Part shown: piece by piece, positions 1 to 64,000 of the stretch | How the letters are laid out: each line of letters begins with the position of its first letter | How positions within the stretch are numbered: position 1 is the stretch's first letter | Source of the DNA: Aestuariispira insulae | GTDB lineage: Bacteria > Pseudomonadota > Alphaproteobacteria > UBA8366 > Aestuariispiraceae | Direction of reading: 5' to 3' | Length of the DNA: 64,000 nucleotides | Assembly: GCF_003385955.1 (NCBI RefSeq) | Contig: NZ_QRDW01000011.1 | Location: 62,001-126,000 of the forward strand | The notes under the pieces: generated by a model | The model's database searches: none | Seen by the model: only the letters and a program-made list of their open reading frames with translations | What the model was told of the DNA's origin: nothing | Made by a program: the position numbers and the translations under genes

Positions 1-1
1 G

Positions 2-439
2 CTGGACGAGCCGGTGCAGGGAGTCGATTATTCCGGCGAGATTGCACTTTATGAGCTGATTGGCAGCATCCGGCAGGAGCTGGGTTGCGGAATCCTAATG
101 ATTTCCCATGATTTGCATGTGGTGATGGCGGCAACGGATCAGGTGGTGTGCTTGAATGGGCATGTTTGCTGTCAGGGCGCGCCGACCACGGTGGCGGCCA
201 GTCCGGAATATCAGCGATTGTTCGGGACCCACAGCGCCTCGGCCATCGCAGTATACGAACATCATCACGATCACACCCACCTGCCCGACGGACGGGTGCG
301 CCACGCAGATGGCAGCATCACTGAACATTGCCATCATGAAGATGGTCATCATGATCATGACAGCGATCATCAAAAGGATCCGGAGGTGATGGCGGGGGAA
401 GAGAAAACAGAGAAGGGGCAGGCCGGTCATGCTGGATGA
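2..439 (+). CDS. znuC: Zinc ABC transporter ATPase ZnuC, C-terminal part, with His-rich tail
   Basis: The gene is cut by the left window edge; the reading frame is open from base 2. The visible part starts just inside the Walker B region (LDEP, followed by a D-loop-like GVD) and contains the switch histidine in ISHDLHVV, so it is the end of an ABC ATPase. ZnuC powers zinc import together with the ZnuB permease. The odd feature is the C-terminal tail (about bases 255-380), with 13 histidines in roughly 40 residues plus many acidic residues and one Cys. Such a tail suggests cytosolic metal binding (inference). Its last codons overlap the znuB start by 11 bases, so the two are translationally coupled. 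Family assignment rests on the context with znuB and zur as much as on the short fragment. Confidence 0.88.
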   Translation: MDEPVQGVDYSGEIALYELIGSIRQELGCGILMISHDLHVVMAATDQVVCLNGHVCCQGAPTTVAASPEYQRLFGTHSASAIAVYEHHHDHTHLPDGRVRHADGSITEHCHHEDGHHDHDSDHQKDPEVMAGEEKTEKGQAGHAG

Positions 440-1247
440 TTTCTTTGTCCGTGCGCTGGTTGCCGGCGTAGGGGTGGCTGTGGTTGCCGGGCCGCTCGGC
501 TGTTTCATTGTCTGGCGGCGGCTTGCCTATTTCGGAGATACGCTTTCCCATGCGGCGTTGCTGGGGGTGGCGATGGCGTTCCTGCTGGAAATGAATATCA
601 CTTTGGCGGTCTTTATTGTCTCGGCTGTTGTTTCCGTGACGTTGCTGCTGTTACAGCGCCGGGCGACCTTATCCTCAGATTCGCTTTTGGGGCTTTTGGC
701 CCATTCCTCCCTGGCGTTAGGGTTGGTGGTTCTGGCCTTCATGACCTGGGTCCGAATTGATCTGATGGGATTCCTGTTTGGTGACATTCTGGCTGTATCG
801 AAGCCAGATATTGCGGTCATATATGGTGGTGGCGCCTTGATTCTCCTTGTGCTGGCGCTGATCTGGAACCGGCTGTTTGCCGCGACCGTCAATCGGGAGC
901 TTGCCGAGGCGGAAGGAATGAACCCGGACGGGGCGAATTTGGTCTTCATGCTGTTGATGGCGACTGTAATTGCCATAGCCATGAAGATCGTCGGCGTTTT
1001 GCTGATAACCGCGATGCTGATCATTCCGGCAGCAACCGCAAGACGTTTTGCGCAAGGGCCGGAACAGATGGCCGTTCTGGCTGCGGTGATCGGGGCTTTG
1101 TCGGTGACTGGCGGGCTTTATGGTTCATTGCAATGGGATACGCCATCGGGGCCGACGATTGTGGTGGCGGCCCTGGCCCTGTTTCTGCTAAGCCTGAGCG
1201 GGGCGGCGGCAAGGATCGCCCGTTTCACAACCAAGCAGGGGGAATGA
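429..1247 (+). CDS. znuB: Zinc ABC transporter permease ZnuB
   Basis: A 272-residue, almost entirely hydrophobic protein of the ABC-3 metal permease family, which forms the membrane channel of the ZnuABC zinc importer. About eight membrane segments can be read. The N-terminal part has the family-typical stretch FIVWRRLAYFGDTLSHAALLG (about residues 26-46), and residues 175-205 hold another conserved helix with AMKIVGVLLITAMLIIPAA. The length is normal for the family. The gene overlaps the end of znuC and lies 6 bases before zur, so all three are one transcription unit. The start used is the ATG at 429, which sits in the overlap and has a GGGGCAGG-type ribosome site inside the znuC tail. Confidence 0.93.
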   Translation: MLDDFFVRALVAGVGVAVVAGPLGCFIVWRRLAYFGDTLSHAALLGVAMAFLLEMNITLAVFIVSAVVSVTLLLLQRRATLSSDSLLGLLAHSSLALGLVVLAFMTWVRIDLMGFLFGDILAVSKPDIAVIYGGGALILLVLALIWNRLFAATVNRELAEAEGMNPDGANLVFMLLMATVIAIAMKIVGVLLITAMLIIPAATARRFAQGPEQMAVLAAVIGALSVTGGLYGSLQWDTPSGPTIVVAALALFLLSLSGAAARIARFTTKQGE

Positions 1248-1253
1248 CTTCTC

Positions 1254-1661
1254 ATGGCCGACCATAATCATGAGCTCCCCGAAATGACCAAAAACCAGGC
1301 TTTGGTTTATGGCGCGTTGAACAGTGCGCAGGCGCCATTGAGCGCCTATACCATTCTGGATCAACTGCGTGAAGAAGGTTTTCGGGCGCCGCTGCAGGTC
1401 TATCGTGCTTTGGATAAGCTGGTGGAGTTCGGCGTGGTTCATAAGCTGGAGAGCCTGAACGCCTTTGTTGCCTGTGCCCATCCAGACTGCTACAGCCATG
1501 AGACGGTCGCTTTCACGATCTGCGAGAAATGCGGTCAGGTGGCGGAAGTTAATGATGACAAACTAGGCGGGCGCCTCGAAAAGATCGCCGCAGCCGGTGA
1601 CTTCGCTTTGAGGCGGTCTATTATTGAGCTGCGCGGCATCTGTGCCGTTTGTCGAGGCTGA
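1254..1661 (+). CDS. zur: Zinc uptake regulator Zur (Fur family)
   Basis: A 135-residue Fur-family repressor. An N-terminal winged helix (about residues 10-75, with LREEGFRAPLQVYRALDKL as the recognition region) is followed by a dimer and metal domain. The structural zinc site is visible as two Cys pairs: CEKC at about residue 93 and CAVC near the C terminus. The position directly after znuB argues for Zur rather than Fur. In this family the protein binds an operator in front of the znu genes when zinc is plentiful. That operator lies outside the window, so regulation cannot be checked here. The gene ends 15 bases from the convergent hydrolase gene at 1677. Confidence 0.9.
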   Translation: MADHNHELPEMTKNQALVYGALNSAQAPLSAYTILDQLREEGFRAPLQVYRALDKLVEFGVVHKLESLNAFVACAHPDCYSHETVAFTICEKCGQVAEVNDDKLGGRLEKIAAAGDFALRRSIIELRGICAVCRG

Positions 1662-1676
1662 CGGCTGGATGTTTCT

Positions 1677-2969
1677 CTAGGAGGCAAGGCGGGCAAGGGC
1701 GTTGGCCAGTAGCCTGGCACCCGCTTCAATATCCCTCCAATTCGTATCTTCGAGCGGGGAATGGCTGACGCCGTTGATGCTTGGGACAAAGATCATGCCT
1801 GATGGTGCGAGATTGGCCATGAATTGACAATCATGCCCAGCCCCGCTGGGCATGGTTAATGAGCCCAGCGACAAATGATCGGCCTCATCCGCGAGCAACC
1901 GCTGGATATCCGGGTTGCACGGGACCGGGCTCAGCCAGCTTACCTGACGGATATCTAGCTGCAAATCGTGATGGCGTGCTATGTCAGACAATCTGCCGGC
2001 GCAAATTTCGGCGAGAGTCGTCATGATGTTTTCTTCCATATCCCTCAAGATCAGGGTGAAGGTGGCACGGCCCGGTATGGTGTGGGGATAATTGGGTTTC
2101 AACTCGACCTGGCCAATGGTCAGGCGGCTTTGGTCGCTGCCGGCCTGTTCAATGATCTGGGGTATGGCGCTGGCGAATTCGGCGAGCCCGGCAAAGGCAT
2201 CGGCGCGCATGTCCATTGGTGTGGTGCCGGCATGATTAGACCGTCCGGACAAGGTGATGGAATAATTGGCGCAGCCGGAAATACCCTCTACGATCCCGAC
2301 CGGTATATTTTTGCGATCGAGAACCGGTCCCTGTTCGATATGCAGCTCGATAAAGGCGCGGATTGGGGTTTGATATTTCAATTGCAAGGCTTGTCTGGCA
2401 TCCAAGCCATGTTGTGCCATGGCATCTTTCAGCAAGGTGCCGCTGTCATCCTGTGTGGTTTCCAGCCAGTCCGGATCAATGGCCCCGGCAAGGGCCTGGC
2501 TGCCGAGCATGCCGCCGAAACGGCCCTCCTCCTCGGAAGTGGCGAGTATCTCGATCGGGAAACGGGGGGAGAAGCCTTGTTCCTTCAGGGAACGGACCGC
2601 TTCAAGCCCCGCCAGCACGCCCAATGTGCCGTCAAAACGACCGCCATTGGGCACGGTGTCAAGATGAGAGCCGGTCATGACAACCGGCGCGTTGCTGGCG
2701 GGCCAGAGCCCGAAGACATTGCCGACCGCGTCCATGCGCGTCGACAGACCGGCTTTTTCCATCTCGGCCATTAGCCAGCGACGCCCTTCCATATCGGCAT
2801 CTGAAAAGCTGGTGCGGCTGATGCCGCCGGTTTCGGCAATACAGCCAAACGTATTCAGTCCGTCCAGATCGTCACGCAGACGATCGACATTGACGTGGAA
2901 TTTTTCAGGCAGCCGGTTTACGGGCTGCGCCACACTTTCTAAGGTGGAATCGGTTTGTATTGAGTCCAT
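1677..2969 (-). CDS. M20-family amidohydrolase (N-carbamoyl-L-amino-acid hydrolase / allantoate amidohydrolase type)
   Basis: A 430-residue zinc amidohydrolase of the hydantoinase/carbamoylase branch of peptidase family M20. Metal-binding motifs are in order: GSHLDTVPNGGRFDG (about residue 100), the EEEGRFGG stretch (about 145), HIEQGP (about 210), the dimer-domain motif GRSNHAGTTPMDMR (about 240) and the C-terminal SGAGHDCQF and GVSHSP motifs. Members remove a carbamoyl or ureido group from N-carbamoyl amino acids, allantoate or ureidoglycolate. Substrate cannot be read from the sequence. It is divergent from a peptide-type ABC transporter, with an inverted repeat between them, so uptake and hydrolysis of the same N-substituted amino acid is a reasonable guess. 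Length is normal. Confidence 0.87.
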   Translation of the reverse strand: MDSIQTDSTLESVAQPVNRLPEKFHVNVDRLRDDLDGLNTFGCIAETGGISRTSFSDADMEGRRWLMAEMEKAGLSTRMDAVGNVFGLWPASNAPVVMTGSHLDTVPNGGRFDGTLGVLAGLEAVRSLKEQGFSPRFPIEILATSEEEGRFGGMLGSQALAGAIDPDWLETTQDDSGTLLKDAMAQHGLDARQALQLKYQTPIRAFIELHIEQGPVLDRKNIPVGIVEGISGCANYSITLSGRSNHAGTTPMDMRADAFAGLAEFASAIPQIIEQAGSDQSRLTIGQVELKPNYPHTIPGRATFTLILRDMEENIMTTLAEICAGRLSDIARHHDLQLDIRQVSWLSPVPCNPDIQRLLADEADHLSLGSLTMPSGAGHDCQFMANLAPSGMIFVPSINGVSHSPLEDTNWRDIEAGARLLANALARLAS

Positions 2970-2990
2970 CAGTGGTTACATTCGTCATAA

Positions 2991-3032
2991 TTATAATGAT
3001 AAATATTGAATAATTTCTATTTATCATTATAA
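2991..3032. promoter_or_regulatory. Perfect 15-bp inverted repeat in the divergent promoter (probable operator)
   Basis: The arms at 2991-3005 and 3018-3032 are exact reverse complements (left arm TTATAATGATAAATA) and are separated by 12 bases. Each arm also holds a smaller TTAT-4-ATAA palindrome, so this could be two binding sites for a dimer. It lies between the minus-strand hydrolase and the plus-strand ABC transporter and overlaps the predicted promoter of the latter. The GntR/FadR gene at 8558 is the likeliest binding partner by operon membership (inference). Confidence 0.7.
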
Positions 3033-3033
3033 A
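3006..3033 (+). promoter_or_regulatory. Sigma70-type promoter of the peptide-type ABC transporter operon
   Basis: TTGAAT at 3006-3011 and TATAAA at 3028-3033 are separated by 16 bases. The -35 lies in the loop of the inverted repeat and the -10 lies inside its right arm, so a protein bound to the repeat would block transcription. The implied start of transcription near 3040 makes the upstream ATG at 3035 unusable and favours translation from 3080. Confidence 0.5.
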
Positions 3034-3079
3034 AATGGATCGAACAACAGATAAATTCACTTTGGAGCAGGGGAAAACA

Positions 3080-4654
3080 ATGAGACGATTATCTCGAATG
3101 CTCACCGCGGCATGGCTGGGAATGCTGGCCGTCCTGGGCATGACATCCGTCGGCGCGGTCGCGCAGACACCACCGAACGTCCTGATCGTGGGGCAGATCG
3201 CCGAACCGAAATCGCTGGATCCGCACGCGGTTACAGCGGTCAATGATTTCCGCATTCTGATGAATGTCTATGACGGTCTGGTGCGTTACAAGGACGGCAC
3301 CTTGCAGGTCGAACCTGCCCTGGCCGAATCCTGGACCATCAGCGAGGATGGCAAGACCTATACCTTTAAGCTGCGCGATGGGGTCAAATTCCATGACGGT
3401 TCCGCGCTGACCGCGGAGGCGGTGAAGTTTAATTTTGACCGGATGTTGGATGAAAACCATCCCTATCATGAGACCGGCCCGTTCCCGCTGTCGTTTTTCT
3501 TCAGCACAATTGAAAATGTGACGGCCAAAGATGCGCTGACGGTCGAGTTCCAGTTGAGCGCGCCTTATGCGCCTTTTCTGTCGAACCTGGCCTATCCGAC
3601 GGGTTTGATCGTCTCACCTGAGATGGTGAAACAGCATGGCAAGGATTTTGGCCGCAACCCTTCCGGCACCGGTGCTTTTAAATTTGCCGAATGGGAGAGC
3701 AATGCCAAGGTTGTTGTGGTGCGCAATGATGATTATTGGGATGGTGCGCCGAAGCTGGAAGCCGTGGTTTACCGTCCGATCACCGATGCCAATACCCGGG
3801 TTGCCGAAATGCTGTCCGGCGGGATCGATATGATGGTTGAGGTACCACCCGACAATGTGGCGACCTTTGCCGATGATGCAACCTTCCTGATGCATGAACA
3901 GGCAGGCCCGCATGTCTGGTTCCTGATCCTGAATGCTAAAGAAGGCCCGTTGGCGGATAAACGTGTCCGTCAGGCGGTGAATTATGCGATCGACAAAACA
4001 GCGCTGGTGAATAATGTCTTGCAGGGAACCGCGGAAGTTGCGGCCGGTCCTACCCCGCCTGCGTTTTCCTGGGCCTATAACGACAGTTTGCAGCCCTATC
4101 CCTATGATCCGGAAAAAGCCAAAAGCCTGATCAAGGAAGCCGGCCATGATGGCGCGGAGCTGACATTTTATGTGACCGAAGGCGGTTCCGGCATGTTGGA
4201 CCCCATCCCGATGGGAGCGGCGATCCAGGCGGATCTGGCGAAGGTCGGTCTGAATGTGAAGATCGAGACCTATGAATGGAATACTTTCCTCGGCAAGGTG
4301 AACCCGGGGTTGGAAGGCAAAGCGGATATGGCGGAAATGGCCTGGATGACCAATGATCCGGACACGCTGCCCTATCTGGCGTTGCGCACCGATGCCTGGC
4401 CGGACAAAGGGGGTTTCAACTCCGGTTATTATTCCAATCCGAAGGTTGATGAGCTGCTGGAAGCGGCAAGAAGCTCCACGGATCAGGCCGAACGGGCTAA
4501 GCTTTATAAGCAGATGCAGGAAATCGTCCGCGAAGATGCCCCCTGGGCCTTCATCGCAAACTGGAAACAGAATGCGGCCACAAGCAGCCGCGTGGAGGGC
4601 TTTGCCTTGCAGCCGTCCTTTTTCCTGATCCTGCGGGATGTAACCAAGAACTGA
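3080..4654 (+). CDS. Periplasmic solute-binding protein of a peptide-type ABC transporter (SBP family 5)
   Basis: A 524-residue binding protein from the ATG at 3080. That start follows GGAGCAGGGG and gives a signal peptide (MRRLSRMLTAAW, a hydrophobic core, then cleavage near AVAQ). The longer frame from 3035 would bury the signal peptide and starts upstream of the predicted transcription start. Family 5 signs are LIVGQIAEPKSLDPHA near the N terminus, LAESWTISEDGKTYTFKLR (about 75) and RVRQAVNYAIDKTALVN (about 310). Such proteins bring peptides, nickel, glutathione or related solutes to a DppBC-type permease. It is the first gene of the operon running to 9352. A hairpin after the stop probably sets its higher mRNA level relative to the permeases. 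Confidence 0.9.
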   Translation: MRRLSRMLTAAWLGMLAVLGMTSVGAVAQTPPNVLIVGQIAEPKSLDPHAVTAVNDFRILMNVYDGLVRYKDGTLQVEPALAESWTISEDGKTYTFKLRDGVKFHDGSALTAEAVKFNFDRMLDENHPYHETGPFPLSFFFSTIENVTAKDALTVEFQLSAPYAPFLSNLAYPTGLIVSPEMVKQHGKDFGRNPSGTGAFKFAEWESNAKVVVVRNDDYWDGAPKLEAVVYRPITDANTRVAEMLSGGIDMMVEVPPDNVATFADDATFLMHEQAGPHVWFLILNAKEGPLADKRVRQAVNYAIDKTALVNNVLQGTAEVAAGPTPPAFSWAYNDSLQPYPYDPEKAKSLIKEAGHDGAELTFYVTEGGSGMLDPIPMGAAIQADLAKVGLNVKIETYEWNTFLGKVNPGLEGKADMAEMAWMTNDPDTLPYLALRTDAWPDKGGFNSGYYSNPKVDELLEAARSSTDQAERAKLYKQMQEIVREDAPWAFIANWKQNAATSSRVEGFALQPSFFLILRDVTKN

Positions 4655-4666
4655 ATTGGGGGGAAG

Positions 4667-4700
4667 AGGCCTTCGGCGCGATTGTGCCGGAGGCCTTTTC
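4667..4700 (+). terminator. Hairpin with short T-run after the binding-protein gene (attenuator)
   Basis: An 11-bp stem (4667-4677 with 4686-4696, one G-T pair) and an 8-base loop are followed by TTTTC. It sits 12 bases after the binding-protein stop and before the permease start at 4713. Intergenic hairpins at this place commonly stop part of the transcripts and protect the upstream mRNA, giving more binding protein than permease. Confidence 0.6.
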
Positions 4701-4712
4701 TAACAGGGGCCG

Positions 4713-5660
4713 ATGTCCAGTTACATAGCCAAACGGCTGTTATATGCCGTGCCCGTTCTCTTCGGGCTAACCATCATCGTTTTTCTGATCATGGCCATGA
4801 TCCCCGGAGATCCGGCAACGGCGATTTTGGGGTCTTATGCGACCCCGGAAAATGTCGAACGGCTGAACCGGCAGCTGGGGCTGGATAAGTCCCTGGCGGA
4901 ACAATATTGGATCTGGCTGGGGAATATGTTGCAGGGTGATTTTGGTCGCTCCTACAGCCTGAATCGGCCGGTGCTGGATGAAGTGCTGGAGCGGTTTGGC
5001 GCGACGCTTATCCTGGCGGGTTCTGCGCTTCTTCTATGTTCCATTCTGGGCCTATTGGCGGGTGTTTATTCCGCCGTGCGCCAATTTGGCTGGGGCGACC
5101 GGCTGATTACCCTATTTGTTCTGATCGGTATTTCCCTGCCATCCTTTTGGTTGGGGCTATTATTGATCTTGCTGTTTGCGGTTGAGTGGAAACTGCTTCC
5201 GGCCAGTGGCATGTATGCAATTTATGGCGGTGGGGATCTGCCGGATCTGATCGCGCATCTGACCTTGCCGGCCATTACGCTATCTGTTGTGGCGACGGGC
5301 GTGATCGCACGGCTGACCCGGGCTTCCATGCTTGAAATCCTGCGCCAGGATTATATCCGAACCGCCCGGGCAAAAGGGCTGGGCGAACGCCGGGTGATCG
5401 CCCGTCATGCTTTTAAATCCGCGCTGGTCAGTGTTATCCCGGTGATAGGGATCCAGGCCGGATTTGTGCTGGGCGGGGCGGTCTATATCGAAACCGTTTT
5501 CCAATGGCCCGGTATCGGCCGGATGCTGGTTCAGGCGATCGCCACCCGCGATATCCTGTTGGTTCAAGGTGGGGTGCTGATCGTCGCGGCAAGTTATGTT
5601 CTGTTCAATCTGCTGGCGGATGTTTTGCAACATAAGCTGGATCCGAGGCTGAAAACATGA
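4713..5660 (+). CDS. Peptide-type ABC transporter permease (DppB family)
   Basis: A 315-residue inner-membrane permease with about six membrane segments. The first segment begins at residue 9 (LLYAVPVLFGLTIIVFLIMA). The DppB-family signature with an EAA-like loop is clear at about residues 205-225 (DYIRTARAKGLGERRVIARH), which contacts the ATPase. The start ATG at 4713 follows AGGGG. The stop overlaps the next gene in an ATGA arrangement, so the two permeases are coupled. It forms the channel with the N-terminal half of the fused protein at 5657. Confidence 0.92.
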   Translation: MSSYIAKRLLYAVPVLFGLTIIVFLIMAMIPGDPATAILGSYATPENVERLNRQLGLDKSLAEQYWIWLGNMLQGDFGRSYSLNRPVLDEVLERFGATLILAGSALLLCSILGLLAGVYSAVRQFGWGDRLITLFVLIGISLPSFWLGLLLILLFAVEWKLLPASGMYAIYGGGDLPDLIAHLTLPAITLSVVATGVIARLTRASMLEILRQDYIRTARAKGLGERRVIARHAFKSALVSVIPVIGIQAGFVLGGAVYIETVFQWPGIGRMLVQAIATRDILLVQGGVLIVAASYVLFNLLADVLQHKLDPRLKT

Positions 5661-7561
5661 GTGGCAAACAAAAAAATTCCGGCCGACCGACGGCCTGGCG
5701 TTTGTTCGTGAACAACCGGCTGGCCCTTTCCGGTTTAGTGATCCTGTCGGTCATAATTCTGCTGGCCCTTTTGGCACCTATTCTGCCGCTTGCTTCACCC
5801 GATGAGACGGCCCCGGCTCAACGGTTGATCCGCCCTTTGGGGGATGGCTATCTGCTGGGCAGTGATCATCTGGGACGGGATCTCCTATCCAGGCTTCTCT
5901 GGGGGACGCAGGTTAGTATCGCGGTCGGGCTGTCGGCCACCATTGTTGCTGCTTTTTTTGGTTCCCTGATCGGCCTGGTTGCGGGTTATGCCGGGGGCAA
6001 GGTGGACAATAGCCTGATGCGGGGCATCGATATGGTGATGGCCTTCCCCTATATCCTGCTGGCTTTGGCCATTGTTGCGGCTTTGGGGCCGGGTTTGATG
6101 AATGCGCTTTATGCCATCGCGGTCGTCAATATCCCCTTCTTTGCCAGGAACATCCGGGGGGTGACTCTGGGCCTGGCGCGCCGTGAATTTGTCGATGCGG
6201 CCAGGCTTTCCGGCAAAGGGCATATCCGCATTTTGCTGACCGAAATTCTGCCCAATGTTTTACCGACCATCGTGATCACCATGTCGACCACGGTGGGATG
6301 GATGATCCTGGAAACGGCGGGTTTGAGCTTTTTGGGCCTTGGTGCGCAACCGCCGCAGGCGGATCTGGGTTCCATGTTGGGTGAGGGGCGCAAGCTGCTG
6401 TTCACCGCACCGCATGTGTCGATCATACCGGGGCTGATGATCTTTTTGCTGGTGATGAGCATCAACCTGATGGGGGACGGCATCCGCGATGTGCTGGATC
6501 CCAGGCTGAAATCGGGCGCTCTGAGTCGGCCCATGGCCAAGACGGAAGACGCCAGGAATATTACTCCTGGCAACCGGGATCAGAAAACCGGCACGGCGAT
6601 GGAAGTCATGAATTTGCGCACTGAGTTTCAGGTCGGGCAGGAAATCTACAAAGCCGTTGGTGGTGTGTCTTTTGATCTGAGGCCGGGAGAGTGTTTGGGG
6701 CTGGTTGGTGAATCAGGTTCCGGAAAATCTGTAACCGCCATGTCCCTGTTGGGGCTGGTGCCGACACCGCCGGGCAGGATTGCCGGTGGCGAGGTTCGCT
6801 ATGAAGGGGAAGATCTGCTGGGCGCATCGCTCTCCCGGTTGCAATCCCTGCGTGGCGGTAAAATTGCCTATGTGTTCCAGGATCCGCTCTCGACCCTGCA
6901 TCCGCTGTTCACGGTGGGGGACCAGATCTGTGAGGCCATCCGCGCGCATCAGCCGCTAGGCCGGGCGGAAGCCTGGAAGCGGGCGGTCGAACTGTTGAAC
7001 AAAGTACGCATTCCCAATGCGGAACGGCGGGCCCATGATTACCCCCACCAAATGTCGGGTGGCATGCGCCAGCGGGTCGGCATTGCCATGGCGCTGGCCA
7101 ATGATGCCGAAATCCTGGTGGCGGATGAGCCGACCACGGCCCTGGATGTTACCGTTCAGGCGCAGGTGCTGAAACTGTTGAAGGAATTGCAGCGGGAAAG
7201 TGATGCGGCGCTCTTGTTCATCACCCATGATTTTGGTGTGGTGTCTGAAATCTGTGACCGGGTGGCCGTTATGTATGCGGGACGGATTGTCGAGGTTGGC
7301 AGCACCGATCAGATCCTGACCCGGCCCGCCCATCCCTATACCCGGAAGCTGATTGATTGTGTGCCGGTGATGGGACGCCGGGAAAAACGGCTGGAGGCGA
7401 TAGCGGGTCTGCCGCCGGTTGTGAACCGCCTGCCCGCGGGCTGTGCCTTCGCCGACCGGTGTGAGGCGGCGGATGACGATTGCCGGAAAGGAGAGCTGTT
7501 GCTGGAAGAAATGTCGGACAGGCACGCGGTGCGCTGTCGCAAGGCAAAGGAGGCTGCCTGA
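5657..7561 (+). CDS. Fused peptide-type permease (DppC) and ATPase (DppD)
   Basis: A 634-residue fusion of two transporter subunits that are usually separate. Residues 1-290 form a DppC-family permease with a membrane start ([20 protein letters not shown]), [16 protein letters not shown] at about 70 and an EAA-like loop at about 180. After a polar linker, residues 315-634 form a complete ATPase: Walker A GESGSGKS (about 355), signature MSGGMRQR (about 472), Walker [13 protein letters not shown] (about 490), switch His in THDFG, and the Cys-containing C-terminal tail of the oligopeptide ATPase family (CAFADRC). No stop or frameshift is visible at the junction. Permease-ATPase fusions are known in this transporter class. 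It overlaps the next gene by one base. Confidence 0.9.
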
Positions 7562-8568
7562 TGGATGCGACAATATTGGAAGCGAAACAGCTGGTGCGCA
7601 CTTTCGGGGGAGGGCGCACACTCTTTGGCCGGGAGAAACCGGGGGTTCATGCTGTCAGAGAGATGGAGTTGCAGGTCCGGCGGGGCGAGACGCTGGGGAT
7701 TGTCGGGGAATCCGGATGTGGCAAATCCACGCTGGCCCGGATGCTTGTGGGGCTGGACAGTCCCACGTCCGGTGACATCTATCTGGAAGGCGCAGCCATG
7801 GATACCCAGTCCGCCCGTCAGCGGCATGACCTGGCCAAACGGATTCAGTATGTGTTTCAGGATCCTGTCAGCTCATTGAACCCGCGCAAGACCATCCGTG
7901 CTTCCCTGGAAGCGCCGATGATCCATCTTTTGGGGCTTGATCGTGATGCCCGGCGCCGAAGACTGGATGAATTGATGGATGCGGTCAATCTACGCCCGGA
8001 ATTCCTGGATCGGTATCCGCATGAATTTTCCGGTGGTCAGGCGCAACGGATCGGTATCGCGCGTGCACTTGCCGCACAACCGGAAATCCTGGTGCTGGAC
8101 GAACCTGTCTCGGCGCTTGATGTGTCCGTTCAGGCGCAGGTTTTGAACCTTCTGGCTGATTTGAAGGATAAATACGGCCTGACCTATATCTTCATCAGTC
8201 ATGACCTTTCTGTGGTTGAAGCGGTTAGTGACCGGGTTATGGTGATGTATTTTGGTTCGGTGGTGGAACTGGCGGAGTCGGAAAGCCTGTTCCGGCAGCC
8301 CCGGCATCAATATACGAAGCTGCTTTTTGATTCCGTGCCGCTGCCGGGGAAAAGGGGTGTCCGGGGCGAAGACGGGTTGGCGGAACTGCCGGATCCGCTG
8401 AACCCGCCCAAGGGCTGCGCCTTTGCACCCCGTTGCGCTGAGGCCTCACAACAGTGTAGAGAGGCGATGCCACCGTTAAACCCGGTGGTGGATATTCAGC
8501 ATTACACCGCCTGTTACCATCCTGTTGGTACCGGGCCCCAGGAAAGTCAAAATACGCGTGACCAGTGA
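7561..8568 (+). CDS. Peptide-type ABC transporter ATPase (DppF family)
   Basis: A 335-residue ATPase from the ATG at 7561, which overlaps the previous stop codon (TGATG) and gives the usual DppF-family N terminus. Motifs present are Walker A GESGCGKSTL (about residue 50), Q-loop YVFQDP, signature FSGGQAQR (about 160), Walker B LVLDEPVSALD and the switch His in ISHDLS. The C-terminal oligopeptide-transporter extension (CAFAPRC) is also present. It should pair with the ATPase half of the fused protein. Its 3' end overlaps the regulator gene by about 11 bases. Confidence 0.92.
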   Translation: MDATILEAKQLVRTFGGGRTLFGREKPGVHAVREMELQVRRGETLGIVGESGCGKSTLARMLVGLDSPTSGDIYLEGAAMDTQSARQRHDLAKRIQYVFQDPVSSLNPRKTIRASLEAPMIHLLGLDRDARRRRLDELMDAVNLRPEFLDRYPHEFSGGQAQRIGIARALAAQPEILVLDEPVSALDVSVQAQVLNLLADLKDKYGLTYIFISHDLSVVEAVSDRVMVMYFGSVVELAESESLFRQPRHQYTKLLFDSVPLPGKRGVRGEDGLAELPDPLNPPKGCAFAPRCAEASQQCREAMPPLNPVVDIQHYTACYHPVGTGPQESQNTRDQ

Positions 8569-9352
8569 TAAAAACGACGGGTTGGAGCGGGGATCGCTTT
8601 CTGCGCCGCGCAAACCGCGTAAGCGCACCGACGAAATCTGTGACCGTATCAAGGACTGGATCGTCGAGCGGGATATGCAGCCCGGTGACCGATTGCCACA
8701 GGAACCGGATCTGATCCGGGAGTTTGAAGCGTCCAAGGGCACGGTGAGGGAATCACTGAAATCCTTGGAAACCCAGGGTTTGATTAAAACCCGTACCGGA
8801 CCGGGTGGCGGGGCGTTTGTTGCCGATATCGACGGCGGTCGGGCGATGGAATTGCTCGCCAACTTCTTTTTTTTCCGCCAGCCAACCATCTCCGATATTT
8901 ACCAGCTGCGCCGCCGCCTGGAACCGGACTTGGCCGTTAGTGTAATCGGTCTGTTGAAGGATGAGGATTTTAAGCGCTTGGAAGACACGTTGCGGCTCTA
9001 TGATCATCCGCCGGAAAATCGGGGTGAAGAATATGAACAACGCCTCGCGGAGCTGGATTTCCATACGGTTTTGGCAGAATTATGCCCCAATCCCTTGTTG
9101 GGGTTCTTTTGCGGATTCCTGCAGAATCTTTTGCGCAACCAGACTGTTTGCCAGCATATCTATGAAAAACCCAATCCGGAATTGCGGCAGCATGCCCTGC
9201 ATTATCAACTGCGCCTGCTTCAGGCATTGAAAGCTGGAAATGCGGAAGCCGCCCGTGAGATCATGTTTGAGCATATGTGTGCTGCCCAGGCCTATATGGA
9301 AAGCTGCGAGGCCGAGATGAAACGTGGTTTTCTGCGGGTAGGGGATAAGTGA
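8558..9352 (+). CDS. GntR-family transcriptional regulator, FadR/FCD subfamily
   Basis: About 264 residues. An N-terminal winged helix (TDEICDRIKDWIVERDMQPG, then EASKGTVRESLKSLETQGLI) is followed by an all-helical FCD ligand domain with conserved His and Asp positions (DFHTVLAELCPNP; HALHYQLRLLQALKAGN). The start is uncertain: GTG at 8558 or a TTG at 8525 are the candidates, both overlapping the ATPase gene. Being last in the ABC operon, it probably controls this operon and the divergent hydrolase through the inverted repeat at 2991-3032. FCD regulators usually bind small organic acids, which fits an amino-acid derivative as inducer. Confidence 0.85.
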   Translation: MTSDKNDGLERGSLSAPRKPRKRTDEICDRIKDWIVERDMQPGDRLPQEPDLIREFEASKGTVRESLKSLETQGLIKTRTGPGGGAFVADIDGGRAMELLANFFFFRQPTISDIYQLRRRLEPDLAVSVIGLLKDEDFKRLEDTLRLYDHPPENRGEEYEQRLAELDFHTVLAELCPNPLLGFFCGFLQNLLRNQTVCQHIYEKPNPELRQHALHYQLRLLQALKAGNAEAAREIMFEHMCAAQAYMESCEAEMKRGFLRVGDK

Positions 9353-9440
9353 TTCCCAATTGAAACCGACAGGATTTATCAGTTTGTTAAAACCTCCGCC
9401 GTCATAATCGAGCGTGAGGAAAACACTGACTGAGGCAGAA

Positions 9441-10010
9441 ATGACCATGGCGGCTGAATGCCTGCAAGCGGCCCGGAAACTGGATATCCTTCATGAGGAT
9501 AACCGGTTATTCATGGAAAAATGGTTTGCCCTTCGCGGGAGGCGTATCATGCCGGATAAATCGGCATTTCGTCCGGAAGAGGTACCCAAACTGCTCTCCA
9601 ACCTTATCCTTCATGAATTGGAGGCGCCGGATCGGATCCGGATCCGTCTTGTCGGCACACGGTTGGTGGAAAAATACGGTGGGGATGTCACCGGTCGGAA
9701 CTACCTGGAATTCGTGGCTCCCGACCGGCAGGAGAAAGCGTCAGAGGCCTTGTGGCTGATGGGCCATCATCCAGTTGGCATGCGGGTTATCCTCCTGCAG
9801 AAGCAGTCCAGCGGACGGACGATCTATTCGGAGGCGATGGGCTTTCCATTTGAGGATAAGATTTCAGGCCATAGAATGTTACTGTTTCACAGCAACCTGA
9901 TTGATTCGGTCAAAATCCATGAGTTGATCGATGACCAGCTCCTGAAATTCAATGTCGCACGGCGCGATTTCATCGATATCGGCAATGGTATCCCGGATTT
10001 CTCGGACTGA
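9441..10010 (+). CDS. PAS-domain protein (PAS_5 type), function unknown
   Basis: About 189 residues from the ATG at 9441, which follows GAGG; a GTG at 9414 would add nine residues. The protein consists of one PAS-like fold of the PAS_5 type common in alphaproteobacteria. Visible signs are the segment LILHELEAPDRIRIRLVGTR, then YGGDVTGRNYLEFV and a C-terminal strand MLLFHSNLID. No enzyme, DNA-binding or output domain accompanies it. Members are usually orphan single-domain proteins, and their ligand and partner are not known to me. It separates the transporter operon from the synthase cluster and is probably outside both. Confidence 0.75.
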   Translation: MTMAAECLQAARKLDILHEDNRLFMEKWFALRGRRIMPDKSAFRPEEVPKLLSNLILHELEAPDRIRIRLVGTRLVEKYGGDVTGRNYLEFVAPDRQEKASEALWLMGHHPVGMRVILLQKQSSGRTIYSEAMGFPFEDKISGHRMLLFHSNLIDSVKIHELIDDQLLKFNVARRDFIDIGNGIPDFSD

Positions 10011-10162
10011 GTGCGGTTGCAAACCAAACCATCCGCTATCCTTCACGCATTAGACAAAAGGCTTAAGCCGCAGACGGGATTTAGACGCTTGCAAAAACCG
10101 TTCGGGACAAAGAATCTGTCAGGACGATCTGCGGTCATGATCCGAAACAGGGAAGGATAGAA

Positions 10163-10930
10163 ATGTCGATGCGGACAGACTGGTCTGCCTATGCGCGGCT
10201 TTTTAAGACTAAACCCGACAAGCGGCGCTTAAATGTGCTGTTCCTTCCGCAGGCGGGCGGCGATACCAGCCTGTATAACCGCTGGCAGCCAGCATTATCG
10301 CCTCATATTCAGGTAATGCCGGTGCAATTGCCCGGGCGTGGTGCCCGGCTTGGCGAGGCGGGGCCGGACAACATGGATCAGGTCATGGAGCTACTTTTGC
10401 CGGCGATGCCGGCTTTTGAAGGCGCGCCCTATATCCTGTTCGGGTCCAGCATGGGCGGATGGATTGCCTATGAATTATGTCTGCAACTGATGGCGACGGG
10501 CCTGGCCAGGCCTGAGGCGTTGTTCATCTGCGCCTCCAATGATCCTTATGCCAAGAGGCGGCTGCCGGATCTCGAAGGAAAAGACCGTGCGCAGCAGGTC
10601 GCGGCACTGACGGCCTTTAATCCGGGCTTTGCCGAGGTTGCTGCCAGTGAGGAATTGCTGGATCTGCTGTTGCCGACCATCCAGTCCGATTTTCGCATCT
10701 GCCGCAGCTACCAGCCATCCAGCCGTGAAAGGACCCCGGTACCTGTACATGCCTTTGCCGGTGAGAGGGATCAGATTGTGCCGATGGAAAACATGACCGG
10801 TTGGCAACAGTTGGCGGCGGGCCCCTATCACCTGGATCAAGTGCCGGGTGATCATTTTTTCATTGAAGAGAAACCGGCGCTGATATGCGAACGGTTGATC
10901 CGGCATGCAGGGGTGTTGGCGCTTTCATGA
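10163..10930 (+). CDS. Type II thioesterase of the NRPS/PKS cluster
   Basis: A 255-residue alpha/beta hydrolase of the type II (editing) thioesterase family. The family start NVLFLPQAGGDTSLYNRW, the strand VMPVQLPGRGAR, the nucleophile motif FGSSMGGWIAYEL (Ser at about residue 97), the Asp in GERDQIVP and the His in GDHFFIEE are all present. These proteins remove wrong acyl groups from carrier domains of megasynthases. ATG 10163 is preceded by AAGGA. Its stop overlaps the phosphopantetheinyl transferase start (ATGA), and it converges on the four synthase genes, so both genes are helpers of that cluster. Confidence 0.9.
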   Translation: MSMRTDWSAYARLFKTKPDKRRLNVLFLPQAGGDTSLYNRWQPALSPHIQVMPVQLPGRGARLGEAGPDNMDQVMELLLPAMPAFEGAPYILFGSSMGGWIAYELCLQLMATGLARPEALFICASNDPYAKRRLPDLEGKDRAQQVAALTAFNPGFAEVAASEELLDLLLPTIQSDFRICRSYQPSSRERTPVPVHAFAGERDQIVPMENMTGWQQLAAGPYHLDQVPGDHFFIEEKPALICERLIRHAGVLALS

Positions 10931-11631
10931 CGGGTTCAATCGGTCAATGGTACTTGCAACTGCGATCTCGTTGGCAGGCTCTGCAAGCCCGCCCCGAGAT
11001 TGCCCTGCTGGCGGTGGTTCCTATCGAGGCGCCGGGACCGCCAGAGGGGCAGTTGCTGCCGGAAGAACAGGACCGGCGGGATCGCTATCGCTTTGACCGG
11101 GACCGGAATGCCTATGCCCATGGCCGTCTGCTGGTCCGCTGGTTATTGATGGGTGATGGAGAAACCCGGTCCTTTTCCGTTGGTGAGAATGGCAAACCTT
11201 TTCTGCCAGGCAGTGCAGAATTCAATATTTCCCACGGGGCCGGACTGGTTGCGGTGCTGTTCAGTCGCGCTGGCGCGGTGGGGGTGGATGTTGAGGCGCT
11301 CGCCAAGATGAAACGGCATGAAAATCTCCATGATATGGTCTGCCACCCCAATGAGCGGCAATGGATTGAAGAACAGGGGGCGGATAAGGGCAGGGAAGCC
11401 TTCCTGAAATGCTGGACCCGCAAGGAAGCACTGCTGAAAGCGACCGGACAGGGCATCTTAAATGATCTGCCTTCCCTGAATACCTGCCTTGATGATGATA
11501 TGCCGGACACCCATCTGGCAAGCGGGCATCGGTTGCGGGATATGGCGTTGCCCTTTGATGGGGTTGGCTGCGCCATCGCCATTCCGGAGGGTGTCCGCGA
11601 TGTTGAACTGGCCTGCCTGGATCTTGACTAG
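10927..11631 (+). CDS. Sfp-type 4'-phosphopantetheinyl transferase
   Basis: A 234-residue protein that converts apo carrier domains to the holo form by adding phosphopantetheine from CoA. The Sfp-family motifs are visible: GKPFLPGSAEFNISHGAG, the magnesium site GVDVE (about residue 120) and the WTRKEALLKATG helix (about 165). The ATG at 10927 is chosen because it overlaps the thioesterase stop (ATGA) and gives a normal N terminus; the frame opens upstream at 10885. The megasynthases at 11660-43855 carry nine carrier domains that need this activation. It ends 28 bases from the stop of the convergent gene. Confidence 0.92.
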   Translation: MTGSIGQWYLQLRSRWQALQARPEIALLAVVPIEAPGPPEGQLLPEEQDRRDRYRFDRDRNAYAHGRLLVRWLLMGDGETRSFSVGENGKPFLPGSAEFNISHGAGLVAVLFSRAGAVGVDVEALAKMKRHENLHDMVCHPNERQWIEEQGADKGREAFLKCWTRKEALLKATGQGILNDLPSLNTCLDDDMPDTHLASGHRLRDMALPFDGVGCAIAIPEGVRDVELACLDLD

Positions 11632-11653
11632 AAAGGTATAACACTGATGGGTG

Positions 11654-11674
11654 GCCCGGTCAGGCTGACCGGGC
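11654..11674. terminator. Perfect 9-bp hairpin between convergent genes (possible bidirectional terminator)
   Basis: GCCCGGTCA at 11654-11662 pairs exactly with 11666-11674 around a 3-base loop. It spans the stop of the large synthase gene and follows the transferase gene by 22 bases. Neither side has a T-run, so intrinsic termination is uncertain; it could instead be an mRNA 3'-end stabiliser. Confidence 0.35.
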
Positions 11675-14600
11675 AATCTCCACCTGTTCAATCATCTGAG
11701 CGATGCGCCCGATTTGCGGCATGGTCATGATGGAGTAATGATCCGCCGCCATTACATGCGCGTCAAAAATACCGGTCAGTTTGGCGCGCCATAACTGTAG
11801 GGCGGTTTCCATCTTGATCGGCGTGGGAGCCATGCCGCTGGCCTTTTCCGCGGCCAGGAAGACCGTTGCCCTGGTCCGGTTCAGCGTGGAAAGCTGGTGG
11901 CCGGTCATGCTGGCGATATTGGCCTTGCAGCAACGGATGAGGGCTTCCGCATACCGGGCAATCCCGTCCGGCAATCCGGCCTTGGATAGATCCGCCAGTG
12001 TTTCCAGACTGCCTGCGGCTGGCCACCTCTGGGATAATTCCCGAAGGAAAACGGTCTCAATTTCCCGGTCGGTCATCAGTTCCATTGGTACCTGTTGGCC
12101 GGGGGCGGGTGGATCGATCAACGTGATTGCCGCCGCCGGGGGAGCACCTTTTTCCAGGAGAGCTGCCATTTCCTGGGCAATCCAGGCACCAAAGGACCAG
12201 CCGATCAGATGCCATTGGTAGTCCGCTGCAGGAAATTGATCCTCCAGGGCCTCACGATAGAGCCTTGCGCGTTCCGGGATTGATAACGGATGTTCCTGGT
12301 CACGTCGCAATCCCGGATCTGCAATCACACAGACATGACAATGGCCGCCAAGGCGCCCTGCCAGTTCACGATAGGCTTCCACATCACCGCCAACGGGGTG
12401 AATGAGGCAGACAGCCTGGTTGCTGTGGCCTCGTTGCCAGACATCAATGTCAATGGTTGGCAGGGTCGGATCAGCTGTATTCTCCGCTTCCAGATTGCTG
12501 TCCGCCATATTCCCGGTTGCCTGTTCCAGGAACCAATTGATGGTCGCATCCTGGGGAATCTCGGAAAGTTGCAGTTCCGCCCCACCCTGTTTTTCAAGAT
12601 AGGCGACCACCTCCAACATCGTCAGTGAATCCGCACCCAAGTCATAGAGAAGCGCTTCGCTGGCAAGCGTATCCAAACCAAGTTCCTCGCAGAGCAAATC
12701 GCGTAAACCCTGTTCCAGGGAGGGCTGATGACTGCCTTCGGACGTTTGGGTCTCCTGTTTCAATGAGAGTTCCAACAGCGTTTCATTTGCTGTGGAATTG
12801 GATTGGTAGAAATAACTGCTTTCTTCCAGGTCGCAGACATTGATGGCGATCTGGGCTGCGTCCATGGTCATGGCCTGATCAAAACAGAAAACTGCTTCGT
12901 CATTGCCAAGACCCACGGACAGATGGTCCTGATGACGTTTGTCCGGGCGCCTGACATTGACCGCCATGCCACTTTCCCGCCAGGCATCCCAATTCAAACT
13001 GACTCGCCGACAATGGGGATGGTCCGGATGGCGGATATGGGCAAATCCATCCATCAATGCATTGGTTGCTGCATAATCCATATGACCTGCCCCGCCGAAA
13101 TGTGCGGTCATGGAGGAACAATAGACCGCCCAGTCCGGTTTCAACTGGGCAATTAGTTTTTCCATATGAGCCAGTCCAGCCAGTTTAGGGGCACAGGCGA
13201 TCCGCATGGCTTCAGGATCACGACCCGATATCAGGGCCCCGGCCCCGGCTCCAGCGGCATGGATGATGCCGGCCAATCGTTTCCCGCCTAAGGCCTGCCG
13301 AATGGCCGGTAGCTGATCATCCAACCCGATGTCGCCGGTAATGACTGTGATCCGGTCGCTCCAATCCGCGAGATCCGGATGCAGCTCAGGCCGCCGGGAT
13401 AGAATTAGGATCCCGTCAGCGCCTTGGTTCAACAGATGGCGTGCCAATGTCCGGCCGATGCCGCCATTGCCACCAAGGATCAGCCAGTTGTCCGATATAT
13501 GAAGCGCGCGGTTATTCTGCTCAACCTTGGTGAGGGTGCGTTCAAACCAACGGCCGTCGCGATACATCAGGCATCCGCTGCGGTGGGCAAGGCCGTCTAA
13601 TAGATCGGGTAGCAAGGATGCCAGGGCCCTTTCAGACATGGCGGGCAGGTCCAGCCAGTTGGCCGCGATACCATATTCCTGAGGGATTACCTGCACCGGC
13701 CCGGCCAGCAGCCAGGGAAGCGGTTTGGCAATGGGGCCGGCCTGACGGTGCGCATCCTGACTCAGGAAAGATATTTTCGCAGGCTTTAACCCGGATTGCA
13801 GCAGGGCCGAAGGCATATCCAGGCTGGTGAGCATCCCCTCAGACATGGTTGCGGACGGCTGCAGTGTTGTGGGCAGGAGATTTAGACAGTGGAACCCGTC
13901 GGACAGGCAATCTGTTAACTGTCTCCAATGGGCCGGGTCGGCAGGATTGAGCGAATAATGGTCTTCCCGTATGAACTGGAAACCATCGCCCGGGCTCACA
14001 AACATCAGTTTATCAATGGGACCGGCCAGTGATTGTTGGATGGACGCGCGGGCCTCCTCCGGGCAAAGAATCATCCATGTTCCGGGTTTCGCAAGCGGAA
14101 GGGATGAGCTGTCAGCTAACGGCATCCATTTCGGGCGGTAGAACCATTGATCCTTTGGCAGGCGTTTCGGACATTCTGCGGTTGCATCCAGGCTGCGGTT
14201 GTCGTTGAAATGATAGCGCGCCAGGTCAAAGGGATAGGGGGCAAATCCATCGGGCGCCTGTGCCGGTTGAACCGGCCAATCAATGGGGGCGCCATCGATC
14301 CAGGCCTCAATCAGATGACCTGTGGACGCATTCGTTGCCATCAAGGCGGCCTCGGTATCCGAGGCTTTTTTTTGGGAAATCCGCACCGGTTCTATCTCGG
14401 ATAATTGCCGGATAAGATCGTCCAGGCTGCTCACCTTAATCGCAGCGCGCCAATCATGATGTATCCGCCCGGACTGGAAATGACGCAACAAGGCAGGCAG
14501 GTTCTCCGGATGTTGGACGAGATAAGTGCTTATCTGCCCGACAAGGACGTCAAATGCAGGCTTGCTATGGGCGGAGATGGGCAGGACCGCGATCGGCTCT

Positions 14601-17600
14601 GCAAACCCATTATTATCCGTTGTTCGTCCCGGATGGGATAGGATGACATGGGCATTGGTACCGCCAATACCGAAACTGCTGACGGCGGCAATGCGCGGAC
14701 GGTCGTCCGGCCAGGGGGTAACGGAAGCGGACACGTAAAAGCAGGTCTCTTCCAGGCCCAGCTCTGGATTGGCGCGGTTGAAGCCCAGATTGGCGGGGAT
14801 CACCGCCTGTTCGAGGGCGATGGCAGCCCGGATGAACCCGGCAAGGCCCGCACCTGCGCCCAAATGCCCGATCTGGCTCTTGAGGGAAGAAAGCGCGCAG
14901 CTTTTTTCCCGACCGCCACCATAGGCCCTGGCCAATGCATTCACCTCGATCGGGTCTCCCAGATGGGTACCGGTACCATGGCATTCCACATAGCCGATGT
15001 CTGCGCCGGACAGCCCGGCCCGGGCCAGGCTGTCCCGGATCACCTCATATTGGCCCTGGGCCAATGGTGCGGTGTAGCTCATTTTTGCACCGCCATCGTT
15101 ATTGAGGGCCGAGGCTTTCAAAACCGCATGAATATGATCGCCGTCCCGGCGTGCTTGATCCAGCGGTTTCAAAACCACAGCCAGCGCGCCACTGGCCCCG
15201 ATGGTGCCGCTGGCATCCGCGTCAAAGGGCCTGCATTTTCCATCCCTGGAAAAAATATGCTGGGCTTTGTAGGCATAGCCCTCTTCCAGGCTGGGATCGA
15301 TCAGGACGCCTGCGGCCAGCATGATATCCGCATCACCCTGGCGCAGCATGCCGGCGGCCATATGCACCCCGATCAGGGAGCTTCCGCAGGCGGCCTGCAG
15401 GGTGATGGCAGGACCTTTGAGATTGAGATGATAGGCAGCCTTGGTCGCCAGGAAATCCTTGTCATGGTGCAGGGCCATTTGAAAGCGGTCCGGTCGTTTG
15501 TCGGCCGGGGTTTGATCAAGATAATCCTGGAAATAGGTGTTTTCCCCGCAACTGGCGATCAGGCCGATCCGTGGAGCACGCCTGGCCTCCGGGACAATAC
15601 CGGCCGCATGAAGCGCCTGAACACAGATCATCAGCATATGCCGCTGCTGCGGGTCCATGAGCCGGGCTTCCTGGAGGCTCAGGCCGAAATAGGCAGGATC
15701 GAAATCGAGAGGCCCCTTCAGCAGGCTGCTGGCACGAACATAGCCCTCGTCATGGGAACCGAATTCATCAATCCCGGTGCCACCCTCACAGATCATTTCT
15801 TTGAATGCGGAAAGATCGGCGGCGCCCGGCAGGTTGGCGGCCATACCGACAACGGCAATATCCTGGCTCATTTTGGCGGAAGTGTTGATCTGGTTGGCGG
15901 GCCTGGATTCCCGACCACCGGAAAGGTGGTGGGCTAACTGATCGATGGTGACATGGGCAAAGAGATCCGCCATCTGGATGGATAAGTCATATTGTGCCCG
16001 ACAATGATTCCGGAACCGCATGAGATCCAGGCTGCTGGCCCCGGCGTCGAAGAAGGTGACACCGGGCTGGATGACATGACCGGTCACCTGCTTGAAGGCT
16101 TCTGCCAGTTTTCTTTCGGTTGCGGTGGTTGGCCTGCTAGCGGTGTTGTTGGGATCGGTGGTGAGAGATATCCAGGCATGCTGGTGCAGCCCCCGGCGAT
16201 CGATCTTACCGCTTGGGGTGCGGGGCCAGCTGGTTACCTGCCGCCAGTCCCGGATTTTTATATAATTAGGCAGCCATTCCCTGAGATGGGCATTCAAGGT
16301 TTCAGGGCAAAGCGGCTCCCGGATCTGTAGATAGATCATGAGTGATCCCTGTTCGAGATCCGCGACCGCATTTTCAACCGCCCCATGCCGTATCACGGCC
16401 GCTTCGACCTGGCCAAGTTCGATCCTGTGGCCATCCAGTTTTATTTGCTGGTCGCCGCGTCCCTGATAGATCAGGTCGCCGGTCTCTGACAGGCAGGCCA
16501 GATCTCCGGTCCGATAGTAAGTCCGGCCATCTGGTTCGGCGGAAAAGAACTTTTGCTGATTGGAGGAGGCGTCGCCGATATAGCAGGGGGCAACCATCGG
16601 TCCGGCGACCACAAGATGCCCGGTCATGCCTTTGGGCAGGCCCCTGTCCTGGTCATCCAGGATTTTAAATTCCGCATTGCTGACTGGTCGGCCGATGGGC
16701 ACATGCACCGGCCAATGTCGGCTATCTCCTTCCAACAAGGTGCCGCAAATGACATGGGTCTCGGTTGGACCATAATGGTTGGCAAGGGAAAGGCCCGGAA
16801 GATTGGCGGCCCAGTCCCGGATGGCCCGGGTTACGAACAATTGTTCTCCAGCCGAGATGACCTGTCGCAGGCTAGCGGGATACCGCCCGCTGGCAAGACC
16901 GGTTTCGGCCAGCATCTGTAATGCCACATAGGGCATGAAAATCCGCTCAATCCGCTTTTCATCCATATAGGAGAGAAGCCGCTCCAGATCCTGGCGCCAT
17001 CCGGGTTCGATCAGGTGGAAACACCCGCCGGTGCATAGGGTGGAGAAGATTTCCTGGAAGGAGACATCAAAGGATAGTTTGGAAAATTGCAGGGTTGCCT
17101 TGCGCCCGGCTATCCCGCCATGCCGCAATTGCCAGGCCATCAGGTTGCACAGGGTCTGCCCAGGAACATCAACCCCCTTAGGACGGCCGGTCGAACCGGA
17201 GGTGAAGAGGGTGTATAATGGCCGTCTGCCGTTGGAAGAGACCTGATTCCTCCACCTATCCGGTAGGCGCGGGGTGGTTTCCAAGTCGGAAATCTGCACC
17301 GGGATCAACGGACAGTCAGGCAACTGTTCCGGCGCCGCGTCAGCAGAGGAACCGTCAAACAAGATTGCTGCCGGGCTGGCCTGATCCAGGACATCTGTGA
17401 TCAGCGTGTCGGGATATCCCGGATCAAGCGGCAAAGCCGTCAAGCCGGCCTTGGCCAAGGCCAGCAGCGAAACAATATGAGCCGGCGATGTTTCCATCTT
17501 CAACGCGACCCGTGTTGTCTCGTTGTGATCATCGGCGGGCTGGATTTTTTCCATCAACAGATGCGCCAGATGGTCCGAAAGGTGATCCAGATCCCGGTAG

Positions 17601-20600
17601 GTGAAGGTCAGATCCCCCGCAACCAACGCCGGGGCATACGGTGTGGCCGAAGCCTGGAATTGGAACCAGTCAGCGGGATTTTGGAAGGCTGCCGGATCAA
17701 TAGGGCCGGTGACGCCGTCTGCAGGTTGGTTCCGGTAGGGGGAGGCCAATTGCGATAGGCTCATGCTCCCCCCCTGGATCAGTTCCTCCAGGGTTTTCTG
17801 GAACAGATCGGCCATTTTTTCGGCCGCATTGTCCGGGAAGGCACTGTCACGATATTCCCAAAGGAAACGATAGCCGTCCTGCTGGGACAATGCGGTCAAA
17901 GTGAGGGCGCATTTTGCCGTTGCGCTTTTCAATGGCTGGAAGGACGCGGCTGTTTCGCCCAGGCGCAACTGCCGGTCATCGGTATTTTCCAGGACGAACA
18001 TATAGTCAAACGGGCTGCCGTTTTCATCCAGCAACTCGGGGCAATCCTGCAGCAAATCCTCCAACAGCAGATCCTGCAAAGGTGTGCAGGCCCGGATCTG
18101 CTCCAGTTGTTGGGTCAATTGTTGGTCCAGGGTCTCTTCCTCGTCGACCGTCATCAGCAATAATTGGGTATTGCTCAGCATGCCGACAGTGCCTTCAAAC
18201 ATGCCTAGGGGGCGGTTTGCGACGGGGGTGGCGATCTTGACCATTTTTTGTCCGCGCAAGGTATGAAGGCACCAGGCATAAAGACTGGTAAACAGTTGAA
18301 ACGGAGTCAGGCCGCGCCACCGGCAAAAAGCGGCAATGCGGCTATTGTCCGCGTCAGTAATCCGGCAGGCCAGAATGGTTGCCTGTTCCCCGATATCTCC
18401 GGATGCAGGACAGGCAATCCGGTCCGTGTCCTGCAGGTCCTCCAGCCGTGACAGGACATGATCCCGCGCGCCATGGCGCAGGTCATCATAGGCCGGGCTG
18501 CTCCGCCATTTCCGCTGCCAATCTGCCTGGGCGGCGAGGCTGGCGGCAGGACGCGCGTCCTTTTGATGCCCGTCATAGGCCTGGGTCAGATGCCGGAACA
18601 GGATATTGATGGAATGACCATCAATAAGGATATGGTGAAAATGCAGGATCAATATGCCGCCATCCGAAGAAAAGGGCAGCCAATAGACCTGGAACAATCT
18701 GTCCTGTGCTAGGTCGAACGGTGTTTCGTTCAGCAGCCGGGCAAATCCGGTCCAGCTTTTTTCGTCATATTGCCCGGGATTAAACACATGGAGGCTGGTG
18801 TCTCTATCGTGATCGTGCGTCTGCATGATGCGGCCCGAAATATCGGCAAAACGGCTGCGGATTTCCGGATGTTGAAGGAAGAGTTGGTCAACAGCTTCTG
18901 CCAATCGATGTTGGTCGATAGCGCCGTGGATGCGAAAGGCCAATGTTTCATTATAGGCGCATGATTTTGGATGTCGGGCCTGATAGAGCCAGAGGCGCGT
19001 TTGCTCGGAATTCACCTCCCACTGATCCGGGGCGATGGGTTTGTCCGGGTTCAAGAGGGGATAACCGCCGTTATCAGCACTCGTTCCCCGGGAAAGGGAT
19101 GCTTCAATTTGCCGGAAGGTCGCGGTCAGGATGAAACTGGCGGAAAGCTGGATCGTCCAGTGTTCCTGAATGGCATGGCTGATCCGCATGGCGCTCAAGG
19201 AATCACCACCCGCCTGTGGCAGGGTTTGGTCGGGGTGGCTGGGCCGCGTGCCCAAAATCGTGCCGGCCAAATCCAGCAGTTTAGAAAGGTCTTCTGAGGT
19301 TTCCGGTTCACATTCGAAGCTTTGTTCTATCCAGACAGGATGATTCCCTTTCAGTAAGGCCCGGCCATCGATCTTGCCATTGGCGGTCAGTGGCATATTC
19401 TGCAGTCGGTGAAGCCGATGCGGGATCATATAATCCGGCAACCCTGTCGAGAGATGTTGGCTGATCTCTGTTGGCGTTACCCCGTCCCTGGCGACTATGA
19501 ATGCCAGCAATAGATGTTGCCCGGAGGGGGCTTTGCGGGTGCCGACAAAGGCCTCCAGGATTTCCGGATGGCGGAGCAAGGCCTGCTCGATCTCGCCCGG
19601 CTCGATCCGGAAACCTCGGATTTTGACCTGGCGGTCCGCCCGGCCCCGATAGGTGATCAGTCCATTTTCATCCTGCTGAACCAGATCGCCGGTGTGATAA
19701 AAAAGCTGGCCCCTGTTTCCGGTGGCAATCGGCTTGAAACTATCCGCGGTTTTTTCCGGAAGATTGTGATAGCCGTCGGCCAGCGCCGTCCCACCAATCA
19801 GCAGCTGCGCGATTTCACCCGGCAATGCCTTTTTGCCATCCGGGCGGATCAGATAGGTCTCGGTTCCGGCGATCGCCCGTCCGATCGGGACCGACGCGCC
19901 CTGATGATCCCGGGGAACTGGCTGTATGGTTGAGAAAGTTGCGCATTCAGTCGGGCCATAGACGTTATGGATCACGCAATTGCTTTGCGGATTGGCCTCA
20001 TACCAGGACCGGACGGTGGCAGCGTTGATTGCCTCCCCCCCGATCAGGAGATCCTGAAGCCCGGCAAAGCAACCTGGCTGCTGCTGAGCGATCAGATTGA
20101 ACAGAGCCACGGTCATGAACATGGCCTCGACCTGCCGTGTCTCCAGAACGGTTTGCAGGCGTGCAGGATAGTTCACATCCTCCTGGTCGATGACGATGAT
20201 TGTGCCGCCGGTCAGCAAAGGCACCCAAATGTCGAAGCTAAGCGCATCAAAGGCAGGGTTGGAAATATTGCCGTAGCGGCGGCCAACCGGCATGGGAATG
20301 AAGTGCGGGGGCCAGGACAGTCTGGCAATGGCGCGGTGAGGCACCCGCACCCCTTTCGGCCGGCCGGTTGTACCGGATGTGTAGAAAATGCAGGCGAGAT
20401 CCCTGGCCCCGGTTTGGGTTTGGAGTGGGGTCTCCTCCGGTTGGTGAAGCAGGTCCGCGACAGGCATGGGCGCCAGGCATGGCAGATCCAGATTGTCGAT
20501 CCCATCGTGCGTGATGACGGCTGCGCAACCGGCATCGCTCAGGATATAGTCCCGCCGCTCTGCCGGGCTGTTCCGGTCCAGTGGCACCATATGGCATCCC

Positions 20601-20857
20601 GCCCGAACGACGGCCAGCATGGAAATCACGAGATCGGCGGAACGCGGCAGCATCAGCGCCACACCATGTCCGGGGAGAAGTCCGGCGGCCTGCAGGGATT
20701 GTGCCTGTCGGCGGCTGGCGACTTCCAATTCACGATAGGTGAGACGGATGTCTCCTGCTTCCAGTGCGATCAATTCAGGCCAGGTTCCGGCGGTTTTTAG
20801 AAATCCCGCCACAAGGTTTGACTGGCCGGGATAGGATGCTGTTTCTTGTTCAGTCAT
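11660..20857 (-). CDS. Hybrid NRPS-PKS: A-T-C-A-T-KS-KR-ACP-TE, AT-less PKS module
   Basis: A 3065-residue megasynthase. The first A domain (about 12-500; SGTTGRPKG) loads without a C domain; its hand-read code DAFFLGVTF resembles Ile/Val codes. T is at GGDSL (about 545). C (about 610-1050) has HHILIDG. The second A (about 1060-1560) has code DVQFIAHVI, close to Pro codes. T is at GASSL (about 1605). KS (about 1660-2075) has active Cys in QAACGSS and His in VECHGTGT and SQIGHLGAG. Only about 135 residues separate KS from the YPFDLARY post-KS linker, too few for an acyltransferase. KR (about 2230-2650) has GGNGGIG and catalytic Tyr/Asn in DYAATN; the LDD stereo motif is absent. ACP is at GADSL (about 2742) and TE (about 2810-3060) has GWSFGAW and His in ADHYS. 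It starts 12 bases after the previous gene, so it is in the same operon. Having its own loading and release domains, it may act alone. Confidence 0.93.
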   Translation of the reverse strand: MTEQETASYPGQSNLVAGFLKTAGTWPELIALEAGDIRLTYRELEVASRRQAQSLQAAGLLPGHGVALMLPRSADLVISMLAVVRAGCHMVPLDRNSPAERRDYILSDAGCAAVITHDGIDNLDLPCLAPMPVADLLHQPEETPLQTQTGARDLACIFYTSGTTGRPKGVRVPHRAIARLSWPPHFIPMPVGRRYGNISNPAFDALSFDIWVPLLTGGTIIVIDQEDVNYPARLQTVLETRQVEAMFMTVALFNLIAQQQPGCFAGLQDLLIGGEAINAATVRSWYEANPQSNCVIHNVYGPTECATFSTIQPVPRDHQGASVPIGRAIAGTETYLIRPDGKKALPGEIAQLLIGGTALADGYHNLPEKTADSFKPIATGNRGQLFYHTGDLVQQDENGLITYRGRADRQVKIRGFRIEPGEIEQALLRHPEILEAFVGTRKAPSGQHLLLAFIVARDGVTPTEISQHLSTGLPDYMIPHRLHRLQNMPLTANGKIDGRALLKGNHPVWIEQSFECEPETSEDLSKLLDLAGTILGTRPSHPDQTLPQAGGDSLSAMRISHAIQEHWTIQLSASFILTATFRQIEASLSRGTSADNGGYPLLNPDKPIAPDQWEVNSEQTRLWLYQARHPKSCAYNETLAFRIHGAIDQHRLAEAVDQLFLQHPEIRSRFADISGRIMQTHDHDRDTSLHVFNPGQYDEKSWTGFARLLNETPFDLAQDRLFQVYWLPFSSDGGILILHFHHILIDGHSINILFRHLTQAYDGHQKDARPAASLAAQADWQRKWRSSPAYDDLRHGARDHVLSRLEDLQDTDRIACPASGDIGEQATILACRITDADNSRIAAFCRWRGLTPFQLFTSLYAWCLHTLRGQKMVKIATPVANRPLGMFEGTVGMLSNTQLLLMTVDEEETLDQQLTQQLEQIRACTPLQDLLLEDLLQDCPELLDENGSPFDYMFVLENTDDRQLRLGETAASFQPLKSATAKCALTLTALSQQDGYRFLWEYRDSAFPDNAAEKMADLFQKTLEELIQGGSMSLSQLASPYRNQPADGVTGPIDPAAFQNPADWFQFQASATPYAPALVAGDLTFTYRDLDHLSDHLAHLLMEKIQPADDHNETTRVALKMETSPAHIVSLLALAKAGLTALPLDPGYPDTLITDVLDQASPAAILFDGSSADAAPEQLPDCPLIPVQISDLETTPRLPDRWRNQVSSNGRRPLYTLFTSGSTGRPKGVDVPGQTLCNLMAWQLRHGGIAGRKATLQFSKLSFDVSFQEIFSTLCTGGCFHLIEPGWRQDLERLLSYMDEKRIERIFMPYVALQMLAETGLASGRYPASLRQVISAGEQLFVTRAIRDWAANLPGLSLANHYGPTETHVICGTLLEGDSRHWPVHVPIGRPVSNAEFKILDDQDRGLPKGMTGHLVVAGPMVAPCYIGDASSNQQKFFSAEPDGRTYYRTGDLACLSETGDLIYQGRGDQQIKLDGHRIELGQVEAAVIRHGAVENAVADLEQGSLMIYLQIREPLCPETLNAHLREWLPNYIKIRDWRQVTSWPRTPSGKIDRRGLHQHAWISLTTDPNNTASRPTTATERKLAEAFKQVTGHVIQPGVTFFDAGASSLDLMRFRNHCRAQYDLSIQMADLFAHVTIDQLAHHLSGGRESRPANQINTSAKMSQDIAVVGMAANLPGAADLSAFKEMICEGGTGIDEFGSHDEGYVRASSLLKGPLDFDPAYFGLSLQEARLMDPQQRHMLMICVQALHAAGIVPEARRAPRIGLIASCGENTYFQDYLDQTPADKRPDRFQMALHHDKDFLATKAAYHLNLKGPAITLQAACGSSLIGVHMAAGMLRQGDADIMLAAGVLIDPSLEEGYAYKAQHIFSRDGKCRPFDADASGTIGASGALAVVLKPLDQARRDGDHIHAVLKASALNNDGGAKMSYTAPLAQGQYEVIRDSLARAGLSGADIGYVECHGTGTHLGDPIEVNALARAYGGGREKSCALSSLKSQIGHLGAGAGLAGFIRAAIALEQAVIPANLGFNRANPELGLEETCFYVSASVTPWPDDRPRIAAVSSFGIGGTNAHVILSHPGRTTDNNGFAEPIAVLPISAHSKPAFDVLVGQISTYLVQHPENLPALLRHFQSGRIHHDWRAAIKVSSLDDLIRQLSEIEPVRISQKKASDTEAALMATNASTGHLIEAWIDGAPIDWPVQPAQAPDGFAPYPFDLARYHFNDNRSLDATAECPKRLPKDQWFYRPKWMPLADSSSLPLAKPGTWMILCPEEARASIQQSLAGPIDKLMFVSPGDGFQFIREDHYSLNPADPAHWRQLTDCLSDGFHCLNLLPTTLQPSATMSEGMLTSLDMPSALLQSGLKPAKISFLSQDAHRQAGPIAKPLPWLLAGPVQVIPQEYGIAANWLDLPAMSERALASLLPDLLDGLAHRSGCLMYRDGRWFERTLTKVEQNNRALHISDNWLILGGNGGIGRTLARHLLNQGADGILILSRRPELHPDLADWSDRITVITGDIGLDDQLPAIRQALGGKRLAGIIHAAGAGAGALISGRDPEAMRIACAPKLAGLAHMEKLIAQLKPDWAVYCSSMTAHFGGAGHMDYAATNALMDGFAHIRHPDHPHCRRVSLNWDAWRESGMAVNVRRPDKRHQDHLSVGLGNDEAVFCFDQAMTMDAAQIAINVCDLEESSYFYQSNSTANETLLELSLKQETQTSEGSHQPSLEQGLRDLLCEELGLDTLASEALLYDLGADSLTMLEVVAYLEKQGGAELQLSEIPQDATINWFLEQATGNMADSNLEAENTADPTLPTIDIDVWQRGHSNQAVCLIHPVGGDVEAYRELAGRLGGHCHVCVIADPGLRRDQEHPLSIPERARLYREALEDQFPAADYQWHLIGWSFGAWIAQEMAALLEKGAPPAAAITLIDPPAPGQQVPMELMTDREIETVFLRELSQRWPAAGSLETLADLSKAGLPDGIARYAEALIRCCKANIASMTGHQLSTLNRTRATVFLAAEKASGMAPTPIKMETALQLWRAKLTGIFDAHVMAADHYSIMTMPQIGRIAQMIEQVEIARSA

Positions 20858-20869
20858 CTGACAGGTGTC

Positions 20870-23800
20870 CTATGCAAATTTCCGGGTTTGCCGGGCCGTG
20901 GTTGCGGGTGCGCTGGAACGGCTGGAAAGTAAATCAAACTCGCGTTTCATCAGGGAGGCGACGCGATTGATCTCTTCCGTTTCCAACAGTTCCCAATGGT
21001 CACCCCGGACCAACGTGACCAGCATGTCGGTGGTCCGGTCCCGCCAGAATTTCCTCAACTCATGCAGCAGGGCACGGGGGTGGTTACCCATGGCCTGGAC
21101 AAAAACCACGCGCCCGTCATGGGCCGGGCAATCGTAACCTGGCACCGACATGCGGTTATGGTTATAGACATGGAAATATCGTTCGATCTGGCCGTCATCG
21201 ATACCGGGATACATGCCGTTGAACTTAATCAGCTTGTCCCGGAATTCGGCCATTTCCACCGGGGCCATAGCGTTGCGCAATGTTGGGTCGTCGGTTCCTT
21301 GCGTATCCAACAGGATGACACTGGTTCGGTGGTGGCCTCGGGCGCGCAACAGGCGCGCCATCTCATAGGCGACATAGCCGCCAAAGGACAGGCCGGTGAG
21401 AATAATGTCGCAATCATGGTTCAGATCCAGGCTGTTCAGATAGTTTTCTGCCATGGCCGGAATGCCGGGCAGGTATTCCTCCCCTTCATTCAGGCCCGGG
21501 GATTGGACCCCGATCACGCCAATCTCTTCGGGCAGGATCTTTGCCAAAGAGAGATAGCAAAAGGCCGTGCCACCGGCCGGGTGGATGCAGATCACTTTTT
21601 TCCGGCCCGTACCCGCCCGGAACTGGACAAGATTGCCGCGTTCCTGTTCCGGCTTGGCACCGTCCCGGATCCATCCGCCCAGGGCCTGGATGGTCGGCAT
21701 GGTGATAAAATCGCGAACCGGTAGGCGGATGCCAAAATGCTCTTCAATCGCATGAACGACTTTGATGGCGGCGATAGAGGATCCACCGACATGGAAAAAA
21801 CTGTCGTCAATGCCGATAGACGGGTGCAGTAACACACGTTTCCAGATGTTGTAGATGGTCAGTTCCACATGATCACGCGGGCTGGCCAGGTTGACCTTGT
21901 AGGGCTGTGTGCTTTCCTCGGCCCGTTTCAAAACGGCCTTTCGATCCGGTTTGCCGCTGCTGTTGAGTGGCATCTTATCCACAGGGATGAATTGTTGGGG
22001 GATCATGAAACGGGGCAGATGCGCCCCCAAGATTTTTTCCAGCTCATCGGTTTGATAACGGATGGATGGTGCTGAGGTTTGATAGACTGCCGCCAACTGA
22101 TGGGCGCCAATTTCGCGTTGGACCAGAACAACGCTTGCTTCCTGGATTCCGGGGATTTGGCGCAGGGCGCTCTCAATCTCGCCGGGTTCCAGGCGCTGGC
22201 CGTTCAGCTTGATCTGGAAATCGGCGCGCCCGGAGAAGAAGACAGTGCCGTCGGGCTGGAAGTGACCCAGATCACCTGTGCGATACAACCGCTCACCGGG
22301 ATCAAACCGGGCCGGGACAAACCGTTCTTCCGTCAGATCCGGGCGATTGCGATAGCCGTTGGCAAGGCCTATGCCTGCCATATGAATTTCGCCATCCACC
22401 CCGGCTGGGACCGGTTGGCCGTCTGGGTCGAGAATATAGACATGGGCGCCGTCAACAGGGCGGCCCACCGGCAGATCGGGGTGGTCCCAGGAAAGACCCG
22501 CCGGGAAGATATGATAGAGGCTGTTCACGCAGGCTTCCGCCGGACCGTAAACATTGACCAGGTCCGCCTCGGGCAATTTCGCCTGGAACTGGTGCAAAAG
22601 ATCGATGGTTAACACACCCCCGCCGCAATAGACCCGTCGCAGGCTCTTACCCTGACCCGGTTTGAGGGCGTCCAGGAAAAGCTGCAGGATCTGGGGCACG
22701 AACTGAATGTCGGTGATCGCGTGATCTTCGGTCATTTGGACCATTTGTGCCGGGTTTTGATGGCCATCCGGTCCGGCGATCACCAGGCGCGATCCCGCGG
22801 CCAGAGGCCAAAAAAACTCCCAGATTGCCGCGTCGAACCCGCAGGGCGTTTTTTGCAGCATGCCGTCACCCGGATGAGCCGGGAAGGCGCGCATGCTCCA
22901 GCGGACCAGATTGCCTAGCGCGCGATGGCTGATGTCGATGCCTTTGGGCTGCCCGGTGGAGCCGGAGGTCTGGATAATATAGGCGATGGAATCCGCCGTG
23001 ATGTGGGGCGGTTCTTGTACGGGGTCATCTGTACGGGGCTTCCCATCTGCAAGCCAATCTTCTTTCAGGGGGGAGATGGTCATCAACTGGCATGCATTCT
23101 GGCTGAGTTCGCCGGCCAGTCGGGCCGTTCCTTCATGGCAGAGGATCAGACCGCAACCGCTTTCCGCCAGGAAGGAGGACAACCGTTTGACCGGATGATC
23201 GGGGGGCAGGGGTAAGAAGGCTGCGCCCGCTTTCAAAATGCCCAGAATGGCGACGATCTGTTCAGGCGAACGCTCCATCAAAATGCCGACCGGGTCGCCG
23301 GTCCGGACTTTCCGGGAAATCAAATCCGCTGCCAGCCTGTCACTGGCGCTGTCCAGATCCTGATAACAGAGCGTGCCGCCATCCCAGACGAGGGCCGTTG
23401 CATCGGGCTGCCGCGTGACTTGATACTGGAAATGATGCAGGAAGGTGTGATCCCCATCGCAGGGCTCTCCATGCGACCAATCGTTGAGGATTTCTGCACG
23501 TTCCTCTTGCGTCAGAATGCGAATATCCTGAACCGCCTGTTTTGGCTTCAAACAGATCTCTGTCAGTGCGGTTTCAATATGCCGGGCCATGCGTTGCATG
23601 CGATCGGCGTCAAACAGATGGCTGTTATATTCAAAACCCAGTCGCAATCCCTGTTCACTGTCGAAAACTTCCAGGGTGATGTCATATTTAGCGGTCGCGC
23701 TATCCGTTTCCACCGGCTGGCAGGACAGACCGTCAAGGGAGAGTCCGCCACCTGGAATATTCTGATAGATCATCATCACCTGGAACAGGGGGGAATAGGC

Positions 23801-25030
23801 CGGATCCCGTTCCGGATTGACCGCTTCAACCATATGTTCGAAGGGAAGATCCTGATGCTCCATGGCCTCCAGCAGGCTGGCATGGGTTTGCTGGATCAAT
23901 GTTTCCGCCGTGGTTTCCGGCGTGATCCTATTACGGATGACCAGGCTGTTGATGAAATGGCCGATCATGGGTTCCAGCTGGGCCAGGTTACGCCCGGCAA
24001 AGGGGGTTCCGACCAGGATGTCATCCTGGCGGCTATAGCGGGCCAGAACAAGGCTGAATGCGGTCATGAACAGGCTGAAGGGGGAAACGCCTATCTCACG
24101 GCAAAGGCTCCGAAGCTTTCCGGCGACTTGTTCAGGAATATCATGATGGCAATGGGCTCCGGTATGGATTTGGACCGGCGGGCGCGGACGGTCAGTTGGA
24201 AGATCAAGCAGGGGCGGGGCGTCTGCTAATTTAGTCTTCCAGTATTCCGCCTGCTCCTGCAGCCGTTCCCGGCCCAGTGTCTGGCTTTGCCATAGGGCAA
24301 AGTCGGCATATTGGATTTCCAGAGCAGGCAGAGGGCTTGGCTGGTTCCTGATCCGGGTTGAATAAAGCTTGCTCATTTCATCAAACAGCAAGCCGATCGA
24401 CCAGCCGTCAGCGGCAATATGGTGCAGGTTGAGATGCCATAACGTGCGATTGTCACTCAGGCGCCAAAGCCGGGAGCGAAGCAACGCGCCGCCGGAAAGG
24501 TCAAAGGCGGTGCGGGCATCCGCCCTCGCAGCCGCGACAGCCTGATCCGTTGCCGCGTCCAGGCCGAGATGGCGCAGGTCGGAGACGGTTAGCTGAAACG
24601 GTTGATGGGGCTTTATCTGCTGAACCGGTGTGCCTTCCAACTCGACGAAGCAGGTGCGCAGGCTTTCATGCCGCGCCATGAGATCGTCAATCGCGCCTTG
24701 CAGGGCATCGATGTCAAGCTTGCCGTCCAGGAACAGCGTGATTGGGTTGTTGTAGAACGGGTTTTCCGGTTCCAGCGCCTGCAGATACCAGAGTTGGCGT
24801 TGGCCATGGGATAAGGGGAAACTGGCTCGGTCATCGGTTCGTGGCTTCGGGCCTTCCGCAGCGAGCCGGTCGGTCAACAGGCTGATCAGTTGCGGTTTCA
24901 TCTGCTTGAGCAGCAGGACCCGTTCTTCCGTCAGGAAACCTTTTGGTGCGCGGCATTTTATATTGCCGTCCACCAGGTGAAGTTGGGCGTTATGCTGAGT
25001 GAAGAAATCGATCAGCTGTTGCGGGGTCAT
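20870..25030 (-). CDS. NRPS termination module: docking-C-A-T-TE
   Basis: A 1386-residue single-module synthetase. Residues 1-52 form a TubC-type docking domain with the pattern VDGNIKCRAPKGFLT. C (about 70-490) has SHGQRQLWYL and an intact HHIAADGWS. A (about 525-1030) has TSGSTGQPKG and hand-read code DAWQYGVVN, which is nearest to Gln/Glu-type codes (weak). T is at GGSSI (about 1082). The type I thioesterase (about 1145-1365) has GLSFGGY and the His in RGDHWELL. It should add the last residue of the chain made by the two upstream genes and release it by hydrolysis or cyclisation. Its start overlaps the stop of the upstream gene by 4 bases. The docking domain matches the acidic C-terminal tail of that gene product. 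Confidence 0.93.
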   Translation of the reverse strand: MTPQQLIDFFTQHNAQLHLVDGNIKCRAPKGFLTEERVLLLKQMKPQLISLLTDRLAAEGPKPRTDDRASFPLSHGQRQLWYLQALEPENPFYNNPITLFLDGKLDIDALQGAIDDLMARHESLRTCFVELEGTPVQQIKPHQPFQLTVSDLRHLGLDAATDQAVAAARADARTAFDLSGGALLRSRLWRLSDNRTLWHLNLHHIAADGWSIGLLFDEMSKLYSTRIRNQPSPLPALEIQYADFALWQSQTLGRERLQEQAEYWKTKLADAPPLLDLPTDRPRPPVQIHTGAHCHHDIPEQVAGKLRSLCREIGVSPFSLFMTAFSLVLARYSRQDDILVGTPFAGRNLAQLEPMIGHFINSLVIRNRITPETTAETLIQQTHASLLEAMEHQDLPFEHMVEAVNPERDPAYSPLFQVMMIYQNIPGGGLSLDGLSCQPVETDSATAKYDITLEVFDSEQGLRLGFEYNSHLFDADRMQRMARHIETALTEICLKPKQAVQDIRILTQEERAEILNDWSHGEPCDGDHTFLHHFQYQVTRQPDATALVWDGGTLCYQDLDSASDRLAADLISRKVRTGDPVGILMERSPEQIVAILGILKAGAAFLPLPPDHPVKRLSSFLAESGCGLILCHEGTARLAGELSQNACQLMTISPLKEDWLADGKPRTDDPVQEPPHITADSIAYIIQTSGSTGQPKGIDISHRALGNLVRWSMRAFPAHPGDGMLQKTPCGFDAAIWEFFWPLAAGSRLVIAGPDGHQNPAQMVQMTEDHAITDIQFVPQILQLFLDALKPGQGKSLRRVYCGGGVLTIDLLHQFQAKLPEADLVNVYGPAEACVNSLYHIFPAGLSWDHPDLPVGRPVDGAHVYILDPDGQPVPAGVDGEIHMAGIGLANGYRNRPDLTEERFVPARFDPGERLYRTGDLGHFQPDGTVFFSGRADFQIKLNGQRLEPGEIESALRQIPGIQEASVVLVQREIGAHQLAAVYQTSAPSIRYQTDELEKILGAHLPRFMIPQQFIPVDKMPLNSSGKPDRKAVLKRAEESTQPYKVNLASPRDHVELTIYNIWKRVLLHPSIGIDDSFFHVGGSSIAAIKVVHAIEEHFGIRLPVRDFITMPTIQALGGWIRDGAKPEQERGNLVQFRAGTGRKKVICIHPAGGTAFCYLSLAKILPEEIGVIGVQSPGLNEGEEYLPGIPAMAENYLNSLDLNHDCDIILTGLSFGGYVAYEMARLLRARGHHRTSVILLDTQGTDDPTLRNAMAPVEMAEFRDKLIKFNGMYPGIDDGQIERYFHVYNHNRMSVPGYDCPAHDGRVVFVQAMGNHPRALLHELRKFWRDRTTDMLVTLVRGDHWELLETEEINRVASLMKREFDLLSSRSSAPATTARQTRKFA

Positions 25031-28000
25031 ATTTCGATTTCCTCAATTTCTTCTTCCACCTGCATGGCGGGGGCCTGGTTTAAGGCTGATTGGGGGGCAA
25101 CGGCTTCGGCAAAGACCGGGGATGGTTGGCTGTCCGAGCGTCGCCCGCCGATCATGGAATAAATCACCTGATGGCTGGGGCTGAGTTCAAACAAAGGGGT
25201 GAGTTCTTCGGTCTCAACGGATCCCATGCCGCACAGGCCAAGTCCTGATGGTGCGGCTTCCATGGTCAGCAGTTGGGCGACGGAGCCCGCTTCGATCAGG
25301 CAGAAATCACGGGATTGCGGACCATAGAGCGGTTCGATGGCGGCCATGTCGGCGATCATGAACAATGAAAATGCCGCCTGCTCGAATACCGGACGGTTGA
25401 CGAAATAATCATAGCCCAGGCCGGACAACAGATTGCCCGATCCGGTCCGGATCAGCTTCCGCGTGCCGGGATGGTAATAATAGCCGCCGGCTTCCAGACC
25501 GCTGACCCGGCCTTCCTTGGCAAAGAGATATACCTGCAGAGGATAGAGGCCGCCAGCCGATGCATATTGATAACGCGGTTGGTCCGGGACCGAATTGCGC
25601 GCCAGGCAGGATAGCAGTTCCGTCAACTGATCCAGTGAAACCGGATCGGCGCGGTAACTGCGAACCGAGCGGAAATCGTCATAGCGTTTGCCATTCGAAG
25701 TCCGGGTCTCATCGGTCAGATCAACGCAGGCGCGGTCGGCGGGCAGTGTGCGCAACCCATGTTCGGCCAGTTTGAAGGCCTGCCGTTCGGCGGGGTCGTC
25801 AATCGCCTTGATGGAGGTGTTATCCTTTGCTTCGCTTATCTGGGGGGCTGGCTCATGATCCCGCCATTGCCGCAGCAGTTCGGCGACGCTGGGCACGGCC
25901 ATGAAACGCGCCAGTTTGGGTCTGAAACCGGTTTGGGCGGACAGTGCATTGCTGATCCGGACAATATCGATACTGGTGGCGCCGGCCTGCAAAAGGTTGT
26001 CTTCCCGTTCCAGCGCCGGGTTGTTTAAGACTGAGCGCACGATCTCCAGGATTCCGGGATCATCCGGCCCGTTGGTATCGTGACTGATCTTAGGTTCATC
26101 TTTTGCGTTGGCGGCACGCGGTGTCGGCAACTGTTTGCGATCCACTTTGCCGTTGCTGCTCAATGGCAGCCGGTCGATCACCGTGAAGCTGCCGGGTACC
26201 ATATAGGCGGGAAGCCGTTCGGCCAGATGGGCGGCCAAGTCGTGCGCCATTGTTTCATGGTCCGGCCAGTGGCTGTTTTCCGGTATCACATAGGCGGCCA
26301 GGGTTTTTTCCGCCTGTGCGTCCCCCCAGATCTTTGTCACGGCTGTCTGGATGCCGGGATGGCTGGAAAGCACGGTTTCGATCTCGCCTAATTCCACCCG
26401 GAAACCCTGGATCTTGACCTGATTGTCGACCCGTCCCAGGAATTCGATATTGCCATCCGGCAACCAGCGCCCCATATCCCCGGTCCGGTAAAGTCGCTCG
26501 CCGGTAACAGGGTGTTGGATGAAGCGGTGGGCGGTCTGTTCCTCATCTCCCCAATAGCCCATGGCCAGTCCGGTGCCGGAAATGAACAGCTCGCCCACGG
26601 CCCAGACCGGGCGCGGGCACATTTGGCCATCCAGAATATGGAACTGTTGATCCTGCATCGCCCGGCCATAAGGGATTGAAGACCAGTCGGGATCAATTGT
26701 TTCGACGGGATAACAGATCGACCAGATGGAGGCTTCGGTCGCGCCGCCCAGGCTGAGCAGGGAGGCGCGGCTGGCGATGGCCCGCAAACGCTCCGGCAGG
26801 GATAATGGGATCCAGTCGCCCGACAGCATGACCATGCGCAGACTGTCGGGCAGGCGGGTCCGGTCGCTTTCACAAAACTCCACTAACAGGGTCATCAAGG
26901 CCGGGGCGGAATTCCACAGGCTGATATCATGCTGCCAGATCAAATCATGCCAATGGGCGGGATCGCGGGCTTGTTCCGGATCCAGCAGGATGAGCGCCGC
27001 CCCGGCGGCCAAGGTGCCGAAAATATCATAGACCGAAAGGTCGAAGCCCAGTGCTGATATGGCCAACACCCGGTCATCAGCCCCGACAGACAGGCGGTGG
27101 TTGATATCGAGCAATGTGTTGACGGCGCCCCGGTGGTTGATCATCACGCCCTTTGGCTCCCCCGTGGAGCCGGAAGTGAAAATCACATAGGCCAGATCAA
27201 GGTGGCTGGTTGATACGGCTTCCGGTTCCTGATCATTGCTGAGCAGGGATCGGGTCAGTGCGAGCGAGGTGAACCGGTCAGGCAGATCTTCAACTTGTCC
27301 TTCCTTGATAAGGATGATCTTGGTGTCGGTCCGTTTGAGGATCTGGCAGCGCCGGTCTCTGGGTAATGCCGGGTCCAGCGGCAGATAGGCCCCACCCGCA
27401 TAGAGGATCCCCAGGCATGCAACCACTTGTTGCCAGCCCTGATCCATCATGACGGCGGTAAGCTGGCCTGCAGTCAGTCCTGCCTGTTGCAGGTGGCTTG
27501 CCAGGGATAAGGCCTCCTTGCGCAATTCACCATAGGTGAGCGTCCGGTCCGGCGCGATGAGGGCGACGGCGTCCGGTGAAACCAAGGCCTGTTCATCAAA
27601 CAAATCCTGGATCAGGCCGCGCCCGGCTGGAAGAGGCCTGTCTGCCGGAATAGGCATCGGGGCGGCAAGGGGTTCAGACGGTTTTTCCGCCCAGCAGGCT
27701 TCTCCAGCCAGTTGATCCAGCTGCGCATTATAGGCCGTGAACATATTCGCGATCATTCCCTCGGGGAAAAGCGCGTCAATGCTGTCCCAATTGAAATGCA
27801 GGGCACCGTCAATTTCCAGGATCGTATGATCCATCCATACCTGAGGGGTCTGGGTGATGGTGGCGATGGTTTCGGCCTCAAATGCGCGGGTCAAGGTTTC
27901 CGCCTCTTCCCGGCCGGCCATGTCGATCAGCGTGCTGTTCATTACAATGGGCATGGCGCTCTGCTGCTCGCCGCGATGCTGGGATAATTCACGCAGCACC

Positions 28001-31000
28001 TGTACCCCGCTGACCGAACGGTGATCCATATCCCGCCAGAGCTGGGCCTGGATTTCCCGGGCAAAATCGGCGAAATTCCGGTTGCGCCTGTTTCTAATTT
28101 CCAACAGCGTGACGGAGGTGAAATCTCCGATCAGGCGGCTGATGTTTTCATGCAGCGGCGGCCGGTTGAACAGCGGTAACGTCAGGCTGAAATCGGGGCT
28201 CGCCGACCAGCGCGCCAGGGTCTCCGAGAAGGCGGCCAGCAGCAACCCGGTCGGAGTGATGCCATGCCGGCGTGCCCGATCCTTGATCGCCTGCCACAGG
28301 TCGGCCTCAATAATGCGGTCGCGTCTTGTGAAGGTCGGGTTGCTCAGCTGTTCCGGCCGACAGGCCAGGGGCAGGTCCGGGCCTGGCGGCAATTGATCCA
28401 ATCGGGCGCGCCAATAATCGAGATCCTTTTGATAGCCGGAGGATTTCTTGAAATTTTGCTGTGCGATTACACAATCGCGGAAGGTCAGGTCAATTGGCGG
28501 CAGATCCCGCTCCAGGTCCCGGTAAAGCGCGACCAGCTCATGGGAAAAAACCTGGCTGCTGGCGGCATCCATGATGAGGGCATCCATGCTGAGATGCAGA
28601 TGGCAGCGGTCATCCTCCAACTGGCTGGCGCGGAACTCGAACAAGGGCCACTGGCTGGCATCCAGCACCTGATGGGACATAGCCTGCCGGGTCTGTTCCA
28701 GGGCGGTTTTCTGTTCATTTTCCGACAAGCCGCGCAAATCCTGTGTTTGGATCTGATAGCTTGGCACCTGGCTTAGAACCCTTTGGCTGCCGTCCGCATC
28801 AAAAACCGCGCGCAGCATGCCATGCCGCTGTATCATACGGTTCAATGCTTTTTCCAATCGGGGGATGTCCAATCCCCGGATCGCCAGTTCCTCATAGGCA
28901 TGGGCGCTGACCCCGCCCAGGTCCAAATGGCTGTCCCGGCCGATCCAGTATGCCTGCTGGATATCGGTGAGGGGGAAGGGGGCATCGGCCTCTTCTGGCG
29001 CGGGGTTGAAATAGTCGGCGATCTCTCCGTCAGAATGAACCTCGTTGGCGTTGTCACTCGGCATGGTCTCAAGACGCGAAAGCAGCCGGCCCACGGTTGG
29101 ATATTCAAATAACATGCTGAGCGAGACGGCACTTCCGGCGGTTTCGCGTAGAGTATGGACCAGGCGGGTCGCCATCAGGGAATGGCCGCCCAGCTCGAAA
29201 AAATTGTCATCAAGGCCGACGTTGGGGACCTGCAGGATCTCAGACCAGATCCGGCAGGTTTCGATCTCTAACGGTGTGATCGGCGCGCGATGGGAGATTT
29301 GATCGCCAAAATCCGGTTCCGGCAGGGCCTTTCGGTCCAGTTTGCCATTGGCGTTCAGCGGCAGCTTTTCCATGGTAACCCATTGGCCGGGGATCATATG
29401 ATCGGGCAGTTGTCGGCGCAGATGATCCTTCAAGGCCTCATGGGGTGCGCTACCGCTCACATAGGCGACCAGTTGCTGGCTGGTGGCCTGTCCGCCTTTC
29501 AGGATCACGGCGACATCCCGAATATCTGGATGTGCTCGCAAGAGATGTTCAATCTCGTTCAACTCAATACGGAAACCACGGAATTTTATCTGGTCATCCT
29601 TGCGGCCGATGAATTCCAATATGCCGTCACCACGCTGCCGGGCCAAATCGCCGGTGGCATAGATGCGTTCTTCGATGCCAAAGGGCAGGGTGATGTCACG
29701 GAACCGCTCTGCGGTCAGATTATCCTGGGCCAGATAGCCAGCTGCCAGGTTCGCCCCGGCGACATGAATCTCGCCAACCACACCTGGCGGCACCGGTTGC
29801 TGTGCCTTGTCCAGCAGATAGATCCGGCTGTTGGCGATGGGTTTGCCGATCGGAGGATGGGTTTCCCAACGGTCCATCTCGGCGCAATTCAGGCGCTGTT
29901 GGCTCGCTACATGGGTTTCAGTCGGACCATATTGGTTGCACAGATACCGGCTGCCCAAATAACGCAACAGGTTTTTCAGGCCGTCCGTGACAGTTACCGC
30001 TTCGCCCGCCGTGATGATATCGCATCCGTTTGCGGCCGGTTCGGCCAATTGATCATCGCCGTCTGCCTGCATCAGCGCCATTTGCTGTAAAACGGCAAAG
30101 GGCAGATAGGCGCGATCCAGGTCGTTCTTGCGGATCAGATGCGGCAATTGACCGAGATCCAGGCGTTCTTCCTCTGTCGGCAGGAAAAGGGCGGCACCGC
30201 TGGCCAGGCTGCACAGGATTTCCTGGAAAGAGACATCAAAATTCAGGGAGGCAAATTGCAGGACGCGGGTTGGCAGGCTTGCGGACTGTTGGTCCTCCGC
30301 CTGCTGCCAGGCCACAAGATTGCGCAGCATGCCCCGGGTCTGGACCACCCCCTTGGGCCGCCCTGTCGAACCGGAGGTATAGAGGATATAGGCCGGATCA
30401 TTGTCGGTTGCAGGAACCGGGGCCTCTGGCGGAATGCCACCCGACATGTCAGCATCATCCAAGCAAATTTCTTGCGTGCTTCCCATAATGGGCCGCAAGG
30501 TGGCACCTGTGGCGGTCGAGGTGACAACCAATCCCGGACCGGCTTCCTGGATAATCGTCTCCAGTCGGTTGGCCGGATAGTTGGGGTCCAGCGGGATGAC
30601 CAGATTCTTGTTGAACAATGCTGCCAAGACGGCGGCAATCATATCCGTGCTGCGCGGCAGGCAGATCGCGATTGGGGTGCCGGGTTCCAAACCGGTTTGT
30701 CTGAATTGTCCTTGGATGAACCCGCACCGGGACAGAAGAGCGCCAAAACTGGTTTCTTCCCGGCTGGACAGAAGGGCTGGCCGGTCGGGCTGATCTGACG
30801 CCCAGGAAAAGATCTGGTTCAGCGGGTCTTGGTCAACAGGAACTGGAGAGGCTGTGTCATTCCACGCGAGCAGGACCTGCTGCATTTTGCTGTCCGCGAT
30901 CAGGGGTAGCCTTGAACAGGTCCGGGCATCTTCTTCGAGAACAGCCAGCGTCATGCGGGTGAATTGCCCTGCCATCTCCTGGATGGTTGCCGGTTCAAAC

Positions 31001-34000
31001 AGGCTGCTGGCAAATTCAATCACCGCCTGAAATTGCCCATTCCGGTCCCCCATGGACAATAGAAGGTCGAACTTGGCCCCGCCAGGGGCAATGCTTTCAC
31101 GGCTGGTGGTCAGTCCGTCGAGATCGTAACGCTCATCATTTTCGCTGCCTTCCCAGGCGAACATGACCTGGAAAATCGGGGCATGGGAGAGATCCCGCAT
31201 GGGATTGAGTGTTTCAACGATCTGATCGAAGGGCAATTCCTGATGATCTTGGGCCTCCAGGATTGTTTGCCGCATCCGTCGCAGATATTCGGCGGAGGAA
31301 ACATTCGGATCATACCGGACCGGTATCGGCAGGCTGTTAGTAAAGAAACCCAATATTCCGTCCAGACCGGGGGCGTTGCGATTGGCGACCGGGGTGCCGA
31401 TGACAAATTCATCCTGGCCGCTGCGCCGGGCGAGATACAGACTCCAGCAAGCCAGCAATAACATAAAGGGACTTGATTGCTGACGATCCGCGAAAGCCAT
31501 GATCCGTTGGCTTTCCTGCCGGTCAAAAGTAAAGCTGACACGTGCGCCTTTGAAATCCTGCCTGGGCGGGCGCGGATGGTCGGTCGGCAGGTTCAGGACC
31601 GGCGGCATTGTCTTGAGTTGATCAACCCAATAGTCCAGCTGTCCGGCCCAGGCACCTGCTTCCAGCTGGTCATTTTGCCAGGCCGCATAATCGGCATATT
31701 GCAGTACCAGCGGCGCGAGGTCCGCCCCATTATAAAACTGGCTGAATTCACGGGCGAACACGCCCATAGACCAGGCGTCGCCCAGTATATGATGGAGGGT
31801 AACCAGAAGGAGATGTTCTTCCGTGCCAAGACGGATCAGGGAGGCCCGGGCCAGCGGGCCTTTGGCCAGATCAAACGGTTTTGAAACTTCCTCTTCGATC
31901 CGTCGACCGAGATGTCCATCCTTGGCGGAGAGGTCCAGACATTCCAGCGGGAAGGGCTGGCCCGGCGGATGGATTTCCTGGCGCGGGGTGCCGCTTTGAT
32001 CAGGAAAGGAAGTGCGCAGGCTTTCATGTCGGTCCTGTAGCCCGTTGAGCGCCTGTTGCAGCCTGACCCGGTCCAACGGGCCTTGCAGCCGGAGGCCTAG
32101 CGGCATGTGATAGGCGCTACCGGTCTGCCCCATCCGGTCCAGGAACCACAGGCGCTGTTGCGCGAAGGAAAGCGGCAAGGGCTTTGACCGGTCGGCCTTG
32201 GCGATCTGCCGTTGCGGAGGTTGTTCCAACCGGTACAGGCTCTCCAACCGGAACAGGCTCTGGGCAAGATCCTTCAGCACTGGCTCGGCAAAGAGGGCCG
32301 TTGGCGGATATTCCAGATTAAAGGCTTCGCGGATGGCCGCAGAGAGGCGGATCGCCAGCAGGGAATGACCGCCCAGGTCAAAGAAATTGTCGGTGCGCGC
32401 GATATCCTTACGCTTGAGAATCTTTGCCCAGATCGCAGCCAGTTTCTCTTCCCGCTCCCCCTCAGGCTTGGCCAACAGGGCGGGATCACGGACGGTTTCC
32501 GGAACAGGCAGGGCCGCTTTATCCAGTTTCCCGTTGGCGGTGAGCGGGAATTGTCTGAGGGGGATTACCGCAGCCGGGATCATATGGTCCGGCAGCTGGC
32601 CGCGCAGGTGATCAAGCATCTGATCGGCGAATGGGCTGTCGCCTGCGGTCTTTTCTCCTTGGCAGATGACATAGCTCATGATCCGGTTACCGGCCTGCAG
32701 CAGGGTGACTGCATCGCAGATTTCCGGATGGCTGAGCAAGGCGGTATCAACCTCGCCCAGTTCCGTGCGGATTCCGCGGATCTTGACCTGGGCATCATCG
32801 CGCCCCAGGAATTCCAGTCCGCCATCCGGGTGCCGCCGGACCCGGTCGCCAGTTCGATAGAACCCACCGGTGGGGTGATTAGGAAAACGCTCTGCCGTCA
32901 GATCATCGCGCCCGTGATACCCGTCGGCCAGTGCGGGGCCGCTGATGCATAATTCACCGGCGACCAGGTCTGGCACAGGGTTAAGATCACCGTCCAGAAT
33001 GTGAAAACGGCAATTGCCAAGCGGTTGGCCTAGTGGCAGCCAGTTGCGCCCGGCCAGGAGATCAAGGGAAAGTTCCTGCGCGGCATTGTCGATAGTGGCC
33101 TCAGTTACGCCATAGGCGTGATAGATTTGGGCCTTGTCGGCGCTGAGCGCACAGAGACGGCGCGCCTGGGCAACGGACCAACGGTCGGAACCGCAAATCA
33201 CGGTCTTCAGTTTTTCCGGCCAGTCAGATGTTTTCTCCAACTGTTCAATCAATGGATTGAGGAGGGCTGGCACAAAATCGGCAAAACTTACCTCTTCTTT
33301 ACGGATTAGCTGGAATAGGGCCGCACTGTCCAGCATATGGTGCCGCTGGGGAATGATCAGTGTTCCGCCAAAACACAGGGCGCGCAGCATATCCGCCAAA
33401 TAGACATCAAAGGAAAAACCAGCCATCTGCAAAAGCCGCGTTTCCGGACCCAGCGTGTAAACCTGCGGCCAGGCAGTGACCAGGCTTGCAAGCGCGCCGT
33501 GGCTGACCTTGACCCCTTTCGGTCGGCCGGTGGAGCCGGAGGTGTAAATCAGGTAGGCGGTATCGGTGGCGGATTGTTCGGGAAATGGCTCTGGGGAACT
33601 GTCTGTATCACCGTTGATCCAATGATCGCGGATTTGGTCCAGGTTTTTGATCCCGGCAGTTGTTTCAGCTTGTTCAACTGCTTTGGCGAGGGCTTCTTCG
33701 GTAGTCCGGTCCGCTAGAATGATGGCAGCGCCGCTATCGGCGAGCATCATGCTCAACCGGCTGGCGGGATAGCTGGGGTCCATCGGCATATAGGCGGCTC
33801 CGGCGCGCCAGGCAGTCAGGATGGCCGCCAGCCGGTAAAACGGATCTTCGAGGCAAAGTGCGACAACAGCCCCCGGTTCAAGTCCCTGGCCTCGTAGCAA
33901 GGTCGCCAGTTTCTCCGAGCGCTCCAGAAGTTCCTGGTAAGTCCATTGCTGGCTGTCCTGGCGGATTGCGGTTTGGTTCGGATGCTGTTGAGCTATTGCC

Positions 34001-35427
34001 GCAATGGTCTGGAGGACGGGAACTGATATCTTGTCCGGATCACAGATCATGGGTGTTGGCCCGTCGGATATGTTGGCGAGCGTCAGGGATGCAAGCGACT
34101 GATCCGGGCTGCTGATCAGGCTTTCCAACAGGCAGAGAAAATAACGGGCGAACCGGGCGGCTGTTGCCTCGGAGAAAAGCGCGCAGGCATATTCCAGGCC
34201 GCCGGAAAAGACGTTCCCCTCTTCACCCAATTCCAAGGTCAGATCGAACTGGGCATGACCGGCAGGCAGATCCAATGGGGATGCAGCGGCCCCAGAAAAT
34301 AAATCTCCTGATGTTTCGGCTGCGCGCCAGGAAAAGAGAGTCTGGAACAGTGGTGAAAAGCTGCGGCTGCGCCTGGGGTTCAGGCGCTCTACAATCTCGG
34401 ACAGGGGGAAGTCGCGATTGTCCTGGGCATCCAGCAGATTGATTCGGATCTGTTCAAGGAAATCACCGGCTGCCATGTCACGTGCCATGGAACAGCGGAT
34501 CGGCAGGGTATTGATGAAAAGGCCGCAGCGCTCTTCCTCGCCGCTGGTCCGGGTATCCATGGGCATGCCGATGGCGAAATCCGACTGGTCGGAAAGCCGC
34601 CCCAGCAGAATGGCGTAAGCCGCAAATAGGATCGTGGCGGGCGAGCATTGCCATTGCCTGGCAAAAGCGCGCACCCGGGCAGACAGGTCCGGTGAAATGG
34701 TCAGCGGCAGAAACCCGCCTGAAAAATCCTGTATTGCGGGCCTTGGATAATCCCCAGGGATTTGAAGCCAGTCCTGTACACCGGCCAGCGCGCCTGTCCA
34801 ATATTCCGCCTGACGGTCATGCCTGTCGGCAGACAGCTGGCGGGAAGGGCTTGGTTTTGGGACTGGCAAGCTGTTGCCGGCATAGAGCGTTTTCAAATCC
34901 TCGATCAGGATGGCGAGCGAGGTGCCATCGGCCACGATATGATGCACGGTCAGCATCAGCCAGCTCCGGCCTGGCTGGCTCACCAATGTCAGGCGGCAGC
35001 ACCGGCCATTCTCCAGGTCAAATGGCCGGTTGCGTTCCTGGCGGCAGATCCGCAAGGCCTCTTCCTGGCCGGGGGTATCTTCGTTGAGAACGAAAATCTG
35101 GTAATCGTCTTGATCCAACTGCTCAGCCTGCGCACAGCGCAGTTGGCCCTGATCTTCCCAGAATCTGGTCTTGAGAATGGGATGGCGATCCAGCAGGGCT
35201 GTGAAAGCCTGCCGCAATTTGTCGCCGTGAAGCGGGGCCTCAATTTCGAAACCGCGGGAAAGGTGATAGCTGCCGCCGATATGATCAAGGCGATTGAGAA
35301 ACCAGAGTCGTTCCTGTTCTGGTGAAACCTCGGGGGCCTTTTGGGGGCGCGTGGAAGATTTTCCGGCGGAAAGCATTGCTTTCAACTGGTCGGGGGTCAG
35401 GTTTCGAAGATCGGCGTTTTTTGTCAT
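25027..35427 (-). CDS. NRPS: C-A-T-C-A-T-Cy-A(Cys)-T-Ox, thiazole-forming
   Basis: A 3466-residue three-module synthetase. Module 1: C (about 35-460, HHIVADGTS), A (about 470-975) with code DVADIGAID, one residue from known Arg codes, T at GGHSL (about 1016). Module 2: C (about 1085-1520, HHILGDAWS), A (about 1535-2020) with Pro-like code DVQYIAQVA, T at GGHSL (about 2078). Module 3: Cy (about 2150-2575), with DALIMDAAS fitting DxxxxDxxS in place of HHxxxDG and with TPQVWMDH; A (about 2610-3090) with code DLYNLSLIW, the known Cys code; T at GATSI (about 3145); and a C-terminal FMN oxidase/nitroreductase-like domain (about 3240-3440; RSVRSY, SAGGLYPLQVYLF, GSVAQLL). Module 3 should make a thiazoline from Cys and oxidise it to a thiazole. 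The protein ends in the acidic peptide MQVEEEIEEIEI, a likely docking tag. It begins 55 bases after the upstream synthetase gene. Confidence 0.95.
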   Translation of the reverse strand: MTKNADLRNLTPDQLKAMLSAGKSSTRPQKAPEVSPEQERLWFLNRLDHIGGSYHLSRGFEIEAPLHGDKLRQAFTALLDRHPILKTRFWEDQGQLRCAQAEQLDQDDYQIFVLNEDTPGQEEALRICRQERNRPFDLENGRCCRLTLVSQPGRSWLMLTVHHIVADGTSLAILIEDLKTLYAGNSLPVPKPSPSRQLSADRHDRQAEYWTGALAGVQDWLQIPGDYPRPAIQDFSGGFLPLTISPDLSARVRAFARQWQCSPATILFAAYAILLGRLSDQSDFAIGMPMDTRTSGEEERCGLFINTLPIRCSMARDMAAGDFLEQIRINLLDAQDNRDFPLSEIVERLNPRRSRSFSPLFQTLFSWRAAETSGDLFSGAAASPLDLPAGHAQFDLTLELGEEGNVFSGGLEYACALFSEATAARFARYFLCLLESLISSPDQSLASLTLANISDGPTPMICDPDKISVPVLQTIAAIAQQHPNQTAIRQDSQQWTYQELLERSEKLATLLRGQGLEPGAVVALCLEDPFYRLAAILTAWRAGAAYMPMDPSYPASRLSMMLADSGAAIILADRTTEEALAKAVEQAETTAGIKNLDQIRDHWINGDTDSSPEPFPEQSATDTAYLIYTSGSTGRPKGVKVSHGALASLVTAWPQVYTLGPETRLLQMAGFSFDVYLADMLRALCFGGTLIIPQRHHMLDSAALFQLIRKEEVSFADFVPALLNPLIEQLEKTSDWPEKLKTVICGSDRWSVAQARRLCALSADKAQIYHAYGVTEATIDNAAQELSLDLLAGRNWLPLGQPLGNCRFHILDGDLNPVPDLVAGELCISGPALADGYHGRDDLTAERFPNHPTGGFYRTGDRVRRHPDGGLEFLGRDDAQVKIRGIRTELGEVDTALLSHPEICDAVTLLQAGNRIMSYVICQGEKTAGDSPFADQMLDHLRGQLPDHMIPAAVIPLRQFPLTANGKLDKAALPVPETVRDPALLAKPEGEREEKLAAIWAKILKRKDIARTDNFFDLGGHSLLAIRLSAAIREAFNLEYPPTALFAEPVLKDLAQSLFRLESLYRLEQPPQRQIAKADRSKPLPLSFAQQRLWFLDRMGQTGSAYHMPLGLRLQGPLDRVRLQQALNGLQDRHESLRTSFPDQSGTPRQEIHPPGQPFPLECLDLSAKDGHLGRRIEEEVSKPFDLAKGPLARASLIRLGTEEHLLLVTLHHILGDAWSMGVFAREFSQFYNGADLAPLVLQYADYAAWQNDQLEAGAWAGQLDYWVDQLKTMPPVLNLPTDHPRPPRQDFKGARVSFTFDRQESQRIMAFADRQQSSPFMLLLACWSLYLARRSGQDEFVIGTPVANRNAPGLDGILGFFTNSLPIPVRYDPNVSSAEYLRRMRQTILEAQDHQELPFDQIVETLNPMRDLSHAPIFQVMFAWEGSENDERYDLDGLTTSRESIAPGGAKFDLLLSMGDRNGQFQAVIEFASSLFEPATIQEMAGQFTRMTLAVLEEDARTCSRLPLIADSKMQQVLLAWNDTASPVPVDQDPLNQIFSWASDQPDRPALLSSREETSFGALLSRCGFIQGQFRQTGLEPGTPIAICLPRSTDMIAAVLAALFNKNLVIPLDPNYPANRLETIIQEAGPGLVVTSTATGATLRPIMGSTQEICLDDADMSGGIPPEAPVPATDNDPAYILYTSGSTGRPKGVVQTRGMLRNLVAWQQAEDQQSASLPTRVLQFASLNFDVSFQEILCSLASGAALFLPTEEERLDLGQLPHLIRKNDLDRAYLPFAVLQQMALMQADGDDQLAEPAANGCDIITAGEAVTVTDGLKNLLRYLGSRYLCNQYGPTETHVASQQRLNCAEMDRWETHPPIGKPIANSRIYLLDKAQQPVPPGVVGEIHVAGANLAAGYLAQDNLTAERFRDITLPFGIEERIYATGDLARQRGDGILEFIGRKDDQIKFRGFRIELNEIEHLLRAHPDIRDVAVILKGGQATSQQLVAYVSGSAPHEALKDHLRRQLPDHMIPGQWVTMEKLPLNANGKLDRKALPEPDFGDQISHRAPITPLEIETCRIWSEILQVPNVGLDDNFFELGGHSLMATRLVHTLRETAGSAVSLSMLFEYPTVGRLLSRLETMPSDNANEVHSDGEIADYFNPAPEEADAPFPLTDIQQAYWIGRDSHLDLGGVSAHAYEELAIRGLDIPRLEKALNRMIQRHGMLRAVFDADGSQRVLSQVPSYQIQTQDLRGLSENEQKTALEQTRQAMSHQVLDASQWPLFEFRASQLEDDRCHLHLSMDALIMDAASSQVFSHELVALYRDLERDLPPIDLTFRDCVIAQQNFKKSSGYQKDLDYWRARLDQLPPGPDLPLACRPEQLSNPTFTRRDRIIEADLWQAIKDRARRHGITPTGLLLAAFSETLARWSASPDFSLTLPLFNRPPLHENISRLIGDFTSVTLLEIRNRRNRNFADFAREIQAQLWRDMDHRSVSGVQVLRELSQHRGEQQSAMPIVMNSTLIDMAGREEAETLTRAFEAETIATITQTPQVWMDHTILEIDGALHFNWDSIDALFPEGMIANMFTAYNAQLDQLAGEACWAEKPSEPLAAPMPIPADRPLPAGRGLIQDLFDEQALVSPDAVALIAPDRTLTYGELRKEALSLASHLQQAGLTAGQLTAVMMDQGWQQVVACLGILYAGGAYLPLDPALPRDRRCQILKRTDTKIILIKEGQVEDLPDRFTSLALTRSLLSNDQEPEAVSTSHLDLAYVIFTSGSTGEPKGVMINHRGAVNTLLDINHRLSVGADDRVLAISALGFDLSVYDIFGTLAAGAALILLDPEQARDPAHWHDLIWQHDISLWNSAPALMTLLVEFCESDRTRLPDSLRMVMLSGDWIPLSLPERLRAIASRASLLSLGGATEASIWSICYPVETIDPDWSSIPYGRAMQDQQFHILDGQMCPRPVWAVGELFISGTGLAMGYWGDEEQTAHRFIQHPVTGERLYRTGDMGRWLPDGNIEFLGRVDNQVKIQGFRVELGEIETVLSSHPGIQTAVTKIWGDAQAEKTLAAYVIPENSHWPDHETMAHDLAAHLAERLPAYMVPGSFTVIDRLPLSSNGKVDRKQLPTPRAANAKDEPKISHDTNGPDDPGILEIVRSVLNNPALEREDNLLQAGATSIDIVRISNALSAQTGFRPKLARFMAVPSVAELLRQWRDHEPAPQISEAKDNTSIKAIDDPAERQAFKLAEHGLRTLPADRACVDLTDETRTSNGKRYDDFRSVRSYRADPVSLDQLTELLSCLARNSVPDQPRYQYASAGGLYPLQVYLFAKEGRVSGLEAGGYYYHPGTRKLIRTGSGNLLSGLGYDYFVNRPVFEQAAFSLFMIADMAAIEPLYGPQSRDFCLIEAGSVAQLLTMEAAPSGLGLCGMGSVETEELTPLFELSPSHQVIYSMIGGRRSDSQPSPVFAEAVAPQSALNQAPAMQVEEEIEEIEI

Positions 35428-35482
35428 TATCTTAAGGCCTTGTTATGCTGTGCTCTTTGGCGTCTGGGCGAAAGGATATCGC

Positions 35483-38400
35483 TCAGGACGCTGCCTCTGC
35501 GTCAATCTCACCGAAAATGTGATCCAGCAGGCCCCGGATGGTGGGGCGCTCGAAAAAGCTCCGGAGCGGGATTTCTGCCCCCAGCAGATCGCGGATCTGG
35601 GCGGTCATGCGGGCCGCCAGCAGCGAATGCCCCCCGCAATCGAAGAAACTGTCATCCAGGCCGATTTGATCGAGATCCAGCAAACCGCACCAAATCTCGG
35701 CAACCGCTATTTCAAGCGCGGTTTCCGGACGGGCTGTGATTTCTTCCCGATAACCGGGGGCTGGCAGGGCAGAGCGGTCCAGCTTGCCGTTTCGGGTCAG
35801 CGGGATGCTCTCCAGGCGGATGAAATGGCCGGGGACCATGTAGGGCGGCAGGCATTGTTCCAAATGCTGGCGCAGTGCCTGGCCGTCGGGAACCATCGCT
35901 TGGTCCTCGGGCAGGAAATAGGCAATCAGCTGCTGGTTGCCGGAGGCATCGGGATGGGCGGTGGCAATGGCCTGCCGGATATCGTCGTGCTGTTCCAGCT
36001 GATACTCGATCTCTCCGGCTTCAATCCGATACCCCCGGATTTTGAGCTGGTGATCCTCGCGGCCCCGATAACGGAACGATCCATCGGGGTTGCCGATGGC
36101 CCGGTCCCCGGTGCGGTAAATCCTCAAACCACCCCTCTGCTGAAAGGCCTGGTCGGTTAGATCGGGCCGGTTGTGATACCCGATTGCAAGACCCGGTCCG
36201 GCAATACAGAGCTCGCCTTCCACGCCGGCGGGCAGGATATTGCCGTAATCATCAAGAATGTGGACGGCATTGCCGTATTGCGCCGATCCGATGGAAACGA
36301 TTGCGCCCTCTTCCTCACTAACGAGGCTTTCCGCTGTGACCTCATGCCAGCAGCAATAGATCGTGGCTTCCGTCGGGCCGTAATGATTGATCAGCCGGGC
36401 AAAAGGCAATTGCTGGTGGAATATGCGGGCCAGCGCCACCGGAAGGGCCTCACCACCGCTGTCGACCTGTTGCAGGCTGGTACAGGTTCCGGCGGATCCA
36501 TCCTCCAGGAAATGGCGCAAGAGCGAAGGCACAAACTGGCAATGGGTGATGCTTTCTCCTCGGATCAAGTCCGATAGTCTGCCGGGGTCCAGCAGATTGG
36601 CCGTTTCGGCAATCACAAGGGATGCCCCTTCCGTCAAGGGCCAGAAGATTTCCCGGAAGGATATGTCGAAACTGAGAGAGGTGGTGCACAACACCTTGTC
36701 TGTTTCGTTAAGCGGCTCGCCGGTTGCCAGCCCCTGGACATAATTACTCAAGGCGCTGTTGGGGATCACCACGCCTTTCGGTGTGCCGGTGGAGCCGGAG
36801 GTGTAGATGATATAGGCGGGATCATCCGTTGCGGCGGCGCGCGGTGAAAAGCTTTCCCGGCCGCTGAGATCATGGGCGGAAAGATCGGTGGTTTGGGCAG
36901 GTTGCCCTGCCAGGGCGTTTGCACGGTTGGCGGTTTCGACAGATAGCTGATCGCAGATGATTTGGTCCGGGCGGCTGTCGGCCAAGGCCTGGGCGAGGCG
37001 CTGTTCAGGATGGGCCGGGTCCAGCGGAATGAAACAGCCGCCCGCTTTCATCACGGCGAGCAGCGCGACCGGGATCCAGCGGGTTCTCGGCAGGCAGATC
37101 GCCGCTTTGCTCCTGCTGCCAAAACCGCTTTTCTTTAGCAGGCCTGCCAGCTGGTCGGAATAGCGTTCCAACTCCCCGTAGGTAAAGCAGCCGTCCGGGG
37201 CGGATATCGCAGTTTTATCAGGTGTCAGTCCGGCTTGTTCACTGACCCTGTTGAGGATGGGAATGGCGGGATGCTGAGGTTGTGCCAGCGTGTTTTCCGG
37301 CAAGCGAATCCGACAGGCAGGGGCCTCGGTCGGTTTGTCCAGCTCCCGTGTCATCTCCTGCAGCCGTTCCAAGAGACTATTCATCACCAGATCGGCATCA
37401 ATGCCGGAACGGGCCTGCAAGGTGACCCGGAAACCGTCGCGGCTGTCATCGACAGCCAGCATCAGGGGGTAATTGCTGCGTTCCTCAGCGCCTAAGAACC
37501 GGGAACCGGGCAGATTACGGATATCTCGATTGGTATCAGTCTGTTCCATCCTGTCGGAATGGCGGTAATTCAGCAGGCTGGCAAAAAGCGGTAATGGCGC
37601 CCGGATCTCGCTGCATTGCTGCGCCTGGGCGAGGGATGCCGCCTCGTGCTGCAATAGCTGCGAAAGCTGATCCTGGACCTCGGTGAGCATCCTTGCTGCC
37701 GGTGTTTCATCCAGACGGACCCGGAAGGGCAAGGTGTTGATGAACGGGCCCAGGATACGCTCGGCCCCGGCCATGCCCTGAAGGCGGCCAAACAGCACCG
37801 TGCCGAAAACAACATCCAACTGGCCCGATGTCTGGGCCATCACCTGGGCCCAGGCCATATGGAAGAGGGCCGCTGGGCTGGCCCGGTAGCTGCGGCAGGT
37901 TTGATAGATCCGGCCGGCCAGTTCGTCCTCCAGATGGAGGCGGCGTTCCGTGACCGAGCCGCCGTCATCATAGATATCCGACTGGCCGAAGGGGATGGTC
38001 GGGGTTTCAAAATCCGAAAGCAGGGTCTCGAAATACCGGCGATGGCGTTCTTTCTCTGCCGGGTCGGCCGCCAGGGCGACATAGTTGCGGAACGGCAGGG
38101 CGGGCGGCAGCCGATCAAAATCACCTTCCAGATCCGTCAGGATTTCCGACTGCATCTGTTTTAGCGAACTGTTGTCGTCAATCAGGTGATGGAACTGCAT
38201 CAATGCCAGCCATCCATCGCCTTCCGGGGCCAGATAGATCCGCAACAGCGGTGCCTGTGTCAGATCCATGAGATTCTGCCGACTGCCATAATGGTCGATC
38301 AGATAGGCGCGCGGATCATCTGTTGCAGGCGGAATAGAAACGGTTTCAACCGAAAGCGTCACTTGGCGCAGGACGACCTGAATTGGCATGTGCAATCCCT

Positions 38401-41400
38401 GCCAGATGAAGGCGGTGCGCAAGATGTCGTGACGCTGGATGACCTTTTGCAAGGCGGTCAGATACCGGTCGAGATCCTGCCTGCTGTCAAACCGGTTGAG
38501 ATGCCAGAGAAGATAAGGGTCGCTGTCCCGGCTGATTTGATGATGGAAAAGGATACCTTCCTGTAAGGGCGTCAGGGGATAAATATCGGCAACATTCTCC
38601 AATCCGCCGGGCACCATTTGACCGATCTGGTCCAGATCGGCCTGTTCGAGAAACACCAGGTCGAGGTCTTTTGGTGAAATCACACCGGTGGGGGCAATGT
38701 GCTGGCCGGGTTCCGGATCCGATGCCCCGGTCAGCGGGCGCAAATGCAGGGCCTGTTTTTCCAGAACAGGATGGGTGAGCAGGCTTGCCGCATCCACCTG
38801 GTATCCTGCTTTCCGGAGGCTGGCCTGAACCCGGACCGCCAACAGGGAGTGGCCGCCCAATTCAAAGAAATGATCGGTCCGGCCGATCGCTTCCCGTTCC
38901 AGGATGGTCGACCAGACGGAAGCCAGGATCTCTTCTTCCTTGGTCTGCGGCGGCTGGTGATCGGTTTGGATATTGCGCGGCATTTCCGGCGACGGCAGGG
39001 CCTTTCGATCCAATTTGCCATTGGTGGTGAGCGGGATCTGATCAATCTCAATGAAGGCCGCGGGGATCATGTAATCGGGCAGGAAGGCGGCCAGATGCTG
39101 TTCCAGTTCGGATCGTTCGGGAAATGATGCCCCCTCCGGGATGATGCAATAGGCCACCAGCATCCTGGTGCCATCGGGCAAATCATGGGTCGAGGTGACA
39201 CAGTTTGCCACATCGGGATGGGTGGAAACCCGGTTTTCGATCTCCCCAAGCTCGATGCGGTATCCCCTGATTTTGACCTGATCGTCGTTGCGGCCCAGAT
39301 ATTCAATCGTGCCATCTGCCAGATAGCGCGCCAGATCCCCGGTCTTATAAAGCCGTTCTTGTGGGTGATGGGGATTGGCGATGAAGCGGGCCTGGTTCAG
39401 GTCCGGCCGGTTGAGATACCCCCGGGCGACACCGGCACCGCCGATATGGATTTCCCCGGCCCGTCCGGGAAGCACCGGTTTCAGATCTTCGTCCAGGATA
39501 TAGAAAGACAAGTCATCCAGGGGACGGCCTATCGGGCTGCCGGTGGTTTTTTGACGGCAGTATTCGGGGCTGAGTGCCAGGAATGTCGCATGCACCGTGA
39601 TCTCGGTGATGCCATACATATTCACCAAGCGGCAATTCCGGTTGGCTGCCTCACCATACCAGGGGACCAGCATGCCGGCATCCAGGCCTTCGCCGCCGAA
39701 AATCACTTCGCGCAGGCTGTGTTCGGCACCGGCCTCCCTCTGCGCTGCCATGAAGGCGCGGAAGGCGCTGGGGGTCTGATTGAGGATGCTGACCTTTTCC
39801 TGGCAGCAAAGCCTGTAGAACCGGTCGGGGGAGCGGGTTGTTTCTTTAGGGACAATGATCAGCGTTCCCCCATGGCCAACGGCGCCGAAAATCTCCCAGA
39901 CGGAAAAATCGAACGCATAGGAATGGAACAGAGTCCAGACATCATCGGGCCCAAAATCGAAATGCGCCCGGCAGCTGTCAAACAATCGGGCGGCCTGGCG
40001 ATGCTCAATCATCACGCCTTTGGGTTTCCCCGTGGAGCCCGACGTGTAGATGATATAGGCGAGGCTGTCGGGGCGGATATCGACCGGTGCCAAGCTGTCG
40101 AGGGGCTGGACCGCGCCCTCCCGGCGGGTATCAGCGATATCCAGAAGGGTTAGGATGCTGTTTCCAGCGGCAATCTGGTCCAATTGCTTTCGGCCGGTGG
40201 CATCGCACAAAACGGCGGCTGGTTTGGCGTCATCCAGTATGAAGGCCATCCGATGCTGCGGGATTGCCGGATCAATCGGCAGATAGGCCGCGCCGGATTT
40301 GAGGATGGCAAGCATCGCGATGATGAGATCAAACGACCGATCCATGCACAGGCCGACCTTGTCCCCGGGGCCGATGTCCCGGTCCTGCAATGCTTTTGCC
40401 AACTGGGATGCCTGGGTTTCCAGGCTTTGATAATCGAGGGTGCCGCCGTCAAGGCGAAGAGCGGTGCGGTCCGGCTGTAGCTTTGCCATCTCTTCAAAGG
40501 GCTGGTGCAGCAGTTTGCCCTCGGGATGGGTGGCTTTCGCGGCCCAGTTCTGGATCATCTCTTGGATCTCATCCGGCGTTGGTGATTGCAGGCTGGCGAC
40601 CGGTTGGGCCGGGTCCCGGAGACAGCGATCCAGCAGCTTTAGATACCGGTCCAACATGCCGCGCATGGTCTCTTCCCGGAAGAGATCTGTTGCATAATTC
40701 CACAGGAATGTGATGGTGCTGGCATCCCCCTGGCTTTCCTGGCGGGCAGCGGCACGGGGCAGCATGACAATCTCGAAATCAAATTTGCAGGAATTGTTGC
40801 TGTAGGCCTCAAACAGAGAAAGGTCGAAATCATCACGCTTCAATTCCGGCAGGTCGGAATTATGGAAGCTGAACCCCACTTGGAACATTGGGTTGCGGTC
40901 GGGGGTACGGTCCGGTTGCAGGGTGTGGACAATCTCTTCAAAGGGCAGTTCTTCGTTGTCATAGGCGTCGGCAACAGTGCCCACAACCCGGGACAGTAGA
41001 TCCCGGAAACTCGCCGCGCCGGGTAGGTCGGAACGGATCACGACACTGTTGACAAACATGCCGATCATTTCTTCCGAAGCGCTGCTCTTGCGGTTGGCAA
41101 CAGCGGATCCGATCAGGAAATCCTGTTGCCCCGCCTGTTGGGCCAGCAGTATCTGAAACGCCGCCATCAAGGCTGAATAGAGAGTCACGTTTTCGCGTGC
41201 ACAGAAGTCGCTCAGCCTGTGGAACAGATCCACGGGCATTTCATGGCGGATCTGCCGCCCGTTGAAGGACATGCGCGCGGGCCGCGGGAAATCGGTCAGC
41301 ATATCCAGGCGGGTTGGCGCGCCCTCCAGTTTGGTGCACCAGAAATCCAATTGCCGCTGATAGGTTGCTTTTGCCGCATCACTTTTTTGCCAGGCGACAT

Positions 41401-43855
41401 AATGCCGGTATTGGGCCGGTGGCGTGACAAGGGCGCGGTCGGCAGGCGCGCCGTCACCGATCCGGTCATAGATGGCCAGCATCTCTTTCAGGAACAGGTT
41501 GGCGCTCCAGCCATCATGGACGAAATGATGTTCGATATGCAGCAGGGCATGATCGGTGGCAGTCAACCGGAATAAAACCCACCGCACCAGGGGCAGCTGA
41601 TCCAGGGTGAAGGGTTTTGATACTTCTTCGCTTACGGCGGCCTGCAATGCGGCCTCCATGTCACCGCCATTTTGCTCAAGGGGCCTTTCGGTCAGACTGG
41701 CCGGTGCGCTGGCATGCACTTTTTGAAACGGATTGCCATCCTCATCCATATGAAAGCTGGTGCGGAAAATATCATGGCGGGCCACAACTTCATCCAGGGC
41801 CTGCTGTAACCGGTTCTTGTCCAGATTACCGCGGATCCGGATCACGCATTGCGCGTTATAGGCCAGGGAATTCGGAGCCAGTTGTTCCAGCAGCCAAACG
41901 CCACTTTGCTGGCGTGACAGGGGATAACAGTCATGTTCCTTGAAAGCATCAAACTCGATTAACTCCCGAAGGTGGGCGCTCTCGACAGTGCTGTGTTTTT
42001 CGATCTTTTGGGTGATGTCTCCGACAGTGATCCCCTGGAAGATTTCACGCAATTGCAGGACAGGGCCGAAGCGGTTCCTGATCCTGGTTAGGAACTGAAC
42101 CGCGTCCAGGGAATTGCCGCCAAGGCTGGCGAGCGTGTCATTGCGCCCGACCTGGTCAAGACCGGTGACCGTACGCCAGATGTCCGCGATTTCACTTTCC
42201 AAACCGGCGTTGGGCACCAGGAAATCGTTGGTGCCAAAATCGACCCTGGCAGGTTCAGGCAGGCGTTTCCGATCTATCTTGCCACTGGGGCTGGTCGGAA
42301 GCCTGTCCATGGCGATAAAGGCCGACGGTATCATGAAGTCTGGCAGGGTTTTTCGAAGGATGGCGGTGAGACTCTCCCTGTCTGCGTTATGACCGATTGC
42401 AGGCGTGAAGTGACAGATCAGGCGGTTTTCACCTGATGCACTGCGAAGGGCCGTAACGACAGCGGCGCGGACCTGTTCCAGGGCCAGGACGGTATTTTCA
42501 ACTTCGCTGCATTCAACCCGGAACCCGCGGATTTTGACCTGATCATCATCCCGGCCGAGATATTCCAGCCGGCCATTCTCGCCCAGGCGGCCAAGATCGC
42601 CACTGTCATAATACCGGCCCTGATGCCCCGGAATTGTATGGAACCGATCCGCGGTCAGGTCCGGGCGGTTCAGATACCCGCGCGCCAATCCGGCGCCGCC
42701 AATCCAGATCCGGCCCTGCTGTCCTTTAGAGACCGGAACCAAGTGATCATCCAGAAGCAGGATATCGATACCGGCCATAGGATAACCGATCGGCACGGGA
42801 CCGTTCTGATCTTCATCCGGGCCCAACTGGATGGCGGTGGCACAGACAGTGGATTCCGTCGGGCCATAGGCGTTGATATAGGTCCGTCCCTCTGACCAGC
42901 GCCGAACCATCGGCCAACTGGGGGCTTCCCCGGCGGTGACGAGTACCTTGACCGTTTCGAAGCCATGGCAGTCATCCAGCCGCGCAAGCACGGCGGGCGG
43001 CAGGGTGACGTGAGAGATCCGGAACGCTGTCAGAGCCTCAATCAGTGCTTCGCCGGCAAGAATTTGGTCAGGGTCTTCAAAACAGAGTGCAGCCCCGCTG
43101 GCCAGGGTCACGAATATTTCGGAAACCGAGGCGTCGAAACTGAAAGGCGCGAACTGGAGAACGCGCGCCTCTTTCGTCATGTGAAAGAGATCGGCTTGGG
43201 CGCGCGCCAGATTGGCCAGGCCGCCATGTTCGATCATCACGCCCTTGGGCTGGCCGGTGGAACCGGACGTATAAATCACATATGCGAGATCACTGGCGGA
43301 AGGGTCGTGCCATTCCCCTGACGGTTCCTGCGCGATATCATCACCGGTCTTTTCCAGGGCAGCCAAGGTTTTGACCGGGATCGACTGGCCAGCCTGATCA
43401 ATCAGGTTGGTCACGTGGTCCAGGTTTTCGTCGTCACACAAGATCATTTTCGGCCCGCTGTCTCGCAGCATGTAACAGAGGCGGTCCACCGGATAATCAG
43501 GAGACAGCGGGATATAGGCGGCACCGGCGCGCATCACCGCCAGCGATGCCATGACCATATCCGGCGATCGGTTCATGCAGATGGCGACAAAATCACCTTG
43601 TGCGATCTGATGTTGATGAATGGCCGCCGCGATCAGGGCGCTGCTGTGGATCAGCGTCCTGTAGCTGATCTCGCGGTTGCGGCAGACCAAAGCAGGCCTG
43701 TCCGGAGCGCTGGCGGCTATCTCCGCTATATGGCTTAAGACAGTCTCAGGCTGCCCGCCGGGGGCATCGCCGTCTTTCAATTGTGAAGAAGATATAAGGT
43801 CCTGAGCAATAATGACATTTTGCGCATCGGTACCGTCTGAAAATTTATTCTGCAT
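35483..43855 (-). CDS. NRPS initiation protein: A-T-C-A-T-C(dual C/E type)-A-T
   Basis: A 2790-residue synthetase and the first gene of the operon. A (about 40-540; SGSTGQPKG) has no C domain before it, so it loads the first residue with a free amino end; hand-read code DASTVAAVC fits aromatic, Tyr-type codes. T at GGNSL (about 585). C (about 640-1080) has HHFVHDGWS. The second A (about 1110-1610) has code DFWNIGMVH, the well-known Thr code. T at GGHSL (about 1665). The second C (about 1755-2190) starts YPLTPLQEGILFHHQ and carries HHQISRDSD, close to the extended His motif of dual condensation/epimerisation domains; its HHLIDDN keeps HHxxxD. The third A (about 2200-2690) has code DIRQDGHIY, which I cannot assign. 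T at GGHSL (about 2743). The C terminus is short and acidic. Confidence 0.94.
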   Translation of the reverse strand: MQNKFSDGTDAQNVIIAQDLISSSQLKDGDAPGGQPETVLSHIAEIAASAPDRPALVCRNREISYRTLIHSSALIAAAIHQHQIAQGDFVAICMNRSPDMVMASLAVMRAGAAYIPLSPDYPVDRLCYMLRDSGPKMILCDDENLDHVTNLIDQAGQSIPVKTLAALEKTGDDIAQEPSGEWHDPSASDLAYVIYTSGSTGQPKGVMIEHGGLANLARAQADLFHMTKEARVLQFAPFSFDASVSEIFVTLASGAALCFEDPDQILAGEALIEALTAFRISHVTLPPAVLARLDDCHGFETVKVLVTAGEAPSWPMVRRWSEGRTYINAYGPTESTVCATAIQLGPDEDQNGPVPIGYPMAGIDILLLDDHLVPVSKGQQGRIWIGGAGLARGYLNRPDLTADRFHTIPGHQGRYYDSGDLGRLGENGRLEYLGRDDDQVKIRGFRVECSEVENTVLALEQVRAAVVTALRSASGENRLICHFTPAIGHNADRESLTAILRKTLPDFMIPSAFIAMDRLPTSPSGKIDRKRLPEPARVDFGTNDFLVPNAGLESEIADIWRTVTGLDQVGRNDTLASLGGNSLDAVQFLTRIRNRFGPVLQLREIFQGITVGDITQKIEKHSTVESAHLRELIEFDAFKEHDCYPLSRQQSGVWLLEQLAPNSLAYNAQCVIRIRGNLDKNRLQQALDEVVARHDIFRTSFHMDEDGNPFQKVHASAPASLTERPLEQNGGDMEAALQAAVSEEVSKPFTLDQLPLVRWVLFRLTATDHALLHIEHHFVHDGWSANLFLKEMLAIYDRIGDGAPADRALVTPPAQYRHYVAWQKSDAAKATYQRQLDFWCTKLEGAPTRLDMLTDFPRPARMSFNGRQIRHEMPVDLFHRLSDFCARENVTLYSALMAAFQILLAQQAGQQDFLIGSAVANRKSSASEEMIGMFVNSVVIRSDLPGAASFRDLLSRVVGTVADAYDNEELPFEEIVHTLQPDRTPDRNPMFQVGFSFHNSDLPELKRDDFDLSLFEAYSNNSCKFDFEIVMLPRAAARQESQGDASTITFLWNYATDLFREETMRGMLDRYLKLLDRCLRDPAQPVASLQSPTPDEIQEMIQNWAAKATHPEGKLLHQPFEEMAKLQPDRTALRLDGGTLDYQSLETQASQLAKALQDRDIGPGDKVGLCMDRSFDLIIAMLAILKSGAAYLPIDPAIPQHRMAFILDDAKPAAVLCDATGRKQLDQIAAGNSILTLLDIADTRREGAVQPLDSLAPVDIRPDSLAYIIYTSGSTGKPKGVMIEHRQAARLFDSCRAHFDFGPDDVWTLFHSYAFDFSVWEIFGAVGHGGTLIIVPKETTRSPDRFYRLCCQEKVSILNQTPSAFRAFMAAQREAGAEHSLREVIFGGEGLDAGMLVPWYGEAANRNCRLVNMYGITEITVHATFLALSPEYCRQKTTGSPIGRPLDDLSFYILDEDLKPVLPGRAGEIHIGGAGVARGYLNRPDLNQARFIANPHHPQERLYKTGDLARYLADGTIEYLGRNDDQVKIRGYRIELGEIENRVSTHPDVANCVTSTHDLPDGTRMLVAYCIIPEGASFPERSELEQHLAAFLPDYMIPAAFIEIDQIPLTTNGKLDRKALPSPEMPRNIQTDHQPPQTKEEEILASVWSTILEREAIGRTDHFFELGGHSLLAVRVQASLRKAGYQVDAASLLTHPVLEKQALHLRPLTGASDPEPGQHIAPTGVISPKDLDLVFLEQADLDQIGQMVPGGLENVADIYPLTPLQEGILFHHQISRDSDPYLLWHLNRFDSRQDLDRYLTALQKVIQRHDILRTAFIWQGLHMPIQVVLRQVTLSVETVSIPPATDDPRAYLIDHYGSRQNLMDLTQAPLLRIYLAPEGDGWLALMQFHHLIDDNSSLKQMQSEILTDLEGDFDRLPPALPFRNYVALAADPAEKERHRRYFETLLSDFETPTIPFGQSDIYDDGGSVTERRLHLEDELAGRIYQTCRSYRASPAALFHMAWAQVMAQTSGQLDVVFGTVLFGRLQGMAGAERILGPFINTLPFRVRLDETPAARMLTEVQDQLSQLLQHEAASLAQAQQCSEIRAPLPLFASLLNYRHSDRMEQTDTNRDIRNLPGSRFLGAEERSNYPLMLAVDDSRDGFRVTLQARSGIDADLVMNSLLERLQEMTRELDKPTEAPACRIRLPENTLAQPQHPAIPILNRVSEQAGLTPDKTAISAPDGCFTYGELERYSDQLAGLLKKSGFGSRSKAAICLPRTRWIPVALLAVMKAGGCFIPLDPAHPEQRLAQALADSRPDQIICDQLSVETANRANALAGQPAQTTDLSAHDLSGRESFSPRAAATDDPAYIIYTSGSTGTPKGVVIPNSALSNYVQGLATGEPLNETDKVLCTTSLSFDISFREIFWPLTEGASLVIAETANLLDPGRLSDLIRGESITHCQFVPSLLRHFLEDGSAGTCTSLQQVDSGGEALPVALARIFHQQLPFARLINHYGPTEATIYCCWHEVTAESLVSEEEGAIVSIGSAQYGNAVHILDDYGNILPAGVEGELCIAGPGLAIGYHNRPDLTDQAFQQRGGLRIYRTGDRAIGNPDGSFRYRGREDHQLKIRGYRIEAGEIEYQLEQHDDIRQAIATAHPDASGNQQLIAYFLPEDQAMVPDGQALRQHLEQCLPPYMVPGHFIRLESIPLTRNGKLDRSALPAPGYREEITARPETALEIAVAEIWCGLLDLDQIGLDDSFFDCGGHSLLAARMTAQIRDLLGAEIPLRSFFERPTIRGLLDHIFGEIDAEAAS

Positions 43856-44384
43856 GCCGCAGACCCTTACCTACTTCTGTTCCATCACTTCAGGAAATTG
43901 GCAGGACAGGGGTACAAATACCTTTAGGCAAAAGCCGACACATAAAAATGGCCAGTTCAGTCGCCCGACGGCCGATGGACACCGCGGGGCAGTGAACGGC
44001 CTTGGCTGGCTTCCAGATGCCCGCTCTGGTTATCTGTTTTTGGCGCGGACTACCTGGAATATGTGAACCCCTGTCAGTGTTTCCTGACTATTGTTATTTA
44101 GGTTCTCTGCGGCATTTATACTTAGGCGATTGTTCGTGAAACCCGGATGATGTCAAGAGATATATCAGGTAATGATAGTGCGCAGTTGTTATCTTATTGA
44201 AAAAAAAGGTAAATAAAAATTTTGTTTCCAAAATCCGGAAATTGAGTAGGGTCTGAGCGGGCGGCCCAATGGGCTGCTGCTAATGATAACACACGTATAG
44301 CGAGTTGATGGCTTGCGTGGAGAATAATGTGACAGGGGTGGTTGTGAAAATCGAACGCACCATGCGTCACCGGACCATTGTCTG
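43856..44384. other. Divergent intergenic region between the synthase operon and the exporter operon
   Basis: 529 bases without a supported gene. It must hold the promoters of the 32-kb synthase operon (leftward) and of the exporter operon (rightward). The stretch 44150-44240 is clearly more A/T-rich than its surroundings and is a good place for promoters, but I see no convincing -35/-10 pair in either direction. An imperfect palindrome with 8-base arms and one mismatch around a single centre base lies at 44261-44277. For the leftward synthetase, an AAGGG ribosome site precedes the ATG at 43855. No regulator gene of the cluster is visible nearby. Confidence 0.55.
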
Positions 44385-45632
44385 ATGTCGGTGCCGGAAA
44401 AAATTGATCCTTGGCGGGTGGCTGCCGGGCTGTCCGGTGCGGCGAAGGTTCTGCTGTTCGGCACATTTTGTGCGCGATTGTTTTCCTTTATGATCTGGCC
44501 GTTTTTCGCCGTGATGATGACACGTAAGTTTTCAACACCGGTGACGGAGATCGGTTGGCAATTTTCCATTGCGGCAGTGATCGCGATATTCGCCGCGCCG
44601 GTGAGTGGCATGCTGGCGGACCGGTTTGGCCGGGTCGTGATCATGGTAATTGCCGGATTTGTGGCGATTATCAGTTATCTGGCCATGTATTTCATTGGAA
44701 CCGAACAGGCGTTGTTGACCTGTATCTTGTTGAGTGCACTGGCCAGCGGAAGTCTGGAACCGCTGCTCCGCTCCCTGCTGGGGGATTGTGCCAGTCGTGA
44801 TGAAGAACGCCCCGTGCTGTTTCACATCCGCTATTACATCATCAATTTTTCCGTGGCCGCCGGGCCTTTGGCCGGGATGTGGTTTGCAGACCACGGCCTG
44901 GACGGTGTCTTTTTGCTCGGCGCATTGGGGAATGCCATTTTGCTGGTTTCCATGATGGTGGCCAGTGCCCATAGCCGGGGCGGGTGTGACAATGGTGTTT
45001 CCGGTAATCCAGGGATGAAGGCAGCGACGGTAGCCTTCCTGCAAAACCGGTTTTTCCTGACCCTGTTCCTGTCCAATTTTTTCTTGGTTTTCCTGTACGC
45101 GCACACCGACGAACCGTTGACTTTCTACCTGATTACACAAGGGATCGAAGGCATTACCGGCGTGATTGCATCGATCAATCTAACCAATACACTGGTGGTT
45201 CTGGCGGCGCATTTATTCTTGTTGAAATGGCTGCTGATGCTGGATGAGCATCGGGCCTATTGCCTGGCGTTTTTCTTTCTCGCGGCTGGGCTGGCATTAA
45301 TCAGTGTCAACAGCGCCAACCTTGTCTGGGTCTGGCTTGTGGCCATTGGCCTGGCCACGCTGGCGGAAATCATCGCGATGCCGTTGCTGGCGACCTTGAT
45401 CGACCGTGAAGCCCCGAAGAAGTATCGCAGCAGCTATGCAGGCCTTTATATCATGTCCAACCTGGGCGGAGCGGCGGTGCCTTTCCTGGGAGCCTTGGTG
45501 ATTGAAAAGGCGGGCGGTGATATTCTTTTTGCCGCCGTGGCCTGTGCCTGTCTGCCGGTTGGATTTATAGGATACCGCTTGCTGGGGAAATCCCGCAGCC
45601 TGCGAAAAAAATACGCGGAGGAGGCCGCCTGA
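44385..45632 (+). CDS. Major facilitator superfamily transporter, probable exporter of the cluster product
   Basis: A 415-residue membrane protein with about twelve hydrophobic segments and the MFS loop 2-3 motif GMLADRFGRVVIM (about residues 72-84). It starts divergently 529 bases from the first synthetase gene and is followed without a gap by two further genes (stop and start share the A of TGATG at 45632). The position argues for export of, or self-resistance to, the peptide product; no substrate can be read from sequence. No strong ribosome site precedes ATG 44385, although no better start exists upstream in frame. Confidence 0.85.
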   Translation: MSVPEKIDPWRVAAGLSGAAKVLLFGTFCARLFSFMIWPFFAVMMTRKFSTPVTEIGWQFSIAAVIAIFAAPVSGMLADRFGRVVIMVIAGFVAIISYLAMYFIGTEQALLTCILLSALASGSLEPLLRSLLGDCASRDEERPVLFHIRYYIINFSVAAGPLAGMWFADHGLDGVFLLGALGNAILLVSMMVASAHSRGGCDNGVSGNPGMKAATVAFLQNRFFLTLFLSNFFLVFLYAHTDEPLTFYLITQGIEGITGVIASINLTNTLVVLAAHLFLLKWLLMLDEHRAYCLAFFFLAAGLALISVNSANLVWVWLVAIGLATLAEIIAMPLLATLIDREAPKKYRSSYAGLYIMSNLGGAAVPFLGALVIEKAGGDILFAAVACACLPVGFIGYRLLGKSRSLRKKYAEEAA

Positions 45633-46696
45633 TGAACCCTTACGAAACTTATCCGTCACGCCAGTTCTGGCGCAGTGCGGTGGCCCAGGCGGATCTGGAC
45701 CATATGGCTGATCTGTGGCGACCGAAGGTTGCGGGATTGGCCGAATTGCCAACGGTCACGGCTGGTTCCTGTTTTGCCCAGAATATCGCCCGCAATCTGG
45801 TGGCGCGCGGGCTTGAATGGCTTGATTGCGAGCCGGTGCCGGAAGGGATGGATCCCGAGAGCGCAGCAGAGCGGGGCTATGGCGTCTTTTCCTTCCGGAC
45901 AGGCAATATCTATACGGTTGCGCTGCTGAACCAATGGCTGGAATGGGCCTTGGCCGGACAGGAGCCGCCCCGCGAGATCTGGATGGAAGAGGGGGCCTAT
46001 TTCGATCCCTTCAGGCCGGGCCTGGATGGCGCGGGTTTCAATAGTCCGGAGGCGGTTCATGCAGCCCGGGAAATAACCTTGCAGGCGATTCGAGATGCGG
46101 TGGAAAAGGCCGGACTGTTTGTCTTTACCATGGGGCTGACCGAAGCCTGGCTGAATGATGCGGGCGGGTATGTTTATCCGGTCTGCCCCGGCACGGTGCG
46201 CGGCCGGTTCGATCCCGACAGGCATCGGATGCATAACTATGGCTGTGGCGAGATGCTGGAACTGATGCACCGATCGCTGGAACTGATGCGGTCGGTTAAT
46301 CCGGATATCCGTATCCTGCTCACCGTTTCGCCACAGCCTCTGACCGCAACAGCAACGGATGATCATGCGTTAAGTGCCAATACCTATACCAAATCGGCTT
46401 TGCGCGCGGTTGCCGGTGAATTGGCACAGGCCCATGACTATGTCGATTATTTCCCATCTTATGAATTGGTGACCGCCTATCCATTCAAGGGCCGGGCCTT
46501 TGGTGATAATCTGCGCACCGTCACCAAAGACGGAATCGCGGAGGTGATGGCCCTGTTTTTTGATGGCCTTGCGTGCGGGCCGGAAACGCTCTCCGCCAGC
46601 AGTGGATTGGCGGCGGCCAAGCCCGGTGGGGATCAACCTCCAGAAGATGATGTGATTTGTGATGACGCCATCCTTGAATATTACCAAAGCCTGTGA
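45632..46696 (+). CDS. GSCFA-domain protein (SGNH-hydrolase-like)
   Basis: A 354-residue protein. The family-naming motif GSCFA is at residues 45-49 (TAGSCFAQNIARNL), its Ser sitting where SGNH hydrolases have their nucleophile. Other family stretches are GVFSFRTGNIYTVALLNQWL (about 90), FTMGLTEAWLN (about 165) and LLTVSPQPLTATA (about 230). There is no signal peptide. The biochemical role of GSCFA proteins is poorly known; relatives in the superfamily act on acyl esters of carbohydrates. It is translationally coupled to the exporter before it and overlaps the SGNH-like gene after it by about 35 bases, so the three probably act together. Confidence 0.85.
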   Translation: MNPYETYPSRQFWRSAVAQADLDHMADLWRPKVAGLAELPTVTAGSCFAQNIARNLVARGLEWLDCEPVPEGMDPESAAERGYGVFSFRTGNIYTVALLNQWLEWALAGQEPPREIWMEEGAYFDPFRPGLDGAGFNSPEAVHAAREITLQAIRDAVEKAGLFVFTMGLTEAWLNDAGGYVYPVCPGTVRGRFDPDRHRMHNYGCGEMLELMHRSLELMRSVNPDIRILLTVSPQPLTATATDDHALSANTYTKSALRAVAGELAQAHDYVDYFPSYELVTAYPFKGRAFGDNLRTVTKDGIAEVMALFFDGLACGPETLSASSGLAAAKPGGDQPPEDDVICDDAILEYYQSL

Positions 46697-47363
46697 ATTC
46701 CTGCTGTTAGGAGATTCCCACGCCGCCGCGATCGGTCGCGCTGCGCGAGAGATGGGAATAGATTTTGCCGGAGGGCCGCTTGGCTCCGGGCGCGAGTTTA
46801 ATGTCGGCTTTTACCGTTGGCAGGGCCAGGATCTGGAATTCAAGGCCAAAAGGTCACAGGAACTTTATCGGAAATTTCTTGAAGACTGTGCGGTTTCGTC
46901 TGTTGCGGAACTGGATAAGCCCGTGGTCTGCACCTTCGGGCTGGGATTACATTTCTTTGCGACCACCGAAAATTGGGACATCTATCGGGATGATTCCGGG
47001 CTATTTGCGGACGGCTTTCTGCAAGGGCCGCTTTTTGCCGACCTGATTGCGGCTATGGCGGAAGATGCGATCCGGTTTTACGGGGATTTGGCAGACCGGA
47101 ACATCCGGGTTTTTGCGGTGCTGCCACCCCAGCGGGTTCCTGATCTCTCCGAGCCGGATGTTTTTCTGGCCGCGCAGGAAGTGATGATGGCCAGGCTGAA
47201 GGCGGTTGGCGCGGATATCATCGATGTCCGTACTGTGGCCTGTGATGAAACAGGATGGCAGAAACCGGAATTTGCCCAGCAGGGCGATCCGCTGCATGGC
47301 AATGCGGCTTTTGGTCGGCTTGTGCTGGAAACCTTGTTGCCCCGCATGCGCCAGGCGGCGTGA
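46662..47363 (+). CDS. SGNH-hydrolase-like protein
   Basis: About 233 residues from ATG 46662 (a GTG one codon upstream is also possible). Near the N terminus is block I of SGNH hydrolases, LLLGDSHA, with Ser at about residue 19. Near the C terminus, DPLHGNAAFG gives the Asp-x-x-His of block V. Blocks II and III are less clear (the Gly in FAGGPLGSG; no obvious GxN). It could therefore be an esterase/acyltransferase or a degenerate relative. The gene lies inside the end of the GSCFA gene, and pairs of GSCFA and SGNH-like genes suggest a shared substrate (inference). No signal peptide is visible. Confidence 0.72.
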   Translation: MTPSLNITKACEFLLLGDSHAAAIGRAAREMGIDFAGGPLGSGREFNVGFYRWQGQDLEFKAKRSQELYRKFLEDCAVSSVAELDKPVVCTFGLGLHFFATTENWDIYRDDSGLFADGFLQGPLFADLIAAMAEDAIRFYGDLADRNIRVFAVLPPQRVPDLSEPDVFLAAQEVMMARLKAVGADIIDVRTVACDETGWQKPEFAQQGDPLHGNAAFGRLVLETLLPRMRQAA

Positions 47364-47398
47364 ATCGATTAATCTGTTGCTGGTGTCGGATCCTAACG

Positions 47399-48268
47399 TC
47401 AGGCTTCCGGTTTCTGGCCCAGCAAAGTGATCCGTTCACCCGCCCGGTTCAGCGGATAATAATCCCAAATCGCGTGATGCTGGGTACAGCGATTGTCCCA
47501 AAGAACCAATGTGCCGGGCTGCCACCGGATGCGGCAGTTGAGCGCTTGAATTTTTTCAGGCAGCGCAAAGAGGAACGCGAGCAGATGGTCGCTTTCAGCG
47601 GGGCTCAGCTGGGGGATATGGGTGGTGAAGCCGCCATTAACAAACAGGCATTTGCGCCCGGTTTCCGGATGGCGGACCACGGCCGGATGCTCGGCCTTGG
47701 GCAGGCCCGGCGGTGCTTCAAATCCTCTCCAGGGAACCGCGCCATCATGGATGGCGGTCAGCCCATCGAGCAGCCCGCGCATGGCTGGTGACAGCATCTC
47801 ATAGGCCAGATGCATATTGGCAAACAACGTGTCGCCGCCAGCCCCGCCTTCTGGGGTTTCATGCATATAGAGCATGGATCCCATGGAAGGGGCCTCTTCT
47901 GCGGTGCCGTCGGTATGCCAGACGGCGCCAGCCACATAACGAGATCGTTTGCTGGCACGGATCAGGGTGATTTCCGGATCATCGCCGTCAATATCCTCTA
48001 CCGGCAGGGCGCGCAGCTCGCCAAACAGCCGGCCGATTTCCTTGTGACGTTCCCGGTTCAATTCCTGGTTCCGGAAGACCAGAACATGATTTTCCAGCCA
48101 GGCCTGGCGCAATTGGTCGACGGTCTGCTCATTAAGCGGCTGCGCCAGATCCAGACCGGTGATTTCAGCGCCGATGACCGGTGTCACGGGGGAAAGGCCA
48201 AAGGCGGTGAAGCGGGTCCGGTGCCGTTGGGTTTGGCGTTCCAATGCTTCCAGCGCAAATTCATCCAT
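47399..48268 (-). CDS. TauD/TfdA-family Fe(II)/2-oxoglutarate dioxygenase
   Basis: A 289-residue enzyme of the TauD/TfdA family. The iron-binding HxD is visible in WHTDGT (about residue 118), the distal His in CTQHHAIWDY (about 263), and a downstream Arg for 2-oxoglutarate in NRAGERITLLG. Members hydroxylate taurine, alkyl sulfates or amino-acid-like substrates; some sit in NRPS clusters as beta-hydroxylases. It is 17 bases downstream of the unrecognised gene at 48286 and may be the last gene of the PLD-EndoU run, or may modify the peptide or its precursor. An AGAGAAAGAGA stretch precedes the ATG. It converges with the SGNH-like gene at a 35-base distance. Confidence 0.88.
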   Translation of the reverse strand: MDEFALEALERQTQRHRTRFTAFGLSPVTPVIGAEITGLDLAQPLNEQTVDQLRQAWLENHVLVFRNQELNRERHKEIGRLFGELRALPVEDIDGDDPEITLIRASKRSRYVAGAVWHTDGTAEEAPSMGSMLYMHETPEGGAGGDTLFANMHLAYEMLSPAMRGLLDGLTAIHDGAVPWRGFEAPPGLPKAEHPAVVRHPETGRKCLFVNGGFTTHIPQLSPAESDHLLAFLFALPEKIQALNCRIRWQPGTLVLWDNRCTQHHAIWDYYPLNRAGERITLLGQKPEA

Positions 48269-48285
48269 AGATGGGGTCTCTTTCT

Positions 48286-48903
48286 CTAACGATCGGTCTG
48301 AGCGGCTTTTAGCCGTGTCATGGCCATTTGGTGGCGCTGATCAAATTCTGACGGCAGGAAGGCACCGGCATAGGCCGCGGCGCAGGCCCGGACAATGGCT
48401 GTCTGGCTTTCCCAATCCGTGCGGGGGGCTGAGGCCGGATCAGCGAGGAAGGCCGTTAAGCGGCGGGCATGGACCTTGGCATTTGCAGCGGCAAAGGCCT
48501 TCCGGCAAGCCCTGGCATTCAGATCGGCGTAATAGTCGCTATAAGCCTTGGCGCTGCCAAAGGCATCATCGATCATTTTCTTATTCTGCCCGGCATAATC
48601 GCTGGCGCTTGCGTAGGCCTTGTCATAGCTGGTCTGATAGGGGAAGGCGGCAGTGAAGAGCGCTGAGAGCATATCTTCCAGATCCTGATTGGCCTGCGCA
48701 AAATCGACCTCTTGTCCCGAAAGCCGGGCGCGATGATGGTCTGTCACCCGGTCCAGTGCTTGGCTTAGATCCCCATGCAGGGCAAGTGTTTCCGACAGCA
48801 TCGGCAGGAAGTTCTCCAGATGCCAGCGGTGAAAGCCGGTATTTGCATTATCCGGACCGGCATTGCCGGACACGGTTTGATCCCCTGTAGGCAAAAGGCT
48901 CAT
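48286..48903 (-). CDS. Unrecognised helical protein between EndoU and dioxygenase genes
   Basis: About 205 residues from the ATG at 48903; an upstream ATG at 48960 would add 19 residues and lacks support. I recognise no family. The protein looks soluble and mostly helical, is rich in Ala, Asp, Tyr and His, and has no signal peptide or membrane segment. Notable stretches are GFHRWHLENFLPML near the N terminus, which resembles the short helical segments of metal-binding helical bundles, and SYDKAYASASDYAGQNKKM in the middle. It lies 91 bases after the EndoU gene and 17 bases before the dioxygenase gene on the same strand. A partner or inhibitor of the neighbouring nucleases is possible but unsupported. 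Confidence 0.6.
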   Translation of the reverse strand: MSLLPTGDQTVSGNAGPDNANTGFHRWHLENFLPMLSETLALHGDLSQALDRVTDHHRARLSGQEVDFAQANQDLEDMLSALFTAAFPYQTSYDKAYASASDYAGQNKKMIDDAFGSAKAYSDYYADLNARACRKAFAAANAKVHARRLTAFLADPASAPRTDWESQTAIVRACAAAYAGAFLPSEFDQRHQMAMTRLKAAQTDR

Positions 48904-48994
48904 TCCCCCGTTGCAACGACCAATTGTGATTTCTTGTTGCGGAAACGGTATCCGCGTCACGGGGGAAGATCAACGCCCTATTTAAGAAACGGTC

Positions 48995-50272
48995 CTAAGG
49001 GAAGAGGATCGGTCGGCCTTCCGCTGCAGACTGATCGCGGGTATAGCTGGCGACCTGTGCGATATCCCCGTCCGGTGTCTGCAACAGAATTTCTCCGCCT
49101 CTGTTTCTAAGCACGCCCTGGCCGGTGGGCAGTGTGAATTTGTAGATATCCCCTGCAGAAAGCTGGATATCCGCCAATTCAAACCGCATGCCGTTGGGTG
49201 CGACGATTCTCCAGCCGGCAAGCGTATTAGATTGCGCGCCAATATTGGCTATTTGGAGGAATTCCCGTCCGCCCTCCGGGTTGGTGGGGTTGATCATCCC
49301 GGCCAGGATTTTGAAATCCGGATTGTCGGCTGATCTGTTGTTATCCTGCTCACCATTGCCGTGGGATAGATCATCAATAATCACGGTGTCGGAACGGATG
49401 AAGCGCGGGAAAAATGTCCTGATCGCATTTGGTTCCCCATCGAGGCGATGCAGATCCAATTGGTATCGGGAACCATTGATGTTGGCGATCTTGCCGCTTT
49501 GTGTCCTGGCCCGCACCAGGCCGAGTGCCATCAAGCCTTCGGGGCTCAGCCCGACAAAGAAACCGCCTATGGGCTTCTCCAATGTCCGGCCTTGACCACC
49601 ATCGCCGGCCGGTGCGTTCCAGATCAGGGACAGGGTGACAACTTCGGGCACCAAAATGCCCTGGCCTGGTTGCTCGGCACCGCCATATTGGGTGCCGCGA
49701 TATTCAATCCGGTCCACGCCCGTCACGCCATCAAACCGGCGGCCCGCATCATCAAGATGGTATTTGTGCCAATAGTGATAGCCGCCGACCTTGGACGGGC
49801 GGCTAGACTGTTCACCAACGAAGACATGTTCAAAGCCGGTGGCGTCACGCTGGTTTCCGGCATTACCAAATTTGAACCATGTTTCGTGGATCATGCGGGC
49901 CAGGGTTTCATCACTGATGGAGAGATTTTGCGATTGCTCGATATAGGTCTTTGCCCGCTGAATGGGCGGGGTTGGCAAGATGGCCTGGACGAAATCAATC
50001 TCTTCTTGTCGCTCTTCCGGGCGGATGACCTCTGTTGCGGCCCGTTCAAGCGCGTAATTGTCGAGAACCGCCTGGCATAGCCGGTAGGTTGGACGCTTGG
50101 CCTCCGGAATGTGAACCTCTGCCAGTACTTTATGGTTGGTGCCAACAGTGGTGCTGCGCTCATCCACGACCACATAGCCGGTCGCCTCATCTTTTTGCTC
50201 ATCAGGCCGTAGGGCGGGAACACCGTTGCCTGCCATGTCGGCATTCCATATTTCCTGAAAAATATCATCCAT
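48995..50272 (-). CDS. EndoU-type endoribonuclease with C-terminal lamin-tail domain
   Basis: A 425-residue protein. Residues 1-290 align by eye along their whole length with eukaryotic XendoU-type poly(U)-preferring endoribonucleases: the start IFQEIWNADMAG, a helical region with AVLDNYALE, then GFEHVFVGE with His149, GGYHYWHKYHL with His166, and LEKPIGGFFVGLSPE with Lys233. These fit the two catalytic histidines, the lysine and the GxSPE motif. Residues 320-411 look like a lamin-tail (LTD) beta-sandwich (EFLQIANIG, LAGWRIVAPNG, LSAGDIYKFTL). It has no signal peptide and no toxin-delivery domain, unlike bacterial CdiA-type EndoU toxins. ATG 50272 follows GGGAG. It is 15 bases after the PLD-like gene. 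Cleavage of RNA at uridines is inferred from family. Confidence 0.85.
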   Translation of the reverse strand: MDDIFQEIWNADMAGNGVPALRPDEQKDEATGYVVVDERSTTVGTNHKVLAEVHIPEAKRPTYRLCQAVLDNYALERAATEVIRPEERQEEIDFVQAILPTPPIQRAKTYIEQSQNLSISDETLARMIHETWFKFGNAGNQRDATGFEHVFVGEQSSRPSKVGGYHYWHKYHLDDAGRRFDGVTGVDRIEYRGTQYGGAEQPGQGILVPEVVTLSLIWNAPAGDGGQGRTLEKPIGGFFVGLSPEGLMALGLVRARTQSGKIANINGSRYQLDLHRLDGEPNAIRTFFPRFIRSDTVIIDDLSHGNGEQDNNRSADNPDFKILAGMINPTNPEGGREFLQIANIGAQSNTLAGWRIVAPNGMRFELADIQLSAGDIYKFTLPTGQGVLRNRGGEILLQTPDGDIAQVASYTRDQSAAEGRPILFP

Positions 50273-50287
50273 CAGATTTGCTCCCGA

Positions 50288-51997
50288 TCAGCGATAAAGA
50301 TTGCGAAGGCGGTCATGGTATGAACCGGCATTGAAATGGCGCGCGACCCAACGATCATCCGGCTCCAGGATGGCGGCACGGCGTGGATTGCCGGTGCCGG
50401 AAAGCGCGCGCCGCACGGCGACGGTCCGGAAATAGAGATGGTTGAAAAGGCGCATGAACTCGGTCAGATAAATCTGCGCGACCTGTTTATAATCCGGTCC
50501 ACGCATGAGCAGCATATTTTCGTCATTACCCTCGACCGACGGGTCCGAAAAATTGGCAGAGCCGGAAAAGATCTGCGGGTTTTCAGACAGCGCATCCAGC
50601 AGCATGAATTTGGTGTGGATGTAAAAGACATGCCCCCGTGTTCGGAAATGTTCTTCCGCCCGGAACCATTCATCCAGCCGGTATCCGTTGATCTTTTTGC
50701 TGATGGCGGTGCTGTTCAGTTTGGTGCCGAGCGCAATGCGGGTATCGCGATCGGTCATCAGGCGGGCCTGATCTTCTCGGTCCCGCCGTTCCATGAGGAT
50801 GAATCGGAGGTAATCCTTGTCTTCCTCGAAAATCTCGACCAGTTGATCGGCAACACCAAAAGCGGCGGTAAACATCACGCTGTTTTCCGCTTTGTCCATT
50901 TCGCGGGCAATCCATTCCAGAAGCCCCTTTTTCCGGGGAGAGAACATGGTCTGGATCGAATTTTCATGCAATGTGCCCTCGGGGTCTGGAAAGGCTGTAT
51001 TGTTGAATCGTTTGAAATCCCGCGTGCCAGGATCCCTGGCCAATTGTTTCCAATAGCGGTTATACCGTTCAGCCACCCCGGGATCCCGCACCACATGGGC
51101 AACGTTGCTCTGCCCCAGAAAACCGGACGGGGTGATGTTGGTTGATCCCGTCAGGATCTCGATCGGTTGGTCATCTTTAAGCAGGACAAAAAACTTGTTG
51201 TGCGGAATTTTGGAGAACATGGTGCGCGGGTGAAGTGTCAGATTCGCCACCTGATTCAGCCGCATTGTTTCAACGGCGGCTTTGTTGGCGGTGCTGGTAT
51301 TGTTATAGGTGATGGTGCCGTCCCGTTTGCGGTCGCCCCCGTCATAACAGACCTGTATTTTGGCTCCCGTTCCGGCAGCGGCTTTCAGGGCTTCGATGAC
51401 AGGCGGGTAAAAGAATTCATAGGCCGCCACGCGCAACTCGTACCGGGGGCCGTTGGCCGATCGAATGAAGGTTAGAACCGCGTCGAGCAATCCGCGGGAA
51501 AGCCATTTCACTTTCTCATTGTCCGGATCGTTCATTTCGTCGCCGCTTGGCCCGACATTGCCAAAACGGTCCGCAAAGGCCTGGGAGGGAATGGCACCAC
51601 GATTAAAAAACACCGAATGTTGGTCGGATTCGTCATTGCCTGTGGTGGCGGAAATCTCAATCTCGGGACCATAACTCAGATCCGTGGGCGAACCATACAC
51701 CGCTTGAATGACATAATCTGTCGTCGTGGCCGGTTCTGCGCCGTAATCTCCCCACTGAAATCCCTGGATCGGATGTTCGCGTGTTGAACGCCTTTCCCCC
51801 GGCTGGGGATCGGGAACCGTCTCCTCAAAGAACTTGAACCCGCGCATCCATGATATCTGCCCGGAACCTGGATTTCTCTTGCCGAGCGTGAAACCAAGCA
51901 GCCCCTGTTGGGCTTGTGGTGTTGCGTCAAAGCCAAAAAGCACATTCCTGGCCCCGGCGATGGCATGTACGCTGATCCCGTTTTTCTCAACTCTCAT
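50288..51997 (-). CDS. Phospholipase-D-superfamily protein (two HKD motifs)
   Basis: A 569-residue protein of the PLD superfamily. The first motif is HNKFFVLL (about residue 264) followed by TGSTN. The second is HTKFMLLD (about 459) followed by SGSANFSDPSVEGNDEN, so both catalytic half-sites look complete, although the acidic residue of the first is replaced. The first 130 residues are a beta-rich domain I do not recognise. PLD-superfamily enzymes include phospholipases, cardiolipin synthases and nucleases. There are no membrane segments, which speaks against cardiolipin synthase. Being 15 bases upstream of an EndoU gene favours a nucleic-acid or membrane-damage role (inference). AGGGGG precedes the ATG. 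Confidence 0.83.
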   Translation of the reverse strand: MRVEKNGISVHAIAGARNVLFGFDATPQAQQGLLGFTLGKRNPGSGQISWMRGFKFFEETVPDPQPGERRSTREHPIQGFQWGDYGAEPATTTDYVIQAVYGSPTDLSYGPEIEISATTGNDESDQHSVFFNRGAIPSQAFADRFGNVGPSGDEMNDPDNEKVKWLSRGLLDAVLTFIRSANGPRYELRVAAYEFFYPPVIEALKAAAGTGAKIQVCYDGGDRKRDGTITYNNTSTANKAAVETMRLNQVANLTLHPRTMFSKIPHNKFFVLLKDDQPIEILTGSTNITPSGFLGQSNVAHVVRDPGVAERYNRYWKQLARDPGTRDFKRFNNTAFPDPEGTLHENSIQTMFSPRKKGLLEWIAREMDKAENSVMFTAAFGVADQLVEIFEEDKDYLRFILMERRDREDQARLMTDRDTRIALGTKLNSTAISKKINGYRLDEWFRAEEHFRTRGHVFYIHTKFMLLDALSENPQIFSGSANFSDPSVEGNDENMLLMRGPDYKQVAQIYLTEFMRLFNHLYFRTVAVRRALSGTGNPRRAAILEPDDRWVARHFNAGSYHDRLRNLYR

Positions 51998-52354
51998 TGA
52001 TTATCCCCCTGTGGATTGACCCGCGCCGCCAAGATGCCGACCGCCCTTTGTAAACAGCCACTGGGGGTATGCTTGATGAACATATACCCGTATGAAGGAA
52101 CCTAGTCGGGATCGAATTTGGAATTCTATCTCTTTTTCCGCTTATTTTCTACCAAAATACAGATATAGGTTGTGTTTGTTTCTTAAGTTTTTATGACATG
52201 TGAGAGCTGGAGAACGGAGCCGTCAGTGCTGTTTTCCTTTAAGCCAGGGGGCACCGTTGACGGGCGGTTCTGGTGCCGGAGGTCCGGAAAGGGGCCCTTC
52301 GGTTTAGGTGAAACCTTGCGGGGGGCCTCCTCTCCGGTAGGGCCTTACCAATGT
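51998..52354. other. Intergenic region upstream of the PLD-EndoU run
   Basis: 357 bases with no supported gene. It separates the 3' end of the epoxide-hydrolase-like gene from the start of the PLD-like gene, both on the minus strand. The middle (about 52110-52200) is A/T-rich against a GC-rich background and probably contains the leftward promoter. The part at 52240-52345 is G/C-rich with partial inverted repeats that could end transcription of the hydrolase gene, but no stem with a T-run is convincing. Confidence 0.5.
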
Positions 52355-53299
52355 TTAGGCGGCAGACCGGTCTTTCAGCCAGTCCAGGATCTTTTTCGTT
52401 GTTTCTGTTGGCTTTTCCTGTTGGATCCAGTGGCCGCAATCCAGACTGGTCACATCCACATTGGGGACGAATGTGGACAGATTTTCCGATTTTGGAATGA
52501 TATCCCGATCCCCATAGATCATAAGCGCAGGCTGTTTGATAATGGGATCCGCCCCAGCCAGAATATGCCAGTTCCGATCGAGATTCCTGTACCAGTTTAT
52601 GTTGCTGGTAAAGCCAGAGTGTTCAAAGGCGGAGACGAAGACCGCCAGCTCTTGTTGGCTCATCAGGGGTTCCCCATCGGCCCTGTCCGCTTTTGCCAGA
52701 TTGATCAACGACATGCCCGGATCAGGCTCTTTGAGAGGTTCGTTCTTACGGTATAGGTTGCGAAGGAATTGAGAGGTGTGTTTTTCCAGAATTGCGTCTG
52801 CGACGCCCGGTTGACGATTGAAATGCACAAAATAATAGTCGCCGCCAAGAATGGCCTCCATGAATTCAATCCAGGGAATTTCGCCCCTTTCCTGGTAGGG
52901 CAAGCTGAGATTAATGATTTTGCTGACCCGGTCCGGATGCAGCAAAGCCAGACCCCAAACCACAAAAGCGCCCCAGTCATGGCCGACAAAGATCGCATTG
53001 TCATAGCCATAATGATCAAGAAGGGCGGTGAGGTCGGCTGAAAGATGACTGATATCATATTCTGTTACGGCAGTAGGTTGGGAAGAGTTGCCGTAACCGC
53101 GCTGATTGGGGGCAATCACATGGTAGCCGGCAGCGGCGAGTGCAGGGATCTGATGGCGCCAGGAATAGGCAATCTCCGGCCAACCATGGCATAATATGAT
53201 CGGGTTTCCCCTATTCTCTGAACCGGCTTCAAAAACCTCGAGAGTCACGCCATTCACTGAGATCAGTTTTGGTGTTGGGAATTCTGTGGGAAAGCGCAT
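52355..53299 (-). CDS. Alpha/beta hydrolase, epoxide-hydrolase-like
   Basis: A 314-residue enzyme from the ATG at 53299, which is preceded by AAGGAG. The frame extends 56 codons further up, but that would run across the divergent operator and into the neighbouring gene. The oxyanion motif HGWPE (about residue 38), the nucleophile elbow GHDWGA with Asp108 rather than Ser, and the C-terminal His in DCGHW point to soluble epoxide hydrolases or, less likely, haloalkane dehalogenases. Asp as nucleophile and HGxP support the epoxide-hydrolase reading. It is divergent from a WYL-type regulator across a perfect palindrome, which suggests direct control by it. Confidence 0.87.
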   Translation of the reverse strand: MRFPTEFPTPKLISVNGVTLEVFEAGSENRGNPIILCHGWPEIAYSWRHQIPALAAAGYHVIAPNQRGYGNSSQPTAVTEYDISHLSADLTALLDHYGYDNAIFVGHDWGAFVVWGLALLHPDRVSKIINLSLPYQERGEIPWIEFMEAILGGDYYFVHFNRQPGVADAILEKHTSQFLRNLYRKNEPLKEPDPGMSLINLAKADRADGEPLMSQQELAVFVSAFEHSGFTSNINWYRNLDRNWHILAGADPIIKQPALMIYGDRDIIPKSENLSTFVPNVDVTSLDCGHWIQQEKPTETTKKILDWLKDRSAA

Positions 53300-53345
53300 G
53301 CTTTTGTCTCCTTGTCGATGTGAATTTCGGCTGACTAAGACAAAT

Positions 53346-53366
53346 AGGTGACAAAAATTGTCACCT
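53346..53366. promoter_or_regulatory. Perfect palindromic operator between hydrolase and WYL regulator
   Basis: AGGTGACAA at 53346-53354 and its exact reverse complement at 53358-53366 are separated by AAA. It lies 21 bases before the regulator ATG (53387) and 47 bases before the hydrolase ATG (53299). A symmetrical site in a short divergent space next to a regulator gene is the classical form of an operator controlling both genes. Confidence 0.75.
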
Positions 53367-53386
53367 TTGTATGATGGGCTGCAGTC

Positions 53387-54094
53387 ATGAAGAATCATCA
53401 ACGCCGAGATGCCATCATTCGAAATTTGCGCCGTAACGGGTCTTCGACCGTTGCGGCACTGGCGCAAGATGTCGAGGCGTCAACACGCACTGTCCTGCGT
53501 GATATCGGGGTATTGCGAGATGAAGGCTATGTGATCCATTCGGAGCCTGGGCGTGGGGGCGGCCTGTATCTTGATCCGCAATCCGTCCAAACGACGGCGC
53601 GCTTGTCCGTGGCTGAGGTGTTTGCATTGCTCATCAGCGTTGCGAGTATGCGGGCGGCGGGCATGTTTCCCTTCTCCGGCCTGGCGGATGAGGGGCTTGC
53701 CAAAATTGAAAAATCACTGCCGGCCGATAAGGTCCGGGATCTTCGCCGTTTCCTGGATTGCCTGTATGTGGGCAGGCTCGCACCTCAGGTCGATCTCTCC
53801 GATCTGGGGCCGATGGATCCGGGGCTTTTGCCCGCGTTTGAAGCAGCCTTTCTGCAACGGCGTTATCTCCGCTTCCAATACCGTGATGCAAAAGGTGTTA
53901 GAAGCGCGCGCCAGATTGAGCCTCAGGCAATGCTGATCCTGCCGCCGGTTTGGTATCTGGTGGCCTGGGATCCGGCCCGAGACGATTTCCGGCATTTCCG
54001 GATGGACCGGATCAGTGCCCCGGAAATAGTGGAAGGATCAATGTTCCGTCGTCGGCACGTGGTTTTTGATGATGGGGTGCGCCCGGTCCGGTGA
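53387..54094 (+). CDS. HTH/WYL-domain transcriptional regulator (YafY type)
   Basis: A 235-residue regulator. The N-terminal winged helix (about residues 5-60) has RRDAIIRNLRRNGSSTVAAL and STRTVLRDIGVLRDEGYVI, typical of HTH_11/DeoR-like YafY proteins. The C-terminal WYL domain has PVWYLVAWDP and FRHFRMDRI, where the family's WYL motif and conserved Arg sit. WYL domains usually sense nucleic acids or small ligands; in this single-gene arrangement a small-molecule sensor for the divergent hydrolase is more likely (inference). The expected binding site is the palindrome at 53346-53366. Confidence 0.88.
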   Translation: MKNHQRRDAIIRNLRRNGSSTVAALAQDVEASTRTVLRDIGVLRDEGYVIHSEPGRGGGLYLDPQSVQTTARLSVAEVFALLISVASMRAAGMFPFSGLADEGLAKIEKSLPADKVRDLRRFLDCLYVGRLAPQVDLSDLGPMDPGLLPAFEAAFLQRRYLRFQYRDAKGVRSARQIEPQAMLILPPVWYLVAWDPARDDFRHFRMDRISAPEIVEGSMFRRRHVVFDDGVRPVR

Positions 54095-54173
54095 AGGTTT
54101 CGATAAGGGTGCCGCGGCACGAAAGGGGAAGGGGGCATTCCCTCTCCCCCCATCATTCGTAGGCATCCTTGAA

Positions 54174-55370
54174 CTATCGCAGGATGGCGGCAAAGCCCTC
54201 GGCAACCATATCCATATTGCCGGAAGACAGGCCGGCCACATTAATGCGCCCGTCACCGGCGGTGAAGATGCCAAACTCCTCGCGCAGGCGTTTGACCTGG
54301 TCGGGATTGAATCCGGTATAGGAGAACATGCCCGTCTGGTCGGTCAGGAAGCTGATATCCGCGCCGACCTGGCGCTCTTCCAGCTTCTTGCGCAAGGTTG
54401 CCCTGTTCCCGGCAATTCGGCTGCGCATCTCTTCCAATTCAACCAGCCATTTTGCTTTCAGGTCCGGATCATTCATGATCGTGGTGACGATCCGGGCGCC
54501 ATGGCTGGGCGGCATGGAATAGTTGGTGCGGACAATTCCGACCACGGCCTTCATCGCATTCGCCGTTGCCGTTGCATTTTCCCCCATCAGGGTCAAAGCA
54601 CCGGTGCGCTCGCGATAGATGGCGAAATTCTTGGAAAATGAGCTGGCGATCAGCATCTCCGGTACTCGGGCGGCCATATGGCGGAGACCGGCCACATCCT
54701 CTTCCAGGCCGGTGCCAAAACCCTGATAGGCGCAGTCGACAAAGGGTAGCAGGCCCTTCTCAAGGACAAGATCCGTGATCGCCTGCCATTGCGGCAGGCT
54801 CAGATCCACGCCGGTCGGGTTGTGGCAGCAGGCATGCAGCAGAATGACATCACCCGCCTTGGCCTGGGTCGAGAGGTGGGAGACCATGGCATCGAAATCC
54901 AGCGACCGGTCGGCGGGGCGGAAATAGGGGTATTGCGCGACCGTCAGACCCGCGCCTTCGATGGTCGGGATGTGGTTGGCCCAGGTTGGTGTGCTGACCC
55001 AAACCCGGTTGCCGGGCTTTATGGTATTCAGGAAATCAAACCCGACCTTGAGCGCGCCGCAGCCACCAGGGGTTTGCAGGCTTTTAACACGGCTTTCCGC
55101 GATCAACGGGCTGTCCGCGCCCAGCAGAAGCGCCGGCATAATCTCGGCCAGGGCCGGATCGCCCATGACACCGACATAATTTTTAGAGGATTCTTCTTCC
55201 AGCAGATGGCGTTCCGCGGCCTTCACGGTGTCCAGGACCGGCACATCACCGGCATCATTCTTATAGACGCCGACAACCAGATCCACTTTTTCTGTCCGGG
55301 GGTCTTCCTTGAATTGCTGCATGAGTGCCATGAGATTGTCGACACCCGCTTCCTTGATCTCGTTGAACAT
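54174..55370 (-). CDS. Aspartate/aromatic amino-acid aminotransferase (class I, PLP)
   Basis: A 398-residue PLP enzyme of the class I subgroup that holds AspC and TyrB. The ATG at 55370 is preceded by AGGAGA and gives the family start MFNEIKEAGVDNLMAL; the frame opens 47 codons upstream but that part is not conserved in character. Motifs are PTWANH (about 140), HNPTGVD (about 190), the PLP-binding SSFSKNFAIYRERTG (Lys at about 255) and the substrate Arg region near the end (INVAGL). It moves the amino group between glutamate and oxaloacetate or aromatic keto acids; AspC and TyrB cannot be told apart here. A role in Tyr supply to the synthetases would be speculation. Confidence 0.9.
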   Translation of the reverse strand: MFNEIKEAGVDNLMALMQQFKEDPRTEKVDLVVGVYKNDAGDVPVLDTVKAAERHLLEEESSKNYVGVMGDPALAEIMPALLLGADSPLIAESRVKSLQTPGGCGALKVGFDFLNTIKPGNRVWVSTPTWANHIPTIEGAGLTVAQYPYFRPADRSLDFDAMVSHLSTQAKAGDVILLHACCHNPTGVDLSLPQWQAITDLVLEKGLLPFVDCAYQGFGTGLEEDVAGLRHMAARVPEMLIASSFSKNFAIYRERTGALTLMGENATATANAMKAVVGIVRTNYSMPPSHGARIVTTIMNDPDLKAKWLVELEEMRSRIAGNRATLRKKLEERQVGADISFLTDQTGMFSYTGFNPDQVKRLREEFGIFTAGDGRINVAGLSSGNMDMVAEGFAAILR

Positions 55371-55647
55371 GATCTCTCCTGAATTTGACCGTGTCAAAAG
55401 CGTCCCACGCCCCAACTGTCTGATTGGATGCGGTGACGAATAAGGTAGGGTTATTTTAGTTGCGTGATCCTGGCCGACGGCTCTGGCGAGACGGCGCAGG
55501 AATCTGCTCACGGTCTTTTTGTCATACTATTCCGGTCTTGTCGAACTCGGGCCAACCCTGCCTCTTTTTCCCGTATTCATTAGTCTTCGTTGTTGTTGTG
55601 GGCTTGTGGTATCATCCTGGCCATTTTGATATCTCGGAGAGGGTCAC

Positions 55648-56403
55648 ATGACCGGTTTTCTGCCCCGGTTCACGGCGGTTTATCTTGCCCTGTTATTCCT
55701 GTCGATTATGCCTGCGCGCGGGTTTTGCGGAGAGACAGAATCATGCCCGTTGATCACACTGTCCGGTGTGGAAAATAACGACTTTGGAACCCTTCTGGGG
55801 ACCCTAATCACCGAAATATACCGCGAAATGGGATATGATACCGAGATCATCTATATGCCGGGGAAACGCGGCCTATCCATGGCATCGGCGGGGCGCATAG
55901 CAGGTGTGTCCGGCCGCGTTTATGCCATTGGAGAGCAGTTTCCAACCCTGGTTCGGGTGCCGACCCCTTTCACGGTGTTGATTGGCCGGGCTTTTACCGA
56001 TCGATCCGATATTCATATAACCGATAAAACCGATCTGCACCGCTATCGGGTGGGCAGTCTGCGGGGGATCATCTTTAGTGATGATCTTCTTAACCCCAAA
56101 AACCAGACCCTCGGTGATTCCGTGGATCAACTGTTCAGAATGCTGATTGCCGATCGTATTGACCTGGCACTGATCACGGAGGTGACCGGCACGCTGGTGG
56201 CTCAGCGCGATTTTGCTGGCATGAGGATCCATGCCGAAGGCCCGGTTATGGCCAGCATACCGGTTTATCACTATCTCCATGAAAGTCGGAAAGATCTGGT
56301 CCCGAAGGTTGATGCTGCGATCCAGTCCCTCAAAGCGCGGAGCCGGTTGGAACAGATCCGTCACAATTTCCTGGGAACCGATCTCGGGCCGGTTACCAAC
56401 TGA
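55648..56403 (+). CDS. Small periplasmic solute-binding protein (SBP family 3-like)
   Basis: A 251-residue secreted protein. A signal peptide is visible (FTAVYLALLFLSIMPARGFC, cleavage near residue 27). The remainder resembles family-3 binding proteins: TLITEIYREMGYDTEIIYMPGK (about 50-70), YRVGSLRGI (about 130) and DLALITEVTG (about 175). No permease or ATPase is adjacent, so it is an orphan and may be a sensor or have lost its transporter. Related proteins of this kind are frequent and diverse in Rhodospirillales-like genomes. A second one is cut by the right window edge. Start ATG 55648 is preceded by GGAG. Confidence 0.75.
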   Translation: MTGFLPRFTAVYLALLFLSIMPARGFCGETESCPLITLSGVENNDFGTLLGTLITEIYREMGYDTEIIYMPGKRGLSMASAGRIAGVSGRVYAIGEQFPTLVRVPTPFTVLIGRAFTDRSDIHITDKTDLHRYRVGSLRGIIFSDDLLNPKNQTLGDSVDQLFRMLIADRIDLALITEVTGTLVAQRDFAGMRIHAEGPVMASIPVYHYLHESRKDLVPKVDAAIQSLKARSRLEQIRHNFLGTDLGPVTN

Positions 56404-56471
56404 GCATATCGGGAATAGGACCTGGGCGGATCATCCAGGGGCCGGGAAATTTTGGCATTTTGTTTGGAAAG

Positions 56472-56561
56472 TGGCGGAGAGACAGGGATTCGAACCCTGG
56501 GTACTCGCAAGAGCACAACGGTTTTCGAGACCGCCCCGTTCGACCACTCCGGCACCTCTCC
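56472..56561 (-). tRNA. tRNA-Ser(CGA)
   Basis: Read on the minus strand, the 5' acceptor strand GGAGAGG (from 56561) pairs with TCTCTCC before discriminator G and an encoded CCA (56474-56472). The anticodon loop CTCGAAA sits on a 5-bp stem and gives anticodon CGA (codon UCG). A long variable arm, as in class II tRNAs, follows, and the T arm has the usual GGTTCGAATCC. The length including CCA is 90 bases. Confidence 0.95.
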
Positions 56562-56729
56562 GCGGTCTGGTGGGTTGCCGGATCGGGCCTCTGTGCCGCC
56601 CCTGTGTTTTCCAGCGCGGCGGAACCTACATGAACTGCTGGCCCCTATCAAGAGGGGAATTGGTCCATCTGTGCGGCTGACTTACATGGTTTTGACTCGG
56701 GAAATGGCGGAAAAACTTAGGCTCTGCCA

Positions 56730-56757
56730 TTGACTTGCCGGGGTGGCCAAGTATATA
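56730..56757 (+). promoter_or_regulatory. Sigma70-type promoter of the rplU-rpmA operon
   Basis: TTGACT at 56730-56735 and TATATA at 56752-56757 are separated by 16 bases. They lie about 140 bases before the rplU start, leaving a long 5' leader with G/C-rich inverted repeats, as often seen for ribosomal-protein operons. No other strong promoter is visible between the tRNA and rplU. Confidence 0.6.
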
Positions 56758-56896
56758 AGCCCCCAAGCGCGAGGCTTATGGTCTCGCGTGCTTTGTTTGC
56801 GCTGCTCGAGGTTTTCCGGCATGGGGTCGGATATTTTTTAAAGTTTTCAGTTGCTTGCTGAAACACCGTAGGGCGCGGGATTATAGAGAGACAAAG

Positions 56897-57346
56897 ATGT
56901 TTGCAGTAATTAAAACTGGTGGCAAGCAGTATCGCGTTGCCAAAGACGATGTCATCAAGGTTGAGAAGCTGGATGCCGAAGCCGGCGCCAAAATCACCCT
57001 GGACCAGGTTCTGCTGGTTGGTGACGCCGACAAACAGACTGTAGGTGCCCCGGTTGTTGAGGGTGCTGCCGTTGAAGCGGAAGTTCTGGATCAGACCAAA
57101 GACAAAAAAGTCCTGGTCTTCAAAAAGAAGCGCCGCCACAACTATCGCCGCAAGCGCGGTCATCGTCAGGAAATCACCGTTCTGCGTGTGACTGACATCA
57201 TCGCCAGCGGTGCCAAGAAGGCAGCTCCGAAAAAGGCCGAAGCCAAAGAGGCGCCCGCTAAGAAAGCAGCCGCCAAAAAGGCGACCGCCAAGAAAGCAAC
57301 CGCGAAAAAAGCCGCAGCTAAAAAAGCTGCCGCTAAAAAGTCCTAA
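56897..57346 (+). CDS. rplU: 50S ribosomal protein L21 with Lys/Ala-rich tail
   Basis: A 149-residue protein starting at ATG 56897 ([18 protein letters not shown]). Residues 1-103 are the complete L21 fold with the conserved [15 protein letters not shown] stretch (about 83-97) that contacts 23S rRNA. Residues 104-149 are an added tail of Ala-Lys repeats (KKA, AKK) that resembles histone H1 C-terminal tails. Such extended L21 proteins occur in some alphaproteobacteria. The extension would be flexible and very basic, and might contact rRNA or DNA (inference). An upstream in-frame start at 56855 is rejected because it only adds non-conserved residues. rpmA follows at 26 bases. Confidence 0.96.
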
Positions 57347-57371
57347 GGTCTAGGGAAGAGGAGAACGAACC

Positions 57372-57641
57372 ATGGCACATAAAAAAGCAGGTGGTAGTTC
57401 ACGTAACGGTCGCGACTCAGCGGGTCGTCGTCTTGGCGTAAAGAAGTTCGGTGGCGAGCATGTCATTCCGGGCAACATCATCATTCGCCAGCGTGGTACC
57501 AAAGTGCACCCGGGTGCAAACGTCGGCATGGGTAAAGATCACACCCTGTTTGCTGTCGTTGAAGGGAACGTACAGTTCCGCAAGATCCGTGGCGGCAAGA
57601 CCACCGTGTCCGTCACCCCGCTGCCGGAAGCCGCTGAATAA
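57372..57641 (+). CDS. rpmA: 50S ribosomal protein L27
   Basis: An 89-residue L27. The N terminus [20 protein letters not shown], which reaches the peptidyl-transferase centre, and the strand [20 protein letters not shown] are diagnostic. Its place directly after rplU is the normal gene order. A strong ribosome site (AGAGGAG) precedes the start. A terminator follows at 57674. Confidence 0.97.
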
Positions 57642-57673
57642 TCAGCCTTCCCTTCGGGTATGAATGAGAGTAG

Positions 57674-57703
57674 AGGGAATGGCTGACCGGCCATTCCCTT
57701 TTC
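57674..57703 (+). terminator. Intrinsic terminator after rpmA
   Basis: A perfect 10-bp stem (AGGGAATGGC at 57674-57683 with 57690-57699), a 6-base loop and a following TTTTC. It ends the rplU-rpmA unit and sits 34 bases before obgE, which must therefore have read-through or its own promoter. Confidence 0.75.
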
Positions 57704-57721
57704 TCGTCTGAACAGCAGTAA

Positions 57722-58804
<1,083 letters not shown>

Positions 58805-58820
58805 GCGGGGAGGGATATCG

Positions 58821-59948
58821 ATGAGCGGATTTTCCCTTCAGCAAGCCAAACGCATTGTCATCAAGATCGGTTCCGCCCTTCTGGTGGATGAGGCCGGGCA
58901 TGTGCGCCAGGGCTGGCTCAACGCCCTGGCCGACGACATCGCGGTCCTGAAACGCATGGGCAAGGATGTTCTGGTGGTGTCTTCCGGTTCAATCGCGGTC
59001 GGCCGCCGTCATCTGGGCCTGGCGGGCCAGTCCCTGAAGCTGGAAGAAAAACAGGCCAGCGCCGCCACCGGCCAGATCCGTCTGGCCCATGCCTATCAGC
59101 AGGCGCTTGGCCATTATGAGATCACTGTGGCCCAGATCCTGGTGACCCTGGCGGATACGGAAGAACGCCGCCGTCATCTGAATGCACGCAATACCATGCT
59201 GCAATTGCTCAGCCTGGGCGCGGTTCCGGTGATCAATGAAAATGACACGGTCGCCACGGAAGAGATCCGCTATGGCGACAATGACCGGCTGGCGGCGCGG
59301 GTCGCTACCATGGTCAGTGCCGATGCGTTGATATTGCTTTCCGATATCGATGGTCTTTATGCCGCGGATCCGCGCAAGAACCCGGATGCCGAGCATTTCC
59401 CGGAGGTCACCCAGATCACCGAAGAGATTGAGGCCATGGCAGGTGATGCGCCGGAAGGCATCTCGACCGGTGGCATGGTGACCAAACTGGCCGCTGCCAA
59501 GATTGCGGTGAGCGGCGGCTGCCATATGGCGATTGCGCTTGGCACGGAAAAACATCCGGTGCAGCATTTGCTGGATGGCGGGCGCTGTACCTGGTTCCGG
59601 CCGGGCGACCGGCCGATGACCGCGCGCAAGAAATGGATCGCCGGGACTTTGAAGACCGTTGGCGAAGTGGTCGTTGATGCCGGCGCGGCGAAGGCCCTGA
59701 TGGCGGGCAAGAGCCTGTTACCGGCAGGTATTCGCAAGGTCGCAGGCCGGTTCGACCGGGGTGATGCGATCCAGGTAACCGACATGGACGGACGTAAAGT
59801 GGCCGTTGGTTTGGCTGCTTACGGCGCGGAGGAAGCCGAACGGGTGATCGGGCGCAAAACTTCCGAGATCAAGGATATCCTGGGATATGAAGGGCGCATG
59901 GAGATGATCCACGCGGATGATCTGGCGCTGCAGGATGCGGTGGAATAA
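58821..59948 (+). CDS. proB: Glutamate 5-kinase
   Basis: A 375-residue enzyme catalysing the first step of proline synthesis (glutamate to gamma-glutamyl phosphate). The amino-acid-kinase domain (about 1-265) has [39 protein letters not shown] and STGGMVTK. The PUA domain (about 285-370) has [19 protein letters not shown]. It is 16 bases after obgE and 28 bases before proA. The next enzyme of the pathway being adjacent makes the assignment firm. Proline supply may matter for the Pro-like synthetase modules, but the gene is a housekeeping one. Confidence 0.96.
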
Positions 59949-59976
59949 AAATAAGTCAGTACAGGGACAGGCGATA

Positions 59977-61260
59977 ATGAGCGCAGTGGCGGAACAGACC
60001 ATGGATAATGTGAGTGACCAGATACGAGAGATGGGCAAACGCGCCAAGGCGGCCTATCAGGATCTGGGGCAGGCGGAAACGGCGGCCAAGAATAAGGCGT
60101 TGCTGACCGCTGCGGCCAGGCTGCGCGACGGCCGGGATGTTATCAAGGCCGCCAATGAAAAGGATATGGCATTCGGTCGTGACAAGGGCTTGAGCGAAGC
60201 CATGCTGGACCGCTTGCTGTTGGATGATGCGCGCATTGATGCCATGGCGGCGGGCCTGGAAGCGATCGCGGAACTGAAAGATCCGATCGGTGATGTTATG
60301 GCCGAATGGGAGCGTCCTAACGGTTTGAAAATTGCCCGTGTGCGCGTGCCTCTGGGCGTGATCGGCATTATTTATGAAAGCCGCCCCAATGTAACTGCGG
60401 ATGCCGGTGCGCTTTGTTTGAAATCCGGCAATGCGGCGATCTTGCGCGGCGGATCGGAGAGCATTCATTCCTCCGGGGCCATTGTCGATTGCCTGCGTGC
60501 GGGTTTGAAAGAAGCCGGGATCAATGAGGACGCGATCCAGATGATCCCGACGCGGGACCGTGCCGCGGTTGGCGCGCTTTTGTCCCTGAGCAACTATGTG
60601 GACGTGGTGGTGCCCCGTGGCGGACGTGGCCTGATCGAGCGGGTCCAGCGCGAGGCGCGCATGCCGGTCTTTTCCCATCTGGATGGCATCTGTCATGTCT
60701 ATCTGGATAAAGCGGCCGATGCACAAAAAGCGCTGGATATCGCGGTCAATGCCAAGATGCGCCGCACCGGCATCTGCGGGGCCATGGAAACCCTGCTGGT
60801 GGACCAGGCGGTTGCTGCCGATCTGTTGCCGCCGGTGATGGATGCCCTGATCGAACAGGGCTGCGAGATCCGTGGCGATGAAGTGGTGCAGGGGCTGGAT
60901 GGCCGGGTGATCCCGGCGGTTGAGGATGATTGGGGCACAGAATATTTAGAACCGATCCTGTCCATTAAGACAGTTGGTGGTGTTGATGACGCGATTGATC
61001 ATATCAACCGATATGGCTCGCATCACACCGACAGCATCGTGACCGAGGATGATCCGACGGCGGAAATCTTCCTGGCCCGCGTCGACAGTGCGATTGTGAT
61101 CCGCAATGCCTCGACCCAGTTTGCCGATGGCGGTGAATTTGGCATGGGGGCCGAGATCGGCATCTCCACGGGCCGCATGCATGCGCGTGGACCGGTAGGC
61201 ACGGAACAGCTGACCAGTTTCAAATATGTGGTGCGTGGCACCGGGCAAACGCGCCCCTGA
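59977..61260 (+). CDS. proA: Gamma-glutamyl phosphate reductase
   Basis: A 427-residue member of the aldehyde-dehydrogenase superfamily that reduces gamma-glutamyl phosphate to glutamate semialdehyde with [25 protein letters not shown] (about 115-134), [15 protein letters not shown] and the catalytic Cys in [12 protein letters not shown] (about 268) are visible, as is [20 protein letters not shown] near the end. ATG 59977 is used because it follows AGGGACAG and lies after the proB stop; the frame opens further up inside proB. Confidence 0.96.
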
Positions 61261-61261
61261 T

Positions 61262-61903
61262 ATGGTTGGGCGCGCGAATCAATCCTTGAAGCGGGGCGGG
61301 GGAACGGCTAAAAGTCGGCGCGTCCGGCGGATCGGATTGCTGGGCGGGTCGTTTAATCCGGCCCATGACGGGCATCGGCATATCTCGCTGGCGGCCATAA
61401 GGCGCCTGGGCCTGGATGAGGTCTGGTGGCTGGTTAGCCCACAAAATCCGCTGAAGCCGGTAGAAGGCATGTCCCGCTTTGAGGCGCGGTTTTCGTCCGC
61501 CAAGAGGGTGGCGCGCCATCCCCGGATCCGGGTGACCGGATTCGAGCGTGACATGGGATTGCAATATACTGCCGATACGCTGGAGGCGATTCGCGTCCGC
61601 CACCCCGACTGCCGGTTTGTCTGGCTGATGGGGGCGGATAATCTCGGCGGATTTCACCGCTGGGAACGCTGGGAAAGGATTGCCGCCGCCATGCCCATTG
61701 CCGTTTTCGCTCGTCCGGGCTATGATTTAAGGGCTCTAGCTGGCGTCGCGGCACAACGTTTCAAACATGTTCGGCTGCCGGAATGCAGATCCCGGACATT
61801 GGTGAAACAGAAACCGCCCGCATGGGTTTTTTTAGCGATCCGGCGCCATCCGGAGTCCGCAACCCGGATCCGACAGGTCCGCAGCGGACGGAAAACCGGA
61901 TGA
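61262..61903 (+). CDS. nadD: Nicotinate-mononucleotide adenylyltransferase
   Basis: A 213-residue enzyme forming nicotinate adenine dinucleotide in NAD synthesis. The nucleotidyl-transferase signature GLLGGSFNPAHDGHRHI (about residue 25) and VWLMGADNLGGFHRWERW (about 120) are diagnostic. ATG 61262 is one base after the proA stop, so the genes are coupled. The first 20 residues are polar and probably disordered. Gene order proA-nadD-rsfS-rlmH is typical of alphaproteobacteria. Confidence 0.95.
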   Translation: MVGRANQSLKRGGGTAKSRRVRRIGLLGGSFNPAHDGHRHISLAAIRRLGLDEVWWLVSPQNPLKPVEGMSRFEARFSSAKRVARHPRIRVTGFERDMGLQYTADTLEAIRVRHPDCRFVWLMGADNLGGFHRWERWERIAAAMPIAVFARPGYDLRALAGVAAQRFKHVRLPECRSRTLVKQKPPAWVFLAIRRHPESATRIRQVRSGRKTG

Positions 61904-61968
61904 CCGGATCAAAATAGGAGAGGAAGACAATAGCTAGCAACAATGGGAAGTCAGACACTTCCGACGCC

Positions 61969-62313
61969 TTGTTGAAAATCGTTGAGACGTCTCTGGACGA
62001 CGACAAGGCTCAAGCCATGACGGTCATCAATCTGGCCGGAAAATCCAGCATCGCCGATTATATGGTTATCGCCTCGGGCACCAGTGCCCGGCAGGTGTCG
62101 GCCATGGCCGACCATTTGGTCGAAAAGCTGAAAGATGAGGGTCAGGAAGGCGTCACCATCGACGGTAAATCCCAGGGTGACTGGGTGCTGATCGATGCGG
62201 GCGACGTGATCGTGCATCTGTTCCGTCCGGAAGTCCGCGAATTCTACAATCTTGAAAAGATGTGGGGCGTGGATATGCCGGCTCAGCCGGGGGCGCTGCA
62301 CGCTCAGGGTTGA
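61969..62313 (+). CDS. rsfS: Ribosomal silencing factor RsfS
   Basis: A 114-residue RsfS/DUF143 protein that binds L14 and blocks subunit joining. GKSSIADYMVIASGTSARQVSAMADHL and GDWVLIDAGDVIVHLF are family hallmarks. The start is unclear. The frame opens at 61918, and the only standard start codon before the domain is TTG 61969, which has no ribosome site. A very good ribosome site (AGGAGAGGAAG, 61916-61926) precedes an in-frame ATA at 61930 instead. The 13 codons from 61930 to 61968 may therefore be part of the protein. Confidence 0.93.
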   Translation: MLKIVETSLDDDKAQAMTVINLAGKSSIADYMVIASGTSARQVSAMADHLVEKLKDEGQEGVTIDGKSQGDWVLIDAGDVIVHLFRPEVREFYNLEKMWGVDMPAQPGALHAQG

Positions 62314-62398
62314 GCGGGCCGGGGCTTCCGCGTTTTAGACGTTAATTGGCGCGGACTGGCCGATGGATGGCCGGTCCGGTCAGGAACGGGGTTTCCTG

Positions 62399-62857
62399 AT
62401 GCGTATTCATCTGATCGCGGTCGGTCGCGCCAAGCGGGGGCCGGAGAAAGATCTCTTTGACACCTATTGCGGCCGCATCCGCTGGCCTTTCCAACTTCAC
62501 GAAGTTGAAGAAAAACGCCCGCTTTCCGGTGACGAGCTGAAGGCACGTGAAGCGGAATTGCTGCTGGGCGCGCTGCCCGATGGTGCGATCCTGGTGGCCC
62601 TGGATGAACGCGGTAAGCCGCTTGGCAGTGAGCAGCTGGCGGGCAAGATTGAAGGCTGGCGCGATGGCGGGGCGGGCGACCTGGCCTTCATGATCGGCGG
62701 CGCGGACGGCTTGCATGAAAGCATCCGGAAACGGGCCGACCTGATCTTGAATTTCGGCGCGCTGACCTGGCCGCATATGTTGGTGCGCGGCATGCTGGCC
62801 GAGCAGGTTTATCGCTGCCAACAGATTCTGGCGGGCCATCCGTATCATCGACGGTGA
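62399..62857 (+). CDS. rlmH: 23S rRNA pseudouridine-1915 N3-methyltransferase RlmH
   Basis: A 152-residue SPOUT methyltransferase that modifies 23S rRNA helix 69. The start MRIHLIAVGRAKRGPEKDLF, the SAM-knot loop MIGGADGLHESI (about 103) and the C-terminal TWPHMLVRGMLAEQVYR and HPYHR are strongly conserved. ATG 62399 gives the usual length; a longer frame from 62363 is not needed. It is followed by a phosphatase gene at a 28-base distance. Confidence 0.96.
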   Translation: MRIHLIAVGRAKRGPEKDLFDTYCGRIRWPFQLHEVEEKRPLSGDELKAREAELLLGALPDGAILVALDERGKPLGSEQLAGKIEGWRDGGAGDLAFMIGGADGLHESIRKRADLILNFGALTWPHMLVRGMLAEQVYRCQQILAGHPYHRR

Positions 62858-62885
62858 GGCTGCTCAACATTCGACGGGGGGAGAA

Positions 62886-63542
62886 ATGTATCCGGAACTG
62901 TTTGTTATCCGGCATGGTGAAACCGTGTGGAACCGGGAAGGGCGATGGCAGGGGCACAAAAATGCCCCGCTTACCGACCTTGGAAAATGGCAGGCGGCCA
63001 GGCAGGGGGAAATCCTGCGGGACCTGGGATTGCAATCCCGCCTGGACCTTACCTGCCTAAGCAGTCCCCTGGGGCGCGCCTGCGAGACCGCGGAGATTGC
63101 TCTTGGCGCGCTTGGCTGTGTCTTTCAATTGCATGACGGTCTTAAGGAAGTCTCCCTGGGGCGCTGGGAGGGTTTGTCACGCGAGGATATTTTGGGGGCG
63201 GATAGTGTTTCCAGTGATCAGCAGTCGGTTGTCCTGAGCTGGGACCAGGCGCCTGAAGGCGAGGGCTATGACGCGGCGCGTATGCGGGCGGAACAATTCC
63301 TGGCCGGCCTTCAGGGGCCGTCCATCCTGGTGACCCATGGGGCCTTCTCGGCTGTGTTGCGTGGTCTCTGGCTTGGGCTCGGGCGCGAAGAATCTATGGC
63401 TCTCAGCATGGAACAGGGGTGTGTATTCCATCTTTCCGGAGGGAAAGAGACTATCCTCAGAGAGGCCCAGGGCGAAGTGCGGGTAAAGGGGCAATCGTCG
63501 GATAGCCGGGGTCAGAACAGCTTCAAGGGTTCGTGCCAGTAA
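62886..63542 (+). CDS. Histidine phosphatase family protein (phosphoglycerate-mutase-like)
   Basis: A 218-residue protein of the histidine phosphatase superfamily. The catalytic RHG is in VIRHGETVWNREGRWQG (about residue 8), the second Arg region is SSPLGRACETAE (about 58), the acid residue is in LKEVSLGRWEG (about 85) and the second His is in LVTHGAFSAVLRG (about 152). The substrate is unknown; relatives act on phosphoglycerate, sugar phosphates or alpha-ribazole phosphate. GGGGGGAG precedes the ATG. Its last 31 bases overlap the convergent gene at the window end. Confidence 0.88.
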   Translation: MYPELFVIRHGETVWNREGRWQGHKNAPLTDLGKWQAARQGEILRDLGLQSRLDLTCLSSPLGRACETAEIALGALGCVFQLHDGLKEVSLGRWEGLSREDILGADSVSSDQQSVVLSWDQAPEGEGYDAARMRAEQFLAGLQGPSILVTHGAFSAVLRGLWLGLGREESMALSMEQGCVFHLSGGKETILREAQGEVRVKGQSSDSRGQNSFKGSCQ

Positions 63543-64000
63543 TCCGCCGGGATGGACAAAGTTTCCCTGGTCATTAACGGATTGGGTATGTCAAAGCGGC
63601 GGCGCTCGGCCAGCCGCACCTTGGCCATCATATCCTTTACATGCGGGTGTTGGTTGAACAGGGCCATGAAGGAGCCATCCTCATAGGCCCGGACCAGGCC
63701 GGTTCGTATGGCATCATGCAGCGCCTGGTTATCCCGGTTAACGAAATAGAACTGGGCGAAGGGATAGACCAGCAAAAGCTCTTTTTCCACGGCCAGGCGA
63801 GGAAAGCGGTTCTGGTGCTGGGCCACTTCCGGATGGGCCTCGTTAATACCGCGGGGAAAATAATCGATCCGTTTCAACTCAATCATCTTGAGCAGGGATT
63901 CATAAGGGGCGGCCATCACGATCAGGCCCGAATGTTCCAAAATTCCGATATCGGCCCAGCCGGTGCCCTGGCCCGCGCGCAGTCCCGCAAGCTTTTCCAG
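63512..64000 (-). CDS. Periplasmic solute-binding-like protein, C-terminal part (cut by window edge)
   Basis: The minus-strand frame is open to the right edge, so the gene starts beyond base 64000. About 162 residues are visible. It resembles the C-terminal lobe of the SBP family-3-like proteins: LRAGQGTGWADIGILE at the edge, ESLLKMIELKRIDYFPRGINEAH, FYFVNRDNQALHDAIRTGL and a final segment FNQHPHVKDMM. It is related in type to the orphan binding protein at 55648. Its 3' end overlaps the phosphatase gene by 31 bases (convergent). Confidence 0.72.
   Translation of the reverse strand: MEKLAGLRAGQGTGWADIGILEHSGLIVMAAPYESLLKMIELKRIDYFPRGINEAHPEVAQHQNRFPRLAVEKELLLVYPFAQFYFVNRDNQALHDAIRTGLVRAYEDGSFMALFNQHPHVKDMMAKVRLAERRRFDIPNPLMTRETLSIPADYWHEPLKLF

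What the first reader, a model, noticed from the sequence alone, without database searches (positions are those of the whole stretch)
11660..43855. Four-gene NRPS/PKS operon with a predicted seven-residue, thiazole-containing peptide
The first three proteins give nine complete signposts of one line: loading A-T, six extension modules and a terminal TE. Hand-read binding-pocket codes are DASTVAAVC (aromatic/Tyr-like), DFWNIGMVH (Thr), DIRQDGHIY (unassigned), DVADIGAID (Arg-like), DVQYIAQVA (Pro-like), DLYNLSLIW (Cys, followed by Cy and Ox) and DAWQYGVVN (Gln/Glu-like, weak). I do not recognise a known compound with the order Tyr-Thr-X-Arg-Pro-thiazole-Gln. The loading module has no starter C domain, so no fatty-acid tail is expected.
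Basis: partly seen in the sequence, partly recalled or inferred. Interest (0 to 1): 0.78.

Follow-up and report, generated by a model that had tools for sequence, protein, structure and literature searches.

The report
Pseudovibriamide-type ureido-peptide gene cluster
The four giant genes and seven helper genes around them are a new copy of a known bacterial recipe (the pseudovibriamide / detoxin family) for a thiazole-containing peptide joined to a small proline-derived tail; relatives of this compound alter motility and protect some bacteria from an antibiotic.

Summary
Four intact reading frames encode a seven-module NRPS ending in a TE, plus a fourth A-T-C-A-T-KS-KR-ACP-TE protein. The interpretation misses the key point. 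Tyr-Thr-X-Arg-Pro-thiazole-Gln is the order of pseudovibriamide A (Pseudovibrio ppp cluster) and, with Phe, of pseudobulbiferamide. The window carries the whole ppp gene set: PPTase, type II TE, MFS, GSCFA protein, SGNH-like protein, PipD-like protein and TauD-type dioxygenase. The first condensation domain has EHHFVHDG, the published signature of urea-forming domains. The C domain after Thr shares HHxIDDN[ST]S with C domains after Thr in two related clusters, which fits dehydration to Dhb. The fourth protein builds a Val/Ile-Pro-beta-hydroxy acid tail, expected to be ester-linked to the heptapeptide, then hydroxylated and acylated. This is a new member of a known kind. Open points are the residue chosen by module 3 (pocket DIRQDGHIYK; Gly code in the homologue, Gly/Ala in known products) and the location beside housekeeping genes in a different lineage.

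The parts
35483..43855 (-). PppA-like NRPS, A(Tyr)-T / C(urea)-A(Thr)-T / C-A(X)-T
   Evidence: 44% identity over 2788 aa to the G176 homologue
41510..41533 (-). EHHFVHDG motif of the module-2 C domain: published signature of ureido-forming C domains
   Evidence: PMC11212132; EHHLVHDG in the homologue
38165..38191 (-). HHLIDDNSS motif of the module-3 C domain (follows the Thr module); HHxIDDN[ST]S also follows each Thr module in G176 and G737; predicted dehydrating C domain
   Evidence: Dhb in known products (PMC10616845; PMC8302735 for chitinimide)
25027..35427 (-). PppB-like NRPS, C-A(Arg)-T / C-A(Pro)-T / Cy-A(Cys)-T-Ox
   Evidence: 46% identity over 3460 aa to the G176 homologue
20870..25030 (-). 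PppC-like NRPS, TubC_N docking-C-A(Gln-like)-T-TE; the TE is expected to release the heptapeptide or transfer it onto the PppD product
   Evidence: 46% identity over 1383 aa to the G176 homologue; GLSFG in the TE, GLSFG/GLSYG in the related PppC proteins
11660..20857 (-). PppD-like hybrid, A(Val/Ile)-T / C-A(Pro)-T / KS-(AT-less)-KR-ACP-TE
   Evidence: no Acyl_transf_1 match in the protein; 41% identity over 3082 aa to the G176 homologue
10163..10930 (+). PppF-like type II thioesterase
   Evidence: 47% to G176 homologue
10885..11631 (+). PppE-like 4'-phosphopantetheinyl transferase
   Evidence: 39% to G176 homologue
44385..45632 (+). PppG-like MFS transporter
   Evidence: 45% to G176 homologue
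45632..46696 (+). GSCFA protein (PipG-like; corresponds to the SGNH-hydrolase-like PppH); Cys47 conserved in all six homologues aligned
   Evidence: PMC12828459
46659..47363 (+). SGNH-like protein (PipF-like); GDSH and D-x-x-H motifs conserved in all six homologues aligned
   Evidence: PMC12828459
47399..48268 (-). PppK/PipE-like TauD-family Fe(II)/2-oxoglutarate dioxygenase, predicted proline hydroxylase; HxD...H residues present
   Evidence: (64% to G176); PMC11796379
48286..48960 (-). PipD-like small protein, third member of the acylation trio (weakest assignment; 36% over 129 aa)
   Evidence: no Pfam family

Best explanation
This is a ppp-type (pseudovibriamide-like) member of the detoxin/rimosamide-like clusters, with two assembly lines that each end in a TE. 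Line 1 (PppA-B-C): Tyr is loaded. The module-2 C domain joins Tyr and Thr head to head through a urea carbonyl, probably from bicarbonate. The module-3 C domain dehydrates Thr to Dhb. Residue X, Arg, Pro, Cys (cyclised by Cy and oxidised to thiazole by Ox) and Gln follow. The predicted core is Tyr-CO-Dhb-X-Arg-Pro-Thz-Gln. Line 2 (PppD): Val/Ile and Pro are joined and extended by one malonyl unit, loaded in trans (probably by FabD, since the module has no AT), then reduced by KR. The PppC TE either hydrolyses the heptapeptide or transfers it to the hydroxyl of the PppD product as an ester. The TauD enzyme hydroxylates the proline and the GSCFA/SGNH/PipD trio acylates it. Shown here: gene set, domain order, motifs, pocket codes and conserved co-occurrence. 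Inferred from characterised homologues: chemistry, ester linkage, timing and activity.
For: Intact genes and domains. Codes give Tyr-Thr-X-Arg-Pro-Cys-Gln and Val/Ile-Pro. Published pseudovibriamide/pseudobulbiferamide order is the same. Published ppp knock-outs cover each accessory gene type found here. Eleven-gene homologue in G176, with each A domain best matching its counterpart except a tie for module 1. EHHXXHDG signature. HHxIDDN after Thr in 4 of 4 cases. Pip gene functions and FabD as trans-AT; FabD with fabG and acpP is present in this genome. Catalytic residues of the TauD, SGNH and GSCFA proteins are kept. As a formula check, calculated masses for the Tyr/Ala compounds, m/z 844.341 and 1156.509, agree with published PA1 844.2 and PB1 1156.3.
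Against: Module-3 pocket DIRQDGHIYK matches no code known to me. The module-3 C domain lacks the K/R of the published CmodAA motif and has DN instead of DG, so dehydration rests on co-occurrence. The PipD assignment is weak. There is no product data for this organism.
Confidence: 0.92

Rival explanations
1. Same cluster, but the module-3 C domain is a dual epimerisation/condensation domain, so residue 2 is D-Thr (still with its hydroxyl) rather than Dhb.
For: The domain starts YPLTPLQEGILFHHQISRDSDPY and looks like the C/E clade; it has A/S where CmodAA domains have K/R.
Against: Pseudobulbiferamide and chitinimide carry Dhb; the HHxIDDN[ST]S variant follows Thr modules in all three clusters; dehydrating domains of the C/E clade are discussed in PMC10880069.
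Confidence: 0.15
2. The two assembly lines release two separate compounds and no ester is formed in this organism.
For: Both lines start with A-T and end in a TE; Pseudovibrio releases PA and PC as well as PB; extended congeners were not detected in Microbulbifer.
Against: In Pseudomonas and Chitinimonas homologues the TE of the NRPS line forms the ester; the hydroxylase and acylation genes are kept here.
Confidence: 0.12
3. A new, unrelated thiazole heptapeptide with a coincidental residue order.
For: The module-3 pocket is unassigned; megasynthase identity to the homologues is only 41-46%.
Against: Coincidence does not explain eleven shared genes, domain order, urea motif and the PppD line.
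Confidence: 0.02

Closest known systems
ppp cluster, pseudovibriamides A-C (Pseudovibrio brasiliensis Ab134; also Pseudomonas)
   Same: pppA-D order, seven modules with TE, AT-less PppD, PPTase, type II TE, transporter, three proteins needed for the extended product, dioxygenase; Tyr starter and Thr, Arg, Pro, Thz, Gln order
   Different: Lies beside housekeeping genes rather than on a plasmid; module-3 pocket unassigned; direct sequence identity not measured because the Pseudovibrio sequence was out of reach
mbp cluster, pseudobulbiferamides (Microbulbifer sp. MKSA007)
   Same: Heptamodular line with Dhb, Gly/Ala, Arg, Pro, Thz, Gln and a urea; mbpD present
   Different: Phe starter instead of Tyr; plasmid-borne; extended product not detected there
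pip cluster, pseudotetraivprolides (Pseudomonas entomophila)
   Same: PppD-like PipC, ester-forming TE, PipE hydroxylase, PipDFG acetylation trio, FabD as trans-AT
   Different: Tetrapeptide line, no urea described
Detoxin/rimosamide clusters (Streptomyces) and chitinimides (Chitinimonas)
   Same: PppD-like tail line with GSCFA, SGNH and TauD genes; chitinimide also has urea, Dhb, Arg and thiazole
   Different: Different length and composition of the N-terminal peptide

Membership tests
ppp-type (pseudovibriamide) cluster | Seven-module NRPS on three proteins, A-T start, TE end | tested here: met
ppp-type (pseudovibriamide) cluster | Specificity order aromatic-Thr-small-Arg-Pro-Cys-Gln | tested here: inconclusive
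   Six of seven fit; module 3 (DIRQDGHIYK) cannot be assigned; the counterpart in G176 has DILQLGLIWK, the Gly code
ppp-type (pseudovibriamide) cluster | Urea-forming C domain in module 2 (EHHXXHDG) | tested here: met
   EHHFVHDG; PMC11212132
ppp-type (pseudovibriamide) cluster | Dehydration of Thr to Dhb by the next C domain | tested here: inconclusive
   HHxIDDN[ST]S shared by C domains after Thr, but CmodAA K/R absent
ppp-type (pseudovibriamide) cluster | pppE-pppK accessory genes | tested here: met
   the PipD-like member by weak similarity only
ppp-type (pseudovibriamide) cluster | Product structure | not testable with these tools
   needs mass spectrometry and NMR
Detoxin/rimosamide-like family | AT-less hybrid A-T-C-A(Pro)-T-KS-KR-ACP-TE | tested here: met
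Detoxin/rimosamide-like family | Conserved TauD-type dioxygenase | tested here: met
   51-64% identity to the dioxygenases of related clusters
Detoxin/rimosamide-like family | Protection of Bacillus cereus against blasticidin S | not testable with these tools
   needs an assay

The most novel reading that the evidence does not exclude
Module 3 activates a residue other than Gly or Ala (pocket DIRQDGHIYK, with Arg239, Asp299 and His322), so the product is a pseudovibriamide with a new third residue, made by a cluster beside housekeeping genes in a lineage not yet known to make these compounds.
Probability: 0.35. Interest if true: 0.4.

Novelty: new member of a known kind. Interest (0 to 1): 0.3.

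Why it matters
It places a compound family that modulates motility and acts as an antibiotic antidote in another bacterial lineage, apparently on the chromosome rather than on a plasmid. It gives comparative sequence for two unsettled points: how a C/E-like domain might dehydrate Thr, and how module 3 selects its residue.

Tried and rejected
Near-identity search of plasmids with the PppC gene: no match. tblastn of plasmids: the best hits are detoxin-type Streptomyces relatives near 40%, so no closely related Pseudovibrio or Microbulbifer plasmid is in that collection. The single named-genome scan, spent early on PppC, returned only four loci. Sampled family, order, class and phylum searches found only G176 and G737 as clear carriers; G176 is probably not Pseudovibrio (61% GC in the fetched stretch). 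The idea that the adjacent oligopeptide ABC transporter belongs to the cluster was tested against G176: transporter operons lie about 13-25 kb from its dioxygenase gene, but at 23-52% identity, which is generic for that broad family, so it was left aside. The guess that the module-3 C domain simply epimerises Thr was kept as a rival. The nearest solved A domain to module 3 did not help to assign its residue.

Full report
What was checked. The four reading frames are real, intact and on the minus strand: 43855-35483, 35427-25027, 25030-20870 and 20857-11660. They are 55 nt apart, overlap by 4 nt and are 12 nt apart, as expected of one transcription unit. Pfam assigns three A, two C and three T domains to the first protein; three C-type (one of them Cy), three A, three T and a nitroreductase-fold oxidase to the second; TubC_N-C-A-T-TE to the third; and A-T-C-A-T-KS-KR-ACP-TE to the fourth. 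The seven C-domain matches of the genome all lie here.

Specificity codes. Aligning all A domains with GrsA gave DASTVAAVCK, DFWNIGMVHK, DIRQDGHIYK, DVADIGAIDK, DVQYIAQVAK, DLYNMSLIWK and DAWQYGVVNK for the first line, and DAFFLGVTFK and DVQFIAHVIK for the fourth protein. Assignments to Tyr, Thr, Arg, Pro, Cys, Gln-like, Val/Ile and Pro rest on established codes recalled from knowledge; no predictor was available.

Identity of the cluster. The order Tyr-Thr-X-Arg-Pro-Thz-Gln is that of pseudovibriamide A. The pseudobulbiferamide paper gives Phe-Dhb-Gly/Ala-Arg-Pro-Thz-Gln with a urea between residues 1 and 2, and states that Tyr replaces Phe in pseudovibriamides (PMC10616845). The ppp cluster has pppA-C for the heptapeptide, an AT-less pppD, a PPTase (pppE), type II TE (pppF), transporter (pppG), three proteins needed for the extended product (pppH-J) and a dioxygenase (pppK) (PMC11796379). 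As a formula check, the Tyr/Ala heptapeptide calculates to m/z 844.341 and its Val, hydroxyl, propionyl ester to 1156.509, against reported 844.2 and 1156.3.

Comparative test. A search of 385 genomes of the same class with the C-terminal 2466 residues of PppD found one other carrier, G176. Its contig holds all eleven genes: PppA 44%, PppB 46%, PppC 46%, PppD 41%, type II TE 47%, PPTase 39%, MFS 45%, GSCFA 51%, SGNH 44%, TauD 64% and the small protein 36% over 129 residues. Eight of nine A domains match their counterpart best, and the module-1 pair ties. The G176 codes read aromatic, Thr, Gly, Arg, Pro, Cys, Gln-like, Val/Ile, Pro. So only module 3 clearly differs in the window. Streptomyces plasmids carry the detoxin-type subset (C-A-T-TE, PppD-like, GSCFA, SGNH, TauD).

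Mechanistic signatures. The module-2 C domain has EHHFVHDG; EHHXXHDG is reported as sufficient and necessary, on present examples, for urea formation (PMC11212132). The module-3 C domain has HHLIDDNSS. In the window, G176 and G737, HHxIDDN[ST]S occurs four times, each time directly after a Thr module, and not in the other C domains listed. Chitinimide, whose cluster also belongs to this family, has two Dhb residues (PMC8302735). This supports dehydration, but the published CmodAA K/R is absent and DG is replaced by DN. Dehydrating members of the C/E clade have been proposed (PMC10880069). I put Dhb at about 0.85.

Tail line. PppD has no AT match. In P. entomophila the homologue PipC is loaded by FabD, the TE of the NRPS line forms the ester, PipE hydroxylates and PipDFG acetylates (PMC12828459). 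The genome here has FabD beside fabG and acpP, and also a second stand-alone acyltransferase elsewhere. GSCFA Cys47, the SGNH serine with its D-x-x-H, and the HxD...H of the dioxygenase are conserved across the homologues aligned.

What is not shown. No product was observed. The Pseudovibrio sequence was not in reach. The third residue is unassigned: the nearest solved A domain is in linear gramicidin synthase subunit A, but the Gln-like module hits the same protein, so this says little. Function in this organism is unknown; homologous compounds promote motility (PMC11796379) and protect Bacillus cereus from blasticidin S (PMC12911931).

Verdict. The finding is real and well read, but it is a new member of a described family rather than an unknown compound. 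Interest is modest and rests on the module-3 pocket, the dehydrating C-domain variant and the new lineage.

Noticed in passing
window 3035-8568 (with 1677-2969 and 8525-9352): An oligopeptide-type ABC transporter operon (solute-binding protein, permease, fused permease-ATPase, ATPase), an M20 peptidase and a GntR-type regulator lie beside the cluster. Detoxin-like compounds are suspected to act on peptide importers, but the G176 neighbourhood gives only generic similarity.
   Followed up: partly
window 48995-51997: A XendoU-family protein (425 aa) next to a PLD-family protein (569 aa): unusual neighbours of the cluster, with no match near the homologous clusters.
   Followed up: partly
window 57737-63542: Obg GTPase, an amino-acid kinase with PUA domain (proB-like), an aldehyde dehydrogenase (proA-like), a nucleotidyltransferase (nadD-like) and a SPOUT methyltransferase follow in order, so the cluster lies beside housekeeping genes, unlike the plasmid-borne ppp and mbp clusters. 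A tRNA-Ser lies at 56472-56561.
   Followed up: no
L037 1468-2454 (G000:C16): A second stand-alone acyltransferase beside an ABC-transporter ATPase; an alternative candidate for loading the AT-less PppD.
   Followed up: no
G001:C1:2328717-2385710 (L013, L014 and others): A genome of the same family holds a different, very large NRPS cluster with twelve module matches.
   Followed up: no
L038-L041 (G737): A chitinimide-like cluster with two successive Thr modules, each followed by an HHIIDDNTS C domain, and two TauD-type dioxygenases in tandem.
   Followed up: partly

What the first reader, a model, noticed from the sequence alone, without database searches (positions are those of the whole stretch)
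48286..51997. Eukaryote-like EndoU fused to a lamin-tail domain, paired with a PLD-superfamily protein
The full-length XendoU fold with His149, His166 and Lys233 plus GLSPE is of the eukaryotic type, not the C-terminal toxin type of contact-dependent systems, and it carries a lamin-tail domain that may bind nucleic acid, membrane or another protein. Directly upstream (15 bases) is a PLD-superfamily protein with two HKD motifs and a novel beta-rich N-terminal region; downstream is an unrecognised helical protein. Two potential hydrolases of nucleic acid or lipid in one operon with an orphan partner could be a defence, competition or RNA-processing system. I know of no described system with this composition.
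Basis: partly seen in the sequence, partly recalled or inferred. Interest (0 to 1): 0.7.

Follow-up and report, generated by a model that had tools for sequence, protein, structure and literature searches.

The report
PLD operon carrying eukaryote-type EndoU
A bacterial operon joins a phospholipase-D-type enzyme to an animal-type RNA-cutting enzyme with a C-terminal lamin-tail domain; relatives elsewhere carry a different head on a related tail and sit beside nuclease-protease conflict genes, so it looks like one form of an undescribed modular attack or defence cassette.

Summary
The genes are as described: PLD (569 aa), 15 bp, EndoU-LTD (425 aa), 34 bp, a 224-aa orphan, all on the minus strand. 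EndoU is the full-length XendoU type: it aligns to XendoU 15-287, the helical extension called eukaryote-specific included, with H149, H166, K233, E148 and E154 invariant in 8 homologues. The claimed pairing is not conserved: none of 8 other EndoU-LTD loci has a PLD. A wider pattern is conserved. The PLD family recurrently neighbours DUF2278-LTD proteins, whose LTD is homologous to the EndoU one; another alphaproteobacterial genome (L069) has PLD, ~30 bp, DUF2278-LTD, then a third gene. One 303-aa family precedes EndoU-LTD in 4 loci and DUF2278-LTD in 2 (divergent in 1). In rhizobia EndoU-LTD is followed by an S8 protease and an LmuA/Avs1a-like MBL nuclease; PLD and DUF2278-LTD occur beside EAD5-trypsin and NucA-trypsin genes. 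So the window most likely holds a minimal PLD plus "X-LTD" effector cassette with an EndoU head, probably a conflict module. That function is inferred by association only; no protease or sensor lies nearby, and the orphan has no known relative. No description was found in the papers searched. Structure models were too poor to test the active site.

The parts
50288..51997 (-). PLD-superfamily protein, 569 aa, first gene of the cassette
   Evidence: PLDc_2 1.7e-19 in two stretches; homologues in 91 of 72,556 plasmid records, 87 with at least 80% of the length
51605..51997 (-). N-terminal beta-rich, FnIII-like region (about residues 1-131)
   Evidence: DSSP of a moderate model; weak Foldseek matches to FnIII-bearing chains (insulin receptor, IFNAR2), E about 1e-3 to 1e-2
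50438..51466 (-). PLD catalytic region (about residues 178-520) with two H-K / GSxN motifs
   Evidence: fold matches to PLD 7e0m, NucT, Nuc, Zucchini
48995..50272 (-). EndoU-LTD protein, 425 aa
   Evidence: PF09412 3.9e-34; homologues over the full length
49406..50260 (-). Eukaryote-type (XendoU) endoribonuclease domain, residues 5-289; H149, H166, K233
49001..49315 (-). Lamin tail domain, residues 320-424
48286..48960 (-). Orphan protein, 224 aa from a GTG (205 aa if it starts at the ATG at 48903), third gene of the cassette
47399..48268 (-). TauD-family dioxygenase starting 17 bp after the orphan, same strand; possibly co-transcribed, membership in the module doubtful
   Evidence: PF02668 1.4e-58; gap
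51998..52354 (-). 357-bp upstream gap, partly A+T-rich, with a G-rich ribosome-site-like stretch before the PLD ATG and one weak promoter-like match (52151-52123)
   Evidence: consensus matches only

Best explanation
The three genes are a minimal form of a modular effector cassette, PLD + 'X-LTD' (+ a third gene). The LTD is a carrier or docking domain on which different heads occur: EndoU here, in rhizobia, Nostoc and others; DUF2278 in more genomes. The EndoU head is most likely an active, uridylate-preferring endoribonuclease of the XendoU type, possibly Ca2+-dependent because it keeps the helical extension and E148/E154. The PLD most likely hydrolyses phosphodiesters of nucleic acid or lipid. 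Together they probably serve a conflict function inside the producing cell (growth arrest or killing on infection or damage). Shown: gene order, domains, catalytic residues, tail homology, recurrent neighbours. Inferred: activity, substrates, trigger, co-transcription, role of the orphan.
For: EndoU catalytic residues invariant in 8 homologues and full-length match to XendoU. Tail homology EndoU-LTD/DUF2278-LTD: 72 bits, 41-45% identity. PLD beside DUF2278(-LTD): 7 of 27 DUF2278 plasmid records have a PLD within 4 kb, against 0.15 expected for the 9 records seen to hold both (distance limit chosen after seeing the data); L069 repeats the window's order PLD, X-LTD, third gene. The 303-aa family precedes EndoU-LTD (L005-L008) and DUF2278-LTD (L053, L057). 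EndoU-LTD in 4 of 4 rhizobial plasmids is followed by an S8 protease and an MBL protein, the L005 one matching LmuA 7.5e-37 and Avs1a 1.3e-30, the class shown to be protease-gated anti-phage nucleases (PMC12799240). PLD or DUF2278-LTD beside EAD5-trypsin and/or NucA-trypsin genes in L013, L051, L057, as in the NucA-peptidase conflict systems of PMC7159879. Patchy spread over alphaproteobacteria, a cyanobacterium and a Saccharicrinis MAG, often on plasmids.
Against: No protease, EAD, NTPase or known defence gene was found next to the cassette in the window (genes within ~8 kb are MFS, GSCFA, TauD, hydrolase, WYL regulator, aminotransferase and two without Pfam match). 0 of 8 other EndoU-LTD loci carry a PLD, and gene calls at G148 (the closest EndoU relative) and G661 show no obvious conflict genes nearby, judged by eye. 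Only 3 of 22 loci picked by PLD alone have DUF2278 within 5 kb, one of them a fragment; many PLD genes seem solitary. The LTD of the window is only 18-33% identical to DUF2278 tails, and the LTD tree does not show repeated swapping (EndoU and DUF2278 tails separate, 96/99). PADLOC gives only generic PLD similarity and one weak tail match.
Confidence: 0.45

Rival explanations
1. Intercellular toxins: EndoU-LTD and PLD are delivered to neighbouring cells by a secretion system, and the orphan is the immunity protein.
For: PLD relatives lie 2.4 kb from a VgrG gene in Piscinibacter and next to an RHS-repeat gene and a MafB19-type deaminase in L043. EndoU domains are known toxin heads in polymorphic toxin systems (recalled; PMC3482391 seen in the listing only). 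A small unique gene downstream fits an immunity gene.
Against: No signal peptide or membrane segment by hydropathy; no PAAR, VgrG, RHS, CdiB or other delivery gene noticed in the window (partly judged by eye from ORF starts). The heads are N-terminal and whole, not C-terminal cassettes. The small gene has no counterpart in the other loci.
Confidence: 0.15
2. The EndoU-LTD and PLD are separate, horizontally moving accessory enzymes that happen to be adjacent; no joint system.
For: Both families are patchy and mobile; 0 of 8 other EndoU-LTD loci have a PLD; L025, the closest PLD (54%), sits beside a transposase-like gene.
Against: 15-bp spacing on one strand, and PLD followed at once by DUF2278 in L011, L016 (no LTD) and L069, the first and last with a homologous tail.
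Confidence: 0.25
3. Ordinary RNA/nucleotide turnover or scavenging enzymes.
For: S1/P1 nuclease (L013, L054, L057) and RNase T2 (L010) genes occur near some relatives.
Against: Those nucleases look secreted by their N-termini (by eye), whereas EndoU-LTD and PLD have no leader; rarity and patchiness (2 of 385 class genomes) argue against a housekeeping role.
Confidence: 0.1
4. Accessory genes of the large NRPS cluster next door (window 11660-43855), co-transcribed with the TauD dioxygenase.
For: TauD starts 17 bp after the orphan; NRPS modules confirmed in two ORFs.
Against: The NRPS genes are separated from the cassette by three plus-strand genes; I noticed no NRPS at the other PLD or EndoU-LTD loci, but did not search for it.
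Confidence: 0.05

Closest known systems
XendoU / human ENDOU (Pfam PF09412)
   Same: Full-length domain with helical extension, His-His-Lys triad, E equivalents of human E284 and E290
   Different: Bacterial, no leader, fused to an LTD, beside a PLD
EndoU toxin domains of polymorphic/CDI toxins (PF14436)
   Same: EndoU-like core; weak 13.8-bit match
   Different: Those are small C-terminal heads with adjacent immunity genes (recalled); this one is a whole XendoU at the N-terminus
NucA-peptidase conflict systems (System 3 of Kaur et al. 2020, PMC7159879)
   Same: Relatives of the PLD and of X-LTD lie beside trypsin-EAD5 and NucA-trypsin genes in alphaproteobacteria
   Different: The paper's main text has no XendoU, EndoU, PLD or phospholipase D; the window itself has no NucA or trypsin nearby
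Protease-gated MBL nucleases of Hachiman, AVAST, Lamassu and Canu (Tuck et al. 2025, PMC12799240)
   Same: Rhizobial EndoU-LTD is followed by an S8 protease and an LmuA/Avs1a-like MBL
   Different: S8 instead of trypsin or caspase; extra EndoU-LTD and 303-aa genes; none of it in the window
DrmC / NucT / Zucchini-type PLD nucleases
   Same: PLD fold and H-K motifs
   Different: Longer protein with an FnIII-like N-terminus; no DISARM genes seen in the window

Membership tests
XendoU endoribonuclease (PF09412) | Match over the curated cut-off along the whole domain | tested here: met
   118.5 bits against 32.3, profile 6-262 of 262
XendoU endoribonuclease (PF09412) | His-His-Lys triad and the E284/E290 equivalents of human ENDOU | tested here: met
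   H149, H166, K233, E148, E154 invariant in 8 of 8; human residues from PMC11275989
XendoU endoribonuclease (PF09412) | Ca2+ site 3 Asp (human D179) in the helical extension | tested here: inconclusive
   Column placed by hand is variable; gaps make the position unsure
XendoU endoribonuclease (PF09412) | Catalytic geometry in a structure | tested here: inconclusive
   Model pLDDT 56.2, residues 152-241 under 50
Lamin tail domain (PF00932) | Match over the curated cut-off | tested here: not met
   18.5 of 34.3 bits in the window protein; 30.1 in L005; homologous DUF2278 tail 40.4. LTD-like by homology, not filed as a member on score
PLD superfamily | Two HxKx4D-GSxN motifs | tested here: inconclusive
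   Second motif complete; first lacks the Asp in all 13 homologues; PLDc_2 over cut-off
NucA-peptidase conflict system (System 3) | NucA endonuclease plus trypsin-like peptidase at the locus | tested here: not met
   Not found next to the window cassette; NucA-trypsin in L013 and L057, trypsin-EAD5 in L013 and L051
Protease-gated MBL nuclease pair | MBL nuclease plus partner protease | tested here: not met
   None found in the window neighbourhood; present at L005-L008
Toxin-immunity pair | Immunity protein neutralises the toxin | not testable with these tools
   Needs expression; orphan not conserved

The most novel reading that the evidence does not exclude
PLD + X-LTD is an undescribed bacterial immune module in which a lamin-tail carrier accepts different catalytic heads, and the window's head is a calcium-gated, animal-type EndoU ribonuclease, so the gating extension thought specific to eukaryotes also works in bacteria, with Ca2+ entry on membrane damage as a possible trigger.
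Probability: 0.2. Interest if true: 0.85.

Novelty: new variant of a known kind. Interest (0 to 1): 0.58.

Why it matters
It puts a whole animal-type EndoU, including the extension that a 2024 preprint calls eukaryote-specific and ties to calcium control (PMC11275989), into bacterial gene neighbourhoods rich in protease-gated nucleases. If active, it would give a simple bacterial system for EndoU regulation, link another animal RNase family to bacterial conflict, and give DUF2278, a family that none of the searched papers mention by that name, a testable role as the alternative head.

Tried and rejected
Structure of the active site: models were shallow (EndoU pLDDT 56.2, PLD 62.1), so no claim on geometry; only the PLD model was searched against PDB. 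CYTH resemblance of the 303-aa family, seen by eye, was tested against CYTH-CHAD neighbours and not supported (hhalign probability 0.8%). CHAD as a partner: the window genome's only CHAD gene lies ~64 kb from the cassette, so dropped. DUF2278 elsewhere in the own genome: none. Phage origin: no EndoU-LTD or PLD in 50,697 phage records; one PLD viral contig. Repeats around the cassette: none. An empty site in relatives could not be shown, because the flanking TauD and hydrolase genes are themselves missing from the same-family genomes at the threshold used. Repeated tail swapping: the tree needs only one change.
Full report
Three minus-strand genes lie at the stated place, 15 and 34 bp apart, with a TauD-family gene starting 17 bp further on and an alpha/beta hydrolase 357 bp upstream. 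None of the three has a leader or a membrane segment by hydropathy.

EndoU-LTD. The first 289 residues match Pfam XendoU with 118.5 bits. A profile of 8 bacterial sequences (the window's among them) aligns to Xenopus XendoU (2c1w) over residues 15-287 and to human ENDOU (9ftw). The triad H149, H166, K233 and also E148 and E154 are invariant in the 8 sequences. In human ENDOU these correspond to H285, H300, K343, E284 (a calcium-site residue whose mutation abolishes activity) and E290 (the bridge to the active site), according to passages and section 25 of PMC11275989, matched here by the alignment and by counting. That preprint describes the helical extension as eukaryote-specific; these bacterial proteins have it. 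The equivalent of calcium-site residue D179 could not be placed. Structure prediction was too poor to test geometry.

The tail. The LTD match is weak in the window protein (18.5 of 34.3 bits) but a profile built from the EndoU tails finds the tail of a Methylobacterium DUF2278 protein with 72 bits, and that tail passes the Pfam LTD cut-off. Used as a tblastn query, that DUF2278-LTD protein finds, by its tail alone, the five plasmid EndoU-LTD genes at 41-45% identity. In the tree EndoU tails and DUF2278 tails separate (96/99), so one exchange explains the data; rhizobial, G661 and Nostoc EndoU tails are nearer DUF2278 tails (36-52%, the divergent L058 set aside) than the window's tail (30-34%), while their EndoU heads are 42-44% identical to the window's.

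PLD. Both H-K and GSxN motifs are invariant in 13 homologues, though the first lacks the Asp. The model, of moderate quality (pLDDT 62.1), matches PLD, NucT, Nuc and Zucchini structures over the core and, weakly, FnIII-bearing chains at the N-terminus.

Distribution. XendoU: 2 of 385 genomes of the class and 2 of 398 of the phylum, the window genome counted in both. The full EndoU-LTD protein: 1 of 98 relatives, itself; 5 of 72,556 plasmid records; one Saccharicrinis MAG; none of 50,697 phage records and none in viral contigs. The PLD: 4 of 385 and 9 of 398, own genome counted, and 91 plasmid records.

Pairing. Eight other EndoU-LTD loci were examined (L003-L008, L023, L031); none has a PLD of this family in the stretch held, about 8-9 kb each side, much less for L003, whose contig ends inside the gene. 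In R. etli Mim1 a broken EndoU fragment lies about 430 bp beyond a PLD.

What is conserved. DUF2278 proteins matched 27 plasmid records once the five EndoU-LTD tail matches are taken out. In 7 of these a PLD lies within 4 kb; in 2 the listed places lie hundreds of kb apart (one of these records has a second, unlisted DUF2278 place); for the other 18 no PLD row was seen, but not all 91 PLD records were displayed. For the 9 records with both, 0.15 close pairs are expected by uniform placement and 7 were seen (the distance limit was set after looking, and the records are not fully independent). L069, found by the EndoU-LTD profile and not by PLD, has PLD, about 30 bp, DUF2278-LTD, then an alpha/beta-hydrolase-like gene, the window's layout with another head. 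Against this, of 22 loci picked by PLD alone only L011, L016 and a fragment in L015 have DUF2278 within 5 kb. A 303-aa family without Pfam match precedes EndoU-LTD in L005-L008, precedes DUF2278-LTD in L053 and L057, and is divergent to it in L051.

Conflict context. In all four rhizobial plasmids EndoU-LTD is followed by an S8 protease and an MBL protein; the L005 MBL matches LmuA at 7.5e-37 and Avs1a at 1.3e-30. Such MBL proteins were shown to be pro-nucleases opened by a partner protease in anti-phage systems (PMC12799240, outline and sections 3 part 1 and 8 read). L054 has an LmuA-like MBL (1.9e-10) beside DUF2278-LTD. L013 (PLD), L051 (DUF2278-LTD, PLD) and L057 (PLD, DUF2278-LTD) carry trypsin-EAD5 and/or trypsin-NucA genes, as in the NucA-peptidase systems of PMC7159879, where EAD1 rather than EAD5 is described (section 32 and passages read). 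The window itself has none of these close by.

Reading. The most likely account is a PLD + X-LTD effector cassette with an EndoU head, working inside the cell in a conflict or stress response; the trigger and the orphan's part are unknown. The rivals are chance adjacency, intercellular toxins, turnover enzymes and an annex of the neighbouring NRPS cluster.

Print. Searches for XendoU with lamin tail domain, DUF2278, and annotation names with defence island gave no papers; lamin tail domain with phage defense gave two, judged unrelated from the listing. The library is open-access only, so this is weak evidence of novelty.

Noticed in passing
window 11660-43855, minus strand: Large NRPS gene run (ORFs of 3065, 1386, 3466 and 2790 aa; condensation, adenylation and carrier domains confirmed in two of them) with a thioesterase at 10163-10930 and an MFS transporter at 44385-45632.
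   Followed up: partly
L005-L008, about 6974-12780: Conserved four-gene rhizobial plasmid run: 303-aa unknown, EndoU-LTD, S8 protease, LmuA/Avs1a-like MBL; looks like a protease-nuclease locus in its own right.
   Followed up: partly
L051 12133-12424, minus strand: Decayed EndoU fragment beside PLD, DUF2278-LTD, a 303-aa family gene and an EAD5-trypsin gene in R. etli Mim1 pRetMIM1e.
   Followed up: yes
window 53387-54094: HTH-WYL regulator divergent to the alpha/beta hydrolase upstream of the cassette; WYL regulators are known (recalled) to control some defence loci.
   Followed up: no
window 56472-56561: tRNA-Ser(cga) at the edge of the accessory stretch, a possible island border.
   Followed up: no
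   Followed up: no
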